This document shows, piece by piece, positions 1-64,000 of a stretch of 64,000 nt of DNA. Below the pieces are notes generated by a model. That model was not told where the DNA came from and did no database searches. It saw only the letters and a program-made list of their open reading frames with translations. Numbering within the stretch: position 1 is the first letter of the stretch; every line of letters starts with the position of its first letter. Origin of the DNA: Plumapathes pennacea (lineage: Eukaryota; Cnidaria; Anthozoa; Antipatharia; Myriopathidae); assembly GCA_964036295.1 (NCBI GenBank), contig OZ038471.1:8968684-9032683 (forward strand). Reading direction: 5' to 3'. Position numbers and translations under genes: made by a program.

Positions 1-214
1 AGCCAAAAATGTAAATTCGAACTCAGCTGCTTCTACAGAGTCCAAATTGGTTGTATGTTAATTGTTTGACGATTATATGTATTGAAAGGAAAAACTTGAC
101 AGCTAAGATTGTCCAATCCAAGAGCGTCACGTTAATCCCTTAAATCTTGCGCCCGCATTTCGGAGTCTAGCGGTCACACTCAAAACCAGGCTGCAAACGG
201 CAGCGCGGGAAACA

Positions 215-480
215 GTGGCAGACACGGGAACCTGCGACCTCGTGGAGAAGGCGGCGATGGGAAAGCAGAGGTTCAGTCGAGAGAATAAGAAAGATGAAAA
301 GAGGCTAATGCGAAATAAGAGAAAGAAGAGGAAAAGACACTTTCGTAAGGGAAGAACTGAAGAATTAGAATTCACAAAAATCCAAGAGCTGAGCCAATTG
401 CGCCAAGAATAGGAAAAAATACGAAGAAGGCGAAACTGAGATACGATTACCTGTCGAAGCCCTACTACAATTGATGGAAA
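215..480 (+). pseudogene. Basic, helix-prone coding remnant
   Basis: The stretch reads as a strongly Lys/Arg/Glu-rich, coiled-coil-like peptide (motifs such as ENKKDEKRLMRNKR and RTEELEF). A stop codon at about 410 ends the open frame, and similar composition continues for some 60 bases. I do not recognise a family with certainty. Because a protein-kinase C-lobe remnant lies 0.6 kb downstream on the same strand, it could be the coiled-coil region of the same decayed gene, but nothing in the sequence links the two directly. It may also be a chance open frame in purine-rich DNA. Confidence 0.2.
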
Positions 481-519
481 GCACTGACGCAGAAATCGAG
501 TAGCGCTGTTAAACAACTC

Positions 520-1035
520 TTCCTTGCTCCAAAGTTGATTCTTCAGAACAAACAGGTAACTTGGCGTTACATTATGCAGGCATACCGCCGCCCATGTTCC
601 TCATGCATAAATTTGGTCGCCCAAAGGCCGCGTAGAGTACCTATCTGTTGTTATCAAGTGAAAGTAATTTATTCAATTTGGTGTTCTTGCTTCGCTGATA
701 AGGTGATACGTAAATAATACCTCCGTATCTATCCGTTTCATCACAATTGATAGGCGTACACAAGCAAACAGACTAAATCGTAACTTACATTAATTTTAGC
801 TCAGTATAAGATATCATTAACTCGTTGAAACTGCAGTGTTGTTATTTTCTCTCCAACGAAAGCTGAATGTTCGTGATTGTTAGTAAGAGACCGGAATTAC
901 CTAGTCGTCAGGCATTTCCGTGCGTATTGTTTTACCGCCCACTAAAAAAATAGATCCTGTTTTAGCACGAGTAACGCAAAACCAGGCCATACAACCTTGT
1001 CAAATAGATTTCTTCTCAGGAGTATTGGTGTTAGT
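520..1035. other. Non-coding stretch
   Basis: No supported gene. A pyrimidine-rich tract at about 1040-1052 just before the kinase remnant could be an old 3' splice-site tract. Confidence 0.4.
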
Positions 1036-1039
1036 TGTA

Positions 1040-1519
1040 GGGTTTTTTTTTTTCAAACGTTGCACAAAAGCTCTCTGAATCTTGCCATGCCTTCTTGGGT
1101 AAAGTTACTAAATGATTTAGCAAATTCTCTACAGTTCTTACATACCAAAGGCGATGTACATAGGGACATCAAGGCTGATAACATATTGATTTCATTCCAT
1201 AACAATAACTACCATGCAATTTTAATTGATTTTGGGAAATGTATCAGAGAATCACACGCGTCCATTGAGAAGCTCTCACTTTAAAATCAAGAATTGTACA
1301 AGAAACATCACCCGAAAAATTGCTCCTGAAATAGTTAATGCAACACATCCACCATCAGCTGCCAGTGATATTTACTCCCTTGGACGGATTTTTAGGTGTG
1401 TTGCTGTTAAGGTCAGCTCTGAGCACTTGATGACATTAGCTGAGAAATGCATTAATCAAGAACCTAAACGAAGGCCTTTGATTGCAGAAATTTGCAGCAA
1501 GCTTCAGGATTTAAATTGA
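1040..1519 (+). pseudogene. Protein kinase C-lobe remnant
   Basis: The translation carries, in order, the kinase catalytic loop HRDIKADN, the magnesium-binding DFG (as IDFGKC), the APE motif (as KIAPEIV), the subdomain IX region with SDIYSLGRIF, and a C-terminal helix with RRPLIAEICSKLQ. These are subdomains VIb to XI. The N-lobe (glycine loop, VAIK lysine) is absent, so the fragment cannot be an active kinase. Two lesions are visible: an in-frame TAA at 1282-1284 before NQELYKKHHPK, and a one-base frame change near 1310-1322 between HHPK and KIAPE. The natural stop is TGA at 1517-1519. The family looks like the divergent Ser/Thr/Tyr kinases abundant in cnidarian genomes. It could be an exon of a decayed gene rather than a retrocopy, as it is preceded by a polypyrimidine tract. 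Confidence 0.8.
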
Positions 1520-2565
1520 CACAATGGCACCCGCATTTTGGCAACTACAAAAATATTAACTTTTATGAAAGTTGTATAACTATGCACGTGCTTTATGTTT
1601 TCATATGATATGCTCTTTTAATCGCCTGCTGGTCACGACTTCATTTCCTTCAGTTTTTTCTTATCTATTTGTGAATTTCAGATTTTCATTTAGCGTTAAA
1701 TGAGAGGAAAGCTCTTGTGTTGTCAAGATGTCCCATCTTTGGGCAACAGACTGTCAAGATGTCTCATCTTTAGGCAGTTAGTGGAATTCTCATTTATCAA
1801 TAAGCATATTAACATATGACGAGTTAAAAATGCATTGTGATGCAGTACTGTGAGAGGAAAGCTTTCTTCGGGCAGTTAGTGAAATCCTCATTTACATGTA
1901 GCAATCCAGCTAATCCTTGGTCGCATAAAATACAACTTCAACTTGAAATTTAAAAATATACTTCAAAATATTTTGGCTGCAATGAGCAGTTTCATAAAGC
2001 GCTAGCATAGTTAACTGTCCAAAACTAAAAAAAATAATTATTTAAAATTATCATAGTTGATCTTGTAATATCCAGAATCAGTTATGGTGAACATGTAGCA
2101 CCAAAATTACAGATATACCACATGTGGGAGGCCTTTGTCTCTCACATCTGTTTGCCTGTGGCTTCATGATTCGTTCATGATCGTTTTCCCTCTCCCTGTC
2201 TTTCCGTTCGTAGCCTTCTCCCCCGTGGGAGTTGGAACTAAATGACATTCAAGGAAATATCAGGATGTATTCAAATTTTGTATACATAAAGAATTGCGCT
2301 CGCCTTGATCTCCGATGTTGCCATGCGGCGCAAAACTGCAATTATCGAAATGGCGTCAGGAGTCTTTGGACTTCTATTTTACTGTTTCTATCAAGTGTCA
2401 GTTTAATCCAACTGAAAACAATCAGGAAACATGGAAATAACTAAATTTACCACTTGATACACGACTAAATCGGTCTCAAAAAATACTTAAACAGCCCCCT
2501 GACTTTGCCTAAACATTGAAAATTTCAAACTCAAGTTTACATTCTCCTTGGCGTGAAGATTTACT
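1520..2565. repeat. Non-coding; one short direct duplication
   Basis: No gene supported. A 25-base unit (TGTCAAGATGTCYCATCTTT followed by RGGCA) occurs at 1721-1745 and again at 1752-1776. Nearby stretches (GAGAGGAAAGCT, GGGCAGTTAGTG) also repeat between 1700 and 1885, suggesting degenerate tandem duplication of a roughly 130-base block. Confidence 0.5.
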
Positions 2566-2569
2566 GACA

Positions 2570-2965
2570 TAAAGACGGACGTGCGTGTCACAAAGTACTC
2601 GTCGTACGACACCAGATAACACGCCGGACACCTCGTGTAACAAATGGCGTGAATCAGGCTCTTTGTGACATGCCACATGCGTAGACACCTCGCGTTCCCA
2701 TTCCAAACACGCTAAGTAACTCGAGTATCAGGTTGCTCGACACGGGACTACACGCAACGTGCGAGTGTTGGGATACGTGACACTAACAGACACTCCGTGT
2801 AGGGACGTGTCGTGAACTGGATTCTAAGTGACACTCCACGTGATAAGACACGCGGCGTTCTCATCCTTGACGCGCAACGTGCAAACATAATATCAATGAC
2901 ACGGATATTCCTGTGTACGCCTCTTTTGACACAGTGCTTCCTCCGGACACACAAATAATCGAGAC
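2570..2965. repeat. GACAC/GTGTC-rich subterminal-type block
   Basis: The pentamers GACAC and GTGTC and close variants (CGTGT, ACACG) recur densely on both strands over about 400 bases. Composition is far richer in CpG than the surroundings. The block abuts the transposase remnant at 3.2-5.2 kb, and a weaker similar block lies on its other side at about 5480-5720. Arrays of short motifs beside the termini are typical transposase-binding regions of DNA transposons; that role is inferred. No clean terminal inverted repeat was seen. Confidence 0.4.
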
Positions 2966-3177
2966 TGGCCAGCACCTGACGAAGCGTCGCTTTCGCCTAC
3001 ACTGTCGGAATTGTCTGCTGTCTCGGCCACGGATGGTTGTCGGCTTGTTCACCTGGGTCTTACTGCACTGACCTCACTGCTCAAAGGACTGGCCTTCATT
3101 GTTGGTAGTTACCATTCTTCGGGGATGTCGAATTTTGTCCACGGAATGCACTTCCCGGGACCAATGTTGTAGGCCCT

Positions 3178-5230
3178 CTACGTTCTTATCCCGCCTTGGC
3201 TGTATCGGAGGTTGCTGACAAAACTAACCTCCCACTTGAATCTTTTGCTGGATGGATTGGTAAGAGGACTGCACACCTTTACGCTCACACCGCGCACGCC
3301 CCCAAATGACTCGATTGCTTCCTTCATTTGTGCAGCTGTGTCAATGTCGTGCCCGGAATTCATAAATTTCGCCATGTGCGACTTTATCGTGGCTGCCTTG
3401 CGGTCGCACAACCCTTTCCCTCCTTGTGGGTCTGAGAAATCAATCTCGGAGATCTGGAGGCCATGACGCTTGGCAATTTGAGGGGCTGTAACAAGCGTCT
3501 GTGCGCAGTGGTTGCATCCAGCGTTGTCGTGCCTAAGATAGATGGTCTGCAGTTCCGTCATAACAGTCTTAGCTGACTGAAGATGTCATCAAGTATGGCT
3601 AACACTGCGTTGCTCTCTTGAGCGGTGGCACTCTCAAATACGCGAGCGAATGTCATCATCTCTACTTCATGGCTATTGCTTCTAATTGCCACCGCTAGAT
3701 GCCATGGTACGCCCCGTTTTGCAAACCAATCAGCCTGGCTTTCTCTGAACTTGCGGGGCAGAAACTGCATTGCCCAGTCGAGCACTAGCAGGATGGAAGA
3801 TGTGTCAAGGCCGCTCAAGATGTCTGGTCGACATTCATCTTGGTTTGAACACCACAAGAGGTGGACTTTCCAAGCTTCAATATTCTGTTTGGCTTGCGTG
3901 ACGATGAAGGTCAACTCTTCTCTTTCAATGACCGTGCATTCAGTTTTATCTAAACCATCCTCAATCTCCGTCACCACAGATGAAAGAAGCAGGCAGCGGT
4001 CACAACTTTCATTATGGATGTGGTCACAAGCCGCAGTGTAGTCTGGGTCACCAGGGTAACTTAATGCGTATGCCCTGCAGTGGTCTGGGACAGTAGAACT
4101 CTTGGAAACGTGAACCTGAAAATGTAAAAAACAAGTCAATCTTGAATATTTATGCTGAAAAGCTCTAAGTTTGCTCAAAACATTGGCTTTGCATTGCACA
4201 GTATACAAAACCTCTGCTAAAAGTTTACGACGTCAAGTATCCTCAGACCGGAGCAAAATACTTCTATATACGATATAGATAGATAAAGTATATTGTGCTG
4301 AGGTATCTCTGTCCAACCATACAACATACACATACAACATACACTGTAACCATCAAATTACCTTGAAATCACCTTGCTGCTTTCCTACTCTTAACTGCTC
4401 CTTTTTATCCTTGGCCCAAGCCATACCCAGCCCACATTTATCCCCGAGTTTCTCAGCGGCTAGTTCTAGTTCTTCAAATGCCTTGGCTCCCTGCGCGCCG
4501 ACGTAGTCTAGACCCTGGAGTGATTTCCTGATGGAGACCAAGCAGACATGCAAGATTCTATAGAGAGTACTGCGTCCCATTGGTTTGAAACCCTCTTCAT
4601 CGCACAGTTCCTCATATTGCAAAATTATCTGCGCCGGAATGACAATTATGATGACATTCGGTATAGTTAGTTCCTCATTAGATACCTTCAGCTTTCTTTC
4701 GCCAAATGTAAGGTCCTGGATTATGTGCGCGCTTGTAATAAAGTTGAGAAAGTGGCTAAGTTGTCCAGGCGCCACATAAATTCGCGGCTCCGCGGCGATG
4801 TAGAAGCTGATGGTGCTTGGCAGTGTTGAATCTGTACCGGGTCAGGTCCGGGATCCACCTCTTCAGAACCTTGAAACTAACTTTGTCAGCCATGATAGGG
4901 AGGATTTGTCGGCGTGTACTCCAGTGGTTGGCATTGTTGTAGCATTCTTGGAGAGCCTCTATGAGTATTGTGTCAGTCTGACCTTGCACGGTCAGGGAAA
5001 CTGACTTGGTACACCTCTTGATGTCTTCAAGGCTTCCCATAGACTATCTTATCCCCCGGTGCAACCTCGTCTAAGAAGGCATGAACGGCTTGTTGCACTT
5101 TCCTGGTGTAATGTCGTTTAGTCCTTTCTTTGGTTAAATTCCACGCTGTAGCTAGTTTAGATCTGATGGGACTGATATCTCTGCTTGACAAGAATTCATT
5201 CAGTTTGTCTCTGCTGGAACCTGATGGTGT
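3178..5230 (-). pseudogene. Transposase-like gene with three frameshifts
   Basis: Read from about 5230 down to 3178, the pieces form one protein. They are an N-terminal helical part (LNEFLSSRDISPIRSKLATA), a block with HWSTRRQILPIMADKV and KRWIPDLTRYRFN, a block with SHFLNFITSAHIIQDL and RKSLQGLDYVGAQGAKAFEE, then a probable catalytic part with VLDWAMQFLPRKFRE, YLRHDNAGC and DFSDPQGGKG. The last three resemble the acidic motifs of a DDE-type domain, and the family is repeated in cnidarian genomes. I cannot assign the superfamily. The frame breaks near 5040 (before MGSLEDIKRC), near 4785 (HRRGAANL to YVAPGQ) and near 3560 (SQLRLL to TELQTIYL). A normal intron may separate GDFK at 4353 from the next block near 4118. 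The breaks make this a dead copy. Confidence 0.7.
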
Positions 5231-5479
5231 GGTCTCATCGCCAGAGTCGTCGAAGTTTTCCGGTGGCTTGTAAGTGCTTCATGGTGTTTCTGGTATAAAG
5301 ATACCGGTGGGTGTTGATTGAGACATCTTGTTGTTGGGGTACATCTAACGTAAAAAGAAAACAAAAAGCAAAAAGCAGTTGATCAACAGGCCCGTTACCC
5401 CTGCCCACCGGGTGAATTCCGTATATAGGCGTGCACGTAACATGCATGCAGTTGTATCTTATCCCGACATGATGCACAA

Positions 5480-6140
5480 ACTAGTGAAACAAGAGTTAAC
5501 CCACTGCACACAGTCACTGTCCGTACCAAAGTAATATTGCCGAGTGTACGCGAGAGTGACTCCACGTCTGTTATGGGCGTGGCACATGCTGCTGCTCCCT
5601 TTACATCAGTGTCGCTGTAGACTGGACTTGCGATATCTGGAACACCGGACTCGGGCATTTCAAAACCACTCGCCCTGCAGTCTCTACAAATTCCTGGATA
5701 GTTCAGACAGATCAAAGTGACACTCAGTACAAATGCGCTAATTGACTCACCCCTCCCTCACAATGGCGTTAGTGAACAGCGCGTTTTAAACGGGAGCAAA
5801 GCAAAAGCGAACATAGTTTTGATAAATAGATCTTGTCACACATCGCAAAAATGAAATTTTCACATATCAATTTTATAGGAAATGGCAGCCTTTGTTTATC
5901 TAGTAAAAGCTGCATTATACGAAGGCGCGCAATCTTCTTTTGCCCAATATTTCTGGCGATTGAGTGAATGTAATGAACGAATTAGGCAGAAATTGATATA
6001 TCTGCGGCACCGACCAAGCAGGGTCTGAGTTCCAGTCGGAGTAGGGCATTATGTGTTGAGTCATTCTAGGTCGGCTCCAGCTAATTTTTGCTTGTGGACG
6101 TGGCCCGACGAGCTATAAATGCGTGCTCTTTTGATGGTTT
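5480..6140. other. Non-coding flank of the transposase remnant
   Basis: GTGT/ACAC-type motifs continue to about 5720. Beyond that nothing coding is seen; open frames here lack family features. Confidence 0.35.
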
Positions 6141-6149
6141 TTTCTTCTG

Positions 6150-6960
6150 GGTTACAAATCAGCACACGCTGATTGGTTCATATTATCACGTGATCTGTGA
6201 TGACGTTTTGTGAGCACATGACATGCCACGGACGCAGTTTCGCCATTTTGAAGAAGCGAGATGTGGGCGATGGATTTGTGCGTTGCTTGCCTTAGTTGGC
6301 TTTGTGGACTCTTGTATGGACCGCTCATCTTACTTACAAACGCACACGCCGGCTGCGGTAGACCCACACTAAGTTTCATTGAGCGGTTTTGGCTTAGGTC
6401 GGTCCGTTGAACTGCACAACTGTACAAAAATGTACGAAGATCCTGATATCCAGAACGTTGAGAACTTGAAGGAACAAGCTAAACGAAGGCACTCCAGATG
6501 CAAAGATCAGAACCAGAGTAACATTAACGGCGAAGCAACTTCGATTCTTTGCAGTCAGTTGATAGTGAATTGTATGGAACTGTTTAGTATGAAGGTGAAC
6601 TTAAAGGTACTTTGTATTCCTTTACTTTGTCTTAATCTTGGTGATACAAGTAAAGCGTCAGAAAATCTGACTTTCGTTAGGAATCAAAGTTTTACACTGC
6701 TGTGCATTTGTGTTGTTGTTGCGGCATTTTGGCTCGGTGCCATGAAGATCAAACAGGCAGCAGAACACGTCGCGTTATTGTTTGAAAATTGGAACATGAT
6801 TGAAGAAGTGGTCGTTGGTAGATCTCGCTTTGAGCAATTTTATTGTATCCCCAGTAATGTTTATGTGAAAGAAAATCGAAGTCGTCCAAGACGACGCATT
6901 GGTCCTTTTAGTTCAGCTTGTGTGGCGATACACACGCAACTATATCTGTAGTGCAGTTAT
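6150..6960 (+). repeat. Repeat family D copy with unassigned ORF
   Basis: The block TGATTGGTTCATATTATCACGTG near 6170 recurs near 30246 on the same strand and near 59735 on the opposite strand, so this is an interspersed repeat. It is followed in both + strand copies by a related ATGTGGGCGATG-like stretch. An open frame from 6379 to 6951 encodes 190 residues. It has one hydrophobic segment (about residues 106-120, TLLCICVVVAAFWLG) and a basic tail. I recognise no family, and the frame may be fortuitous. The CACGTG E-box palindrome inside the block could be regulatory, which is inference. Confidence 0.4.
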
Positions 6961-7282
6961 TTTCCCGTCCCACCCATATCCCATTAAACTGGTGACGGGT
7001 CTCGGGTGCTCACCTGCCAGTGCTACACCACTTGCTGGTGAACTGTGGGTTTGTGACCCCTTCATGCCTAGGGTTTGCATACCCTATCCATGCTGCTTAT
7101 CCCGCGCCTAGTGTGGTACGAGCACCACTAGCTGGCTCATCCCTCTGGCTTCTGAGCTCCCAGGTACCAGTCACCCATTTAACCGCAATTTGTCTGAGTG
7201 TCATTATTTCACTGCCTACTTCTTTCGCATACGAAAAGGATGTTAAACTTTGCCATGTTGTTTGCATTTTTGTCACGGAAAA

Positions 7283-7963
7283 TGAGCCATGTTTTTTTTG
7301 TTGTTGTTGTTCTTATTCTGATTCTGGTCGGAAAGTATAGTGAAAACTGGAAGATGGTCATAAATATCAGTAAACAGTAGCCCGCTAGCAGAGTAGTTGT
7401 TCAGGTCGTTCGTGAAAATATTGTCATCTAAAGTAGCCGTGTTTGAAGTTATTCTAGTTGGCTGCATGATTAGTGGAAAACATTCTTGAATACATATTGT
7501 ACAAACATTCCTCAGTTGTTTCAAGACAATGGTCTAAATTCTAATCAGCCACCAGCAAGATTTGTTCTCTTTAGAAATATCAACTATTAGCTGATCCAAG
7601 TTATTTATAAAATATTGAAGGCATTGATTTGGTGGCCTATAAATGACATCAATATTCAGGTTCTTTTCTTTAGGTCTGTTGACTTTCACCAACAACGCAT
7701 CTGCGCATTCTTTGTTTAAAAAGGTTAAGTCAGATCGACATTTAAATTCAAAGTTTTCGTCTACACGGCCAACACCGCCGCCGGCCCTATCAGTACGATG
7801 TTTATGAATACAGTTGTAGCCCGACATATCAGCATGATGTGATGAATCGCGTAACCAGGTCTCCGTTTTGCCAATAAAAGAAAACTTCAGTTCAAGATTC
7901 TCTTACAGATTGGTTAAACCATTCAAATTACGTTGAAGGCTTCGTATATTAATATGCAGGAAC
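7283..7963 (-). pseudogene. LINE endonuclease-domain fragment
   Basis: The minus-strand translation starts with HINIRSLQRNLNGLTN, the opening of an APE-type endonuclease of non-LTR retrotransposons. It continues with IGKTETWLRDSSH, GGVGRVDE, LNIDVIYRPPNQ, RITSNTATLDDNIFTND and a final block with SGLLFTDIYDHLPVF. It is the endonuclease half of a CR1/L2-like ORF2. An in-frame stop follows NGLTNL, and the frame is lost near 7534 where the GDFN-type motif should be (SCWWLIRI then stop). No reverse transcriptase follows on this strand, so the copy is truncated and dead. Confidence 0.8.
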
Positions 7964-8094
7964 GATAAACAAATATGTTGTCCTTGTGTGTATTACTAAC
8001 TTGATCACACTTCGAGAAAATATTATGAAAGCCCATTGATTGCCTGTGAAGTTTGTTTACATCTATTAATAGGGGCATTTTAACAAGTAAGTAA

Positions 8095-8117
8095 GTAAGT
8101 AAGTAAGTAAGTAGGTA
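8095..8117 (-). repeat. (AAGT)n run, LINE-type 3' tail
   Basis: Six AAGT units end in AGGTAAAGACTCTATTTA. The reverse complement, an AAAGAC-type stretch followed by TTAC repeats, resembles the tail at 52353-52393. It is probably the 3' end of a minus-strand retroelement whose body would lie to the right, but no coding remnant is recognisable there. Confidence 0.45.
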
Positions 8118-8119
8118 AA

Positions 8120-9720
8120 GACTCTATTTAGAGTATCAGAGAATAATACAGAGGACTTAAAAACAAGTGGTCCTCAACCTATAGTACAATGAAAAACTTA
8201 TGCTAAGATTAAAATATAATATAGGATTAGTAGAAGTAAATAACAACTAACGTACGAAAAGTAAAATTATGTTTAAAAATGTTCTAAATCCTGTTGATCG
8301 TTTAAAATATTTGACTTAAGTACTTTCTGAAAGACCTAGCAGTTGGCAATTTACAGATGTACTTAAAAGTCAATAGTGCTACATGGCTGTGAAGTGGTAA
8401 CAGTGAAAGTCGTACCACCTTTAGTTTTGCTATTAAAATTTGGGTATGCTATAGCTAGTCCTAAAAACCTAGAAATCCAATAACCGTGGTCCAGTTTTGT
8501 GGATACTGCAACATTCGTGTCTCTTCCCGATTGTAAGATAACGTTAACAATGGATAAGTCGGAACACCAGCAACACAACAACACCTCCAACACGCCACAT
8601 TCGCGAGGCACCGGCTACAAACGGTACGTCTTCTGTGTCAATGTTTATGTTTCATCATTTGGTTTTACATTTGGTCAGCCATGAGAGTAAAAAAATAAAC
8701 TACACTCTTGAGATAACAATTTATTTTTGTCGTTACCGCTCCTTTCTTTGCGGTTGAGTCGAGTCAAGCCACGTTGCGTTACTCACGATTAAATACATGT
8801 TGCGAGGAGTCAATCACGGGCATTCATTGCTGGCAATCTATTTTCTTGTGCAAAATTGAAAGCAGTATAGACCATGTATTTTGTGTGGAACGATTTATCG
8901 AGGCCCCCGAGGTTTGTGTACGTATTACTCTGTTGACTCTTCTAGAGCGAAATTGATTCGACCGTGTTTATCTGGTCCTCGCTCGCTGTCAAAGCAAAGG
9001 AATGTAGTGGGAAACCGTAAGAAATTCCACAGTTTTTATTTTCGTACAGCCCGTAGACCCAGTTTACTTGACCTGATCGATGTTACGGCTGCATAAAGCA
9101 AACGCGAAATTGGAATGTTTTGAAAATATAGAAGGATGCTGTATCAATGCGTACTGTATATACCAAGCACGAGCGGGTACGCAGCACTTTATAATCACTT
9201 CATTACCAGCAAATCCGACAACAGTAGCATGCGTGGGAATGCAATGATATAAATTTCAACAAGCCCTAGCATTTAACTTCCACTATGGAACTCCTAGTAT
9301 ATTGTACATTTCCAGAGTGCGCCAAAGGCCTCAATCCTGCACTACAAATCATTTTCAAAGCCTTGCAGAAGCCACATGTACGCATTGCGGGCCTGCATTT
9401 ATTAATGCGATTATCATATTTCTAGTAAATTCATGATGGGTTTGTATTACTGCCTGTATTACTGCCGATAAGCTACAATACGCCTGCAATTTGCGCACTA
9501 GCACAGTGTAAAATTTATTGGTCGAGTTATGCGAATATATTACTTGAGTTCTTACTAGCTACTGAACTACCAGGGCGTCAGGTGTACTCGCAATGGAATA
9601 GAGAATGCGTTACCAATTTGTCTTAAAAGCTTTAAGGATTTTCCTAATCCGCGCTGCATCGTCAAAGCTTGTATATTATCCCCGAACGAAGTGAAGGAAA
9701 TACTCACGACACTAATGCAG
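8120..9720. other. Non-coding stretch
   Basis: Short open frames on both strands (for example 8363-8611 minus and 8881-9096 plus) show no family features. I see no gene or clear repeat boundary. Confidence 0.4.
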
Positions 9721-9756
9721 TAATATTATACCGCCTAATTGTATTATACCGCCTAC

Positions 9757-9840
9757 TTGGAGACTCCAAGCCTGTCGCCATCTCGAAATTTAACGTTCGT
9801 CTGTCAGTCAGTCTGTCTGGCGTACGACTTTAGGCGCGGT
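9757..9840 (-). repeat. Family A element, right-end fragment
   Basis: TTGGAGACTCCAAG followed by GTCGCCATCTCGAAATTTAA, CGTCTGTCAGTCAGTCTGTC and TGGCGTACGAC matches the end of the near-complete family A copy at 51.17-52.17 kb and related pieces at 31.94 kb and 37.8 kb. Only this end is present. A small ATTATACCGCCT duplication lies just to the left. Confidence 0.6.
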
Positions 9841-9959
9841 TACCCCGATAACCAATAACAAAGGCCGGATCTATCATGTGTGCCCTGTTTTTTTACTCGG
9901 AATAATAGAGAAATTAGATTTGAACGAAGCAACAATATATCTTAGCTGCGTTCACGAAA

Positions 9960-10941
9960 ATGGAAAACTTAACTGAAAAACTTGAAGCACAACAGTCTCG
10001 CGAAGCTCGTCTTCAAATGAGAAGGGAACAGGCACGAGCATGGCGAAATCGTGAAACGAGCGAACAACGCCAAATTCGTCTCGAGAAAAGGCGACAATCC
10101 TATTATGATCGACAGTATCATAAAAAGAACCGTGCCGAAGAAACGACTTCGCAAAGAAAACAGCGCATGAATGCCGATCGAAAGCGACATGAACAGAAGC
10201 GGGTAACGCAGACAACTCCGCAAAGAGAACAGCGCTTGAAAGCAAATCGGGAACTTCAGGAGAAAAAACGGGCCGAAGAAAAGACTCCGCAAAGACAACA
10301 GCGTATGAGTGCCGATCAAAAGCGTCATAAAGAGAAGCGGTTGACACAAACAACTCCACAAAGAGAATCCAGTCGCCAGCTAGTACCTTCTCGACGTAGC
10401 AATGAATTGTCTGAACGGAGTACCCGCAGGCTTCAAGCTCAAAATGAAGCCAACACTCGCAGTCAAAAACAGCAATATTTGCATAACCGTGGGTGGGCAA
10501 ATCCAGAAACTCCTCCATTCCACGAACAAGAGTGGGTACGGGAGGAGCTCACTGCCTTTCACAGCTTTGAGGAAAATCTCCGACACTTACGCTGCAAGGT
10601 ATGCAAAGAAACATGGCCGATCACCAACCAAAGTGTGCCCGAGCTGAGCTATACCTGCACCAGGTGCAAACGCGACAAAAAGACCTCGTGTCGATTGTTC
10701 TCGGCTGAAAACGACATGGATCCTGGGACAGTCCCTGCAGAACTCCAGGCCCTCACCGAAGTAGAGGAAATGCTGATCGCCAGAGCTTTCCCCATCATGT
10801 GTGTTTACCGGAAACACGACGGCCAGCGTGGGTACAAAGGTCATGTCCTCAACTTGCCACAGAATGTTCAGGGATTTCTCAGCACTCTTCCAGCCAATGT
10901 GAGTGATCTGCCCGTTCTTATCATCAGGAAGCAAGGGGCAG
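9960..10941 (+). CDS. Helitron-type N-terminal exon (DUF6570-like)
   Basis: The exon opens with ATG at 9960 after an in-frame gap. Residues 1-165 are basic and repetitive, with about four copies of a TTPQREQR-like unit of some 22 residues. A tail with HNRGWANPETPPFHEQEW follows. Then comes a cysteine block (CKVC at about 220 and CTRCKRDK at about 235) and the signature FSAENDMDPG..PAELQALTEVEEMLIAR, which I associate with the DUF6570-like region N-terminal to the helitron helicase-like domain. The frame runs into a strong donor, GGGGCAG|GTAAGA, at 10941/10942 in phase 1. No Rep or helicase exon was recognised downstream, so this is either a first exon of a longer gene or an isolated fragment. 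The exon itself has no lesions. Confidence 0.75.
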
Positions 10942-12330
10942 GTAAGAATTGAAAACTATTCTGTGTGGCTTTTATGGTTGTTGGAAACCGGTTGTTGTAT
11001 TATATTTTTGATTCTGTGTACTGATGGCCAAATTGGCAAAATTATGCATTAGTTGCAACACGACCATTCTTTGTCATTGTTTATTTTCAAAGAAGAACAG
11101 CTGAACAAACAATACATGGTGATATTTTGTTCCTGAATGTTCCAAAAAATTTTGAATCTGAACTCATGTTTATCAGACCACTGAATGTGTTTTTTATTAT
11201 TTGCTGCATTTTCATACACAAGGATAGAAGAGAACACAATACTGTATACATGTGTTTGTACTTTGATTTACCATTGCAAAAGCTGTAGTTTGTGTTTTTT
11301 AGAATATTTGCCAATTTTTACTACAGTATCAGTGCTTAATAATTTACAGTGATTTATGATCCATGCAGTGAAGTTTCTTTAGCTGTCCATATGATGATGT
11401 GCATTTGATTTTATGCCATGTACACTTGATATTACGCTCGGGGATAACCAAAGCATTTATAGCAGTGTTTTGAGGAAAGAATTGGCCTGTATTATCAGGA
11501 CAACAAGTATTTATTTACAGTGCGCCAGTTCCTTTACAGCATCCTTCCAAGATTTATGTCAATTGTGGATGAATAGTACAGGTTAGCTATGAAAGTGCAT
11601 TGTATTGTGTACATCATGTGAATTATCTTATTAGAACACTTAAAACTTGGTGCCTTTTCTGATTTTTGTAGGAGCAAAGAAAGAGTTTCCTTGGCTAAAC
11701 TTACACTTCGGTCCAAATGGAAGTTCGATTTCTATGTTGTTTATAGGTAAGTACTGTATAATAAATTTGCAACAATATGTACCGAAGACAAAAACCTGAA
11801 CATGTGTTTTCATCTCCAAAGATCATGCTAAAGGAAATGTTAAAGTGAAGGAATCATGCTGAGAAGCCAACTCCTGTGCTGTTAAGGGATCCTGGATCCT
11901 CATATACCAAGTCACTGACATCATGAAAGTGTAAGATTGTCAGGAGCCAAAAATGAACTCAATGCTGACGTGTACGACCCGGTTGTCTGGTCCAACAAGA
12001 ATGCCAAAGGAAAATGTTCTCAAAAACATTGGCCTGTATATTCTGTATATTCTGTTGAGTACGCCACAAAAAGATATCAGTATATCTGTATGTTTTCTTA
12101 AAATTTGGAATGGTACTGTACTGTGCTCAAGTGGATGACATGCTCAGAGCCAAGTATTTTTTTTCCATGTGTACCTTTTTGATACAAGGTTTTGTTATTT
12201 ACTTCTTTGTTAGAGGGTTGTTTGCTTTTTATGATGGAAAACTTCAGTACAGTTATGTAATATAAGTGGCAATAACATGTGAGTAACGCCAGCACCAAGG
12301 TAGACAGTAACCAATGTTGTAACAACAACT
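10942..12330 (+). other. Intron-like stretch with one possible small exon
   Basis: Mostly AT-rich non-coding DNA. A possible exon spans 11672-11746 (acceptor TTTTTGTAG, donor ATAG|GTAAGT). Its phase fits the donor at 10941 and gives GAKKEFPWLNLHFGPNGSS, which I do not recognise. It may be chance. Confidence 0.3.
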
Positions 12331-12331
12331 T

Positions 12332-12547
12332 TAAACCCTTTCACACCTAAGAGTGATCAAATTCAATTTTCTCCTTCAGTTGAAAGTGTACTGTATTGTA
12401 CAGTATAGAGAATATATAGCTTTTTGTACCTTTTTGGTTAAGTGAATGCTGACTAAACTGTCACTTCTCACTACATAATTTATTTTATATAATGTATTTT
12501 GAAAAAGCTGAGAGATTCTGCATTTAGGCTTGGGAGTGAAAGGGTTT
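12332..12547. mobile_element. Short inverted-repeat MITE
   Basis: The left end TAAACCCTTTCACACCTAAG is mirrored at the right end by CTTGGGAGTGAAAGGGTTT. The 216-base interior is AT-rich with no coding potential. Elements starting CCCTTTCAC are typical abundant MITEs of coral genomes. Superfamily is not decidable here. Confidence 0.65.
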
Positions 12548-13030
12548 TTTACTTGTATTAAGTTCATGATAGTTATTATTCCCTTATTCTCCAAAGGATT
12601 GTGCTCCTGCATGCTTTTGGTTGGAGAGTACGTTCCTACTTTTTCCTACAAGGTTTTGGGTTTTCGTACCAGGCAGGAGCACTTGATGAAGCTTATATAA
12701 CACAAAAGTAGGATAAAAAGGGCACACAATGAATAGTGTGCTGTATGATGATGATGACAATAAGATTAAGAATAAAAAAAATTGATGCCGATATATATGT
12801 TGTTTTCTTATTGGGTCAGAGCTTAGTAACACAAAGTTACTATATTTCAGACCACTCTTTCTCCTTTAAGTGTTCAGCACTTGGTATAGTACAAGTAGTA
12901 AAACGTTATTTTAACACGCTTGCTCCGTCAACTACAACAAGCTGGTTACATCAAAGGTCGTATAAAATAGACATTACTTCTATGTTTTCTTTTTTTTTTT
13001 TTTTTTTGCGTCGAAACTTCTAATATATGC

Positions 13031-13078
13031 CAGTGCAGGACGGAGTGAGGGGGTATCTGCGATTATCGTATTTCTAGT
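13031..13078 (-). repeat. Family A element, left-end fragment
   Basis: GGTATCTGCGATTATCGTAT followed by TTCTAG is the reverse of the family A left end (CTAGAAATACGATAATCGC). Only about 45 bases remain. Confidence 0.55.
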
Positions 13079-13377
13079 ATACTTTATTCTCTTGCTTGTT
13101 TTTTGAGCTTTAAACACGGCAACGGCCTACTACGGCACATAACATAAGGAAAAAATGTTGTCTGTGGTTCTATAGGGTTTAGTGTAGAACAAAAACATGG
13201 CTTTTTCTATATTCATATTAATAGCCTTGCGCAAACATCTTGCAGATATACGTGGATAAAACATTCAGACTTTGAGAACACTGAACTGAAAGCTAATAAA
13301 TCTGCTCAGGCCAAGCTTCTTAAACTGCTTCTTATCTTTCCCGTGGCACTTTACTAATACGCTTGAATTGTTTTTAG

Positions 13378-13504
13378 TGCTGTAAAGCAGATGATGAGTT
13401 ATTCTGAAGACATCGTTAACGTCAAGGAAAATAATGGATTTACAGCACTTCATCTGTCAGCACTGAGAAATGATGTTGACACTGCAATGATTCTTCTCGA
13501 ATGG
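13378..13504 (+). CDS. Roco gene exon: ankyrin repeat
   Basis: Acceptor TTGTTTTTAG, donor ATGG|GTGAGT. It enters with one base of a split codon and ends in phase 0. The frame gives NVKENNGFTALHLSALRNDV, a clear ankyrin repeat (G.TALHLSA core) with the second helix MILLEW. An upstream exon must supply the preceding phase-2 codon, but none was identified. Confidence 0.75.
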
Positions 13505-16500
13505 GTGAGTTTTCTCCTTGGTTTAGGCCTCAAAAACCTGTCACGAAACGTAATTTAATCAGGCATAATATGCTTATCTATAGTGTGACAGATCTCACAG
13601 TTTTGATCAAGTAAAGCACTGGAATGCAGTTCTGACCGCTTACTTTGGGTTTTATCATACCGATAAAGGTATTGGAAAAAAGGGCTGAACCGTTCTTTTT
13701 TAAAACGCGCCCGGCCCATAGGTAGAAGTTCTTGAGCAGTTTACTATAGACCGATTTCAGTCATTAATAAAATTGCCAAAATGTCACGTCTCATTTATCA
13801 TATTTTATGATCACTAAACTTTTCTCGAAATATTAAGCTGATTTTCACACCTTTTTCTCTACACTTTCCACATTTCTAAATACAACTACGAAATTGTTTT
13901 ATACTTAGTCCAAGTACAAGCTAGCTATGGTTTTTGTAACTACTCTATGGTTTTCGATATTGCTGACGGAACTGTATTGATTATATGCTATTTCTTTGTG
14001 TTTTGAGGGTTGCTGCGATGTTAAAGCTACAAGCCACGGAGGCGCAACTGCTGCTGACTTAGCTGCATCTGCAGGAAACGAGTTAATGCTTGATTTATTG
14101 GCTAACTACGATGCTGAAATACGTGATTACGTGAAAAGCATGGCTGGCAGTACATCAAGTGATTTACAGGTATGTATTGGCTACTGTGTCATTCAATCGC
14201 CTAGAATCTTTGATTTATCTAAGAACACAAAATTAAAATTGGCCAAATACTCCCCTACTTTTTTCATTAATAGAGTAGTTGCTGGAAGGCCTAAAATTAG
14301 TGGCGTTTCCTATTCTCTTTTCAAGAAAACGATGCAGTTTTAGCCTCATCCTTAAGCAATTGGTAATACTGTACAGTTTTCTAGTAAACCAATTGTTTGT
14401 GTGAAGTCAATAATTGTCCATTAATGTTGTGGTCTAGGGTTACTAGGGATACTAGGGATACTTTGCAGAAAGCGGTACAGGCTCAAGTAAACTGTGCGTT
14501 TACTTTAGGCTTGCTGACTCATCAAGGTCTGTTTCGCCGGTTAGTGTTCGTTATATTCCCGTAGTGGTATTTTGCCGGGAAACTAAGGCGAACTTTGCTT
14601 TGTGTTCCTGCCGCACTTTTCCGTGAATGAAACTCCAATGAACGTTACTTACAGTAGTATTTATGTCCTTTTAACTCGTGAATGCGAAGCATGAAAAAGC
14701 TATAGCTGTTGAGGGGACATTTTACTCAGTCCAGATAGCCATACAGTTAATAATTTCTAGTTTGGTCAAACAGTATGGACAGGAATACAGGTACAAATAC
14801 GGTCTGAATAATTTCAAACCAATGTGTGCGTGCATGTTACACACTTGCATGCACGCACGCACACTATGATACTACGATGACTATGATACTACGCGCTCTC
14901 TGATTGGTCAGAAAACCATTTTATAAATTAAAACCAAAGATGGAAATGACGAATCCTGAAATAGAGAAACTGCGAGTTGTCCCTCAGTCGGCTATTAGAG
15001 CAGGTAGTGAAGCCGCGTGCAAATCATGTGCAATTAGTGAAGCAGCGTGAGGGAAAGATGTCTGAATATTGCATGAAATTTATTGGAAACCGAAATGCAG
15101 CAATTACAAAGTCAAAGAACATTCTCCAAAGTTTCTAACCTATACACCTTTGTCTCCTGTGGCTCGTAGCCAGCCACTAGATGGCCTAGATCACCGAGGC
15201 GGCTTGGAAGATGTTAGGCCGAAAATATATTGCACTTCGGCTAAAAGAAGCGAAAAATATACCATTGCCTTTATTGTCAACAAAGTTCTTACAATATGCA
15301 AATTGGACGAGGCACTCGATATTCCCAAGGGCCACATGACCTTTCGAATTGCTTTTCTCTCAATAAATACATTTAGTGAATTTTCTGTTAAACAAAAATT
15401 GGAAGAGAAGAGAGCAAGGAAAAGTATATAGCTCTTGGATCCGTCATGTGCTAAAACTGACTCGGCTACCTTTGCCTCAATTTGCATAAAAACTTACGAC
15501 AAAATTTCTCACCTGGACCCCGTGCGTCCTTCCATTTTAATATGGTACTAAGTTCTTTTGGTCTTGACCCCACTGTACACTGACACTGCGAGCTTATTCA
15601 ATTTCATTAGCATATTCAATATGGCGAATGGAAGTGTAAACTTGAGCTCCAAGCAGATAGACTCCTGTGGGCCTGATGTTTGTTCTATTGATACCTCAAC
15701 GAAAGCTACAACTTCGACAGCTGTCTCCAGTCTAGATAAACCGAGAAGTAAGGCACCGTTAACGTTAGAAGGTCCGAAACGTGTTCCTGTTGCTTCGAGT
15801 GATCTGCGAACAGGACGAGCAGCCGATGAACCCGAAGTCGAGGAACCTCAGCTAAACTCTTCTTCATCACTATCGTGACAGGGAATCCGGAATGGCTTGC
15901 CAAATAGGTACACAATATTCAAGCGTAGGTCTTGTAGTGCTGAGATATACTTTGACAATATTTCTAGGATCTACCCCTGATCGTTTCAAAACTCTAAGGG
16001 AATACAACTTCTTACATGCTTTTTATAAATGTAATCCACGTGGTCGTTCCATCTAAGATCACTACTTAAAACTACTCTAAGGATCTTATAGGTGTTAACC
16101 CTTTCGATTGTGTCGTTACCAATAATGAGGGGCTGCATCGAAAAGTTATGATTAGTTATGATTATGCATGAAGTTGATAACCATCTCTTTGCATTTGGTT
16201 GGGTTGAGTCTCATTCCATGATCATTAGAGAAATTATGAATATCGGGTACAGCTGTATTAATGATGCTAATAGCGTTCCTTGGCAAGATCTCTAAAGTGG
16301 AAGTGTCATCTACAAATTTGATCCTCAGATGCCAGTCATGCAGGAGGTTATTTGTCATGATCGAGAATAGAATGACGCCCAGCTTGGTTCCTTGAGGAAT
16401 GTCTCCCTAGGGAGATTTCCATTCAGATAGAGAGTTTTTAATCCGGACAGCTTGTTTTCTATTGGATAGGAAGGCTGTAATTCAGTTTACAAGGGTATAT

Positions 16501-19500
16501 TGGAGTTCTAGCTTGGCGAGTTCCTGAATGAGCACATTATGGTCAATAAAATCGAAACTCTTTGAGAAATTTGCAAAGAAGATCCTAGCCCCGGCATCAC
16601 CACTGTCGATAGCCTCATATACAGCCTGCAGCATTTATATAAGGGCGTCAGTCGTTGAGTGTCCCTTTCGCGCGAATTGTTGAGGCTCGATTTTTCCTGC
16701 TATTTGGTGGAGGAGTCTTTTACATGTGAAACCTTCCATGACCTTGGCCAGGGTAAATGTTAAGGAGATAGGTCTCAGGTCCTTTTTGACTCAAGGATAT
16801 GCATAGCATATCTGGGAGTCATTGGTGTCTACAATCTGTCGCTCACTCACTCACTCACTCACTCACTCGGTGTGTTAGCTTTTGGCGCGGTTGCTAAGTC
16901 AGTACGTGTCTCACCATGGCGGTGGACGGCTGAATGTTTGTAAAGTTAGATCAGTTCTATTCTGTTTTGAGCTGCCACCAAGTTTAACAGAGCCTCAACA
17001 AAACTTGTGATTAACACTGCCACAGCTGTAGCTGCACTCATCCGGAGCTCTAATCACAGTAAAAGCAGGCAGATGTTAGCAACTGTAAACGATATCATCT
17101 TCCGGCGTAACCTTTGCCCTGATCAGTGAGATGAATAGCAGTGCTTTGATGTCGGGGCAATGCTTGTGTAAACTGACTGGCAACGCCAGTCTAGTTTATT
17201 TGGAAGTCCATTGTTGACATAGGAGAGGGAAAACCTGACCGGAGGACGGCTTGCTAAAATTACATGTCCATCTCAATATCCGTGAGTATATACGTTGAGT
17301 TGGGGTCACCTTGGGAACAGGGTTCACAATGGAGGATTTCAGGAGCTCTGGAACAAAGCTCTCTCTCATTGACTGGTTGTAAATGTCACGAATTACAGGA
17401 GCGAGTTCGAGGTCGAAATCCTTCAGCAGTTTTTTGGGGAGTCCATCAGGGCCGGTTGCTTTATCTATCTTAAGGCTTGATAATGAATTATACACTTCTC
17501 TCTTCTCCATATTATAGATAGAGAGAACAAGGAAATCTATATCCTTGGCGATTTAAACCGTAATTTTGCTGGTAATAGGTCTAATCCCAACACTACATCT
17601 CTAAGTTACTGAATCGACTTTATCAGCTCAAGCAAATTATTGACAATCCAACACGCATCAGTGATTCCACAAGCACGTTAATTGACGTTTTTATCACCAA
17701 CGTTCCAGATAAGATAGCTTGTTCGGGTGTTTCTCACGTTGGCATTAGTGACCATTCTATGATTTATGGCATTAGGAAAATCAATTCCATTAGAAGAAAC
17801 CAACAAACTCAGAAGTTCAAAACGGTGCGTAATTTCAAGGGTTTTGATTCTTCTGATTTCGTCAGGGATCTTTCCTTCATCCCCTTAGATTATCTTTCAT
17901 CGATTAGCGATCCAAATTGTTACTGGAACAAATGGAAAAAACTTTTTCTCAAAGTAGGTGATTTTCATACGGTTCGGAACCATCATCTTCCTTGGATTAA
18001 CTCGGAGTTGAAGGCTCTTATGCTTTCAAAGGGATAGGTTAAAGAGGATAGCGACGATATCCAAGGAAGGCAGCGACTGGAATCATTTCCGGGCCGCTAG
18101 AAGTAGAACTAACTCCGCTATCAGAATATCTAAAAGTAAATACTAAGTAGTACTATAAATCGTTATTGGAAGTTAATGCTAATAATCCCAAGGATACTTG
18201 GAAAATTATAAATCAGCTTTTAGGTCGATCTGGCGGTCATAATACCGTTAATGAAATTAAGACGGCTACGACTACCCTAAATAAGCCAAGCGAAATATGT
18301 AATGCCTTTAACAATTTCTTTACAGAAATAGGCCCTAGGCTTACAGCTCAGATAAACCACGATACTACAGGCTTTAGGGATTTCTTGAAACCAGTTGAAA
18401 CTGAGTTCTCTTTTAAATAAATTCGCCCTGTTAGCGTCTTACACCTGCTCCAGCACTTATCACCAGCCAAAGCAACTGGTCTTGACGGGATACCACCTAA
18501 ATTGCTTATTGCAGCTGCTGAAGTCATTACACACCCCCTGACTTTCCTTTTCAATCTGATTATGAGCATTGGGATGACACTCATACATTTGCTGATGACA
18601 CTCATACATCAGTCTCCGGGGAAGAGTTGGATTCAATAGAGTCCCTGGTCAACACGGAGCTCAATAGTCTCAGCACCTGGTTGGTAGCAAACAAACTAAG
18701 TTTGAATGTTGCCAAGACTGAATTTATGTTAGTTGGCTCACGTCCCAGGATTGCTGGTTTGCCCCGTGAGCCCATTCTAAAGATTGGAGACATGCAAATC
18801 AAAAGAGTCTCTTACAGTGAAATACTGGGTGTAGTAGTTGACGAAGAGTTATCATGGCGCGAGCATATTGAGAAATTTAAAAATATATATATCATCAGGC
18901 TTGGGTGTTTTAAAAAGGTTCCGCCCATTCGTGCATAGAGATACTCTTGAAATTGTATACAAGTTTCTAGTTTTATCTCACCTTGATTATTGTTCCAACG
19001 TTTGGGATAATTTCGGCAAATCGCTGGCTGATACGTTACAGAGATTCCAGAATCAAGCTGCACGGATAATATTAGGTAAGGGATATGATTCCCCTTCCTC
19101 TGAAATTCTTGCGGCTCTGGGATGGGACACATTGAAGGAAAGAAGAGCTAAGCAAAAAGCCTTGCTAATGTTTAAGATACTCAATAACGAAGCACCACAG
19201 ATCCTAAATGATATGTTCCAACAATTCAATCAAGTGTCTTCGTATAATCTTCGCGGTTCTTCCTCCAAGCTATTTCTTCCTGGACCACGCACGGAATCTC
19301 TAAAGAAAAGCCTTAGCTATAATGGTGCTCAGCTATGGAACTCCCTGCCACCGGAACTACGCACTGCTTCGTCGTCGAGAGCCTTTAAATCCAAACCTAT
19401 GGATGTAACAGTCCTCCAGTAGTTTTTATTTCAGTAATTTGCTTATTAAGAATATAGCGTTATATTTTATTTCATAGTTCGTCTGTTTTTATATAGTTGT

Positions 19501-22500
19501 TATTTAGATATTTTATATTATAGCTAGTTGTACTTTTAGGATATCTTAGGTAGTTAGTGCACGGTTTACATGAAAACCAACTAGTATCTAGTATCTAGAG
19601 TAACAGCTGTTGATGTAATCTTCACCGTGGGTAAATAAAGGTTTCATTCATACTGGCAACCTCAATCATTGTTCATCTTGACACTCACCATGTCAATTCA
19701 TGAGAATATAAACTGCCTCGGCAAGAGGTTGTCAGTGTCCTTAGCCATGACTTTACTGCATAAAAGCGAATAACACTAGTTTGTATTGTCCTTATTTATA
19801 ACTAGTTTCTGACATCTAACAGACCCACAGCTTCCAAAACGGTGACCAAGTCGTTGTAAAGGCGGAGGGAGAGGCGCTAAAGGCTCTTCAGATAGGACAC
19901 GGAGGATGGAACTTTGAAATGTCTTTGGTTAGTACGTTAATAGCATGTACAGTGCGATGATACTATCTGTACGATGTACAGAAAACAACTAAGTGTAAGA
20001 AGATATTAAAGGCCAACCAAATCTGTGCGAAGAGAACAAAAGCTTAACCTTAAATAAACTTGTTGTTATTTCATTCTAATGGGTGGGTTCTCCAACCCTC
20101 TTTCATATCGGTAACATTGATTAAATTTTCATTGTGTGCCTTTTGTGCCTAATCATTTGCATGTCTCATTTTGCTCTTAAGATATGCCTTTTTCTCAACG
20201 TTATTCACTCTGAAGAAGTGAAGATTGATAGGCCTGATACATCATGTTTAATTTCGTTTTTGAACAATAAACTGCAGAGTTTGATTTTTTCGCGCATAAT
20301 TTTCACGAAAGGAATTAATATACAAGTCCCAAGTTCCGAGTGTTCATTTGGCAAAACATATAGCCAGACCGAAATTTGGACCTATGTGTACAAGATACTG
20401 CAGCCCGACGTGTAGTAATAAACAATCGCGGATCATATCTCGGACCACTTGCACGAGGTAAAGAATTTTCGTGTTTTTCTCAGCTTTGTAAATTAAAATG
20501 TTGCCAAGCCAAAAAGTTGTCACGGAAAATCCTAAGACTTATATAGAGTACCTAAACATCGTAAAATAGTTAAATGTACCGAATTACGGATTCAGACCCC
20601 ACCATATATATTGTGTCACACTCGCAACTACGAACTTATTACCAATTCAAATCATTCGTTGAAAAAGATTTTAAAGAGGAATTCATGTTTAGCGTACTAC
20701 AATTGTACACTAGTTTGATCTCTAATTCTTGTTTTTTATCTGATTTATTATTTGTGTATTATTTACGAGATTGCTAAAACTCAGTGGTTTTTCTTGTCTA
20801 ATTTTAGAATTAACAAGCTTTAGAATGTTGGGTTAGTTACTCAAGGTTTTAAAGTCCATTCAGACAATTTGTATGACACGAACTCAACATTACACCAGAG
20901 AAATGCTACAGTGTAATGAATTTAAGGCCTCGATAAAGGTTCGCGCGTTCCTCAAAAATATTCTCAGAAAAAAATCATGGTAGCGTTGCCATTTAAGATA
21001 TGTACACGTAAAATATATAGTTGTAGAGGTCCGGGACTGAAGAATGCAGATCTGGTATTACATTTTTCATACACGTTAAAGGTAGGGTGCGATCTAGATC
21101 AGATCGATGAAAGATTTTTGCGAAAAATCAGGTCTTTCGGGAAACAAAACTTTCGAGCATTTTTGTCAATGATGCTCAAATTTTCGTGAGCTGTAGACAA
21201 CACATTCTTCTCCAACGGTATCAGCGATTTTTGATGTTTTGTTTCGTTCATTTTTTGTTAGATGGTTTGTACAAAAAACGGGTCCTGAAACGCTCCCTCC
21301 ACTTTAAATGATAATAAATCCTTAAAACAAAACGGATCAAAATTTGCTGACACGCTATATTTTAGTCAACTTCACTGAGTAACAGAAAAAAAGTTTTTTT
21401 TCCGCCTCAGCATCATTGGAAGTTATTAACATTTCTCTTATTTATTATCCCAAGGTGTCTAAGAAAATTGGCAGTGTCATAGAAGTAATGCCTACTGGTG
21501 ATGTTTGCGTTTTCTTTGAGCATTTGCTCAAAGCGTTTGTTTTTAATCCTGCCACTCTCAAGCCTCACATATCTCAAGAGGATGACAGTACACCCGCGCT
21601 TGAACATACAGTAGCTGGTAAGGGACCTGTCATTGTCTGTTGTATTCTTTTGCGCGTGTAAAGGGACATCTTGTTAATGCCTTCTCCAGTAAAAAATATA
21701 CCTATTTATAGAATTAGCCCATCGACGAGCAAATCTGTGATTGCGGGCAATTGTTTTATCAGTTGTTCTGTCAATAGTTTATGAGCGCCAAAGGCGCGAG
21801 CTTTCAGGGGGTCCAAGGGCATGCTTTCCCAGAAACGGTTTGATGTTTGAGTTCATTAAATCTACGTATTGAGTATTTCGAAAACACAGGCGCGCTGCTC
21901 TGCTTCAGTTTTGGAAGGAAGTTCTTGTGAGCGGATGTGGGATGTGAATGTGGATGTGGATGTGAGAGGAGATTTGATGTTGAGCCGCGAAGGCATGAAT
22001 TTTTGAGACGAGGATAGGGGAGAATTTTGCCAAGTTCCTTTTGAGCAAAACTGAACGCTGTAGATCAGCCTTCTCGATTTACCTTTACAGTTGATAGTCT
22101 AAAAGAAAATGGTCATCATAAAAGGATCCCCCGTCTTCGTCGTTTCCTACGTGCCTGTCTCCCAATCTACTTTAGTGGTACGTCCTTCTAAAAAGAAAGA
22201 CATACTTGCCAATATCTCGACCTCGTAATAGCAAACTTAAATTGTTGCCCCAAAAACTTATTTCTTTCTGAAATGGCGTTTCCTGAATTTTCAGGGTACT
22301 TTAAATTTCATACAGTCCGGGACCCTTTTTGACAACCCATTTTAGTGCTAACTAGGTTACCCTGGTTAAGTAGCATTATTCTCTCAGCTCACCCTCATTC
22401 GTCCTCAAATATGAACTGAATGATTGCCCCATTCCCTTATTCCAAAGTCGAGTAAACTCCATGCCCCGCTCCCCCTCTCGCAAAATGAAATCGTCCGCCC

Positions 22501-23317
22501 CCTACGAAAAATAATAGCAGATCCTTAGGACCTACGTTATAAGAGGGGCTCAGACTTTTCGAGACTTCAATCATTTCGCTCCAAACTTCGAATTGTCAAC
22601 ATTAACGGCCAGTGCCGCTCTGATGTTTCAAATTACAAAAACAAAGCTTAGAAGTGAAAAATATTATTGTACAAAGCACTTTCTGAAGTGTAAATCTCTT
22701 AAAAGCCCACTATCATCCGGGAGCCTTGGCGCACTTGGGTAAATTTTTCATACAATCAACTATCTTTAAAGCGGACAATCTTCCTACTAGACAGTATATA
22801 CATTTTCTCTCGTACTGGTGTTTAGTTTTCCATATTTACCGTTTTTTTATCTGGCTGTCAGTCGCGGCTGAAATACAAATACACAAAGCTGTTGTCCGCG
22901 TTATAAATAATAACATTCCTTGTTCGGCTGCAGAGTAGACACCGTGGCAGTGTCAGTAACTCTGCAGTGCAATGTATTAATTAGAGGTCGCTGGCTGGAT
23001 TTTGCAGACCATAGTAAACACAATAAAATAGTGTAATCCTCTACTTCTTTTGATGTACAAATTTACATACAGTATAAGTTTGCTGACGAACTGAGCTGAA
23101 AATTTGGTGCCAATTGCTTGCCACAGAAGCTTGGCATTAATCACTCCTGAAAGGAATCATGCCATTAAATGTGGCATACAAATTGCTGGAAAACAAGGAG
23201 TGATTTTAACAAAAATCGCTCACGAGTGTTATTGAATCTTCATCACAAAACGTCTACTGGCTGGCACGCGGAAATGCCGCAACACTGTTGTGAGCACTCA
23301 ATGTCTAACAAATCACG

Positions 23318-23351
<34 letters not shown>

Positions 23352-26300
23352 ATCATTCGATTCATTCAATTGTTTTTCACAATTATTCACAAGATCTGTT
23401 AGGAAGCGCGCGCTGCTGAAACAACACAAAGAAGCCAAACGTACTCGTTCTCAGTTGAAAGCTTTTTTAATAAATACTCTCCCGACTTGAAAGTACACAT
23501 ACGTAAATTCAGTTTTTGTCAATAAACAACACTTAGATGTGTACATCACTCAGTTAAAAAGTTCAAAACGATCAAATACAAGCTTCATTGATCTTCAAAT
23601 CAGTCACTCCATAATCAAAAATCGACTTACTTGCCAAAAGTTAAAAGTGCTGTTGAAATAATTGTTAACTGTCTGCTGAGAATATTGGATACTCAGTTCA
23701 ACCTGTGCAGACCGAATCAGATCCCGAAAAGTGAGTCTTTGGTGTACAGATCGCCATTCTTCTTTCTGGCTTCGGTGTAAAACTTTCTTAAGACAGTCGC
23801 TACCTTCACTTTGGACGTTACCAGCTGCTCTTCCTCTAAGCTTCTTTCTTTCAAATATTGGCGAAATACACTAATAGTGACTTTTGTTGCTTTCTTTGTA
23901 TTGTCGCTGTTTTTTTGGTCGAGTAAACTTGCCAAATGGCTTTCTGACAGCTCGGGGAAACGAGCTGCTATGTTAACAATGGTGGGCAAAACTGCGCATG
24001 AGCAGAATGTTATTTGCAGCAAACATGTTGTAAACACTAATGCGCATGAGCAGACCATTATTTGTAGGCAGTTATTTGCAGGTGACGAAGTGATCTCTCG
24101 ACCAATCGAAGGGAAGGAAAAATTGAATCGCATGATAAATACTGTTAGTTGTCAGATTCCGGTCCAACCAGAATACACAAATAAACCACCGCAAAGGCTC
24201 CCGGATGATAGTGGCTACGAAGTGTGAAGTCGCGCGTCAGTTGTTGTCGCATAAACGCCTGATCAACCACAACAACACAAGCGATTGAACGGCTTTTCAG
24301 TCTTCGCGATGTTTGTCAAGATTGATAGATATGGCGTTTCGTTGCGGACAAAACTATATGAAACCGTATAAAAGTCGAGATTTGCAAAACATGAGTCGAG
24401 ATATGTAAACATTAGTCCAGACTTGCAAAACACGAGTCGATATGTGTAAAAAAAGAGTCGAGATTGACAAAAACACGAGTCCAGATTACTGAAGTTTGAG
24501 TCGAGAATTTTACATGGTGTGCGAGTCGAGATTTGCACGGTGTGAGTCGAGATATGCTGACCAGTTTTAATGCTGTCTCATCCGCATGCGTTCGAGACTG
24601 AAAATGGCGACGCGCTGGCTGCCAAACGTGGGTGATTTCTTTTTATTGGCAAGATTTACAGAGACTTCGGAGAGACAGTTAAGTTCAGCATCCTATGACA
24701 CTTCAGAATTCTTAATTCGTTGCTTTGATGAATACGAGAGGACGCTGTCGATATTGTTATCAAGTTTTGTGGAGACGAGGTCGTCAAAGCTATAAGAGAG
24801 TTTGTGTGGGAAATTACGAATGACCTGAATATACGCTCAAAGTACTGAAATACAATTATAAAAGTGCTTACCTACCCGCTTTTGTGTGTGTGATTTCTTG
24901 TGTTGCTGGGTTTTGGGCCAGGAGATATCACTATTGTTTTATATGTTAATTGGTCATTCCATTAATTTTCCGAACACCCATCCTCTCCCCCCCCCCCCCC
25001 CCCCCCCCCCCACCCCAACCCCCCATGGAAGACAAATTTTGAAACATCTGTGAAAGACCTCTCGAAATCCGAAAAAACACATATTGGATAAAACTTCTAT
25101 TGTTATTTTCAAAAAAATTAACCTGTCGGTATCGATATTTAAGAATTGTGTCCCCTCGGAAAAAAATTCTATCGTTATTCTTGGAAATTTGCCCCTGTCG
25201 GAATCTTGTCCTCCATAGGGGGGTTCGGATAATTAATGAATGACCCAATGAAGAAGAGAAGGTTGGAAACGTCAGCTTGTCAAGAATTAGACCGCCAAGA
25301 ACGGATCAAAACACGTCGATATACCGATATACCTGGATATTCTGTTTTCCCAGTAAATTCCTAACATTTTCAATGAAGTCTCAACCGATTTAATCAAGCT
25401 GAGGGCTATGAATCGCAATTTTGCGGCCACTTGCTCAAATCTGGCTGTATCAATATTGACTTCAGCTCGTATTATCCCCCATTCCTTGCATTCCCTGGGG
25501 ATTTGCCAGGACCTTTTCGGGGATTAGGAATTTGCAGAAAATCATTATCCCTCCGTTGGAATGACTTGTGTAATCACCACATGATATATAGTGAATTTGC
25601 AGTTAAATGAAATTTTTGAATCTGAGATTTATGCAGAATAATAATTGGTTTAAACCATACACTGTTAAATTTTTATTTGTAAGCGGTGCCCATGAACTAC
25701 AAGCTATACATTTAACTGTATGCTGTCTATAGAGCCCTGATACACCACAGCACTGTGCTTTTTACTGTATGCTGTACTGTATAGTGTTTATAGACAAAGA
25801 ATAGACAGCCCTTGTCTATACTGTTTATAGTATCTATGCTATCTATGGAGCCCTGATACAGGGCATCATGTTGTTTGTGTGTCTAAAGACACAATATAGA
25901 CAGCACTTTCGTCTATGCTGTTGGTGTCTCTCCGAAGTCTATAAATCTTGCCAATAAAAAGAAGAAATCACCCACGTTTGGCAGCCAGCGCGTCGCCATT
26001 TTCAGTCTCGAACGCATGCGGATGAGACAGCGTTAAAACTGGTCAGCGTATCTCGACTCACACCGTGCAAATCTCGACTCGCACACCATGTAAAATTCTC
26101 GACTCAAATTTCAGTAATCTGGACTCGTGTTTTTGTCAATCTCGACTCATGTTTTACACATATCGACTCGTGTTTTGCAAGTCTGGACTAATGTTTACAC
26201 ATCTCGGCTCATGTTTTGCAAATCTCGACTTTTATACGGTTTCATATAGTTTTGTCCGCAACGAAACGCTATAGATAGATACGAAGTTTACACAGGATAA

Positions 26301-29300
26301 CGTCACTAGTTAGAATAGAAACAGAACAAAAATGTCAACATTTGCCAGTCATAATGAAGGCTACGTACACAGTATGCATACCTGTTAGTGTGCATTCGAC
26401 CGGCCAAATGAAGAGAAACTCGCCTCGACACTAAATGCTTACATCGTGCTCTCTCAATACCCGAACATTTCCCACCGGTGCTCGATAAAACTGAATACTG
26501 TATGCGAAGAATTCAACAGAATCAGGAAAAAAAATTTTGAACTGTTTGAGTTTAAACTTTCCGGATCGCACACCCGGTGTATTAGGAATACGATAATCCC
26601 CTTGCCCTGTAGTGGACTTTCGGAAAGCCGGATTTTTGTCTATTTTTTGCTTGGAGATTTTTGATCGGTTTTTACAAACCATGGTTGTATAGCGACGTCA
26701 CCAGTCGGCCGTTAAAAGAATCATTGTCGCACAGTCTGGTTTAGTTCAGGCAACTTGCAAAGTGATGCATTTTCAAGTTTTTGTTGAAAAGCTAAACTCC
26801 AAAATTTACTGAGACTATTTTCTATACGCAACTGCAGAATACATCCGATAATGTATTGCAAGACAAGAAAAGCACATATATAAAGTTGATTTTCAGAAGC
26901 CGCTATTGCTCTAACCAAATACGTGTATGGTTTTTTACGTTATAAATTACGTTTCTTCGAGAATTTAATTCCGGCACACGAATTTAATTTCAGCAATTAA
27001 ATTCGACGTTACGGCGACGTCTAAATTGAATTATATTCGTCCAATGCGCATTATCCGTCATGGCCACACTGATACAACTTCTGAAATGCGTGTTTCATTT
27101 TGACGTCGCAGCAACGACGCATCGAATGAAGTGCAGAAACCACACGAATTATTTTAGCGGATAGCACTGAGAATGAAGGAGGATTCACACATGGAATTAA
27201 ATTTGTCTGCTTTAAATTCGTAGTATGAATTTGCGCGACATTTTACGTCGACTAATCTACGAAGTGAATATGAATTAAATTCGTGATTTTTTTTTCAGAT
27301 GAGGGTCAGATTGACACTTCGGTGTCGAATTGAATATAAAGCACATCAACATCTTCTGGCCTATTTTGAACCGATAGCTCGCCAATCAACAAATTAGGAC
27401 TGATCAGTTGCTTTGGATAATCCCAGGCATCCTGCGCGAAATTACCTATAGGAATCGCCTCTACAAACGCCATAAAAGCAATCTGGCACGTCCACATGGA
27501 AAGCATATAGAAAACAAAGAAATGCAGTCGCCTGAATGCCTTCTGCTGCGACGCCTCCAAAAATGCGACAAATCACGGAGAGTTTTGGAAGAAAATGAGA
27601 CCACTGCTTTTAAACACCGGTAGCGAGAAGCGCAGTGGACTTTACTCTCATTGAAAATGAGGCGACCATTACAGAGCCTTAGCAAATTGCTGAAATCTTC
27701 AACAAATACTTCGCTGAAGCGTCCAATAACGGAATACAATAGAGGAATACAAAGACCACCCAAATATAGGATCAATCACTGACAAATATCTTGTACAAAG
27801 ACTTTAAGTTTGAACCAGTCAGCACTGAATACATAAGAATAGTGTTGAATAAAATCGACCCAAGGAAAGCTGTAGGAGTTGACGGTATATCTCCCAGGCT
27901 ACTAAAACTGTCGGGCCCGGTACTAGCGGGTGAACTCACGCGGCTCATCAACTACTACAGTATGTCACCATTAAAAGCTGGTCAGTGGAATAGAAAGTTT
28001 GTAACACCACTCCAGTTTACAAGAAGGCCGACGAAACTACCAAGACAAATTATTGGCCTGCATCCGTACTCTCTGCTCTTTCAAAAATCTACCAAATATA
28101 CAGTGCTGACTGCCCAAACCTCTCCAAGGCTTATGGATTTAGTGAATCAGCTATTGAACTGATAAACGGATACCTATACGAGCGGCGCCAAAAATTTAGA
28201 CTCCGAATGGAGGACTGTGAAAGTGGGCCTTCCACAGGGATCACTGTTAGGTCCCCTTCTTTTTAATATATTTACCTTAGCGCAAGTGTGTCGCTACGAT
28301 TATACACAGATGACACAACGGGGTACTACGCTGATCACTTAGAATACACGATTAACAACGAGATGAGTACCCTTGCTGAATTGTTTGCATTGAACCAATT
28401 GTTAATAAATGCAACCGAAAACTCGAGCTCTATCAATGCGGCCTTCAACTTATAGTTACAACCTTGAATTAAGCAATACTCAGACTGAGATAAAGGACTC
28501 GCTGAGAATCCTTTGGCTCACCATTGATTCGATGCTCACTTTCAAGAACCACATTAAGGAGCAACTGAGAAAGGCATATTCTAAAGCTGGAGCGCTTTGC
28601 AAAATCCGACGATTTCTGCCACCAGACATAATGACACGGCTCTATAAAGCGTTTGTTCTCTCACATTTAGAGTACTGTGGCCCGGTACTAGTTGGCATCT
28701 CAAAGACTCAATCCAACAAACTGGAAGATGCACATTTTTAAATTCTTAACTGTTTGTTTGATTATTCTTATAATTGTTATACATTAGATGTTAGCTAGTA
28801 GATTCATAGACACGTGCGCGTTTTAAAGAGTCCCTGACTCCTATGCGTTATGTGTATAAATATATGATTGATTGATTGATTGATTGATTGATTACCTGAG
28901 TTTTTTAAAAACTTACCAGCTCCTAAAAGTCGTGGTGTTAGCTCTTTTTCAGTAAAAGATACAAAATCCAGAACATTCTAGTCTACATCTTGAATGGTTT
29001 CGAAAGATCAGTCCTCGTACAGTACGGAAATTCCAATTTCAATTGCATTGAGCGCTGAGCGAGTCTAGCCAAAACTTGGATCCTGTATAAAACTTCAACT
29101 CTGTAACGTCATACAGTGAAATTTGCTACGGTGATTGTTCGATTCGCACCGGCTGTGTTTTGCTTGTCCTTGCTAAAGAATTACCTGAGTTTCAACACAA
29201 TTTTGGCGACTGGGATGTGTTCAGGTTGGTTCCAGTCAATGCCTTTCAAAATAAGTAATGATAATGATGACAAGAGAGCTGACACAGCGTGTAGTCATGT

Positions 29301-32300
29301 TTTAGATGTCTCCACAAACGATACTCGGGTCTAAGACACTTTATTATTGTTGTTGTGAAGTATCATCAACTAATGATGACCCTATCGCATTTCTAATTGT
29401 TTATATTTTCTATTGCAGAACGTCTACCGATTCCTGCCGAAATTATTGCCCGTGGAGCTAAAGCTAAAGAAGCTTACAGGAAGGTTTTGAAGGAAGGGAT
29501 GGTGCAAGTCTACCGTGCTCGCATCATGCTAGTCGGTCAAGATCGAGCCGGTAAGACGAGCTTGAAGAAGTCTCTTCTTGGAATGCGCTTTGATCCAGAG
29601 CAGCCAAGCACTGATGGAATTGAAGTCGATCCATCCAGAATGGAGGTGGAGGTTGACCAAGTAAAGAACTGGCAACGCTTAGATGAGAGGAATCGTGGTC
29701 TTTCTGCCGAGTATGCTGATGACATTGCAAAGGACATGGTGGAGTTACTAAAGAAGGAAGAAGAAAATAGTGAACCGTCCCCACGTGACTTTGCTGGCCT
29801 TGGCATAGCGCATGTTCCAATCTCTCGTAATAAGAAGGTATGTTAATTGGACGTGAATAGAGGAACTTTGCCACATCTTGCGCGTGTTTTTGATGTGAAA
29901 AATTTAGATTATAAGCCCCTCTATCTACATTTAATGATCCCCTCCCCACCACGCATGCATTAGATGCTTGTTGATAAACTTTACATTCCCCACATCGTAA
30001 GGATGTGAGAACCAGTATCAGAAGACATTTTTCCTAACCCACAGCCGTATTGCACCTTCCTCAAGAAAAGCAGTCGTTCCCGTTCACTTCAACAACAGCA
30101 ATACTGTTTATCTGTACCAAGAAACAATCCCCGAGCTCCGCGAGGGTAATAATTGCTCGCGAGGGCCTGGGGCCCAAGCGAGCTTAAAAACGCAAATCTT
30201 TATTTTATTTTTTTCCTTTTTGTGGGTCGAGAATCAGCACACGGTGATTGGTTCATATTATCACGTGCTGGACGATGAAGTAATTGACTTCGCTAAACAA
30301 CTCGAGATGTGGCCAGTGAATTGCTCGTTACTTGTGTGTAAAAGTTAACTGCATCCCATCCAAACTCAACGCCATTTGGCTCTGTGGAATATGCACGGAT
30401 AAACTGGATTTTCGGAAACGATTTTGGCTCGCGTTCACCGCGGAAGCTTTGAGAATAGCCGTAAACAAATATTTGATGGATACCGCTGTCGCCGATAAAT
30501 ATTTAGTCCCGACGAAACTTTCTGTGGCGACACGAAATACTTTTGGGAAGATAACAGGGCGAAAACAGAAACCAAAGCTACGGTGAGCTTTAGCCGTAAA
30601 ACAATGACGCTTTATGCTTTACTCTGTACATGACATCTGTTGCCTCATAAAATTCTTCTGCGTATCGTGCATTGCCTGTTGAAGTGTTTCTTTCATTCAA
30701 TCATGTAGCCTTTGTTTCGCAATGGTCATTGAATACCAGAAATAAAAAATACACCGAAATAATTCTGAGGATTGAGTTTGCAGTCACAAATGGACTGAAC
30801 ACACTGTGAACAAAACCGCAATGATATTGTAAACATCTCTCGTGTGACATTCCTCGCTTTCATTTTTATATTTGTTACAGAGCACGAATACTCGAAAGCC
30901 TGATAGAAAACCGTATTGAGTTAATAAAAGAAAACACATAAGTAGTGAAGCGAAAAAGTTAACTGCATCCCATTCAAACTCAACGCCATTTGGCTCTGTG
31001 GAATATGCACGGATAAACTGGATTGTAGGGCTTTTATTTTGGCTCGCGTTCACTGCGGAAGCTTTGAGAATAGCCGTAAACAAATGTTTGATTGGCACCG
31101 CTGGGGGATTGCAAATATATCTGTCGCCGATATTTAATCCCGACGAAACTTTCTGTGGAGACACGAAATACTTTTGGGAAGATAACAGGGCGAAAACAGA
31201 AACCAAAGCTACGGTGAGCTTCAGCCGTAAAACAATGGCGCTTTATGCTTTATACTCTGTACACGACATCTGTTGCCTCATAAAATTCATCTGCGTATCG
31301 TACATTGCCTGTTGAAGTGTTTCTTTCATTCGATCATGTAGCCTTTGTTTCGCAATGGTCACTGAATACCAGAAATGAAAAATACACCTAAATAGTTCTG
31401 AGCATTGAGTTTGCAGTCTCAAATGGATTGAACACACTGTGAACAAAACCGCAACAAAAAAAAAAGCATCTCTCGTGTTACATTCCTCGCTTTCAATTTT
31501 ATATTTGTTACAGGGCACGAATACTCGAAAGCCTGATAGAAGAAACGTATTGAGTTAATAAAAGAAAACACATAAGTAGTGAAGCGAAGGCTGGATTAAT
31601 CGTGACCTCTGATTAGAAATAAGAGTCGAGGTCAAACTGTCAAAAATCGATTGTGCACAAAAAGATATGTAACGCATTCTCAAAATTCAGGGTCGCTCTC
31701 CTTTAAGAAGCAAGTGTATGAGTGTTGTAATAATAACTTTTTAGTTTAATCAAGGTGTCAAAAGCCAAGTTCTCTATACTGTGTGATATTTTTATGGTGA
31801 GAAACTGGAAGTCTCTCTTGGGAGTTCCGCGCTTGTCCCCTACTTTCCATTTTATATTCTGGTCTCGACCCAACTCACGCCGCGAGCTCACTGGCAAGGC
31901 CAGTCTAGTTACGACGTTAATGATGTTGTATCGCACTTTTTTGAGACTCCAAGCAGGTCGCCATCTCGAATTTAATGTTCGTCTGTCAGTCTGGCGTACT
32001 ACCTCCAAGCGCGACTGCTCAGCTTTCACGTTCAAAGCATGGAGTACCGACGGCATTGATTTTATACCATAAGATGCAGATGCAAAGCCAAGCACTTTGA
32101 CGGACGGATTTACGGCCCGGATATTTTGCCACTACATGGGAGGCAAGCTTGCAGCCGTAAAGTGAATAAAACGATTTCTTTAAGGCATTAAATGGGGCCG
32201 CCTGGGCACAATCCCATTTGCCAAAATTGTGATAAGACTTAGATACTTCTTCAGAAAAGATCAACAGGATACAGTCGATGGAAATTTCATCGTTTTATCT

Positions 32301-35300
32301 GGACGTTTACACGTTTGAAGTTTACAAGTTTTGACAAGACGCACCCCTCGGCGCTCAATGCAATTGGGAATTGGAATTTTCGTACCGTATGCGGGCTCCT
32401 CTATATTTCGAAATTACTAAAGGATAACGCAGACGATAATGTTTGGGAGTTTGTTTCATTTTCTAGAAAAGAACTATGAACACTACGATTTTCAGGAACC
32501 GGCCGTGCGTTTGTAATAATTACCGTTTACGTACATTATATATACTAGAAATACGATAATCGCAGATATCCCCTCGCTCTGTAGTGGGTTTTCGGAAAGC
32601 GGGGGTTCTTGTTTATTTTCCGCTGGAAGATTATTTTAAAACATTTTTTTACAAACCACGGTTTGTTTAGCGACGTCAACAGTCGGCCGCTAAAAAAAAT
32701 ATTTGTCGCACAGCAGTCTGCTTTAGTTTAGACAACGTGCACAGTAAGCAATTTTCGTGGACACTAGCTGAACTCCAAAGTTCGCTGAGACAACTTTTAC
32801 ACGCAACTACAGAATATTCCCGAGACTTAAAAGGCAAGAAAAGCGCAACTGGATTCTTGACTCGATCAGTCTTGCACAGTCAGCAAAGTCGATCGACACC
32901 AAAATTTTTATGACTTTTAAGAAAAGCCGCGATTTCTCCATCCAACGCTGTATCCTAGCCACATACGTGTGTATGTGTGTGTTTCACTTTTCTTTGAGTG
33001 TAACAAATCTAGAACTGTCAAAGCGGGAGTCGCTTGTTTACACGCTTTCTAAGTCTCGCAAAATGTGTGAATTTTGGCAAAGATTCAATTTTGAACACAA
33101 CAACTTTTCAAACCGCGCTTGACGAATTTAAAATCTTTGACAGAGAAAGGAATTTAAATCACTAAATAACACAAGGTCCGATTGTACTGAGCGAGCCAAC
33201 CCGGTCATTAAATAGTACGAGGTCCGATTGTGTTGAGCGAGCAAATTCGGCCACAATAGACAATAATATACAAATAGACTGTAATTGTTTAATTTGGAAA
33301 GCAGTGGCCCCTGGTCGGGTATTTTCTACTTTAATAGCCTTCAAAAAGCAAGAGCACTTCAACCCAGTTACATTTCATCCTTGAATACAGTGTGACAACA
33401 AACACGGCGAGAAAACTTTACAGCGTTTCCATATGTCAGACTGTCAGTGAAATTATGCAAACATGTCAGGAATCGGATGACACAATCTTGCACGAAGGCA
33501 CTCTGAAATAGCTTTGAAGGCTAGTGAAAAGATCACAGTATAATCCTATTTGGCCTTCATCACAGTTCCCGGGGCATCAAATGACAAAATATACGGCAAT
33601 TTTTGAAATACCATGTACTGTACGTTAATCGAGCCACAGCTTTAGCTCTTTTCCAGCAAAGAAAACAAAACGCAAAACATTATTGTTTACGTCTTCAATG
33701 AATTAAAAATACACTGTGATAGAGCAGTCCTCATACCGTGGGAAAATTCCACTTTCCATGTGTTGTGCGTCGTCATCTTGTCAAAACCTGGATTCTGAAA
33801 AATACAATCCTGATATTGTTCCCACGCCCTGCGTGGGTACTAATCTGAACACTTATCGTTTTTGAATGTCGTTCACGGGGCGACCTCCCCGCTGCGCGGG
33901 GTTTGCTGGGAAGAACCTCGGAACAGAATCACGTCGCCGCGGGGATTGCTGGGTAAAACCTTCAACTTCGTTCCCAGGCGGAAGGAAAGGAGAATTTGAA
34001 CAAGAAGAGTTTAAACACGAGAGCGCACTATAAAAGGGCGCTTCCCAGGGAAGCGCAGAGCCACTTGTCAATCAAGAGCGACCGAAACAACATTTCCTAA
34101 TTAGCAAAAAGCCAAAAATGTTCAAATTTTGTTTTTCCTTATACTTGAATACTACGCAAAACAAGATTATGTTGCTTCACGAATTTTCCATCACATAAAC
34201 ATTCATTTTGAGTGCAATTTGAGTAAAATCCAAGAATAATCTTCAAAGCAAGAAATTAAATATGCTTGGTGCGCAGCCATGCGTCGCATTGCACCGCGAA
34301 ATTCAAAATGTATTTTGGCAGCCAAAAGCAAAGTTTAGTTTCAAATCCTTCCGTCCAGAACTCCACATTGAAGTTGCCCGCATGTGTTTACTTTTAGGTA
34401 TACTTTTAGTCGCCAAGCTGCAGAGAAATTTTATTATGGGCAGCGCGACCTCTGAACGTTGCAGACGCACGTGCGATTCAGGAAACATTATGCAAATTTG
34501 GTGTCGAAAGAGGCGGGGCCAACGGCCTTTTATAGCGCGCCTTCGTGTTTAAGAAATGAATTCAGGGAAAGAACAAACGGAACATTCTGATTCTCACAAT
34601 AACGACCAAGCTCGCCTTCAAAGACGAAGGGAGCAAGCAAGATTAAGACGAAGTCGTGAGACCAGCCAACAGCGGTGTATTCGTCTCGAGCGCAGACGGC
34701 AAGCAACGCGTACGAGCCGACTAAAACAGCAGACCGGTCCAGAAATTACTGCTGCAAAAAAAAAAGACAAGACCGTGACCGAGAGCGTTACAAGAAGAAG
34801 CTAGCTCGGGAGACAACTCAGGAAAGAGAAGAGCGCTTGAAAGCTAATAGACAATGGGTTACTTCCCGACGCTACAGTGAAACGTGCGAAGAAAGAGCCC
34901 GTAGGCTTCATGCTCAAAATGCTCAAAATGAGGCCAACAGTCGACGCCGTGAGCAACGTTCGCCTCTTGTCGAAGAACGACGCTTCCAAAGACAGCAATA
35001 TCTGCATAGCCGTGGATGGGCTAACCCTGACAACCCGGCTCTATACGAACAGCCGTGAGCAACGTTCGTCTTTGCACGAACAGCAGGAGGACAGAAAATA
35101 AGCTAAAATAGTGCTTGAAGGCCAACCGATAGCTCCAAGGGGCAGGTAAGACACGTTTATTTACTTTGTTCACTCAACACGTCCGTTATGCATTGCTTCG
35201 AGCTTATCGGACATTTTGTGGCGGCGATAAAACTTTGTTGTGATGCTATATATTTTCACGACAGAAAACTGTTTTGACCGTTTGAGTCTTGACACTTAAG

Positions 35301-38300
35301 TCACAGTGTCATACAGTGCAAAAGTTAATTTGCGACTTGACAACTTGCTTTATAGACAAAATCACAACATATCACTCACACAGAAGAATTTGGCGTTTCT
35401 GTGCATTTGATTATAGAGAGAACTGTGTTTATTAAAATTGCAGCACTAGAAACCATTTCAGTTTATCAAAGAACAGGTCAAAATATTTGTCCTCTGTGAA
35501 AATATACAGTGCAAAATCTTGTGAGTTCTTGTGAGGTTTAAATAGGCAGTTAACTGCTTGGCTGTTTTTATCATGTACTGTCTACTTTCCATAAAAATGC
35601 AATCTTTGTTTGTATTTACTTCTTTGTCTTACTAAGCCCCCCTTCACTTTGCTATAAATTATAGTACATATACTATTATAAAATGTATATATAAATAAAC
35701 AGAATGATGTTTAGTAAAACTAGAAATTGTTATGAATGATTATTTTGTCAATTTGGCATCAGGAGAAGAATGTAATTTATTGCTGCATTTTCTTTTGCAT
35801 TTTTGAATTAGCAGTTTAGCTGTACTTTATACATTACTGTGTATAAAGTAATGTTCGGAAGAGATCTGTGTTAGTAGTAGTGGTGTGGGCAGAAAAAATT
35901 GCCATGATCTAAACAAGTTTATGACAAGTCAATGCCTTCAGTGGACTGAAGGTCAAAAATCATTTGCATAGATACATAATAATTATTGTAACAGCCAAAC
36001 AAGTCAATTTGCATTTACCACAGTTAGTTTCATTTTATATAAGCCAGCAGTGTAGTAAAATTAATTTCTTCCTTTTCCCAGATAGAATTAGCAATGATAT
36101 TTTATTAAGTTTTCTTTTGAATAAGTTTTATTCCATGCAGCTGCATGACATTAATTTCTGGTGAGATATTTTTGTCTAAACTGTTACCCCAACACAATCT
36201 GCTTTTCTGCCCACCCATCTATCTCCAGCCACAGAACACACTTTTTTAATTATAGGCTTTGATGCTTGTTTTGTTTTTCATAGGTCCCTAAATATCAAGA
36301 CAAACATGAAGTTCACAAAGTCCAACTGGAAAAAGTATCTTTCTGTGATTAGGAAGAGTTAAGTTTTATTACATGGGAAATGAGACTTTTTTAAGATAAG
36401 AATGTCAATACAGTTACTAAACTGATGCTCTTCTCGTGTCTTGTAGCATCGTACAGTGCTGTATAATGTTCGAACCTGACTCTCATTTGTCTAATATTCT
36501 GTAAAATTATTGAATATTTATAGTGCACTTTTCAATTTCACTCACAGCAGAGTATTGGGTTAGGGATATATTTCTCTGGCATGGGATTTTCTGTGTTTGT
36601 ACATGTACAAGGCAACACATGCAACAATTGAGAACTTCTGAGAAGTATAATGTAACCTACAGGTACTTGAGAAGTATTTAATATATAGTATTTTACCAAT
36701 AAATAATGTAGTGCAAAGACTGACTCTATACTTTCTTATGAGACAAAATACATTTCTGTGAAATGGACATGGCATGATGAATAATTTTGTGAGAACTTCC
36801 TTCTTTCAAGACCACCCTACATATTATATAATAAGATTACTGTACTCTTCAAACAGCAATGGGACTCCTGGGGGTGGGTACTATGCCATATAGGTATGTG
36901 CTGCCCAAAAGGGTATCATTTTTAAACATTTTTAGTCTGAAATAGGGTATAGATTTTGCCTTTTTGGTCTGAAATAGGGTATCAATTTTGTGTTTTTGGC
37001 CTTGGATAGGGTATGATTTTACAAAGGGTATGATATAGAAATGTGTCACAGCGGACAATGCACGGCAAATGGAAGAAAACACGGCGGAAATTGTTGCAAA
37101 AGAAGTATCTCTAAACTAGGTCTGAAATAGGCTATACATTTGGAGTCAGGTCTGAAATAGGGTATAGTAAATCAGATATTTTAGTTTGAAATAGGGTAAG
37201 GGGTTTTCAGGTTCAGGCAGCACACCCCCACCCAAAATTATGATGAGTACTCCCCGGAATGGGACACATGCCAATATCATGTAAATGCTAATATAGTGTC
37301 ATCCGCCTTTAATTACATTATATAATATTGAGATGTGTGGTGAAAGCATTTCAGTACATGAGAGCTCTAGCAATGTCATACAAAATCGAATACTTGGGCG
37401 TGGGGCCTCTGCGAATATCGTATTTCTAGTAAAAGGTGAAAATTGCCACGGTAATTGTTCGATTTTCACCGACTGTATTTTGCTACTCCTTTCTAAAGAA
37501 ATGTCTGCGTTTTAACACAATATTGGCGTCTGGGATTGTGTTCATGTCGGCCAGTCGATGCCTTAAAAAATTCGTTTCACGGCTACCAAGCTTGCCTCCG
37601 ATACACAGGCAAAGAATTCGTTTCACGGCTAACAAGCTTGCCTCCGATACACAGGCAAAATATCCGGGCAGTTTACAGTCGTCCGTCGAACTGCTTGGCC
37701 CTGTATCTGCATCTTGTTGTACAAAATCACTTCCGTTCGTACTCTATCGCATGTCACCAAAAAAAATGGCGGTTTACAATTCTGGCCTAAGAGCCTGGGA
37801 ACGAGGTCGTACGCCAGACTGGCAGACGAACATTAAATTTCGAGATAGCGACCCGCTTGGAGTCTCCGAATGAGGCGACACTACTGCATTAGCATCGTGA
37901 TTATTTCCTTCGCTTTGCTCGGGCACTAATTGCACAAGTATTTAAGAATTGGTTCATGCTTAGCGTGCGTCTATCGAGTTATGGATGCACGCGGGAAGTT
38001 GGGAGAGCACGAGAGAAGCGTAAGAGTTGCTCGAGGCGTAGCCGAGAGCAACTCTAGCTTCACGAGTGCTCTTCCAACTTCCCAAGTGCATCCATAACTC
38101 GATAGACGCACAGCTAAAAGCATGAACAATTCTTTTATAACATAGGCAAACGAAATTACGAGCGAAAAACAAATTCTAATTTCTGATTGACTGCAAAATT
38201 CTCTTTCGACGCACAAAAGGAAAAACAAACTCTCTCATTGGCTGATTGAAAACATTCCACAACTATACTAACATTTCTGTCATCTAAACGTTGATGAGAG

Positions 38301-40704
38301 TCGATGAAAAAGATGCAGTTTAATCGACAAAAACATTGAAAGTACTGTTAACCTTGCGTGGTGAAAGCCAGCAGCCTGCGGTGACGATGTAAATGTTTTG
38401 AACGGTACAATTGTTGAAGATGAACCTAGGCAATTTAAGTCACTGCTTCAAAACAACGTGAGATTCACCTTGAACTATGGCAGACAATGCGGGTCTGGAA
38501 GAGAAAAGTGATCCGTCGAAGAAACACCATGAACGAAAGAGATAGAAATGCTTGCCAAGCGGACTTGTTTGTTATTCGAGCTGCCAGTAAACTGTACTGT
38601 AAACACTGCAAGTATGGCGGCTTTCGGAATGAATGAACGCCGTTTCATTTCAAAACCATTGAAGGCTTGACGGATATTTATCTTTGCTGCGATGGATTTC
38701 ATTGTTCATGAGAATTAAGCCATCGAAAAATAGGTGTGTTTTGATTCATACAATTTTCTGTGCCGACCGTTGAAACACAGAATTTTTCAGACTTGATTAC
38801 TGATTTCCTTTGGGTGCCGGTGTGACTTCATGTAGTCCAAATTTCTTCGGAAAAATAAAGCTATTTTCTTCTGAGTTGTAAAGCGTCTATTAATTTTTAA
38901 ACTAGAAAAGCTAGACAAAGCCGAAAGGAAGCGGCATTTGCTCACGTCATGTTATTGAGCACGGCCGGGCGTGCACGATAAAGTTATGGAGCACGCTCTT
39001 CGACCAATCAGAACATGGCTTATATTGTGACTATGTTATAAAAAATTATATTTCGGAGACTTCGGAAACAAAACAAGCGACTTTCGCTTTCAGTTTTAAA
39101 TTTGTTACACTCGAAGAAATGTAATCTATAAAGTAAAAGAAAAAAGAAAAAATGCACATATTACAATAAAAATGCATGCACGTATTTTTGCTAGCATGCA
39201 GCGTTGGCTAAAGCAATCGTGGCTTCTGTTGAAATTTAAAAAAATATATTGAAGATCGCCGACTTATGATATTAATATAATAATAACTTTATTTGTGTCG
39301 AGATTCGTATAGCTGAAGGAAACATTCCTTCTACTAAGTGGGGACACATAGCTAAAATACCAATTCAAGAAGTATGAACCTAGCTAAATTTACTAAGTCT
39401 AAAATCCTATCTGTGTATGACTACATTTTAACTGTAAAAAGTTGTAACTATACGTGTCATTGCAGTATATCTACGTCGAACATAGAGCACATTTCGTGCA
39501 TCTGTCCTTTAGCAGCTGTGCTAGGTCTAGTTCCCTTACTCGATTTCGAAAGTTTTTTAATCGTTGGGATTGTTCTGACAGACGCACTTAGCTTGGACCA
39601 CAGCAGGGGTCCCAAGTACCGAATGCTATGTTTTCCGTAACGGTGTCGTATCGTGGGATGAGGAAATCAACGTTCCTTAAATTGTATTGATTGTTTGGGC
39701 GTTTGAACAAGTCCTGAATGTATGCAGGGCAAAGGTTGTTCTTGACTTTAAACATAGTGATGGTAATATCTTGTAGCCTTCTGTTCTTGTAGAGTTTGCT
39801 GTAATTGAGTGACGATTCTAATTTGCGCTTTTTTTGGCTTGCAAAACAGACTCGGATATATTTTGTAGTTGCGTGTAGAAAGTTGTCTCAGCGAGTATTG
39901 GAGTTTAGTCTGTCCACGAAAACTTGAAAACGCATCACTGTGCACATACTATAAAACCAGGCCGGCCGACAGGTGACGTTGCGTTGTATGCAAACGATCA
40001 ATGATTATCTAGCGGAAAAAAAGAGAATAATCCCGGATCTCGAAAACCCACCTACAGGGCGAGGGAATATCGGCGATTATCGTATTTCTAGTTGATATAA
40101 ATTACAGTAACTTTAGATGAATTCGCGTTCGTTTTTTTGTTACGTAGTAGGAATGGGGCAGAGCAAAAGCTGCGGAGGGAGAGGGGAGGTGGTAGGCGGG
40201 AGGAAAATGGGCTTGGCCGGAGGGGGGGGGGAGGGGGGGAGTGAATGGAACTGTGAATGGTTCCCGCCCCTCTTCCCTCTGCCTCCATAACTCCGAAAAT
40301 TTGCCCGGAATAAACGGGAACGCCTGCACTGCAGGCTAGGCATTTGCACAGGGAGCTGTTGGATAATAAATATCTCATTAGACACTTAAAATGTGTAGCA
40401 CTGTTGATATTTGTACTCGGCACTTGTATTTTAACTCGCCGAAGCGGTTTGCGAAAATACTGCAGGACTCGTAAAATAAGAAGACGTGAAATTTCTTTGA
40501 CCCATTAACTCGTAGAATACCTAGGAAGGGAATTAGTAACAAAGACATTTGAAAAAAAGCAAACAAAAATTCAATATTATAGCCCTCCGATCCTTTTTTC
40601 CCTCCGGTGACTGTCTTTTACTTTATCTTTTTAGAAATTTGCTACATAAATTGCCAAAGTAAACTTGGCTTAATAATAATGATAATAATAATAATAATAT
40701 TAAT

Positions 40705-40800
<96 letters not shown>

Positions 40801-43800
40801 TATAATTATAATATAATAATAGTAGTAGTAGTGATAGTAATAGAAATCGCTTTCAAAGCTTTCAAAGCCTCCTTCCAAAACCTCTAAAACTCTTGCCATT
40901 TTACCGTTGTACTGAAACCTATAAAGCCTTTAGACAGCTGTCTAGGTTTCCCCTTGGAATATTATCTGTAAACTGCAATTGGTTTGTAAACAACTGTGAA
41001 AACCACAAATGCGAGAAAATTATTCAGTTTGCTGCTTTGAATTCGCGCCGGAAAGTTGTGCATGGAAATTCAATTTTTCACTTCGCTTCTCATCTTCTTA
41101 TTGTTGAGAATCTTCGCTTTATATTTTGTAGCACATTTAGATTTATACTTTTCAAAAACTTCGCGAAGACATGAAGCGGCGGCCAAGTGAAAACCAGCTT
41201 TTCGTTAATCGACATATGTCGGCTGATAGAGAGCGAGTAACGTAGCCAATCAGACGACAGGATTAGCGTTAAGGCCCTTGAAAACGAATGCAACACGTTG
41301 GCATAACATAGCTCAACAGTGTTACCCAAAAACTTTTTGCGAAATTGTGCAGTGTTGTTGAAGTTTGCAACTATGAACCCGATAAAAATAGACGATGGAA
41401 AACGTTAAAATGCATCGAAATTGTTGCTCTTACCGTCACATGAAGTATTCGGTGCACTATGTTGGGCGATGTTGCGCCAACATGTTGCGTTAGTTTACTC
41501 TGGCAGTTAGACCATTAGATGATTTTTACTGATATTCTTTATTTATACTGCGCAACTAAAACAAAGTTTTCAAATTCGCATGTATGGTACGATTTTGTGA
41601 TATTACTCAATCATTTTCTACAGGATAATGAAGAAGATGACGAGGATGAGGAAGACGAGGACGAGGAAGACGAGGACAAGGAAGACGAGGACGAGGACGA
41701 GGAGCCGCCAGCTGAGACCGACCGACTACCTACTGATCAAGTCTTCAATGTCGGTAAAGCTTTTCCAGAAGTGATTCAAGTTGCAGAGCAAGCCGCAACA
41801 ACCGAAGAGTCGAAGTGGCTCGGAATCGACACCTTTGGTGAAGATGTTAGAGGCCCTCTCATTCAGTACTTGAAGAACCTGCATGTTGAAAAAGACACAA
41901 AGGCCAAGGAGACCGTAATGAGCATCTGGGACTTTGCTGGACAACAGTTGTATTACGCATCTCACTCTGTATTCTTGTCGCCCCAAGCAGTGTACGCCCT
42001 GGTTTACGATCTTAGTAAAGATCTAAACGCAAAGGCCGAGCCATGTGCGAAACAGGGGGTCCACAAAATACGGCTTGAAAACCCGAATGACGAAACAAAT
42101 CTCGATAACCTGCTGTCGTGGTTGGTATCCATACATGGTTCTCGCCTGGTAGACTCGGAAGGTCGTACTGAAGAGACCAAGAAGTATATTCGACCTCCTG
42201 TCCTTGTAGTTGGTACACATGCCGACAAAACGTCGACCAAAGAACAAGAAGACGCGGAAAGATGTATCCAGAAGAGCATATCAGATAAACCGTATGGGAA
42301 ACACGTGGTTGATGGTCCACTCTTCAGGGTAGACAACACTTGCTCGAGTGATGACGAAGGAGTAAAGAGAATTAAAGAGAAGATATGTGAAATCTTGAAA
42401 CTGGAGCCTTACATGGGGAAATATGTGCCTACGAAGTGGTTCAACTTCGAGAAGATCATCCAAGTTTTGATTGAAAACGGCATTCGTCACCGCAGCGTTA
42501 AAGAGCTTGCTGAAATCGCTAGAGAAGTTTGCTTCATCGATGACGTCGATGAAGTGAACGAGATGCTGGAGTTCTATCATAGTTTAGGTGAAATCGTGAA
42601 ATACGAAGAAACCGTTGTGCTTCAGACGACATGGCTGATTGATTTGTTCCGAAAAGTTATCACAGTTACTCCTTTTAATGAGCAGCCGGTGAGAACCCTG
42701 GTCTACTAACGTCATTGTCATCGTCATGCTTAAGTCATTGTCCTACCATTGATGTTACCGTTAGTGATATTGTCGCTGTTACTGTTGCTGTCCTGTCTCA
42801 TTGTAATTGTCATTTTTACTATTTATCATTTATCCCTAATTGTTCTTACTATTGTCGTTGTTATTGTCAGTGGTGTTGGTCTTTGCCATTGCAAGTGTTA
42901 CAGGACTTGCCCCTAATATTTTCTGTCGCTGTAGTGGTCCTAGTATTGGCCATTTCATTTTCATAGCAATTGTCCCCAACCATTGTCCATTTCGACATGA
43001 ATATATGTCACTGTGATTGACAATTTCGTGCCATGACTGGACTTGAAAGCGAAGGACTGAGAAAGGGTGTTACATTAGACTGCACGAACCGGTGTATGTT
43101 GTTACAATAGATCAACTTCAGTATGTCTATTTTCCTCGTTTTCTTACTTACAGAATGCCAAGTATAGAATGGAATGGAAAGAGCTTGAAAAGAGTGGGAT
43201 TCTCCGAATGGAATTAGTCGATCACGTGTTTGCAGAAATAAACACGGGGGATATTCAGAAACACGATCTTCTGGATATGATGGAGAGATTTGGTCTGGTG
43301 GCAAAGTTTCGTGAAGTGAAGGAAACCGACACAGAAAGCGTGCAATACTTCGTGCCGTCACAACTGAAGTCATCACCCGAGGGGTTAAAAACCGTTAAGC
43401 CAGGAAAGGATGATCCCTGTCCAATTTACCTCGACTTCACGGATGGATTTGTCCCTCATGGGCTCTTCCCGCAGATCGTGTCGCGATTGATCCGATGGTG
43501 CTCCGAACAGGGGTTTGCTCATCCACCCAACCTGTTCCAGTGCGGTGGCAGATTTTTCATCGGGAAACCAAATAGTCATGAGTTGATCCTTATCGCCGAC
43601 AAGAAGTTCATTAAGGTTGTCCTGAGGAGGAAGTCAACTGCATGCAGTACCTTGCCAAGAGGTGGTGGCACCGGTTGTAAAGTGGCATCTGAAGTTCTTG
43701 AACGCTTGCAAAAGACGCTGGAAGACCTTGCCTTTGAACAGAAAAGACATCGCGTGTGCTTTCAGTGGAGCGTGCTGTGCCCTCTGTATTTGGCTAAAAG

Positions 43801-46313
43801 CGATGGCGAAAGTTCAGATCTTGAAGAAAAACACTCCCACCTGCTACATGTTGAACCTAACAAGGAGCTGCACTGTCCTGAGGACTACAGTAATAAACGT
43901 ATCTCAGCAACTGGTTTGGAGTTTTGGTTCCCTGGCAGCCTGGGTTCGGTGGGTTGAATATGTTTTCCTTTACGTCGTTATTGCTGCTCTTGTTTTTGTT
44001 TGTTTGTTTGTTTGTTTGTTTTATTTTACTTTGAGTTACAGTCATTTGTGTCTGTGATGTGAAGTGACACAGCTGGTGCTCACGCACGACTCAAGCACAA
44101 ATACAATTATCAGCGCGCGCATTCTGGAAACAAGTCTGTTAGGTACTGTGCTAGCTATTTTCAACCTGCGTCGGCGCAGGTATTAAGTGCACGATGTGTC
44201 AGCCTAAGGTTGATGTGGATAAGCTTAACTCCGTAAAGAGAGGTTTAAGGTGGCTCCATCAAGGGTTTTGCAAATGCGCGTTTGTAAAACATTTCGAATA
44301 TGTATCCGCTCCGCTGTTTGCACATCAAGGTATGTCTTCTTGACATCAAAAGCTGATTTTGCACAGCTCGTTTTCACGGCTAGCGCATGCGCACTTGTCA
44401 ATCTTGTCGAGTCATTATTTTGCATTTGATGGCGCAATGCGCATGTAAAATATCAGGCTTCTCTTCTTGTTTCTCGAGTTTGCTTCGGCGAATGCGTCTT
44501 AAATTTTGAAGGCAAACGAAGATTATATCCGGCCTTGTCATATTTAATTTTAATGGAAATTTATCGAGCAGATTTATTTTTATTTGCAAAAAGCATAAAT
44601 TGTCAATTAGCTCGAGTCCGCCTTTCACAGTTACGCTTACCTTATTTGATATGAATTTCTAAACATACTGAAAGTTTCAGAAAATTTCATCGAACAGAAC
44701 CCCAGAAATTAGAGCAGAAAGTTTGAAAATGGTGTAAAAGACGCTTATTTAAGGTTTCAATAAAGGTTCGCGCGCCCATTCTTGAAAAAATCATTGTAGC
44801 GTTACAATTTAACGTACATGCACGTATTATATATCGTTGTAAAGGTCTTTGACGGCGGATTACAGATTGGTGTTAATGTGTTCAGGCACATTAAAGGTGA
44901 ATTGCGATTGAGGTTAATTTGTGAAAAGGAAACGAGAAACAAAACTTTTGTCGGTTTTATTTGAAAATGCTAAAACAACTTTTTTCTGATACTCAATGAA
45001 GTTGACTAAAATACCGTGTCGACGAATTTTGATCCGTTTTGTTTTAAGAATTTTTTTCTCTTTTAAAGTGGAGGGAGCGTTTCAAAACTATTTAATAAAA
45101 AATGAACGAAACAAAAATTCAAAAATCGCTGACACGGTATTGGAGAAGAAAATGTTGCCTACAGCTTACGAACAAATCGAGCAATATTGACCAAACCGCC
45201 ACAAGAGTTTTGTTTCCCGAAAGACCTGATTTTTTTTTCGAAAATCTTTCTGACCTAGATCGCACTCTGCCTTTAACGCGTATGAAAAATGTATTACTAA
45301 ATCTGCATTTTTCAGTCCAGACCTTTACAACGATGTATTGTACGTGTATATATCTTAAATAGCAACACTACAATGATTTTTTTTCGAGAATATTTTTAAG
45401 GAACGCGCGAACCTTCATGGAGACCTTAAAGGACGTATTATTTCCACAGAAACCATAGTGACAAACTAAAACGTATACGCAACAGACTATTTAAAAAATC
45501 CACCCTGTAAATTTGATCAACAAAGAAAATAAAGAATGAAAACATGACAGTTTTAGTGTCATAAGCTAAATAAAAACAGTGGCAGCGAAAACCCTATGGA
45601 GCCACCTTAACCTGACGTTTCCAACGTCAGCTCTTCGTCTGAGCACTCGCTCATTTTTTAGTCCAACAATTGGGCATCGGATCTGGTATGACCTTCTTCT
45701 AATTAGGAAGACTCGTTTCTACTCGTAAATCCACTGTTTCTTAGTTATAGATTACAGTTTGAGTACAATCGGTTTAGTGAGTCACGGTACAACAGACTTC
45801 AGCGGCAAGATTGCCCTTCTTTTTTATTGACTATCTTTGTTTTGTTTTTAGCTTGCACACACTATTCAAGACGGTTTGCCTGCTTGCGCGGAAATCAAGA
45901 GAGGTAGGCGTACAGAAATGATTTTGGTATCCAGTGTTTTTTTATCTTAGAGAGCTTAAAGCGAAATGGCCAAATGGTTACAAAACCCGTGCTTTGTAGA
46001 ATAATAACTTCATATTTAAAACACTACACTGCAGGTGAGCCTACTCTGCGAGAACTCGCTGTTCTCTCCACAGAAATATGCTCTTGCTGGGATCGGCTAG
46101 GCTATCAACTTGGTTTGGAGGCAGAAATAGAAGATATTACTGCCAACAACGTCCAATTCCCAAGCCCACAGAAAAAGGCATTACAAATGCTAATTGTGTG
46201 GCACGACAAAGGAGCTTCCTCGACATACGTGCAACTGTCCAAAGCTCTAACGCAAAGTAGTAAAGACCGCCTGGCACAGAAGTATTGCCAACAACAGGCA
46301 GACACGGCATTAG
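13378..46313 (+). CDS. Roco protein: ankyrin, MIB-type SH3_15, Roc-COR, Death
   Basis: Nine exons join in phase: 13378-13504, 14008-14169, 19823-19927, 21455-21617, 29419-29837, 41624-42688, 43154-43948, 45852-45903 and 46035-46313. They give 3,167 coding bases, about 1,055 codons, with no stop. Domain order is ankyrin repeats, a Mind-bomb-type SH3_15 domain, Roc GTPase, COR and Death. Every border has AG and GT. The first exon starts with one base of a split codon, so more exons lie upstream. After 46313 the gene either continues (phase 1) or ends by read-through at a TAA at 46361-46363; an AATAAA lies at 46577-46582. Roco proteins are large GTP-binding scaffolds, and MFHAS1-like members act in innate immune signalling. 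A Death domain suggests recruitment into apoptotic or inflammatory complexes. Function is inferred from domains; the exon join needs transcript support. Confidence 0.75.
14008..14169 (+). CDS. Roco gene exon: second ankyrin repeat and linker
   Basis: 54 codons, phase 0 at both ends; acceptor TGTTTTGAG, donor TTACAG|GTATGT. GGATAADLAASAGNELMLDL is a degenerate ankyrin repeat continuing the helix of the previous exon. The tail (EIRDYVKSMAGSTSSDLQ) is a polar linker. Confidence 0.75.
14170..16130. other. Intron sequence
   Basis: Part of the intron between the ankyrin and SH3_15 exons. Short unassigned frames at 15069-15431 and 15558-15878 show no family match. A GCACGCACGCACAC run lies near 14850. 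Nothing else is supported. Confidence 0.45.
16140..17515 (-). pseudogene. LINE reverse transcriptase, minus strand
   Basis: The minus translation begins at 17510 with MEKREVYNSLSSLKIDKATG and GPDGLPKKLLKDFD, the fingers of a non-LTR reverse transcriptase. The piece to VNPVPKVTP near 17290 is followed by an interruption of about 480 bases that includes a (TCAC)n run at 16841-16868. From about 16800 it resumes with KKDLRPISLTFTLAKVMEG, FANFSKSFDFIDH (palm motif A), GDIPQGTKLGVILF (motif B) and KFVDD (motif C, the YADD-type active site) at about 16310. Scattered stops within the palm make it inactive. Clade looks CR1/L2-like. It lies in the Roco intron, head to head with another LINE. Confidence 0.8.
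17518..19660 (+). pseudogene. LINE with internal RT deletion
   Basis: Endonuclease end: IYILGDLNRNFAGN, then after a frame slip RISDSTSTLIDVFITNVPD and HVGISDHSMIYGI. Linker: NHHLPWINSELKALM. Reverse transcriptase start: SPAKATGLDGIPPKLLIAAA. The frame then jumps near 18570-18610 straight to FADDTHTSVSGEELDS. The palm between FNLIMS and the ADD motif is missing. The gap is bracketed by two copies of GATGACACTCATACAT (18573-18588 and 18594-18609). The C-terminal part runs from LSTWLVANKLSLNVAKTEFM to GAQLWNSLPPELRTASSSR at 19420. A 3' tail ends in TAAATAAAGGTTTCATTCAT near 19660. Stops and frame changes make it dead. Confidence 0.8.
19823..19927 (+). CDS. Roco gene exon: SH3_15 domain, first half
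   Basis: 35 codons, phase 0 at both ends; acceptor ACATCTAACAG, donor TCTTTG|GTTAGT. NGDQVVVKAEGEALKALQIG and HGGWNFEM match the start of the SH3_15 domain of Mind bomb E3 ligases, where GD.V.V, LQ.GHGGW and a following M are typical. The second half is in the next exon. Confidence 0.8.
19928..20900. other. Intron sequence
   Basis: AT-rich, with no supported gene or repeat boundary. Frames at 20134-20415 and 20574-20777 lack features. Confidence 0.4.
20925..21405 (+). mobile_element. Foldback-type element, one arm
   Basis: From ATAAAGGTTCGCGCG at about 20931 the sequence parallels both arms of the palindromic element at 44757-45425. Shared pieces include TAGTTGTAGAGGTCC, GATCTAGATCAGATCGATGA and a CGCTCCCTCCACTTTAAA block. 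It ends just before the second SH3_15 exon. Confidence 0.5.
21455..21617 (+). CDS. Roco gene exon: SH3_15 domain, second half
   Basis: Acceptor TTATCCCAAG, donor GTAGCTG|GTAAGG; enters in phase 0 and leaves in phase 1. KKIGSVIEVMPTGDVCVFFE and AFVFNPATLKPH match the second half of Mind-bomb SH3_15 (G.VG.V....DGDV.V.F and W.FNP..L). The split codon g|aa joins it to the Roc exon as Ala-Glu-Arg. Confidence 0.8.
21618..22700. other. Intron sequence
   Basis: No gene seen. Purine/GT-rich stretch GGATGTGAATGTGGATGTGG near 21945. The rest is undistinguished. Confidence 0.4.
22707..24214. mobile_element. TIR element enclosing a Crypton-like fragment
   Basis: A perfect 21-base inverted repeat bounds the element: 22707-22727 begins CCACTATCATCCGGGAGC, and its exact reverse complement is at 24194-24214. 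The 1.5-kb interior holds the recombinase fragment on the minus strand at its right end. No clear target-site duplication was found. Cryptons normally lack TIRs, so the TIR and the recombinase fragment may have different origins. Confidence 0.65.
23680..24133 (-). pseudogene. Crypton-type tyrosine recombinase N-terminal fragment
   Basis: The minus frame contains FPELSESHLASLLDQKNSDN, TKKATKVTISVFRQYLKER and VLRKFYTEARKKNGDLYTKD. This pattern belongs to the N-terminal, DNA-binding-like region of Crypton-derived recombinase proteins (the family linked to the DUF3504/ZMYM proteins). The frame stops after SLFGI at 23717-23719 with TGA, followed in frame by FGLHRLN. An RFGL-type sequence is expected there, so the stop fits a CGA to TGA change. 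The catalytic part is absent. The first 55 or so residues of the open frame are hydrophobic, Cys-rich and probably not original coding. A short GCGCATGAGCAGA duplication occurs at about 23995 and 24041. Confidence 0.6.
24334..26269. mobile_element. Large foldback element with 343-base arms
   Basis: The left arm (24334-24676) and right arm (25926-26269) are near-perfect reverse complements, from GCGTTTCGTTGCGGAC to GACTTCGGAGAGAC. Each arm contains about nine degenerate copies of a roughly 21-base unit built on GAGTCGAGATTTGCAAAACA. The 1.25-kb centre includes a C25 run (24987-25011) and a CTATAGAGCCCTGATAC-type repeat (about 25715-25880). No transposase is encoded. The arms also contain an ATGGCGACGCGCTGGCTGCC stretch that is open on one strand but not convincing as a gene. 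Confidence 0.8.
24987..25011 (+). repeat. Homopolymer C25
   Basis: Twenty-five consecutive C residues, within a CACCC-flanked tract inside the loop of the foldback element. Length is likely variable or assembly-sensitive. Confidence 0.9.
26575..26935 (+). repeat. Family A element, left-half copy
   Basis: Starts near AGGAATACGATAATC and follows family A through CTGTAGTGGACTTTCGGAAA, TAGCGACGTCACCAGTCGGC and TACGCAACTGCAGAATAC. It is diverged and truncated on the right. Confidence 0.6.
26955..27295. repeat. Array of AATTTAATT/AATTAAATT motifs
   Basis: GAATTTAATTC, AATTAAATTCG and variants occur at least seven times in 340 bases, in both orientations, in otherwise mixed sequence. The role is unknown; it may be a subterminal repeat region of a transposon. 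Confidence 0.4.
27400..28895 (+). pseudogene. LINE remnant with (ATTG)n tail
   Basis: Pieces in order: a linker-like part (ITYRNRLYKRHKSNLAR, 27420-27540), RT fingers (VLNKIDPRKAVGVDGISPRL, about 27845-27905), a broken palm with GSLLGPLLF-like text near 28240, and a C-terminal part (EIKDSLRILWLTIDSMLTF and RRFLPPDIMTRLYKAFVLSH, about 28480-28700). The tail is seven ATTG units at 28866-28892. Several frame changes separate the pieces. CR1/L2-like by its tail and domain order. Confidence 0.75.
29107..29260 (+). repeat. Family A element, middle fragment
   Basis: GTGAAATTTGCTACGGTGAT followed by TGTTCGATTCGCACCGGCTG and TTTCAACACAATTTTGGCGA matches the middle of family A copies at 37436 and 51574 (reverse). 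Confidence 0.6.
29419..29837 (+). CDS. Roco gene exon: Roc GTPase P-loop
   Basis: Acceptor CTATTGCAG, donor AAGAAG|GTATGT; phase 1 to 0. A helical lead-in (IPAEIIARGAKAKEAYRKVL) is followed by IMLVGQDRAGKTSLKKSLLG, a G1/Walker A loop with GQDRAGKT. Next come STDGIEVDP (switch I-like) and EVDQVKNWQRLDE. This run is characteristic of MFHAS1-like Roco proteins of lancelets and cnidarians. The exon ends in a charged stretch (VELLKKEEENSEPSPRDF) that begins the large insertion before G3. Confidence 0.85.
30235..30340 (+). repeat. Repeat family D, second copy
   Basis: CACGGTGATTGGTTCATATT followed by ATCACGTG matches 6160-6200 (+) and 59730-59770 (-). It leads directly into the tandem duplication. 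Confidence 0.6.
30341..31588 (+). repeat. Tandem duplication, about 614 and 634 bases
   Basis: Unit 1 is 30341-30954 and unit 2 is 30955-31588. Both start AAAGTTAACTGCATCCCAT and end AACACATAAGTAGTGAAGCG. Unit 2 has small insertions (near 31027 and 31105) and a run of A near 31455. Each unit carries a short open frame with GICTDKLD-like or LAFTAEALRIAVNK text that I do not recognise. High similarity suggests a fairly recent duplication. Confidence 0.85.
31900..32300 (-). repeat. Family A element, right half, reversed
   Basis: GAGACTCCAAGCAGGTCGCC at 31944, then GTTCGTCTGTCAGTCTGGCG and pieces matching 51290-51560 (AGATGCAGATGCAAAGCCAA; TTTGCCA; CTTCTTCAGAAAAG). It is followed at 32524 by the left half in the opposite orientation, so the copy is rearranged. 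Confidence 0.6.
32524..33140 (+). repeat. Family A element, left half
   Basis: Begins CTAGAAATACGATAATCGCA, continues TAGTGGGTTTTCGGAAAGCG and TCGATCGACACCAAAATTTT. It ends with GATTCAATTTTGAACACAAC and ACCGCGCTTGACGAATTTAA, matching the reverse of 51590-52170. Confidence 0.7.
33166..33245 (+). repeat. Short direct duplication
   Basis: AGGTCCGATTGTACTGAGCG near 33174 repeats as AGGTCCGATTGTGTTGAGCG near 33221, about 47 bases apart. Each copy is followed by AGC(A/C)AA. Confidence 0.6.
33246..34550. other. Intron sequence
   Basis: No gene is supported. A GC-rich patch at 33880-33960 repeats CGGGG(T/A)TTGCTGGG. The segment 33990-34550 may be the 5' flank of the Helitron-type remnant. Confidence 0.35.
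34556..35145 (+). pseudogene. Second Helitron-type N-terminal exon, broken
   Basis: Shares its plan with the exon at 9960. An acidic/polar start is followed by RLQRRREQARLRRSRETSQQ and RCIRLERRRQ. After a one-base frame change in an A run near 34760 come RETTQEREERLKANRQW and SRGWANPDNPALYEQP, then a stop at 35056. The cysteine block and the MDPG..ELQ.L signature are deleted, yet the sequence still ends CAAGGGGCAG|GTAAGA at 35145, the same donor context as at 10941. It therefore lost most of the 3' part of the exon and kept the splice site. Confidence 0.7.
35146..36850. other. Intron sequence
   Basis: AT-rich (about 70 percent) with no coding features. Possibly remnants of the intron of the Helitron-type element. 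Confidence 0.4.
36855..37250 (+). repeat. Repeat family E: GTCTGAAATAGGGTA array
   Basis: At least six spaced copies of GTCTGAAATAGGGTAT or variants occur, with spacers of about 25-50 bases and a GCACGGCAAATGGAAGAAAA block near 37060. The same array, reversed, is at 57165-57560 including the same block. No coding potential. It is a dispersed repeat of unknown type. Confidence 0.8.
37400..37880 (+). repeat. Family A element, right half with internal duplication
   Basis: A reversed left-end tag (ATATCGTATTTCTAG, 37413-37427) is followed directly by the right half in forward orientation: ACGGTAATTGTTCGATTTTC, GGCCAGTCGATGCCTTAAAA, GTACGCCAGACTGGCAGACG and CGACCCGCTTGGAGTCTCC. A 45-base block starting ATTCGTTTCACGGCTA is tandemly duplicated (about 37569-37660). 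Confidence 0.7.
37966..38111. mobile_element. Palindromic element, about 146 bases
   Basis: The two halves are reverse complements with few mismatches: TGCGTCTATCGAGTTATGGA opens the left arm and TCCATAACTCGATAGACGCA closes the right. The loop is near GGCGTAGCC at 38035. It could form a long hairpin. Palindromes with this GTTGCTCGAGGC centre are common dispersed elements in anthozoans, from memory of such genomes. Confidence 0.8.
38112..39275. other. Intron sequence
   Basis: No supported gene. A stretch AAAGTTATGGAGCACGCTCT near 38980 weakly echoes the palindromic element. The frame 38475-38702 has no family features. Confidence 0.4.
39280..39805 (-). pseudogene. LINE C-terminal fragment with 3' tail
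   Basis: Minus-strand reading gives FKVKNNLCPAYIQDLF, FLIPRYDTVT, then in another frame YGKHSIRYLGPLLWSKLSAS and VRTIPTIKKLSKS. This is the C-terminal region that follows the RT in L2/CR1-like LINEs. The 3' end has AATAAAGTTATTATTATATT-like tail sequence at about 39270-39295. One frame change near 39640 inactivates it. Confidence 0.65.
39808..40095 (-). repeat. Family A element, left half, reversed
   Basis: From GTGACGATTCTAATTTGCGC through GTAGTTGCGTGTAGAAAGTT and GAAAACCCACCTACAGGGCG to GATTATCGTATTTCTAG. Colinear with 51855-52170. Confidence 0.65.
40670..40830 (+). repeat. (AAT)n/(ATT)n microsatellite
   Basis: About 20 AAT-type units switch near 40737 to about 20 ATT units, giving a self-complementary tract, then end in short AGT repeats. 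The long poly-isoleucine open frames here are artefacts of the repeat. Confidence 0.95.
40831..41620. other. Intron sequence
   Basis: End of the intron before the large Roc exon. No gene or repeat recognised. Confidence 0.4.
41624..42688 (+). CDS. Roco gene exon: acidic insert, rest of Roc, start of COR
   Basis: 355 codons, phase 0 at both ends; acceptor TTTTCTACAG, donor CAGCCG|GTGAGA. Residues 1-27 are almost all Asp/Glu. A linker follows, then SIWDFAGQQLYYASHSVFLS (G3, DxxG, at about residue 103), AVYALVYDLSKDL, LDNLLSWLVSIH and PVLVVGTHADK, where THAD stands in the G4 position. From about residue 255 the COR domain begins (GKYVPTKWFNFEKIIQVLIE, VNEMLEFYHSLGEIVKYEE, VVLQTTWLIDLFRKVITV). 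With the previous exon, G1 and G3 are about 195 residues apart, far more than in a compact Roc domain. Confidence 0.9.
42689..43153 (+). other. Intron
   Basis: Intron within the COR region; TTG/GTC-rich, with no other feature. Confidence 0.7.
43154..43948 (+). CDS. Roco gene exon: remainder of COR domain
   Basis: 265 codons, phase 0 at both ends if the donor is GGTTCG|GTGGGT. It starts YRMEWKELEKSGILRMELVD, typical of COR, then LLDMMERFGLVAKFRE and QYFVPSQLKSSPEGL. Next come YLDFTDGFVPHGLFPQIVSR and NLFQCGGRFFIGK, and it closes with ATGLEFWFPGS. The donor is chosen because it keeps phase with the next small exon; read-through would stop at 43955-43957. Confidence 0.85.
43991..44022 (+). repeat. 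(TTTG)n microsatellite
   Basis: Seven TTTG units just downstream of the COR exon, in the intron. Confidence 0.9.
44245..45610. mobile_element. TTAA-bounded inverted-repeat element with inner foldback
   Basis: The left end TTAAGGTGGCTCCATCAAGG and right end CCCTATGGAGCCACCTTAA are inverted copies, each with TTAA at the outer edge (44245-44248 and 45607-45610). TTAA boundaries suggest the piggyBac superfamily. Inside, 44757-45425 is a second palindrome: AAAGGTTCGCGCG at the left arm is mirrored by CGCGCGAACCTT at the right, with arms of about 160 bases. No transposase is encoded, so the element is non-autonomous. It sits in the Roco intron between COR and Death exons. Confidence 0.75.
45852..45903 (+). 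CDS. Roco gene exon: small linker
   Basis: Acceptor TTGTTTTTAG, donor AAGAGAG|GTAGGC; phase 0 to 1. It encodes LAHTIQDGLPACAEIKR. It is called because both borders and both phases fit between the COR and Death exons; it has no domain of its own. Confidence 0.55.
46035..46313 (+). CDS. Roco gene exon: Death domain
   Basis: Acceptor ACACTGCAG, donor CATTAG|GTGAGT; phase 1 to 1. The frame starts GEPTLRELAVLSTEICSCWD and RLGYQLGLEAEIEDI, helices 1 and 2 of a Death domain. It continues with QKKALQMLIVWHDKG (helices 3 and 4, with the W typical of the fold) and YVQLSKALTQSSKDRLAQKY (helices 5 and 6). Death domains assemble by homotypic contacts in apoptosis and inflammation complexes. If not spliced, translation ends at 46361-46363 after about 16 more residues. 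Confidence 0.85.
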
Positions 46314-46576
46314 GTGAGTATCGAAATAAAACAATATTGCTGATTATGAGGCAAACAATATAATGTAGTACTCTAGTTTACTCTGCACCTTGCCCAAAAT
46401 GAAGTTTTTATGTCAAATGCTTATTTGCAAGTTCAACTGAAGAGCTCACTTTTCTTAACTATGTATTGCGTCAGCGTTTAATGTACTCTCGTCTAACATG
46501 GTCTTTTTTAGCCAATCATGTTGAGTGTTCCATTAAATGGTCCTCTTTTTGTATTGGCTATTTTGTGAACTAGAGT

Positions 46577-46582
46577 AATAAA
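46577..46582 (+). promoter_or_regulatory. Possible polyadenylation signal
   Basis: AATAAA about 215 bases after the read-through stop of the Death-domain exon. Plausible only if the gene ends here. Confidence 0.3.
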
Positions 46583-46702
46583 TAATTGCACTTTAGAGAT
46601 GGACATTTGGTATGAATTGCTTTCCCAATGGGCGTAAGCCATTTAGGCTTCGCATTTTATTTTTACTGCAAGATAATCGAAGCTACAACTACACGTATGT
46701 GT

Positions 46703-46722
46703 TAATTAATTAATTAATTCTT
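46703..46722 (+). repeat. (TTAA)n run
   Basis: Five TTAA/AATT-type units. Confidence 0.8.
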
Positions 46723-46899
46723 TTTCGAAAGGTCCCAATTGCGAGCCAGCGATGCAAGTTCTGCACCACTTGTCAAAAGACGCAACATCGTCCTGATTTA
46801 GTTCTTTTTCGGTGGGGACACAACTTTATTTTGTGAACTATCTTTATTGTTCTATGGTCGTGGTCATAGGTTTGATTTTCAAAGACGTTTTCTCAGCTG

Positions 46900-47270
46900 T
46901 GTGATATTTGAAACGAGTCAGTGAAATATTGGCTGCCTTTGTGAAGAAATACACAGAGAGTATCACATGGGAGCGCAGAGATACGAAATGTATTGAGTGC
47001 TCATCTCGATATCTCACGAGTAAGCAAAGCGAACAAGTGAGATATCGAAATAAACACGAGAAGATATATTATATATTGCCAAGCGTCCATGTATTAATCT
47101 GTTTATCTCATAAACTCTGGTGTGATACAGAGAATTTTGCAATAAGAAATGCGAACACAAGCAAGATCACTGCTTGGCTGATATTAGCACACGTAAAATT
47201 ATTGTATTTTTGCGGTTGTTCAGATACGACATTTCTCAGTGTCGGAAATCTCTGTATCACACCATAGTTC
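46900..47270. mobile_element. Possible inverted-repeat element
   Basis: TCTGGTGTGATACAGAGA at about 47117 is mirrored by TCTCTGTATCACACCATAG at about 47251-47268. No coding content. The stretch to the left (46900-47110) includes CTCGATATCTCAC and GTGAGATATCGA, a second inverted pair. Confidence 0.5.
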
Positions 47271-48470
47271 ATGTAATACAAATAGTTAATTACTCACCAC
47301 ATAATCGTGGTTTTTACGAGTAATAGATGGCGAATGCTTGAATTACAGCTGACAGATCAAAGCAAAAAGGTTTTTTTTATATGTTGACTTCATTCTTTTT
47401 GTCAACTCACCCTATCCCTTCCAAAATATGATAGCGAAAAAGAGACGGGGATTGGTAGGTAGAGAGGAGTCCGAGACAAGCTATAAAGAAGGGGGAACAA
47501 GTGGCATTTGCACAATGAAGCTCCACCAAGGCTTTCAATCTAATCTATGCACCATGGCATTCTGGGATCAAGATAGGTACCCCTTATTTAGAATAAAAGT
47601 CTTACAGGTAGCGGGAGGACATAACGATACCATTAAGATTTTTCCTCAGTTTTGCCCTTTTGAAGCTATTTGCAAAATGCAAATAGCTTCTATGTCGGCG
47701 CCTTGGGCGATGGGCAATCAGCCGCTGGTGCATCTCACCAGGTCATTAAAACGTTCCCCCTCCTAGTGGCAAACACTACTGAGGGGAAGGGCAATTGTTA
47801 TCCACGTAAAAGACGTCACACGTGGTACAAGGACCTGTGAGAAAGTTTGTGTTTTATCATCTACTTAACTCAAATAATGCACAGAAAGACTTCCGGTACT
47901 GGTTTTTCGTGCTAATGTCAGATGCCAAATTTACTCTCCAGGGAGGGGTCTTCCAAAAATATTTGGCTCTCTCGAACGTGGTGAGTTATACGGCCTGTGG
48001 TCTTCTGCCGATTCATGATTGTATTTGGAAATTCTGCTCCCCTTTTAGCCCCCTGGCTGACATATCCGCGCATTACTGCTGCATCTGGCAGACAGACACA
48101 GATTCACATTAGAACGACATTTCAGGACGGAGCGACAACGTTTGCGAATACGCTCCGCTCACGTAAGAAAGAACACAGCTGTGACCATGATATGTGTAAA
48201 AAATGTGAAGCATATTTAATTTCGAGTTTCTTAATTTCGAGGGAGTTTAATTTCGCGGATTGCTGATTTTTTTTAATCTTTGAAAATCAAGAATTTAGAT
48301 TTAGATTTTACTGTTGGAAACAAATTTTCGCGGATTTCAGACAAGTTTCTGTCCGGTATTTCACGTTCGGCACTGGTGCATAGCAACACTATTACAGCTG
48401 TTGCGCAGAAAATGTTCATTTTGTTTCAATTGCAAAGAAGAGGGCTGTGGTTTCGTTTGCAGTCGCGGAT
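47271..48470. other. Non-coding stretch with a short perfect hairpin
   Basis: 47662-47674 and 47678-47690 form a perfect 13-base stem (GAAGCTATTTGCA / TGCAAATAGCTTC) with a 3-base loop. Frames at 47428-47766 and 47822-48112 show no family features. Confidence 0.45.
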
Positions 48471-48565
48471 TATTTTTTCGCGGGAGTTTATTTTTGCGGG
48501 ATTTTGATTTTCGCGAATTGTCGGAAAATCCACGAAATTCGCGTAAATAAACTCCCGCAAAAATT
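48228..48565. repeat. TTTCGCGGGAGTTTA-type repeat
   Basis: CGCGGGAGTTTATTTTTGCG at 48480 is mirrored by GTAAATAAACTCCCGCAAAA at 48544. Weaker copies (GGGAGTTTAATTTCGCGG) occur near 48242. An interspersed non-coding repeat. Confidence 0.6.
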
Positions 48566-49003
48566 TCATGCCACACGGCATGTAGATACAGAATGCAGAC
48601 CGACTGTGGTATGTCAAGGGGAGCAGAACTCCAAAGATAAAACTGAAAAATCAACAGGAAAATTTTACCCATGATTCCATTTCACCACCCTTTGAATAGC
48701 ACAAGAAAAGGTTTGTTTGGCTGGAGTGTGTTACTTTAATACGAAACTACTGTATTTATATAATGAGTCAAAATCTGGTTCACCTCGCAGAAATTTACAT
48801 AGTTAACGATATTATATTTCTATATCCTATATTTCTATATCCTCATTTTTATTGAGTCATCTAAGGATACATTGTATATTATGAATAAGTGGAAAAAGTG
48901 TCGCCTTTTTATCTTCTCTCACTTTGGGCTGTTAGTTGGCGCCATCTTTTTTAGCGTGGGAAGCCTGGGTTCTAGTCTCCAGTCTCCCTCGGTCTGTGCG
49001 AAG

Positions 49004-49453
49004 ATGGCGTCCCTTGAGATTCGTCGGGAGCTCAAAGAACTTTTACGAGACGTCGCTGGCAGTTTCACACCAGAACGTCTGAAGCAAGTCACTTACTCGA
49101 CAAAGAAAACCCTCCCTAATGATGATTTGTACCAGTTGTTGCGCTCTCCCCGACAGATATGCCAAATCGCAGATGACAAAGTTTCCATGCTGGACGAGGT
49201 TTTCGCACCTCAAACAAGTAAACAAGAAGCTACAGCAGAGAAACTTATTGTGTATAAAGGTTTGAGTTTTCACAAACAAGAGCTCGTGGTAGAAGCCATC
49301 GGTAGAACAAAGGAAATCTCAGAAATCTTGCGAAGACTCATGGTGATTATGTACGGCCCGGGAGGTGTTGGCAAGACGACTGTAGCAAAGCAGGCTCAGC
49401 CTCGGTCTCAGCACTTTATGGTGGATCTAAGAGAAGTCACAAGCATGGGGTGT
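49004..49453 (+). pseudogene. NLR/STAND-type N-terminus with P-loop, truncated
   Basis: ATG at 49004 sits in a good start context (GAAGATGGCG). Residues 1 to about 75 are helical and of death-fold size (LEIRRELKELLRDVAGSFTP, LPNDDLYQLLRSPRQICQ). A linker leads to KEISEILRRLMVIMYGPGGV with GKTT completing a Walker A loop at about residues 118-126. Next is HFMVDLREVTSMG, the strand after helix 1 in NB-ARC-type NTPases. Beyond residue 149 the sequence no longer resembles the family and the frame closes at 49561. STAND NTPases of this sort are immune or cell-death sensors. It may be a gene fragment or a first exon whose partner was lost. The N-terminal domain type (DED, CARD or other) is not decided. 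Confidence 0.6.
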
Positions 49454-49564
49454 TGCACTTTGAAGTTTTGCATATCCCGCAACAATGTACGTACGCGGCA
49501 GCTTTTCCCGCCCAAAATTGCGGGCAGCAGTTTGTTTACCAAACGTTCAATTACTAGCTGAAGT

Positions 49565-49690
49565 ATGCCGGATTGCGATCAACCACTGCGATCACTCAAT
49601 CACTGCGATCGCTCAGAAAAGTGTTCAGAAACCGCTGGATTGTTACGATCACTGCGATTGCTGAAAAACTGTTCCGAGATCGTAGTGGTT
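49565..49690 (+). repeat. CACTGCGATC short repeats
   Basis: CACTGCGATCACTC, CACTGCGATCGCTC and GATCACTGCGATTGCTG follow one another within about 110 bases. Degenerate tandem repeat, function unknown. Confidence 0.45.
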
Positions 49691-49756
49691 ATTGGAAACA
49701 GCATGCCGCGAATGAAAAAGCTCAAATGTTTTAAAGCGACTGGTGACACTACTGTT

Positions 49757-50057
49757 GACACAGGTATCTTTCCAAAGGGATTGAAACTCGCGAAAGTAAT
49801 CCCCATCTGTAAATTAAAGGATAAGGACAAGGAAAATCTGGACAGCTTTGACCAATATCAGTTCTACTGTCGATAGCTAAAATATTTGAAAGAATCGTCT
49901 TTAATCAACTGTATAGTTACCTAAATCAAAATGAAGTACTGTCCAAATACCAAAGTGGCGGCTAGTACTACTTTGTTAGATTCGACAACTGAATGGCTAA
50001 CAAACATGGACATTGGACGATTAAACTCAGTTGTTTTCCTAGACTTTACCAAAGCCT
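49757..50057 (+). pseudogene. LINE RT N-terminal fragment
   Basis: GIFPKGLKLAKVIPICKLKD and DSFDQYQF, then after a frame break SKIFERIVFNQLYSYLNQNE, then LLDSTTEWLTNMDIGRL and VVFLDFTKAF (palm motif A). It is cut off directly after motif A by Penelope-type sequence at about 50060. Confidence 0.75.
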
Positions 50058-50059
50058 TC

Positions 50060-50200
50060 ATGGCAAATAGTTTGAACCCAGGAGTGTGAACAGTAGGTTG
50101 GTTGTGATCGTCCGGGCTAGAGTAGTCTCCAGAAAGACTGTTGTTGGTGACTGACGTTTCGACTACCTGAGCGGAAGTCATCTTCAGAGTCAAGTGAAAG
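50060..50200 (-). pseudogene. Penelope-like element, ORF C-terminal end
   Basis: Minus-strand reading gives LTLKMTSAQVVETSVTNNSL and SPDDHNQPTVHTPGF, which by comparison with 56535-56720 is the tail that follows the GIY-YIG domain of a Penelope-like ORF. Confidence 0.65.
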
Positions 50201-50311
50201 TATTCGTCAGATGGCGGTATATGACGGTGTCCGTTATGTTGGCCTATGGTTGGTCGATTATATTGAGAATATCTTGTACTGAAAATATCTTGTAATATCT
50301 TGTACTGACTG

Positions 50312-50540
50312 CAAAGCCACCTACATCGGTGAAACTGGCAGAAACCTGAACACGAGACTTACTGAACACAAACGAGCTACCAGAAACGGCGACATCAGAA
50401 ATCACATTTCTGAACACCACCGACAGACTAAACACGACATCAACTGGGACTTTGCTGAATGCATCAGCCACAGTACCAACTACTACCAACGACTTACACT
50501 GGAAAGCAACAACAGCTAGACCCCGGTCTTCGTCGTTGGC
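50312..50540 (+). pseudogene. Penelope-like GIY-YIG endonuclease fragment
   Basis: TDCKATYIGETGRNLNTRLT then EHKRATRNGDIRNHISEHH, then INWDFAECISHSTNYYQRLT and LESNNS. The YIGETGR core and EHK are the GIY-YIG hallmark of Penelope-like retroelements. A stop follows at about 50518. The orientation is opposite to its own tail at 50060-50200, with repeated ATATCTTGTACTGA at the junction (about 50270-50310), so the copy is internally inverted. Confidence 0.8.
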
Positions 50541-50544
50541 TAAC

Positions 50545-51165
50545 ATGCAGACACCAAATTTTGAACGAGATGCTATTGTCAGTGATAATAATGGAACAGA
50601 TGAAAACCAAAAATTCTACATCATCACACAGTGTCTATAATTTACATGCACATGATGTATCCTCCCATAAAGTCATGAGCATGAGCAGTGAGGCAATCAC
50701 AGTTCTGACCATTTGGGCAAGGGGACATCTGCTGGTGTTCTAATTGCATGTTCATTTATTACAGGTATTCTTTCTGCAAACCTGAAATGGAAGCTCTTCA
50801 GAATTTGAGTTGTAAGGGACACATGGGGCATTTGAAGTTCCGAAGAAGGCCATCAAGTCCTCTCTTGGTAAAGTCAAGGAAAAGGAGAGAGGAAGCAAAG
50901 AGTTTATGGTTTCGCTATTCGGTGACTCATCCACAATGTGTTCAATACCAGAGCTAAGGGTAAACTCAGTCTTTCATTCAAGGCTATTCAAAACAATGAT
51001 CTTCGTTGACTTGAGTTTTGTTTTATGCAAACTTTCAGAAGTCTCGCGTTTGACATTGGTTGACTGTTAGATTTGCGTTGGAATGGTTTCTTTCACCTTT
51101 TATATTTTTGGCATCTACGTTATCCCAGAGCTTAAGCGTGGGTAATAATCACAATGCAGTAGTAT
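50545..51165. other. Non-coding stretch
   Basis: No gene or repeat boundary recognised. A frame at 50748-50957 lacks features. Confidence 0.4.
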
Positions 51166-51169
51166 CGCC

Positions 51170-52170
51170 TTATCTGGAAACTCCAAGAGAGTCGCCACCT
51201 CGAAATTTAATGTTCTTCTGTCAGTCTGTCAGTCAGTCTGGCGTACGACCTCGTTCTTAGGCTCTTAGGCAAGAACTGTAAACCGCCATTGTGTTTGGTG
51301 ACATGCGATAGAGTACGAACGAAAATGATTTTGTACAACAAGATGCAGATAGAAGGCCAAGCAGTTCGACGGACGGCTGTAAACTGCCCGGATATTTTGC
51401 CAGTGTATCGGAGGTAAGCTTGGTAGCCGTGAAACTAATTCTTTAAGGCATCGACTGGCCGACCTGAACACAATCCCAGACACCAGTATTGTGTTAAAAC
51501 GCAGATACTTCTTCAGAAAGGAATAGCAAATTACAGTCGGTGGAAATCGAACAATCACCGTGGAAAATTTCACCTTTTACAATAACAGGATTGTATTTTT
51601 CAGAATCCAAGTTTTTAAAAAAGATTTTAAATTCGTCAAATGCGGTTTGAAAAGTGTTGTGTTCAAAATTGAATCCTTGCCAAAATTCGCACATTTTGCG
51701 AGACTTCGAAAGCGTGTAAAAAAGCGACTCTCGCTTTGAAAAATAAACATACACGTATCTGGTTAGGATACAGTGTCGGCTGGAGAAATCGTGGCTTTTC
51801 TTAAAATTTATTTAAAATCTTGGTGTCGACTTTACTGACTGTGCAAGACTGATCGAGTCACGATTCTACTTGCGCTTTTCTTGGCTTTCAAGTCTCGGGA
51901 GTATTCTGTAGTTGCGTGTGAGTTGTCTCAGCGAATTTTGGAGTTCAGCTGGTGTCCACGAAAATTGCAGACTGTGCACGTTGTCTGAACTAAACCAGAC
52001 TTCAATGCGGCAAAGATTTTTTTAGCGGCCGCTTGGTGACGTCGCTACATAAACCGTGGTTTGTAAAAAAGATTTTAAAATAATCTCCAAGCGGAAAATA
52101 AACAAGAACCCCGCTTTCCGAAAACCCACTACATAGCGGGGGGATATCTGCGATTATCGTATTTCTACTT
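51170..52170 (-). mobile_element. Family A element, near-complete copy
   Basis: One end reads TGGAAACTCCAAGAGAGTCG at about 51176, the other GCGATTATCGTATTTCTA at 52151-52168. This copy joins the right-half and left-half segments found separately at 9.76, 13.03, 26.58, 29.11, 31.9, 32.52, 37.4 and 39.8 kb. No coding capacity and no long terminal inverted repeat. It is best described as a non-autonomous element of about 1 kb of unknown class. Confidence 0.7.
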
Positions 52171-52190
52171 AACTAATAATCATTGGTGTG

Positions 52191-52331
52191 CTCATTTAAT
52201 TAACGATTAATAGTGCTCGGAATGTTTGAAACTTCTACAAATAACACTCGTTCTGCGGACCCACGTTATTTTGTTAGAATTATCAAACACTACTCGCACT
52301 ATTAATCGTCAATTGAACTCGCACACCAATG
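52191..52331. mobile_element. Inverted-repeat MITE, 141 bases
   Basis: CATTGGTGTGC at the left and GCACACCAATG at the right are exact inverses. ACGATTAATAGTGCTCG and CGCACTATTAATCGT continue the pairing inward, and the centre is unpaired. Confidence 0.8.
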
Positions 52332-52352
52332 AATTACCACTACTAATCACTA

Positions 52353-52393
52353 TATTTGTTTGCCCTCGTTAAATAAAGACTTTACTTACTTAC
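52353..52393 (+). repeat. Retroelement-type 3' tail
   Basis: GTTAAATAAAGACTTTACTT followed by ACTTACC resembles LINE tails elsewhere in the window (8095-8130 reversed). No body is recognised to its left. Confidence 0.4.
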
Positions 52394-52526
52394 CTATTTA
52401 TCCATCTTAAGCTTTTAGGGCTGCTTTCTTTACGTTTTGCCAATCTCTCGCTCTTGGCCACCATTGCGTGATTGCTATGAAAACTAATTGTGCAAATATC
52501 AGTTAATCGGTGCAATTAACTCTGAC

Positions 52527-53067
52527 TTAAGGTGATTCCCTAGTTTTGCATTGCGCATCTTTAGTGCGCACAACACTTTTGAGATGGTGGACATTAAGAA
52601 CCACCGAAACTTCAAGATCGAAAGTTCTTTATACTCGTTACGCAAATAAGTTTTATTTTTTGTCGTTCCTTGTGGAAGCAGCCACCTTTAAAGTTGAAAC
52701 TCGCCCCAGTCCCCTCTCGGAAAGACGTATTTTGAAGTGAATTCGCCCTTTCCTGGACAATTGCGCAAAAACGAGCATGGTGACCCCCCTTTTTTATTTC
52801 ATGTATTTTAAGAAAATACGACTCCCCATGATATATCGAAATTTAGACAAAATATCTTTACTCAATTTTGAAATATTATCATTGAATCACTATTACAATA
52901 TGTTTTTAGGCGTTTCAGGGCAAGCGTCCAGATGATCAAAATGCCTATATTTTCATGGTGACCCCCTATTTTTATTTTATTTTTTTAATGTACTAGAAGT
53001 AATTACTAATTGTGCAAAGTTTTAAGAAAATTCAATTACTATTTCTTATTCGATGGAATCACCTTAA
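52527..53067. mobile_element. TTAA-bounded inverted-repeat element, 541 bases
   Basis: A perfect 13-base terminal repeat, TTAAGGTGATTCC at 52527-52539 and GGAATCACCTTAA at 53055-53067, has TTAA at each outer edge as in piggyBac-type insertions. Inside, CATGGTGACCCCC occurs twice (about 52777 and 52957). No coding capacity. Confidence 0.75.
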
Positions 53068-53394
53068 TTACTTTTGCACATCTGACTAATCCTTTTTGCA
53101 CATTATCCTGTTCTTAGCAAATCAGAATTGAGTATTTTTTGCATCCATATTATTATTACTGAAATTAAACCGGAGGTCATAGCGTCCTGGACCCGAGTTC
53201 TAACATTAGACGAAACTAGACTTGCAAAACAAGCTTACATAAACATATGAGGATATATTCCAAAGGCTGAGCAGCCCAAATTAAAACCCTTTGGTTTCAA
53301 AATGGCTTTGGATACGCATGGGAATATCAACAAAACATTACTCCAACTACATCTAAATTAAAAAGATTTCTCAAATAATTAGCAAACATTTGAA

Positions 53395-53616
53395 GATATA
53401 GAAATACAAGACTGGATATTAAGCCTTTTCAATGATGAATCCAGATTGGTAGAAGGGAACAAACTAAGAACCTACCGTGAGTTCAAAACCAAATACGAAT
53501 TTGAGAGTTACTTAAACGAGATCCAAAATACAGAATACCGCAGAGCTCGAACGAAATTGAGAATTAGTGGTTCCATACTAGAAATTGAGCGTGGTTGTTC
53601 TAACAAAACCACGTAA
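53395..53616 (+). pseudogene. LINE C-terminal domain fragment
   Basis: An open stretch of 73 codons without ATG ends at TAA 53614-53616. NKLRTYREFKTKYEFESYLN and RRARTKLRISGSILEIERG match the C-terminal region downstream of the RT in some non-LTR elements (K(L/R)RTYR.FK and RLS...L.IE.GR pattern). The zinc-binding end is missing. Confidence 0.6.
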
Positions 53617-54540
53617 GCCCTGAGCTAAGAAAATGCCCGCGCTGTCAACACGTTGGAAGACAAAAAAAATTTCCTCCTCAAATGCCAAATATAGGCTGAC
53701 AAACGTAACGCCCTTTTTCAAGAAATTAATAAGTCAGTGACCAACCGTAAAGAACTTATTTCACCCCAAAACCACAAAACGAAATTAGCATAATATATAC
53801 GAGTGTTTTCAAGCAAAAAAACATGCAGCCTTTACGAATTTAGCATCATACACATACCTATACTATTAAAGAAAACATAACTACGTACATATTCAGTCAC
53901 ATGGTTCTCTACCAAACGTTGTCTAAGTGTGCTGGTGCAGTGAGGTAGGGGTGCTGATGTGGGTACGGATACAGGAGAGGGGTGGGGCAGGTGCAATTGC
54001 GAGTGCTCTTCAAAAATTGTTACATATACATATACATATACATATACATGTACATATACATATACAAATAGCTGGTTTTTGGGCAGTATGAAAGAAGCCC
54101 TGAAAGTTAAAGGAGACTTCGGACCTCTGGCACTCAGGCGTGATGAAGTACGAACTGTAACGAAAACATAGGCTACCCAGGCATTGTAGAAAAATAAGTT
54201 AATTCATATGCTAAGGACCAGCAAAAGAAACTACTGCACAATGACATTACTTTAATATAAGTAACAGTAAAGACATATATGTGGAAAGGCTTTAGAAAGA
54301 TTATGGCCATCAAAACACAAGCTAGTTTTATGTCTACAAAGATTATCTAAGATACTGGGCTCAGCGCTTTTAGTTGTTTTGTTGCTAAATTAGGTAATTA
54401 GCTGGCAATTATCTCCGAAAGACCCTAACTGCCTTTATCTTTCTTCTACTACACGTAACAAAGTTAAATGGATGATGACTATAATTTACTCAAATCCCAC
54501 ATATGAACTCCTCAGTATCGCAAACAAAATTACTAATAAA
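53617..54540. other. Non-coding stretch with a microsatellite
   Basis: A (CATATA)n run of about seven units spans 54025-54066. Nothing else recognised. Confidence 0.6.
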
Positions 54541-54549
54541 TAATAAATG

Positions 54550-55085
54550 CATGAGCCGGGCTGGCCTGGTTCTCATGTAATTTCATTAGTCCATTTGCCA
54601 TTTTTGATGTGCGGCCATACCGGGATCTCGGCAAACCGGGCCAGCCTGCCTCGTGTATTCAGGCCTTGAAATTTTTGTCTCCTATAAAACCATTGGAAAA
54701 TTTATTCAATAGTTTTTTGTTAAGGTGCGATTGCATTAGGTTTGGCATGCCGAAATTTGTTCATCTCGCGATAATATGGAGCGAGTCAGCCCGGGGAGCT
54801 ATGAGATTGGCTCAAATATTTTGTTGGGTATGAGAACGAGCTCGCATCGCTACTGTACCGTTTTGCACAGAACAGCTTACCTATTCCCGCTAGCTTTTGC
54901 TAGTCCGCCTAGCCGGGCTGGACCGGTGTATGCAATTTTATGAAAAATTGTCAGTCTGGTGAGCCAGGGTCTCAGCTTGTCGGGTTGGTTTGTTTCTTTT
55001 GTAATCACGTAGTTATTTTTGGTGTGTTTCACAGCAGCCATATCAAAATCTTGGCAAACCTGCCAGTCCAGCTCATGCAGTGAGG
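54550..55085. repeat. Repeat family F: GAGCCGGGCTGG dimer
   Basis: GAGCCGGGCTGGCCTGGTTC (54553) and its inverted partner GGCAAACCGGGCCAGCCTG (about 54632) form one unit. A diverged second unit follows (AGCCGGGCTGGACCGG near 54912; GGCAAACCTGCCAGTCCAGC near 55053). The shared inner words are TTTTTGGTGTG/TTTTTGATGTG and TGTAAT. Non-coding dispersed repeat. Confidence 0.6.
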
Positions 55086-56165
55086 TCCTCAATTACTGGG
55101 GTTGTCCCTGATACAAATTCAGACTTGCTAGTAAGAGTGATACCTGCCTGAAAAACAGAGATTACTGACCAATCTCGGTAGCTATTGACCCATCTCACTC
55201 TTATCTATATTAAAGAAGATCCTAAAAATAATAAAGTTCAAGAGACCAATGAACTTTATCAATAAAAAACAGAATTTTCTGTTTGTAAACGAACAATTTG
55301 CCTTTTTTGCCAAAGTAATACTCAACTCCTCTACTTTACAGCATAAGAGACATATATTCTCTCCCTTGACCAGGTGTACGATAACTATAACTTACTCACA
55401 AAAGTACTATGTATACAGAATTGTTACAAAGCATCCTCACTGCTAAGAGCATGAGTCCTGTATAGAATAAATAAACATATACGTCCGATTGTTTAAACAA
55501 AGCTTAAGTTAGGCCTGGTTTATCGCTAAATTGAAGTTTAGACGGACTCTGTAAACCAGGGTTAGCCAACGGTTAAAATTGCCGATTTTTAGAACATGGA
55601 TAGGTGTCAGTTTATATAGGCCACGCTTGGCCGTGGTCCAATTAGAATGGCTACTATAAGTTTAAACCTTGTTTAGACCAGGACATTCATTGCTTACCAT
55701 TTGTAGAAAAAAGCCCGGTTGGGGCGACTGTTGTATAATGGTAAGCAATTTTCAAATTAACCGCACCAACCGGAAGGAGTGGTGCTTACCATTTCCAATT
55801 CTATATTCCGGTCAGTTAAAACGCAATTGTGACACGTGATTTCTCAAAGGGAGACTGGAAACAGAAAAACTCTTCAAATGGTACGGGAACTTTCGGCGGT
55901 TCGTTCCAACTGAAAAGAAAAGAGGAGTACCTCCAAAGGTACTCCACAATTTTTGAATGGTTTGTTTTTCCGGAAATTTTCTGATCCATTTGATCTTGGA
56001 CCGTAATTTTCGGAATTTTTGTGTAAATCTTTAACAAATAAATTGTTTAAAAAGTCGTCCCTTAAACTACATAACAGTTTCTTATTGTTTCTTTTTTGCA
56101 ACAACACGTCACTTTAAGCAAATAAGGCATCAGCAGCAGCCGCTAGACACTAGCTACAAGCTACA
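55086..56165. other. Downstream flank of the STRA6-like gene
   Basis: Probable 3' UTR and flank of the minus-strand gene. A TAGCTTG triplication follows the stop at about 56150. No other gene supported. Confidence 0.4.
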
Positions 56166-56170
56166 AGCTA

Positions 56171-56367
56171 CTAGTACACTAAAGTGGTAGGCAAAAGCTC
56201 CACATCGCGGTGGGCTACTGGGATGCTGACTACACGGTTTGTCCTGGATACCGCATGGCGTCGCCTGTGCGTTATCAGGACTGGGTTTCGTGTCAGCGTC
56301 AATGCGAGAAACCAGCGGTTGAAAGCTCTCTGAGATCGGCGACCTAGGGTGAGTTGTTCCCGATGAG
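56171..56367 (-). CDS. STRA6-like terminal exon
   Basis: Acceptor TACTTTTCAG, phase 1 entry, stop at 56171-56173. RRSQRAFNRWFLALTLTRNP matches the conserved R.RW.LAYTL..NP near the C-terminus of STRA6. The tail is polar with an Arg cluster (HRRRH), cytoplasmic in the family. Confidence 0.8.
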
Positions 56368-59300
56368 CTGAAAAGTAATGTAATTGATATTTAGTGCACT
56401 GTGTTCTAATAATGTTGATTTTATGACATTCTTCTGTCGAAAGGCACGGAAAAGGGAAGAGGCACACACGTAACTGGTACTAGGTGCTACTATACTGTTG
56501 CTTGTCCCACTGTTACTGTTACTTGGCAAATGGATTAAAACCAGGGGTGTGAACAGTACATTGGTTGTGAGCGTTCTGGCTAGACTAGTCTTCAGGAAGA
56601 CTGACTGTTGTTGACTGACGTTTCGACTTCCTGCGCGGAAATCATGGCTTCAGAGTCAAATGAAGAGGTTTTTGTAAGATGGTGGTATTTATGCCTCTGG
56701 TCGTTGATGTGATTGATCTGTTTTGTCGTCATATGGGTGTTCGAGCTGGCTCAGTTGTGTTTTGTTATTAGTCGGTCGATGTTCTATTGTTGTTGGTGGG
56801 ATTGTACTAGAGGGAGTTGACTGTATACAAAAAAGTTATGGGTACTCTCCCCCAGTGCATTTCCAGCTTTTCTGATTGCTTTTTGTAGCATGGCATAGTT
56901 AGGTTTAATGATCAGTTGATCTAGCATTTACTCTCAATCAATTGTTCGTTCGGTTATGTTTGTTGTCATCTATCAGTCGTTTGTAAGGTACGAGTAATTG
57001 TTGGCCTCTGTTGAAAGGTTTCCATCCTGAGTTTGTTTGTGTATCAGCTTTCCAGTGTAAGTCGTTGGTAGCAGTTGGTGCTGTGGCTCGAATCACCTCA
57101 ACCCAACGACAAAACGGCTAGTCGTCTGTATCTCGTGAGGGATACTCATGATGTTTTTGGGTGGGAGTGTGCTGCCTGGTCCTGCAAACCCTTACCCTGT
57201 TTCAGACCAAAATGTGTAATTTTCTATACCCTATTTCAGACTCGACTCCAAAATGTATACCTTTTTCAGACCTGAATCCAAAAGGTATACCCCATTTCAG
57301 GCCTGACCTCAAAATTTAGGCCTTATTTTAGAGATATTTTTATGGCAACGATTTCCGACCGGTGTTTTCTTCCATTTGCCGTGCAGTGTCCGCGGCGACA
57401 CATTTATGTTAAACTCATACCATACCCCAGACCAAAAAGACAATAGCAATATCCTATTTCAGACCAAAGAGGCAAACTCTATACCCTATTTCACACACTA
57501 AAAATGCTTAAAAACGATACCCTTTGGGGCAGCACTACCCGGGAGGGGGGTCTGTATCGGCTGCATCGAGGAATTCGATAAAAGAATGACTGTTTCTTGG
57601 GTTGGACTTAAAAACTGTATACAGCTGCAGTAAATGGATTTCAACCACAGCGATTTTCAGGGACATTTTTGCGTGTCTTTACTGAGATGAAATATACAAA
57701 AGAAGGGCAAATGCACATACACACTACATTACACTATGAAGTTTTCTAATGACTCAACAGACAACTCATCAGTGATTCAATGATTTATCAAACAAGTGAA
57801 CCTCAAAGATATCTACTGTTTTTTTTTTCTAATCTTTAAAATAAAATTGGACAGTCGAAAAACAGTTAAAACGGTTTAGTTTAACTAAAACAATCAACTT
57901 TAAAGAACATCGCAATTCTCTAAAGCAAAGCTACTGCTGACTACCCACCCCTCTCACCGTTCAAAAACAAAAGACAATCCGAAAAATAGTCCAAAAGGTA
58001 ATCTAAAAAGTAGTCAGAAAAAGATTCTAGAGTCCATTGGTCCTGTCCAAAATTTACCCTATACCTCTTTTAACCTATATTAGTCTTTTCGGAATTGTGC
58101 AAAACTAATCGAAATTAACTAAATTGAAATAAAAGTCATACTACGAAAAGGAGCACATCAAATTAGTAAGTATTCCAGATTTGACCAATGTCACTTCAAC
58201 AGAATGGACTAACATTTGACCGTGTTTGTCACTCCTTGTATACATTACATCAAAAGAAGAAAAGAAGGAAAGAAACAAAGAAAAAGAGGCATGGTTGAAT
58301 TTAGAACTCCGAATTGTGGATTTTCATTTTTGGAGAATAAAGTCCTGCAAGTATTGTGTTTTTATTATATTTACCTAACATACATAAACAATGCTATCGT
58401 TTTAACACCTAAACCATGAACCTTTTGTTACCTGCGGTTCTGGTGGAGGTTCTGATCATGCTTATGAGCACTTGACATGACACGAGCAGCACTGGGTGTC
58501 GATGAGCAATCAGTACATGCACCATACCAACGTAAGACAGGAAACCTGAGAAGCACATATTACACCAGCAGTTGAAGGACCAGAACAATAAAAGTAAATC
58601 AAATTATTTTATCATTTGAATTAATAGCATATGTGCAGTGTATGCTAGATATCTCTTCCATTGATCTTTTTGAGTTTAAGTAGTACATTCATGCGCGGCT
58701 AATTGTAGTTAACAGTTCAATTTTCTATCGTTATAAACGAGTGGCTGTCAAGTAAATATTTCTGATCAGTCTGGTCTTGTTTCTCCATATTTTACACTTT
58801 GTCCACCAAGTTTGAATGTCATATTTTCAGTCCCAACAGCCGCTCATGAGTGTAAAAGTGGTTTACCGGACCTTCTATTAACGAAGATGAAAACTTGTGT
58901 AACGTAAGAGCATAGGCATAACCTTGATATTGCCTCTTTGCAAACCATTTAGTCTTTTTTCCTTTAACTTACACTAAAAGACATTTTTGCGACATACGCA
59001 TGTTTATTTACCTTTGTCTGAGCTTTGAAAACCAAGCATGGAAGAAGAACGGTCAAGTCTCGGAAGGAATAGAAGCCAAAGTAGACTGGTTTTCATTAGC
59101 TGCCACATGATGCTTATTAGGCCAACCATAATATCCAAGAAGAAAAAGAAGAACGAAATAACAAAAAAAAATCGCCTGCAAACAACGCAAAGTAAAAAGC
59201 ACAGTGCTAGTGATTCTGTTGCAAGCGCGACCGCTGATAAACATGGCTCGGATATAGGTAGAAAATACTCCAAAGTATTCATGTTCCAGAACAACAAATT

Positions 59301-60827
59301 TTATCAATTCAAAGATGGAGATCACATTTCACACGTCAGATAGTAAGCAACACAATCATGCGTAAAATAAAAAGGAAAAAGAAAATCTTCTCGTATAAAC
59401 GAGTATTCGTCTATCGAGTATTCGTAAATCTCTTGCTAAGTTTTTTGGTTTCTACAAGAATATTTCAGGACTAAAGAAGTAGTTTTTCTCTCTGCCCACC
59501 AAATGTTATTTTCTATAATATCTCAGTCATGGCTCATAGTATGACATGCTTGTTTTGGGATAACCCACTGGTCATATAAACTAATTAACACTCATCAACA
59601 GCAGCTCAGGGTCCAGTTGTTTGAAGTGTAGTGGGGACACGCGGGGTCTTCAACACAATTCAGTCGCCACATCTTAAGTCGTGCGCTCGCTCGCAAGTAA
59701 AATCATGTTATTATATAACGTCATCATAAATCACGTGATAATGTGAACCAATCACCGTGTGTTGGTTCTCGAACCAGAAAAATGAAACAAAAACAGAAAC
59801 AAGCAAACAAACAGTCAGTCAGTCTTCATTTCTAAGCTTGTGAGTTCATGCACGCTACAAGCAATAATACAAAATGAAATGAATTCGTTCTCTTGACCTC
59901 CTGGACAACAAACTGAGAGGCTTTGTTTAAGGGTCAGCTAAAAAATTAACAGTCTTAGCACAAAACGTAACAAGCCAGCTGATTTCTGATCAAAACATTT
60001 AGTTTTCAGGCTTAACGATACTAAAATGGTTTAGATCTGGTCCTGGATTAGTCTAACCGTGTTTCAACAACTGGGTCCAGTAAACTTGCAAAACACACAT
60101 CAAGCTCCCGAGAGTACAAGAACAACAGTGTAACGGCTGGAGAGGAGTGCGGTGTTTGTTCTCCGAGTCGGCCGCTAGGGGGCGTTTTCGACTGAACATC
60201 TAAGACCTCAACGATCACTTCGGTTCATGAAATAGTGTTTATTGAAGTCGATATAGATGTACGTAAAAACTGTAATCAAACAATGGTGAAAACCAAAGCG
60301 TAAGATACGGGCAAAAACATATTGCGCACTTATATTACGTAACGAGTCTGATAAAAGGTAATGAACACAAACAAAACACACAAAATGAATCGAACAAGAA
60401 GTTGGACAAATGTTCTAAGCAAAGATATATATCAAGTACTAAACCAAAACAAATGTAAATCAGTATCTAACCTCTTTCCCCGATTACAGGCGATTACTTC
60501 CTTTTAAAACTATGGCCTTGTCTGTTGTCTGTTATCAATTAAAAAACGAAAACTGAACTCTAATAAAAATATAGCACGTGATCAATGAATATTACGACGC
60601 GTCCGGTTCGATCCCAGTGGCTCGCAGTTACAAACAGCGAAACGAGAGCAATAAAAATAACAAAAGAGCAAACAAATCAACATGCAGCAAAGAATCCTTT
60701 CTTGAAAGCTAGTGCTTAGACCACTGTGACAACTTAGAGGAACTGTAACCTGTAATAGAACTTTGTGGGAGTAATAATGTAAACAAGATTACTTACTCAT
60801 TTAATTTAGCAATTATCTACAATCACC

Positions 60828-60917
<90 letters not shown>

Positions 60918-60945
60918 CAGTAGTAGACTAGTAGTAGTGAGAGTG

Positions 60946-60988
<43 letters not shown>

Positions 60989-63257
60989 CTTTATTTAATC
61001 ATGGGTAAAAAAAATACCTATCAGTTTTACAACTGTTTTACATAGTATCCGTTCTATTAATCGATATAACAAATATAAAATTTGCAATATAAAGTTAATT
61101 ACTAATGTTACTATGTACAATTTCTATGTAAAAGAAGAACACCAGGAGTCTGGGGACATTACTAAGTGGCCTGCGAGAAAAATGTCGCTGCTATGCGTTC
61201 ACTTGTGGCCAAGTTATTCCAAAGGAGTGCTCCACTGTAACTTATAGACTGCTTGTAGCAATCGGTCTTTGGTAAAGGGACTGCAAGTTTATTGACTGAG
61301 TCACGCAAGACTAGAGATATCTAGGGGCCTTTTCATTCATTATTTTAGCCATCATTTTCTATTTTAGATCCTATCGTCTCTTCTCTTCTCGTCTCTTCTT
61401 AGCAAATGCAGATAAGTTCAACAAAGTTAACCGAAGGACTTGACGCAGCGATACAAAACAAAGTAGGCAGGTATTTATAATGCAAATTAGAATTAGTAGA
61501 CTACATGTAGTGGCTCACAAGTGTCAATAAAATAAGGTTGATAACCCTGTACATAACGCTCACCTGTTATTTATAATGATCTCGTTGTCAGGAAAACGGT
61601 GATCTCTGAACACGAACTTGGTTAGAAAATGTCGAAGCAGCCACAGGAACAAGGACAAGCTCATGAGAGGACTAGAATAAATAAGATTTTATGATAGGGT
61701 GGTGTTGGGCGAAATAATTATTTGAGTTCTTTTCTCTTCTGATACGCACACCTATACGTATCTTTTGACTATTCTCAACTGACGGGAATTCTTTTAATTT
61801 ACTTGACTCTGTTCTTGGTGACAACAGACGGTTACTAAGGAGCCTGTACGAACTAATGCGCAGAAGCAGTGCAACTGTAAGTGGTGGAGAATGACAATCG
61901 AGTCGTAGGTCCCCCACACTCTTTGCTACGACCGATTTAAGAAATATTGCACTTGAGCTTTGATCACTGTCGTTTCTCGAACACATTACCGTGAAAAGAA
62001 GGTTCCATCATTTTTGCTGCGACATGAGAAACTAAAATCATACTACGGGTCAAACGACTCAACAAGAAAAAGGTCAGAATAGTGTGACTGAGACCGCCCC
62101 TGATCCCACTTTGTGGTATAATGTTTACCGGAAGATTGTCTCGTAATAAACCGGCTTATAACTACTGTGCTAATTGTAGCCTTTTTGAAGCCGATTTCAG
62201 CCTCAGGATGGAAGTAACTACAAAAAGCAATGCTAGATACTTACAGAGAAGACGCGAGGAGCGGCACAATGATCTGCTTCATCAGAGTATGTTTCTTAAG
62301 CTGATAAATGGTCCCCACAGAGGCCATTCCAACAAAGAGGCTGATGGCGTAAATACAATAACCTAAAAGAACGCATATTTGGTTAAACTTCTGAAGGAAC
62401 TGTTCCAAAATGAGTAGAGAAAAGAATAGTAACTCGCACTAGATAGATATTCATTGTAAAACGTATTTCCATGGCGTATTTCCGCGATGAATCAGTTACC
62501 CCAAACGATATAAGCCACTTGCAAGCCTGCAAATCGTAAGCTTGTACCCTGTGGAAAAAGTAATAGAAGTTAAACACCGCACTGAACCAACCCTACAACC
62601 CTTTTCTGGTCATGTTATGCAATGGAGATGGACTAAACCTTAGAGCAATTGCAAAGAACCGGGTTTCTAAATATTCTGGTTGTAGCGTTAAATGGAAACT
62701 TCGAGAATTTACAACTAACCACGAGTTTAGCGGGCGAAACGTTTAAGCCTGGAAAGACTTCTTTGCTGGACTGCCATCGCATGAGTACCATGTTATTCCT
62801 GGAAAAGTAGAAGTGTGCACACGCCATCAAGGAAGACTAAAAGGTTCTTATTAAATGTCAGGAAATATTATATAGGGGAGACCACCCAAATGTTCGACAT
62901 TTTTAGGGGCGTCGAATATATAAAGCTACTGGTAATCCATTTTAATCTGACTCGTTTAAGAACAGCTGAGCTGATTAGACAGTTTCATTCGGGGCCTGTA
63001 AAAAATGGACGCTTTTAATTGATTGTCTTTTTGTTTAAAAACAGAGCCAACCAGATATACAAAAATCATTGGCTTAACTGAACAGCATCTTCATAAAGCT
63101 AGCAATCGTGCTGACTGAAGTCTAAACTGTGCTGTTTATCATTATAACTGAAGCAGCATTATTCTATAGTTACCTACCCATGGTTTCTCAAAAAGTCCAG
63201 TATCATTGCAAACATAATGCAACCTGCTAAGTTCACAGAACCATAACCACATCCTAA
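56171..63257 (-). CDS. STRA6-like retinol-binding-protein receptor family gene (partial)
   Basis: Multi-exon minus-strand gene. The best-supported exons, 5' to 3' for the gene, are 62362-62245, 61671-61564, 59175-59012, 58545-58432 and 56367-56171 (with stop). The last four join in phase. Matched blocks recall vertebrate STRA6: INNRR followed by a membrane segment, then LDIMVGLISIMWQLMKTS and FLPRLDRSSSMLGFQSSDKG. These are followed by SYVGMVHVLIAHRHPVLLVS and NRWFLALTLTRNPVL near the C-terminus. STRA6 is a plasma-membrane channel-like receptor taking up retinol in vertebrates; in a cnidarian the ligand is unknown. Earlier exons (62798-62720, 62548-about 62434) match less surely. About 75 residues expected between 62245 and 61671 were not found. 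The start lies upstream, probably outside the window. Confidence 0.75.
56535..57110 (-). pseudogene. Penelope-like element 3' part
   Basis: Minus reading from 57100 gives TNCYQRLTLESWYTNSG-like text (end of GIY-YIG) and then a polar tail. At 56720-56540 it gives SEAMISAQEVETSVNNSQ-like text. It ends near ACCCCTGGTTTTAATCCATT. Colinear, unlike the copy at 50 kb. It lies in the last intron of the STRA6-like gene. Confidence 0.65.
57165..57560 (-). repeat. Repeat family E, reversed copy
   Basis: At least six spaced ATACCCTATTTCAGAC-type units and TTTCTTCCATTTGCCGTGC near 57366, the reverse of 36855-37250. Confidence 0.8.
57561..58431. other. Intron of the STRA6-like gene
   Basis: AT-rich. Includes short repeats of AAAAAGTAGTCAGAAAAAG type (57960-58030). 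No coding features. Confidence 0.5.
58432..58545 (-). CDS. STRA6-like exon
   Basis: Acceptor TGCTTCTCAG, donor ACCGCAG|GTAACA; phase 1 at both ends. SYVGMVHVLIAHRHPVLLVS with a leading Gly-Phe aligns with the vertebrate block GYYTYRNFLKIEVSQSHP, a conserved loop before the last helix. Confidence 0.8.
59012..59175 (-). CDS. STRA6-like exon with membrane segment
   Basis: Acceptor TTGTTTGCAG, donor GACAAAG|GTAAAT. Enters one base before a codon start and leaves in phase 1. Joined to the previous exon it reads INNRR, then FFFVISFFFFFLDIMVGLIS (membrane helix), then QLMKTSLLWLLFLPRLDRSS. Vertebrate STRA6 has [20 protein letters not shown] at the same place. Confidence 0.85.
59690..59790 (-). repeat. 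Repeat family D, third copy
   Basis: ATCACGTGATAATGTGAACC followed by AATCACCGTGTGTTGG is the reverse of 6160-6200 and 30235-30270. Confidence 0.6.
60828..60992 (+). repeat. (ATT)n(AGT)n microsatellite
   Basis: About 11 ATT units followed by about 40 AGT units with a few interruptions (AGC, GAC, GAG). Confidence 0.95.
61564..61671 (-). CDS. STRA6-like exon
   Basis: Acceptor TTTATTCTAG, donor AATAACAG|GTGAGC; enters with one base, leaves in phase 2. MSLSLFLWLLRHFLTKFVFR then DHRFPDNEIIINN aligns with the vertebrate segment containing WVFLETHDG and TNRR. It is the end of a membrane helix and an extracellular loop. Confidence 0.75.
62245..62362 (-). CDS. STRA6-like exon with membrane helix
   Basis: Acceptor CGTTCTTTTAG, donor TTCTCT|GTAAGT; enters with two bases, leaves in phase 2. 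YCIYAISLFVGMASVGTIYQ then LKKHTLMKQIIV resembles the vertebrate helix CYISALVLSCLLTFLVLMR followed by a basic stretch. Confidence 0.65.
62434..62548 (-). CDS. Possible STRA6-like exon
   Basis: Acceptor CTTTTTCCACAG. QAYDLQACKWLISFGVTDSS and YAMEIRFTMNIYL resemble the vertebrate stretch with LLAGFGIVLSEDK ending just before the CYIS helix. No GT donor gives the phase that the next exon needs, so the 3' border is uncertain or the exon is damaged. Confidence 0.4.
62720..62798 (-). CDS. Possible STRA6-like exon
   Basis: Acceptor ACTTTTCCAG, donor CTCGTG|GTTAGT. NNMVLMRWQSSKEVFPGLNV then SPAKLV resembles vertebrate QPGFHLPLKLV. Its phase-0 end does not fit the next called exon, so an exon in between is probably unrecognised. 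Confidence 0.45.
63180..63257 (-). CDS. Possible STRA6-like 5' exon
   Basis: Bounded by an AG (CATGTTTAG) and GGTAGGT. One frame gives a membrane-like stretch (GYGSVNLAGCIMFAMILDFL), another gives WLWFCELSRLHYVCNDTG. The family link is weak and the frame is unproven. Confidence 0.25.
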
Positions 63258-63416
63258 ACATGTAAAGAATAAAAGCGAGGAAGGTTAAACTGAGCGCTGG
63301 ATTAATGTCAAACCTACCGATTGCTTTGTTTGTTGTGCAAACTAAGTCGTGCCCATGCCGGTTAACGTATGTGAGGCGAGGAGAACAAGGAGTGTTCCAA
63401 TGAGGGATTTTATAGA

Positions 63417-63520
63417 AAATTCACTGCCTGACGAGTGAATTCCACGTTAATATAACAAAACCGATATCGGTTTTTCGAGTGAAATTTAACGTGGAATTCA
63501 CTTGCCAGGCAGTGAATTTT
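63417..63520. mobile_element. Palindromic MITE, 104 bases
   Basis: AAAATTCACTGCCTG at the left and CAGGCAGTGAATTTT at the right are exact inverses. GTGAATTCCACGTTAA pairs with TTAACGTGGAATTCAC further in. The centre (63457-63474) is itself the 18-base palindrome AAAACCGATATCGGTTTT. Confidence 0.85.
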
Positions 63521-64000
63521 TCTTGAATCGCAGAAGTCAAAGAAAAACAATGAAATTATGTTTTCACGCTTCAGCGCGCGCGAGAAAGCCATTGCAAAGT
63601 CAACTGTCAAAGAACCAGCGAATAGGAATTAAGTTGAGATTCAAGATCACAGTCACTTTTATTTGAACCTTGTGGTGTGACCAATCTTTGTTATAAATGC
63701 CCTTTGAAGGCAAGAAAAGTTATATTCAACAAAACCTGTTCCACTTATAGTTTATAACAAATCACCAAGAAATCTGGAGACAAGATTGTTGTCGTTGAAT
63801 ACCGATGCTCAAGCACGTAAATTGGTGCCGACAACTGAAAGAAAAAACTTGCGTGAAAGAAAAACTCCAACCAAGACGGTAAAGAAATATAACCGGTAAG
63901 AACCTGGATGTATTTGCTCCATAGCTCACACCGAAATGCTCAGCTTTCAGTTAAAAATTCAGTCAACTATGTTTGTTTCATTATTTACAGCGAGCGTGCT
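63521..64000. other. Right edge, nothing assigned
   Basis: No coding or repeat feature supported. The 5' part of the STRA6-like gene is expected in or beyond this stretch. Confidence 0.4.

Follow-up and report, generated by a model that had tools for sequence, protein, structure and literature searches.

Ankyrin repeats precede the Roc domain in DAPK1 and follow SH3_15 in Mind bomb proteins, and MIB1 uses its SH3_15 repeats to bind the tails of its ligands. Roc-COR constitutes a nucleotide-dependent dimer switch (PMC6337361, PMC4104024), and DAPK1 represents the Roco group that carries a Death domain (PMC6337361). Actiniarian Novel Gene 3 (NG3) is described from transcripts of three sea anemones that combine Pkinase and SH3 domains with a central Roc/COR and with Death and TIR, a similar set being reported for oyster and centipede, in which 'neuralized' replaces the kinase and SH3 (PMC5094078), and a placozoan ROCO expansion comprises at least 17 genes, with CARD, Death, SH3, TIR and LRR domains around Roc-COR (PMC4104024).

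Here we analyze a 64,000-nucleotide stretch of the Plumapathes pennacea genome (hereafter the window; C10:8968684-9032683 of a 290-Mb assembly), in which a sequence-only reading had proposed a composite gene with ankyrin repeats, a Mind-bomb-type SH3_15 module, Roc-COR and Death. That domain order was borne out in our model, and the Roc GTPase is directly followed by COR, which places the locus among the Roco proteins. As in DAPK1, Roc-COR is accompanied by a C-terminal Death domain, and the ankyrin repeats would stand before Roc through a putative join; unlike in DAPK1, SH3_15 lies between ankyrin and Roc, and no DAPK-type kinase was noticed by eye before the ankyrins of this 5'-incomplete model. 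The window does contain a kinase C-lobe fragment, at 946-1519 (+), in two overlapping frames. It is a kinase carried by a repeat: nine contigs hold copies that are at least 70% identical, of which many are interrupted by stops and one, at C3:10575302, is open (91%, 283-aa frame). Its role as a DAPK-like first exon is unlikely, since the window's own frame ends in a stop and many of the copies bear stops.

With NG3 (PMC5094078) the locus shares Roc/COR, Death, an SH3-type domain and another module, the SH3_15-Roc join being putative, and it differs in having ankyrin and SH3_15 where NG3 has kinase and SH3. No TIR was recognized by eye between the Death domain and the next gene. The latter, an open frame at 48956-49438 (+), begins with what looks by eye like a Death fold and contains a P-loop NTPase, with an NB-ARC match (0.0013) below cut-off. 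Mind bomb proteins (MIB1/MIB2) have in common with the window the SH3_15 repeat (48.5 bits, 67/67 positions) and the ankyrin repeats; unlike them, the window model has one SH3_15 instead of two, and its ankyrin repeats come first. MIB_HERC2 gave no match in the joined model, whose 5' end is incomplete, and no RING was found in the window or in C10 8.7-10.2 Mb among the 150 of 219 candidates that were scored. Within that same set, RING matches were located near three other SH3_15 loci (C9, C6 and C10:4.78 Mb), and two more at C10:10.74 Mb, around 65 kb beyond the nearest SH3_15. Identity as a Mind bomb ligase was discarded for lack of a RING in the window within this set. SH3_15 itself is MIB1-like, its closest solved structure being MIB1 (PDB 4tse, 9.1e-11), and a ligase role is unsupported. 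An LRRK-type kinase after COR is absent, COR being followed by Death and the stop with no kinase match, and LRRs of the MFHAS1/LRRK type before Roc-COR gave no match in the joined model, incomplete at its N-terminus.

These comparisons limit what can be considered new. The idea that the modules are usually seen apart was half wrong, given DAPK1 and the recurrence of Roc-COR-Death in this genome, and the term 'undescribed' can hold only for the N-terminus, because Roc-COR proteins with Death and further domains are already published (PMC5094078, PMC4104024). An ankyrin-SH3_15 version is not among the placozoan ROCOs named in the available part of that report (PMC4104024), and the ankyrin-SH3_15-Roc-COR-Death combination was not found described in the open-licence literature.

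Exon structure and domain content

The plus-strand model was rebuilt over 13378-46363, with nine exons and eight phase-compatible junctions in a single frame of 1071 codons that ends with a TAA at 46363, in agreement with the previous description of nine exons with compatible phases and no stops. The interval given then, 13378..46313, does hold the exons, with the amendments that exon 1 starts mid-codon and that 46313 is only a donor-like site within the open frame of the last exon. Ankyrin repeats are encoded by exon 1 (13378..13504; 2 nt owed at its start, ending in phase 0; Ank_2 and Ank above cut-off) and exon 2 (14008..14169; phase 0-0). Since exon 1 opens mid-codon, upstream coding sequence must be missing from the model; splice-site candidates were obtained 5' of the ankyrins, none convincing as an exon. 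SH3_15, the Mind bomb repeat, is split between exon 3 (SH3_15-a, 19823..19927; phase 0-0), which carries its N half and has weak splice scores (0.2 and 0.0), and exon 4 (SH3_15-b, 21455..21617; phase 0-1), with the C half. The intron that follows (21618..29418), the candidate link between modules, spans 7.8 kb, an ordinary size at a locus where the intron within Roc has 11.8 kb. Exon 5 (29419..29837; phase 1-0) contains Roc with the P-loop GQDRAGKTS, exon 6 (41624..42688; phase 0-0) an acidic stretch, the remaining Roc with DFAGQ and THAD, and the start of COR-A, and exon 7 (43154..43948; phase 0-0) the rest of COR-A and the region after it. Exon 8 (45852..45903; phase 0-1) is a tentative 52-nt linker; a 46-nt linker with the same phases was seen by eye in a relative, p4. 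Exon 9 (46035..46363) encodes the Death domain and the stop. Its acceptor was set by eye at 46035 from paralogues p1 and p4, and the start at 45951/45953 of the first models was dropped after that comparison. Codon-bias scores of exons 1-4 are low (1.4, -2.1, 5.2 and -1.1), codon bias being too weak as an exon finder for short exons.

In Pfam searches all five domain types (ankyrin, SH3_15, Roc, COR-A and Death) exceeded the curated cut-offs. With the first joined model, which had eight exons and the older Death boundary, the matches were Roc (58.4 bits, 1.1e-15, cut-off 27), SH3_15 (48.5 bits, 1.1e-12, cut-off 24), COR-A (37.1 bits, 3.6e-9, cut-off 35.3) and Ank_2 (31.0 bits, 3.8e-7, cut-off 27.3). 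Death was absent from the E<=0.1 matches to that whole model, and was obtained with its own open frame (25.8 bits, 1.2e-5, cut-off 22.6) and when the final model was searched from COR to Death (23.5 bits, 6e-5). In the final model Roc reached 60.6 bits and COR-A 39.5 bits. The domains split by introns scored better once joined: SH3_15 rose from 16.9 bits with SH3_15-b alone to 48.5, Roc from single-exon pieces of 35.6 and 28.5 bits to 58.4, and COR-A from 26.7 and 13.1 bits to 37.1, being above cut-off only when joined; by themselves, exon 5 matched Roc (2e-6) and exon 6 both Roc (1.2e-8) and COR-A (5.6e-6). Exons 3-4 therefore behave as one unit and exons 5-7 as another. The join contains the GTPase motifs GQDRAGKTS, DFAGQ and THAD, and the closest solved structures to Roc are 4wnr, 3dpu, 6hlu and 8r4b, from bacterial Roco proteins, together with LRRK2.

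Roc-COR-Death copies and their upstream domains

At E<=0.001, COR-A was detected in at least 63 places of the genome. When these were compared with the Death matches (the best 150 of 257 candidates), 30 of the 63 had one downstream on their own strand at a distance of no more than 8 kb; neither the COR-A nor the Death of the window is among the places listed. The pairing controls gave 0/63 on the opposite strand, 1/63 upstream on the same strand and none in three shifted controls, so that Roc-COR followed by Death is a common build in this genome. The locus thus belongs to a large Roco family with a shared Roc-COR-Death chassis, and the front end of the window copy is probably the ankyrin and Mind-bomb-type binding module.

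The domains found upstream of Roc differ between copies. HEPN_DZIP3 (3.3e-35) and CARD_2 (9.1e-16) precede it in p3, where a second near-identical CARD_2 frame was also listed, and KH_1 (7.6e-10 and 5.2e-8) does so in p4, a similar frame being present before p2. Copy p5 has the end of a kinase (8.2e-6) and an SH3-like frame without a Pfam match, while p6 shows half an SH3_1 (0.0014, below cut-off) and frames called kinase-like by their similarity to p5. At locus E, CARD_2 (1.7e-7) lies 7.9 kb upstream of Roc; in all, 3 of 22 CARD_2 places, at two loci, are by their coordinates followed on the same strand by a Roc-COR copy no more than 9 kb away. No upstream domain was recognized by eye in p1 and p7. 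Splicing of these upstream domains to Roc would in each case be a candidate join, except at L004, where LRRs share one open frame with Roc-COR. Such joins gain support from the NG3 transcripts, in which other domains are combined with Roc/COR and Death (PMC5094078).

The way into Roc is the same throughout: by eye, the domain opens at a phase-1 acceptor in 14/14 copies inspected (the window, B, E, p1-p6, L001, L002, L003, L005 and L008, with p7 left out). Because it starts mid-codon in every one of these, an upstream coding exon must exist. Phase-1 donors were found in SH3_15-b of the window, in the linker exon of p6, in the CARD exons of p3 (best score 4.5) and, weakly, in CARD of locus E (2.1), and by eye a distant SH3_15-b exon, at L036, ends in a phase-1 donor too.

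Duplicate loci

The block that contains the locus is a patchwork of recent duplications. Copies of exon 1 are located at C10:8825643 (91%), 11400461 (91%) and 9923403 (78%), and those of exon 2 at C10:8826113 (88%), 11399789 (84%) and 9918624 (77%). Locus B (C10:11.36-11.40 Mb) is 93-96% identical to the window in the main blocks, introns included, in a comparison that leaves out 7 kb in its middle. It carries ankyrin and Roc-COR-Death and lacks SH3_15, along with the segments corresponding to 19440-23461 and 26582-28823 of the window, and bears a TAG as well as two 1-nt indels, one an insertion and the other a deletion. Being a segmental duplicate of the window, it was discarded as independent support for a single gene. 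Two stretches of the window, 17196-19419 and 26582-28823, hold frames that look reverse-transcriptase-like by eye, with no Pfam match at 0.001 in the four frames scanned. Another one, 9680-13077, is an insertion missing from B, with a 342-aa frame matching DUF6570 (1.7e-19).

Locus C (8.83 Mb) matches the window at 97% up to 21669, and then in pieces up to 27730 plus repeats. It retains all four ankyrin and SH3_15 exons, the latter 99-100% identical in DNA, and no Roc appears there among the matches listed. Locus D keeps the same exons at 77-83%, and Roc is likewise missing from the 9.8 kb examined downstream of them. Also downstream of D, at L035 ~4111-5249 (-), two overlapping frames have a Rep/helicase-like look by eye. 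At locus E, C3:6258033-6260216 corresponds to exons 6-7 of the window at 94-95%. Its Roc-COR is 93-95% identical to that of the window, which the locus matches, repeats aside, from 27355 onward, that is, from inside the SH3_15-Roc intron; no ankyrin-SH3_15 was detected there, nor Death among the matches listed. The match of C ends and that of E begins within 21618-29418, so the breakpoints of both fall in the intron between SH3_15 and Roc. At a larger scale, C10 8.77-8.84 and 8.95-8.99 Mb are duplicated blocks ~150-170 kb apart, in which the copies of SH3_15, ankyrin and kinase are spaced in parallel.

Linkage between SH3_15 and Roc

The preferred interpretation, to which we assign a probability of about 0.55, is that all nine exons would belong to one gene, in which ankyrin-SH3_15 is spliced to Roc-COR-Death through a phase-1 intron serving as an exchange point between family members. 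The nearest recognized phase-1 donor exon upstream of Roc is SH3_15-b, and a scan for internal exons of at least 60 nt over 21.7-29.4 kb gave none with coding support. As rival first exons, six short stretches from an ATG to a phase-1 donor lie between SH3_15-b and Roc, none with notable coding support; Roc may have a short separate first exon. Agreement of phase at this junction would be expected by chance in one third of cases. The low codon-bias scores of exons 1-4, the near-neutral changes in ankyrin and SH3_15 given below and the absence of SH3_15 from locus B count against the single gene. In its favour are the need for a coding exon upstream of Roc, the agreement in phase, the absence of a rival exon of 60 nt or more with coding support and the build of the relatives, and the join put forward earlier is plausible in this respect.

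The main rival, somewhat less likely, is that two neighbouring genes were juxtaposed by segmental duplication: an ankyrin-SH3_15 gene, which would have putative 3' exons of its own and come from a family arranged in tandem on C10, and a Roc-COR-Death gene whose first exon is short or unrecognized, for which the stretches just mentioned would be candidates. SH3_15 occurs in 27 places of the genome, of which 11 are true Mind bombs, at three loci that also have RING matches close by, one is on C1 and 15 are on C10 between 8.77 and 10.95 Mb. Only the window's own among these 15 has a Roc match nearby (in the best 150 of 311 candidates and in another set of 43 scored out of 1126), and the 14 without a listed Roc, copies C and D included, speak for two genes. 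The same is true of the listed Roc-COR copies, which, apart from the window and B, have no nearby ankyrin-SH3_15 match among those listed, of the distant SH3_15-b, which runs on in phase 1 into something that is not recognizably Roc over 1.3 kb, and of the duplication patchwork itself. Against this, besides the result of the exon scan, C is a 97% copy that fragments after SH3_15-b, so that its absence of Roc may reflect a loss. Moreover, a comparison of the window with 5.6 kb of C, 9.8 kb of D and 1.3 kb of L036/L037 gave no exon shared after SH3_15-b, setting aside what C has in common with the window in the adjacent flank, in repeats and in parts of the intron; a common exon in that position was rejected for the stretches compared.

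The frame could also be open merely through youth, in a recent duplicate that is decaying and yields no stable protein. The lesions of sister copy B would fit with this, and changes in the ankyrin exons between the window and B (7 nonsynonymous to 1 synonymous) and in SH3_15-b between the window and D (7 to 3) look near neutral in these alignments. However, across its nine exons the copy in the window is free of stops and frameshifts, and it keeps the Roc motifs, and pN/pS against the older paralogue p1 is 0.47, 0.32 and 0.55 for exons 5, 6 and 7, respectively, p1 itself having stops and gaps in exon 7. We consider such decay very improbable.

Proposed mechanism and concluding remarks

If the nine exons do form a single transcript, the ankyrin and SH3_15 modules might act as a target reader, recognizing either a short motif or a partner protein. 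Binding would then shift the GTP/GDP state and the dimerisation of Roc-COR, the predicted GTPase, and the resulting dimer or oligomer could gather Death domains and recruit Death-domain adaptors, with cell-death or immune signaling as the presumed output. At the level of the family, we tentatively propose, as a possibility of lesser standing than the join itself, that Roc-COR-Death may be an NLR-like receptor chassis, with dozens of copies in which the switch and the Death output are common to all and the sensors (ankyrin-SH3_15, CARD, HEPN-CARD, kinase-SH3, KH or LRR) would be swapped by repeat-driven recombination in the conserved phase-1 intron upstream of Roc; the window would be a fresh case, given the near-identical copy E with another front end.

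Should the join be true, the locus would provide a Roco front end not found described in the open-licence literature. The family makes the proposed exchange at one conserved phase-1 intron directly testable. A GTPase-dimer-Death module that has multiplied while its N-termini changed would give this animal, in addition to NLRs, a second repertoire of receptors inside the cell.
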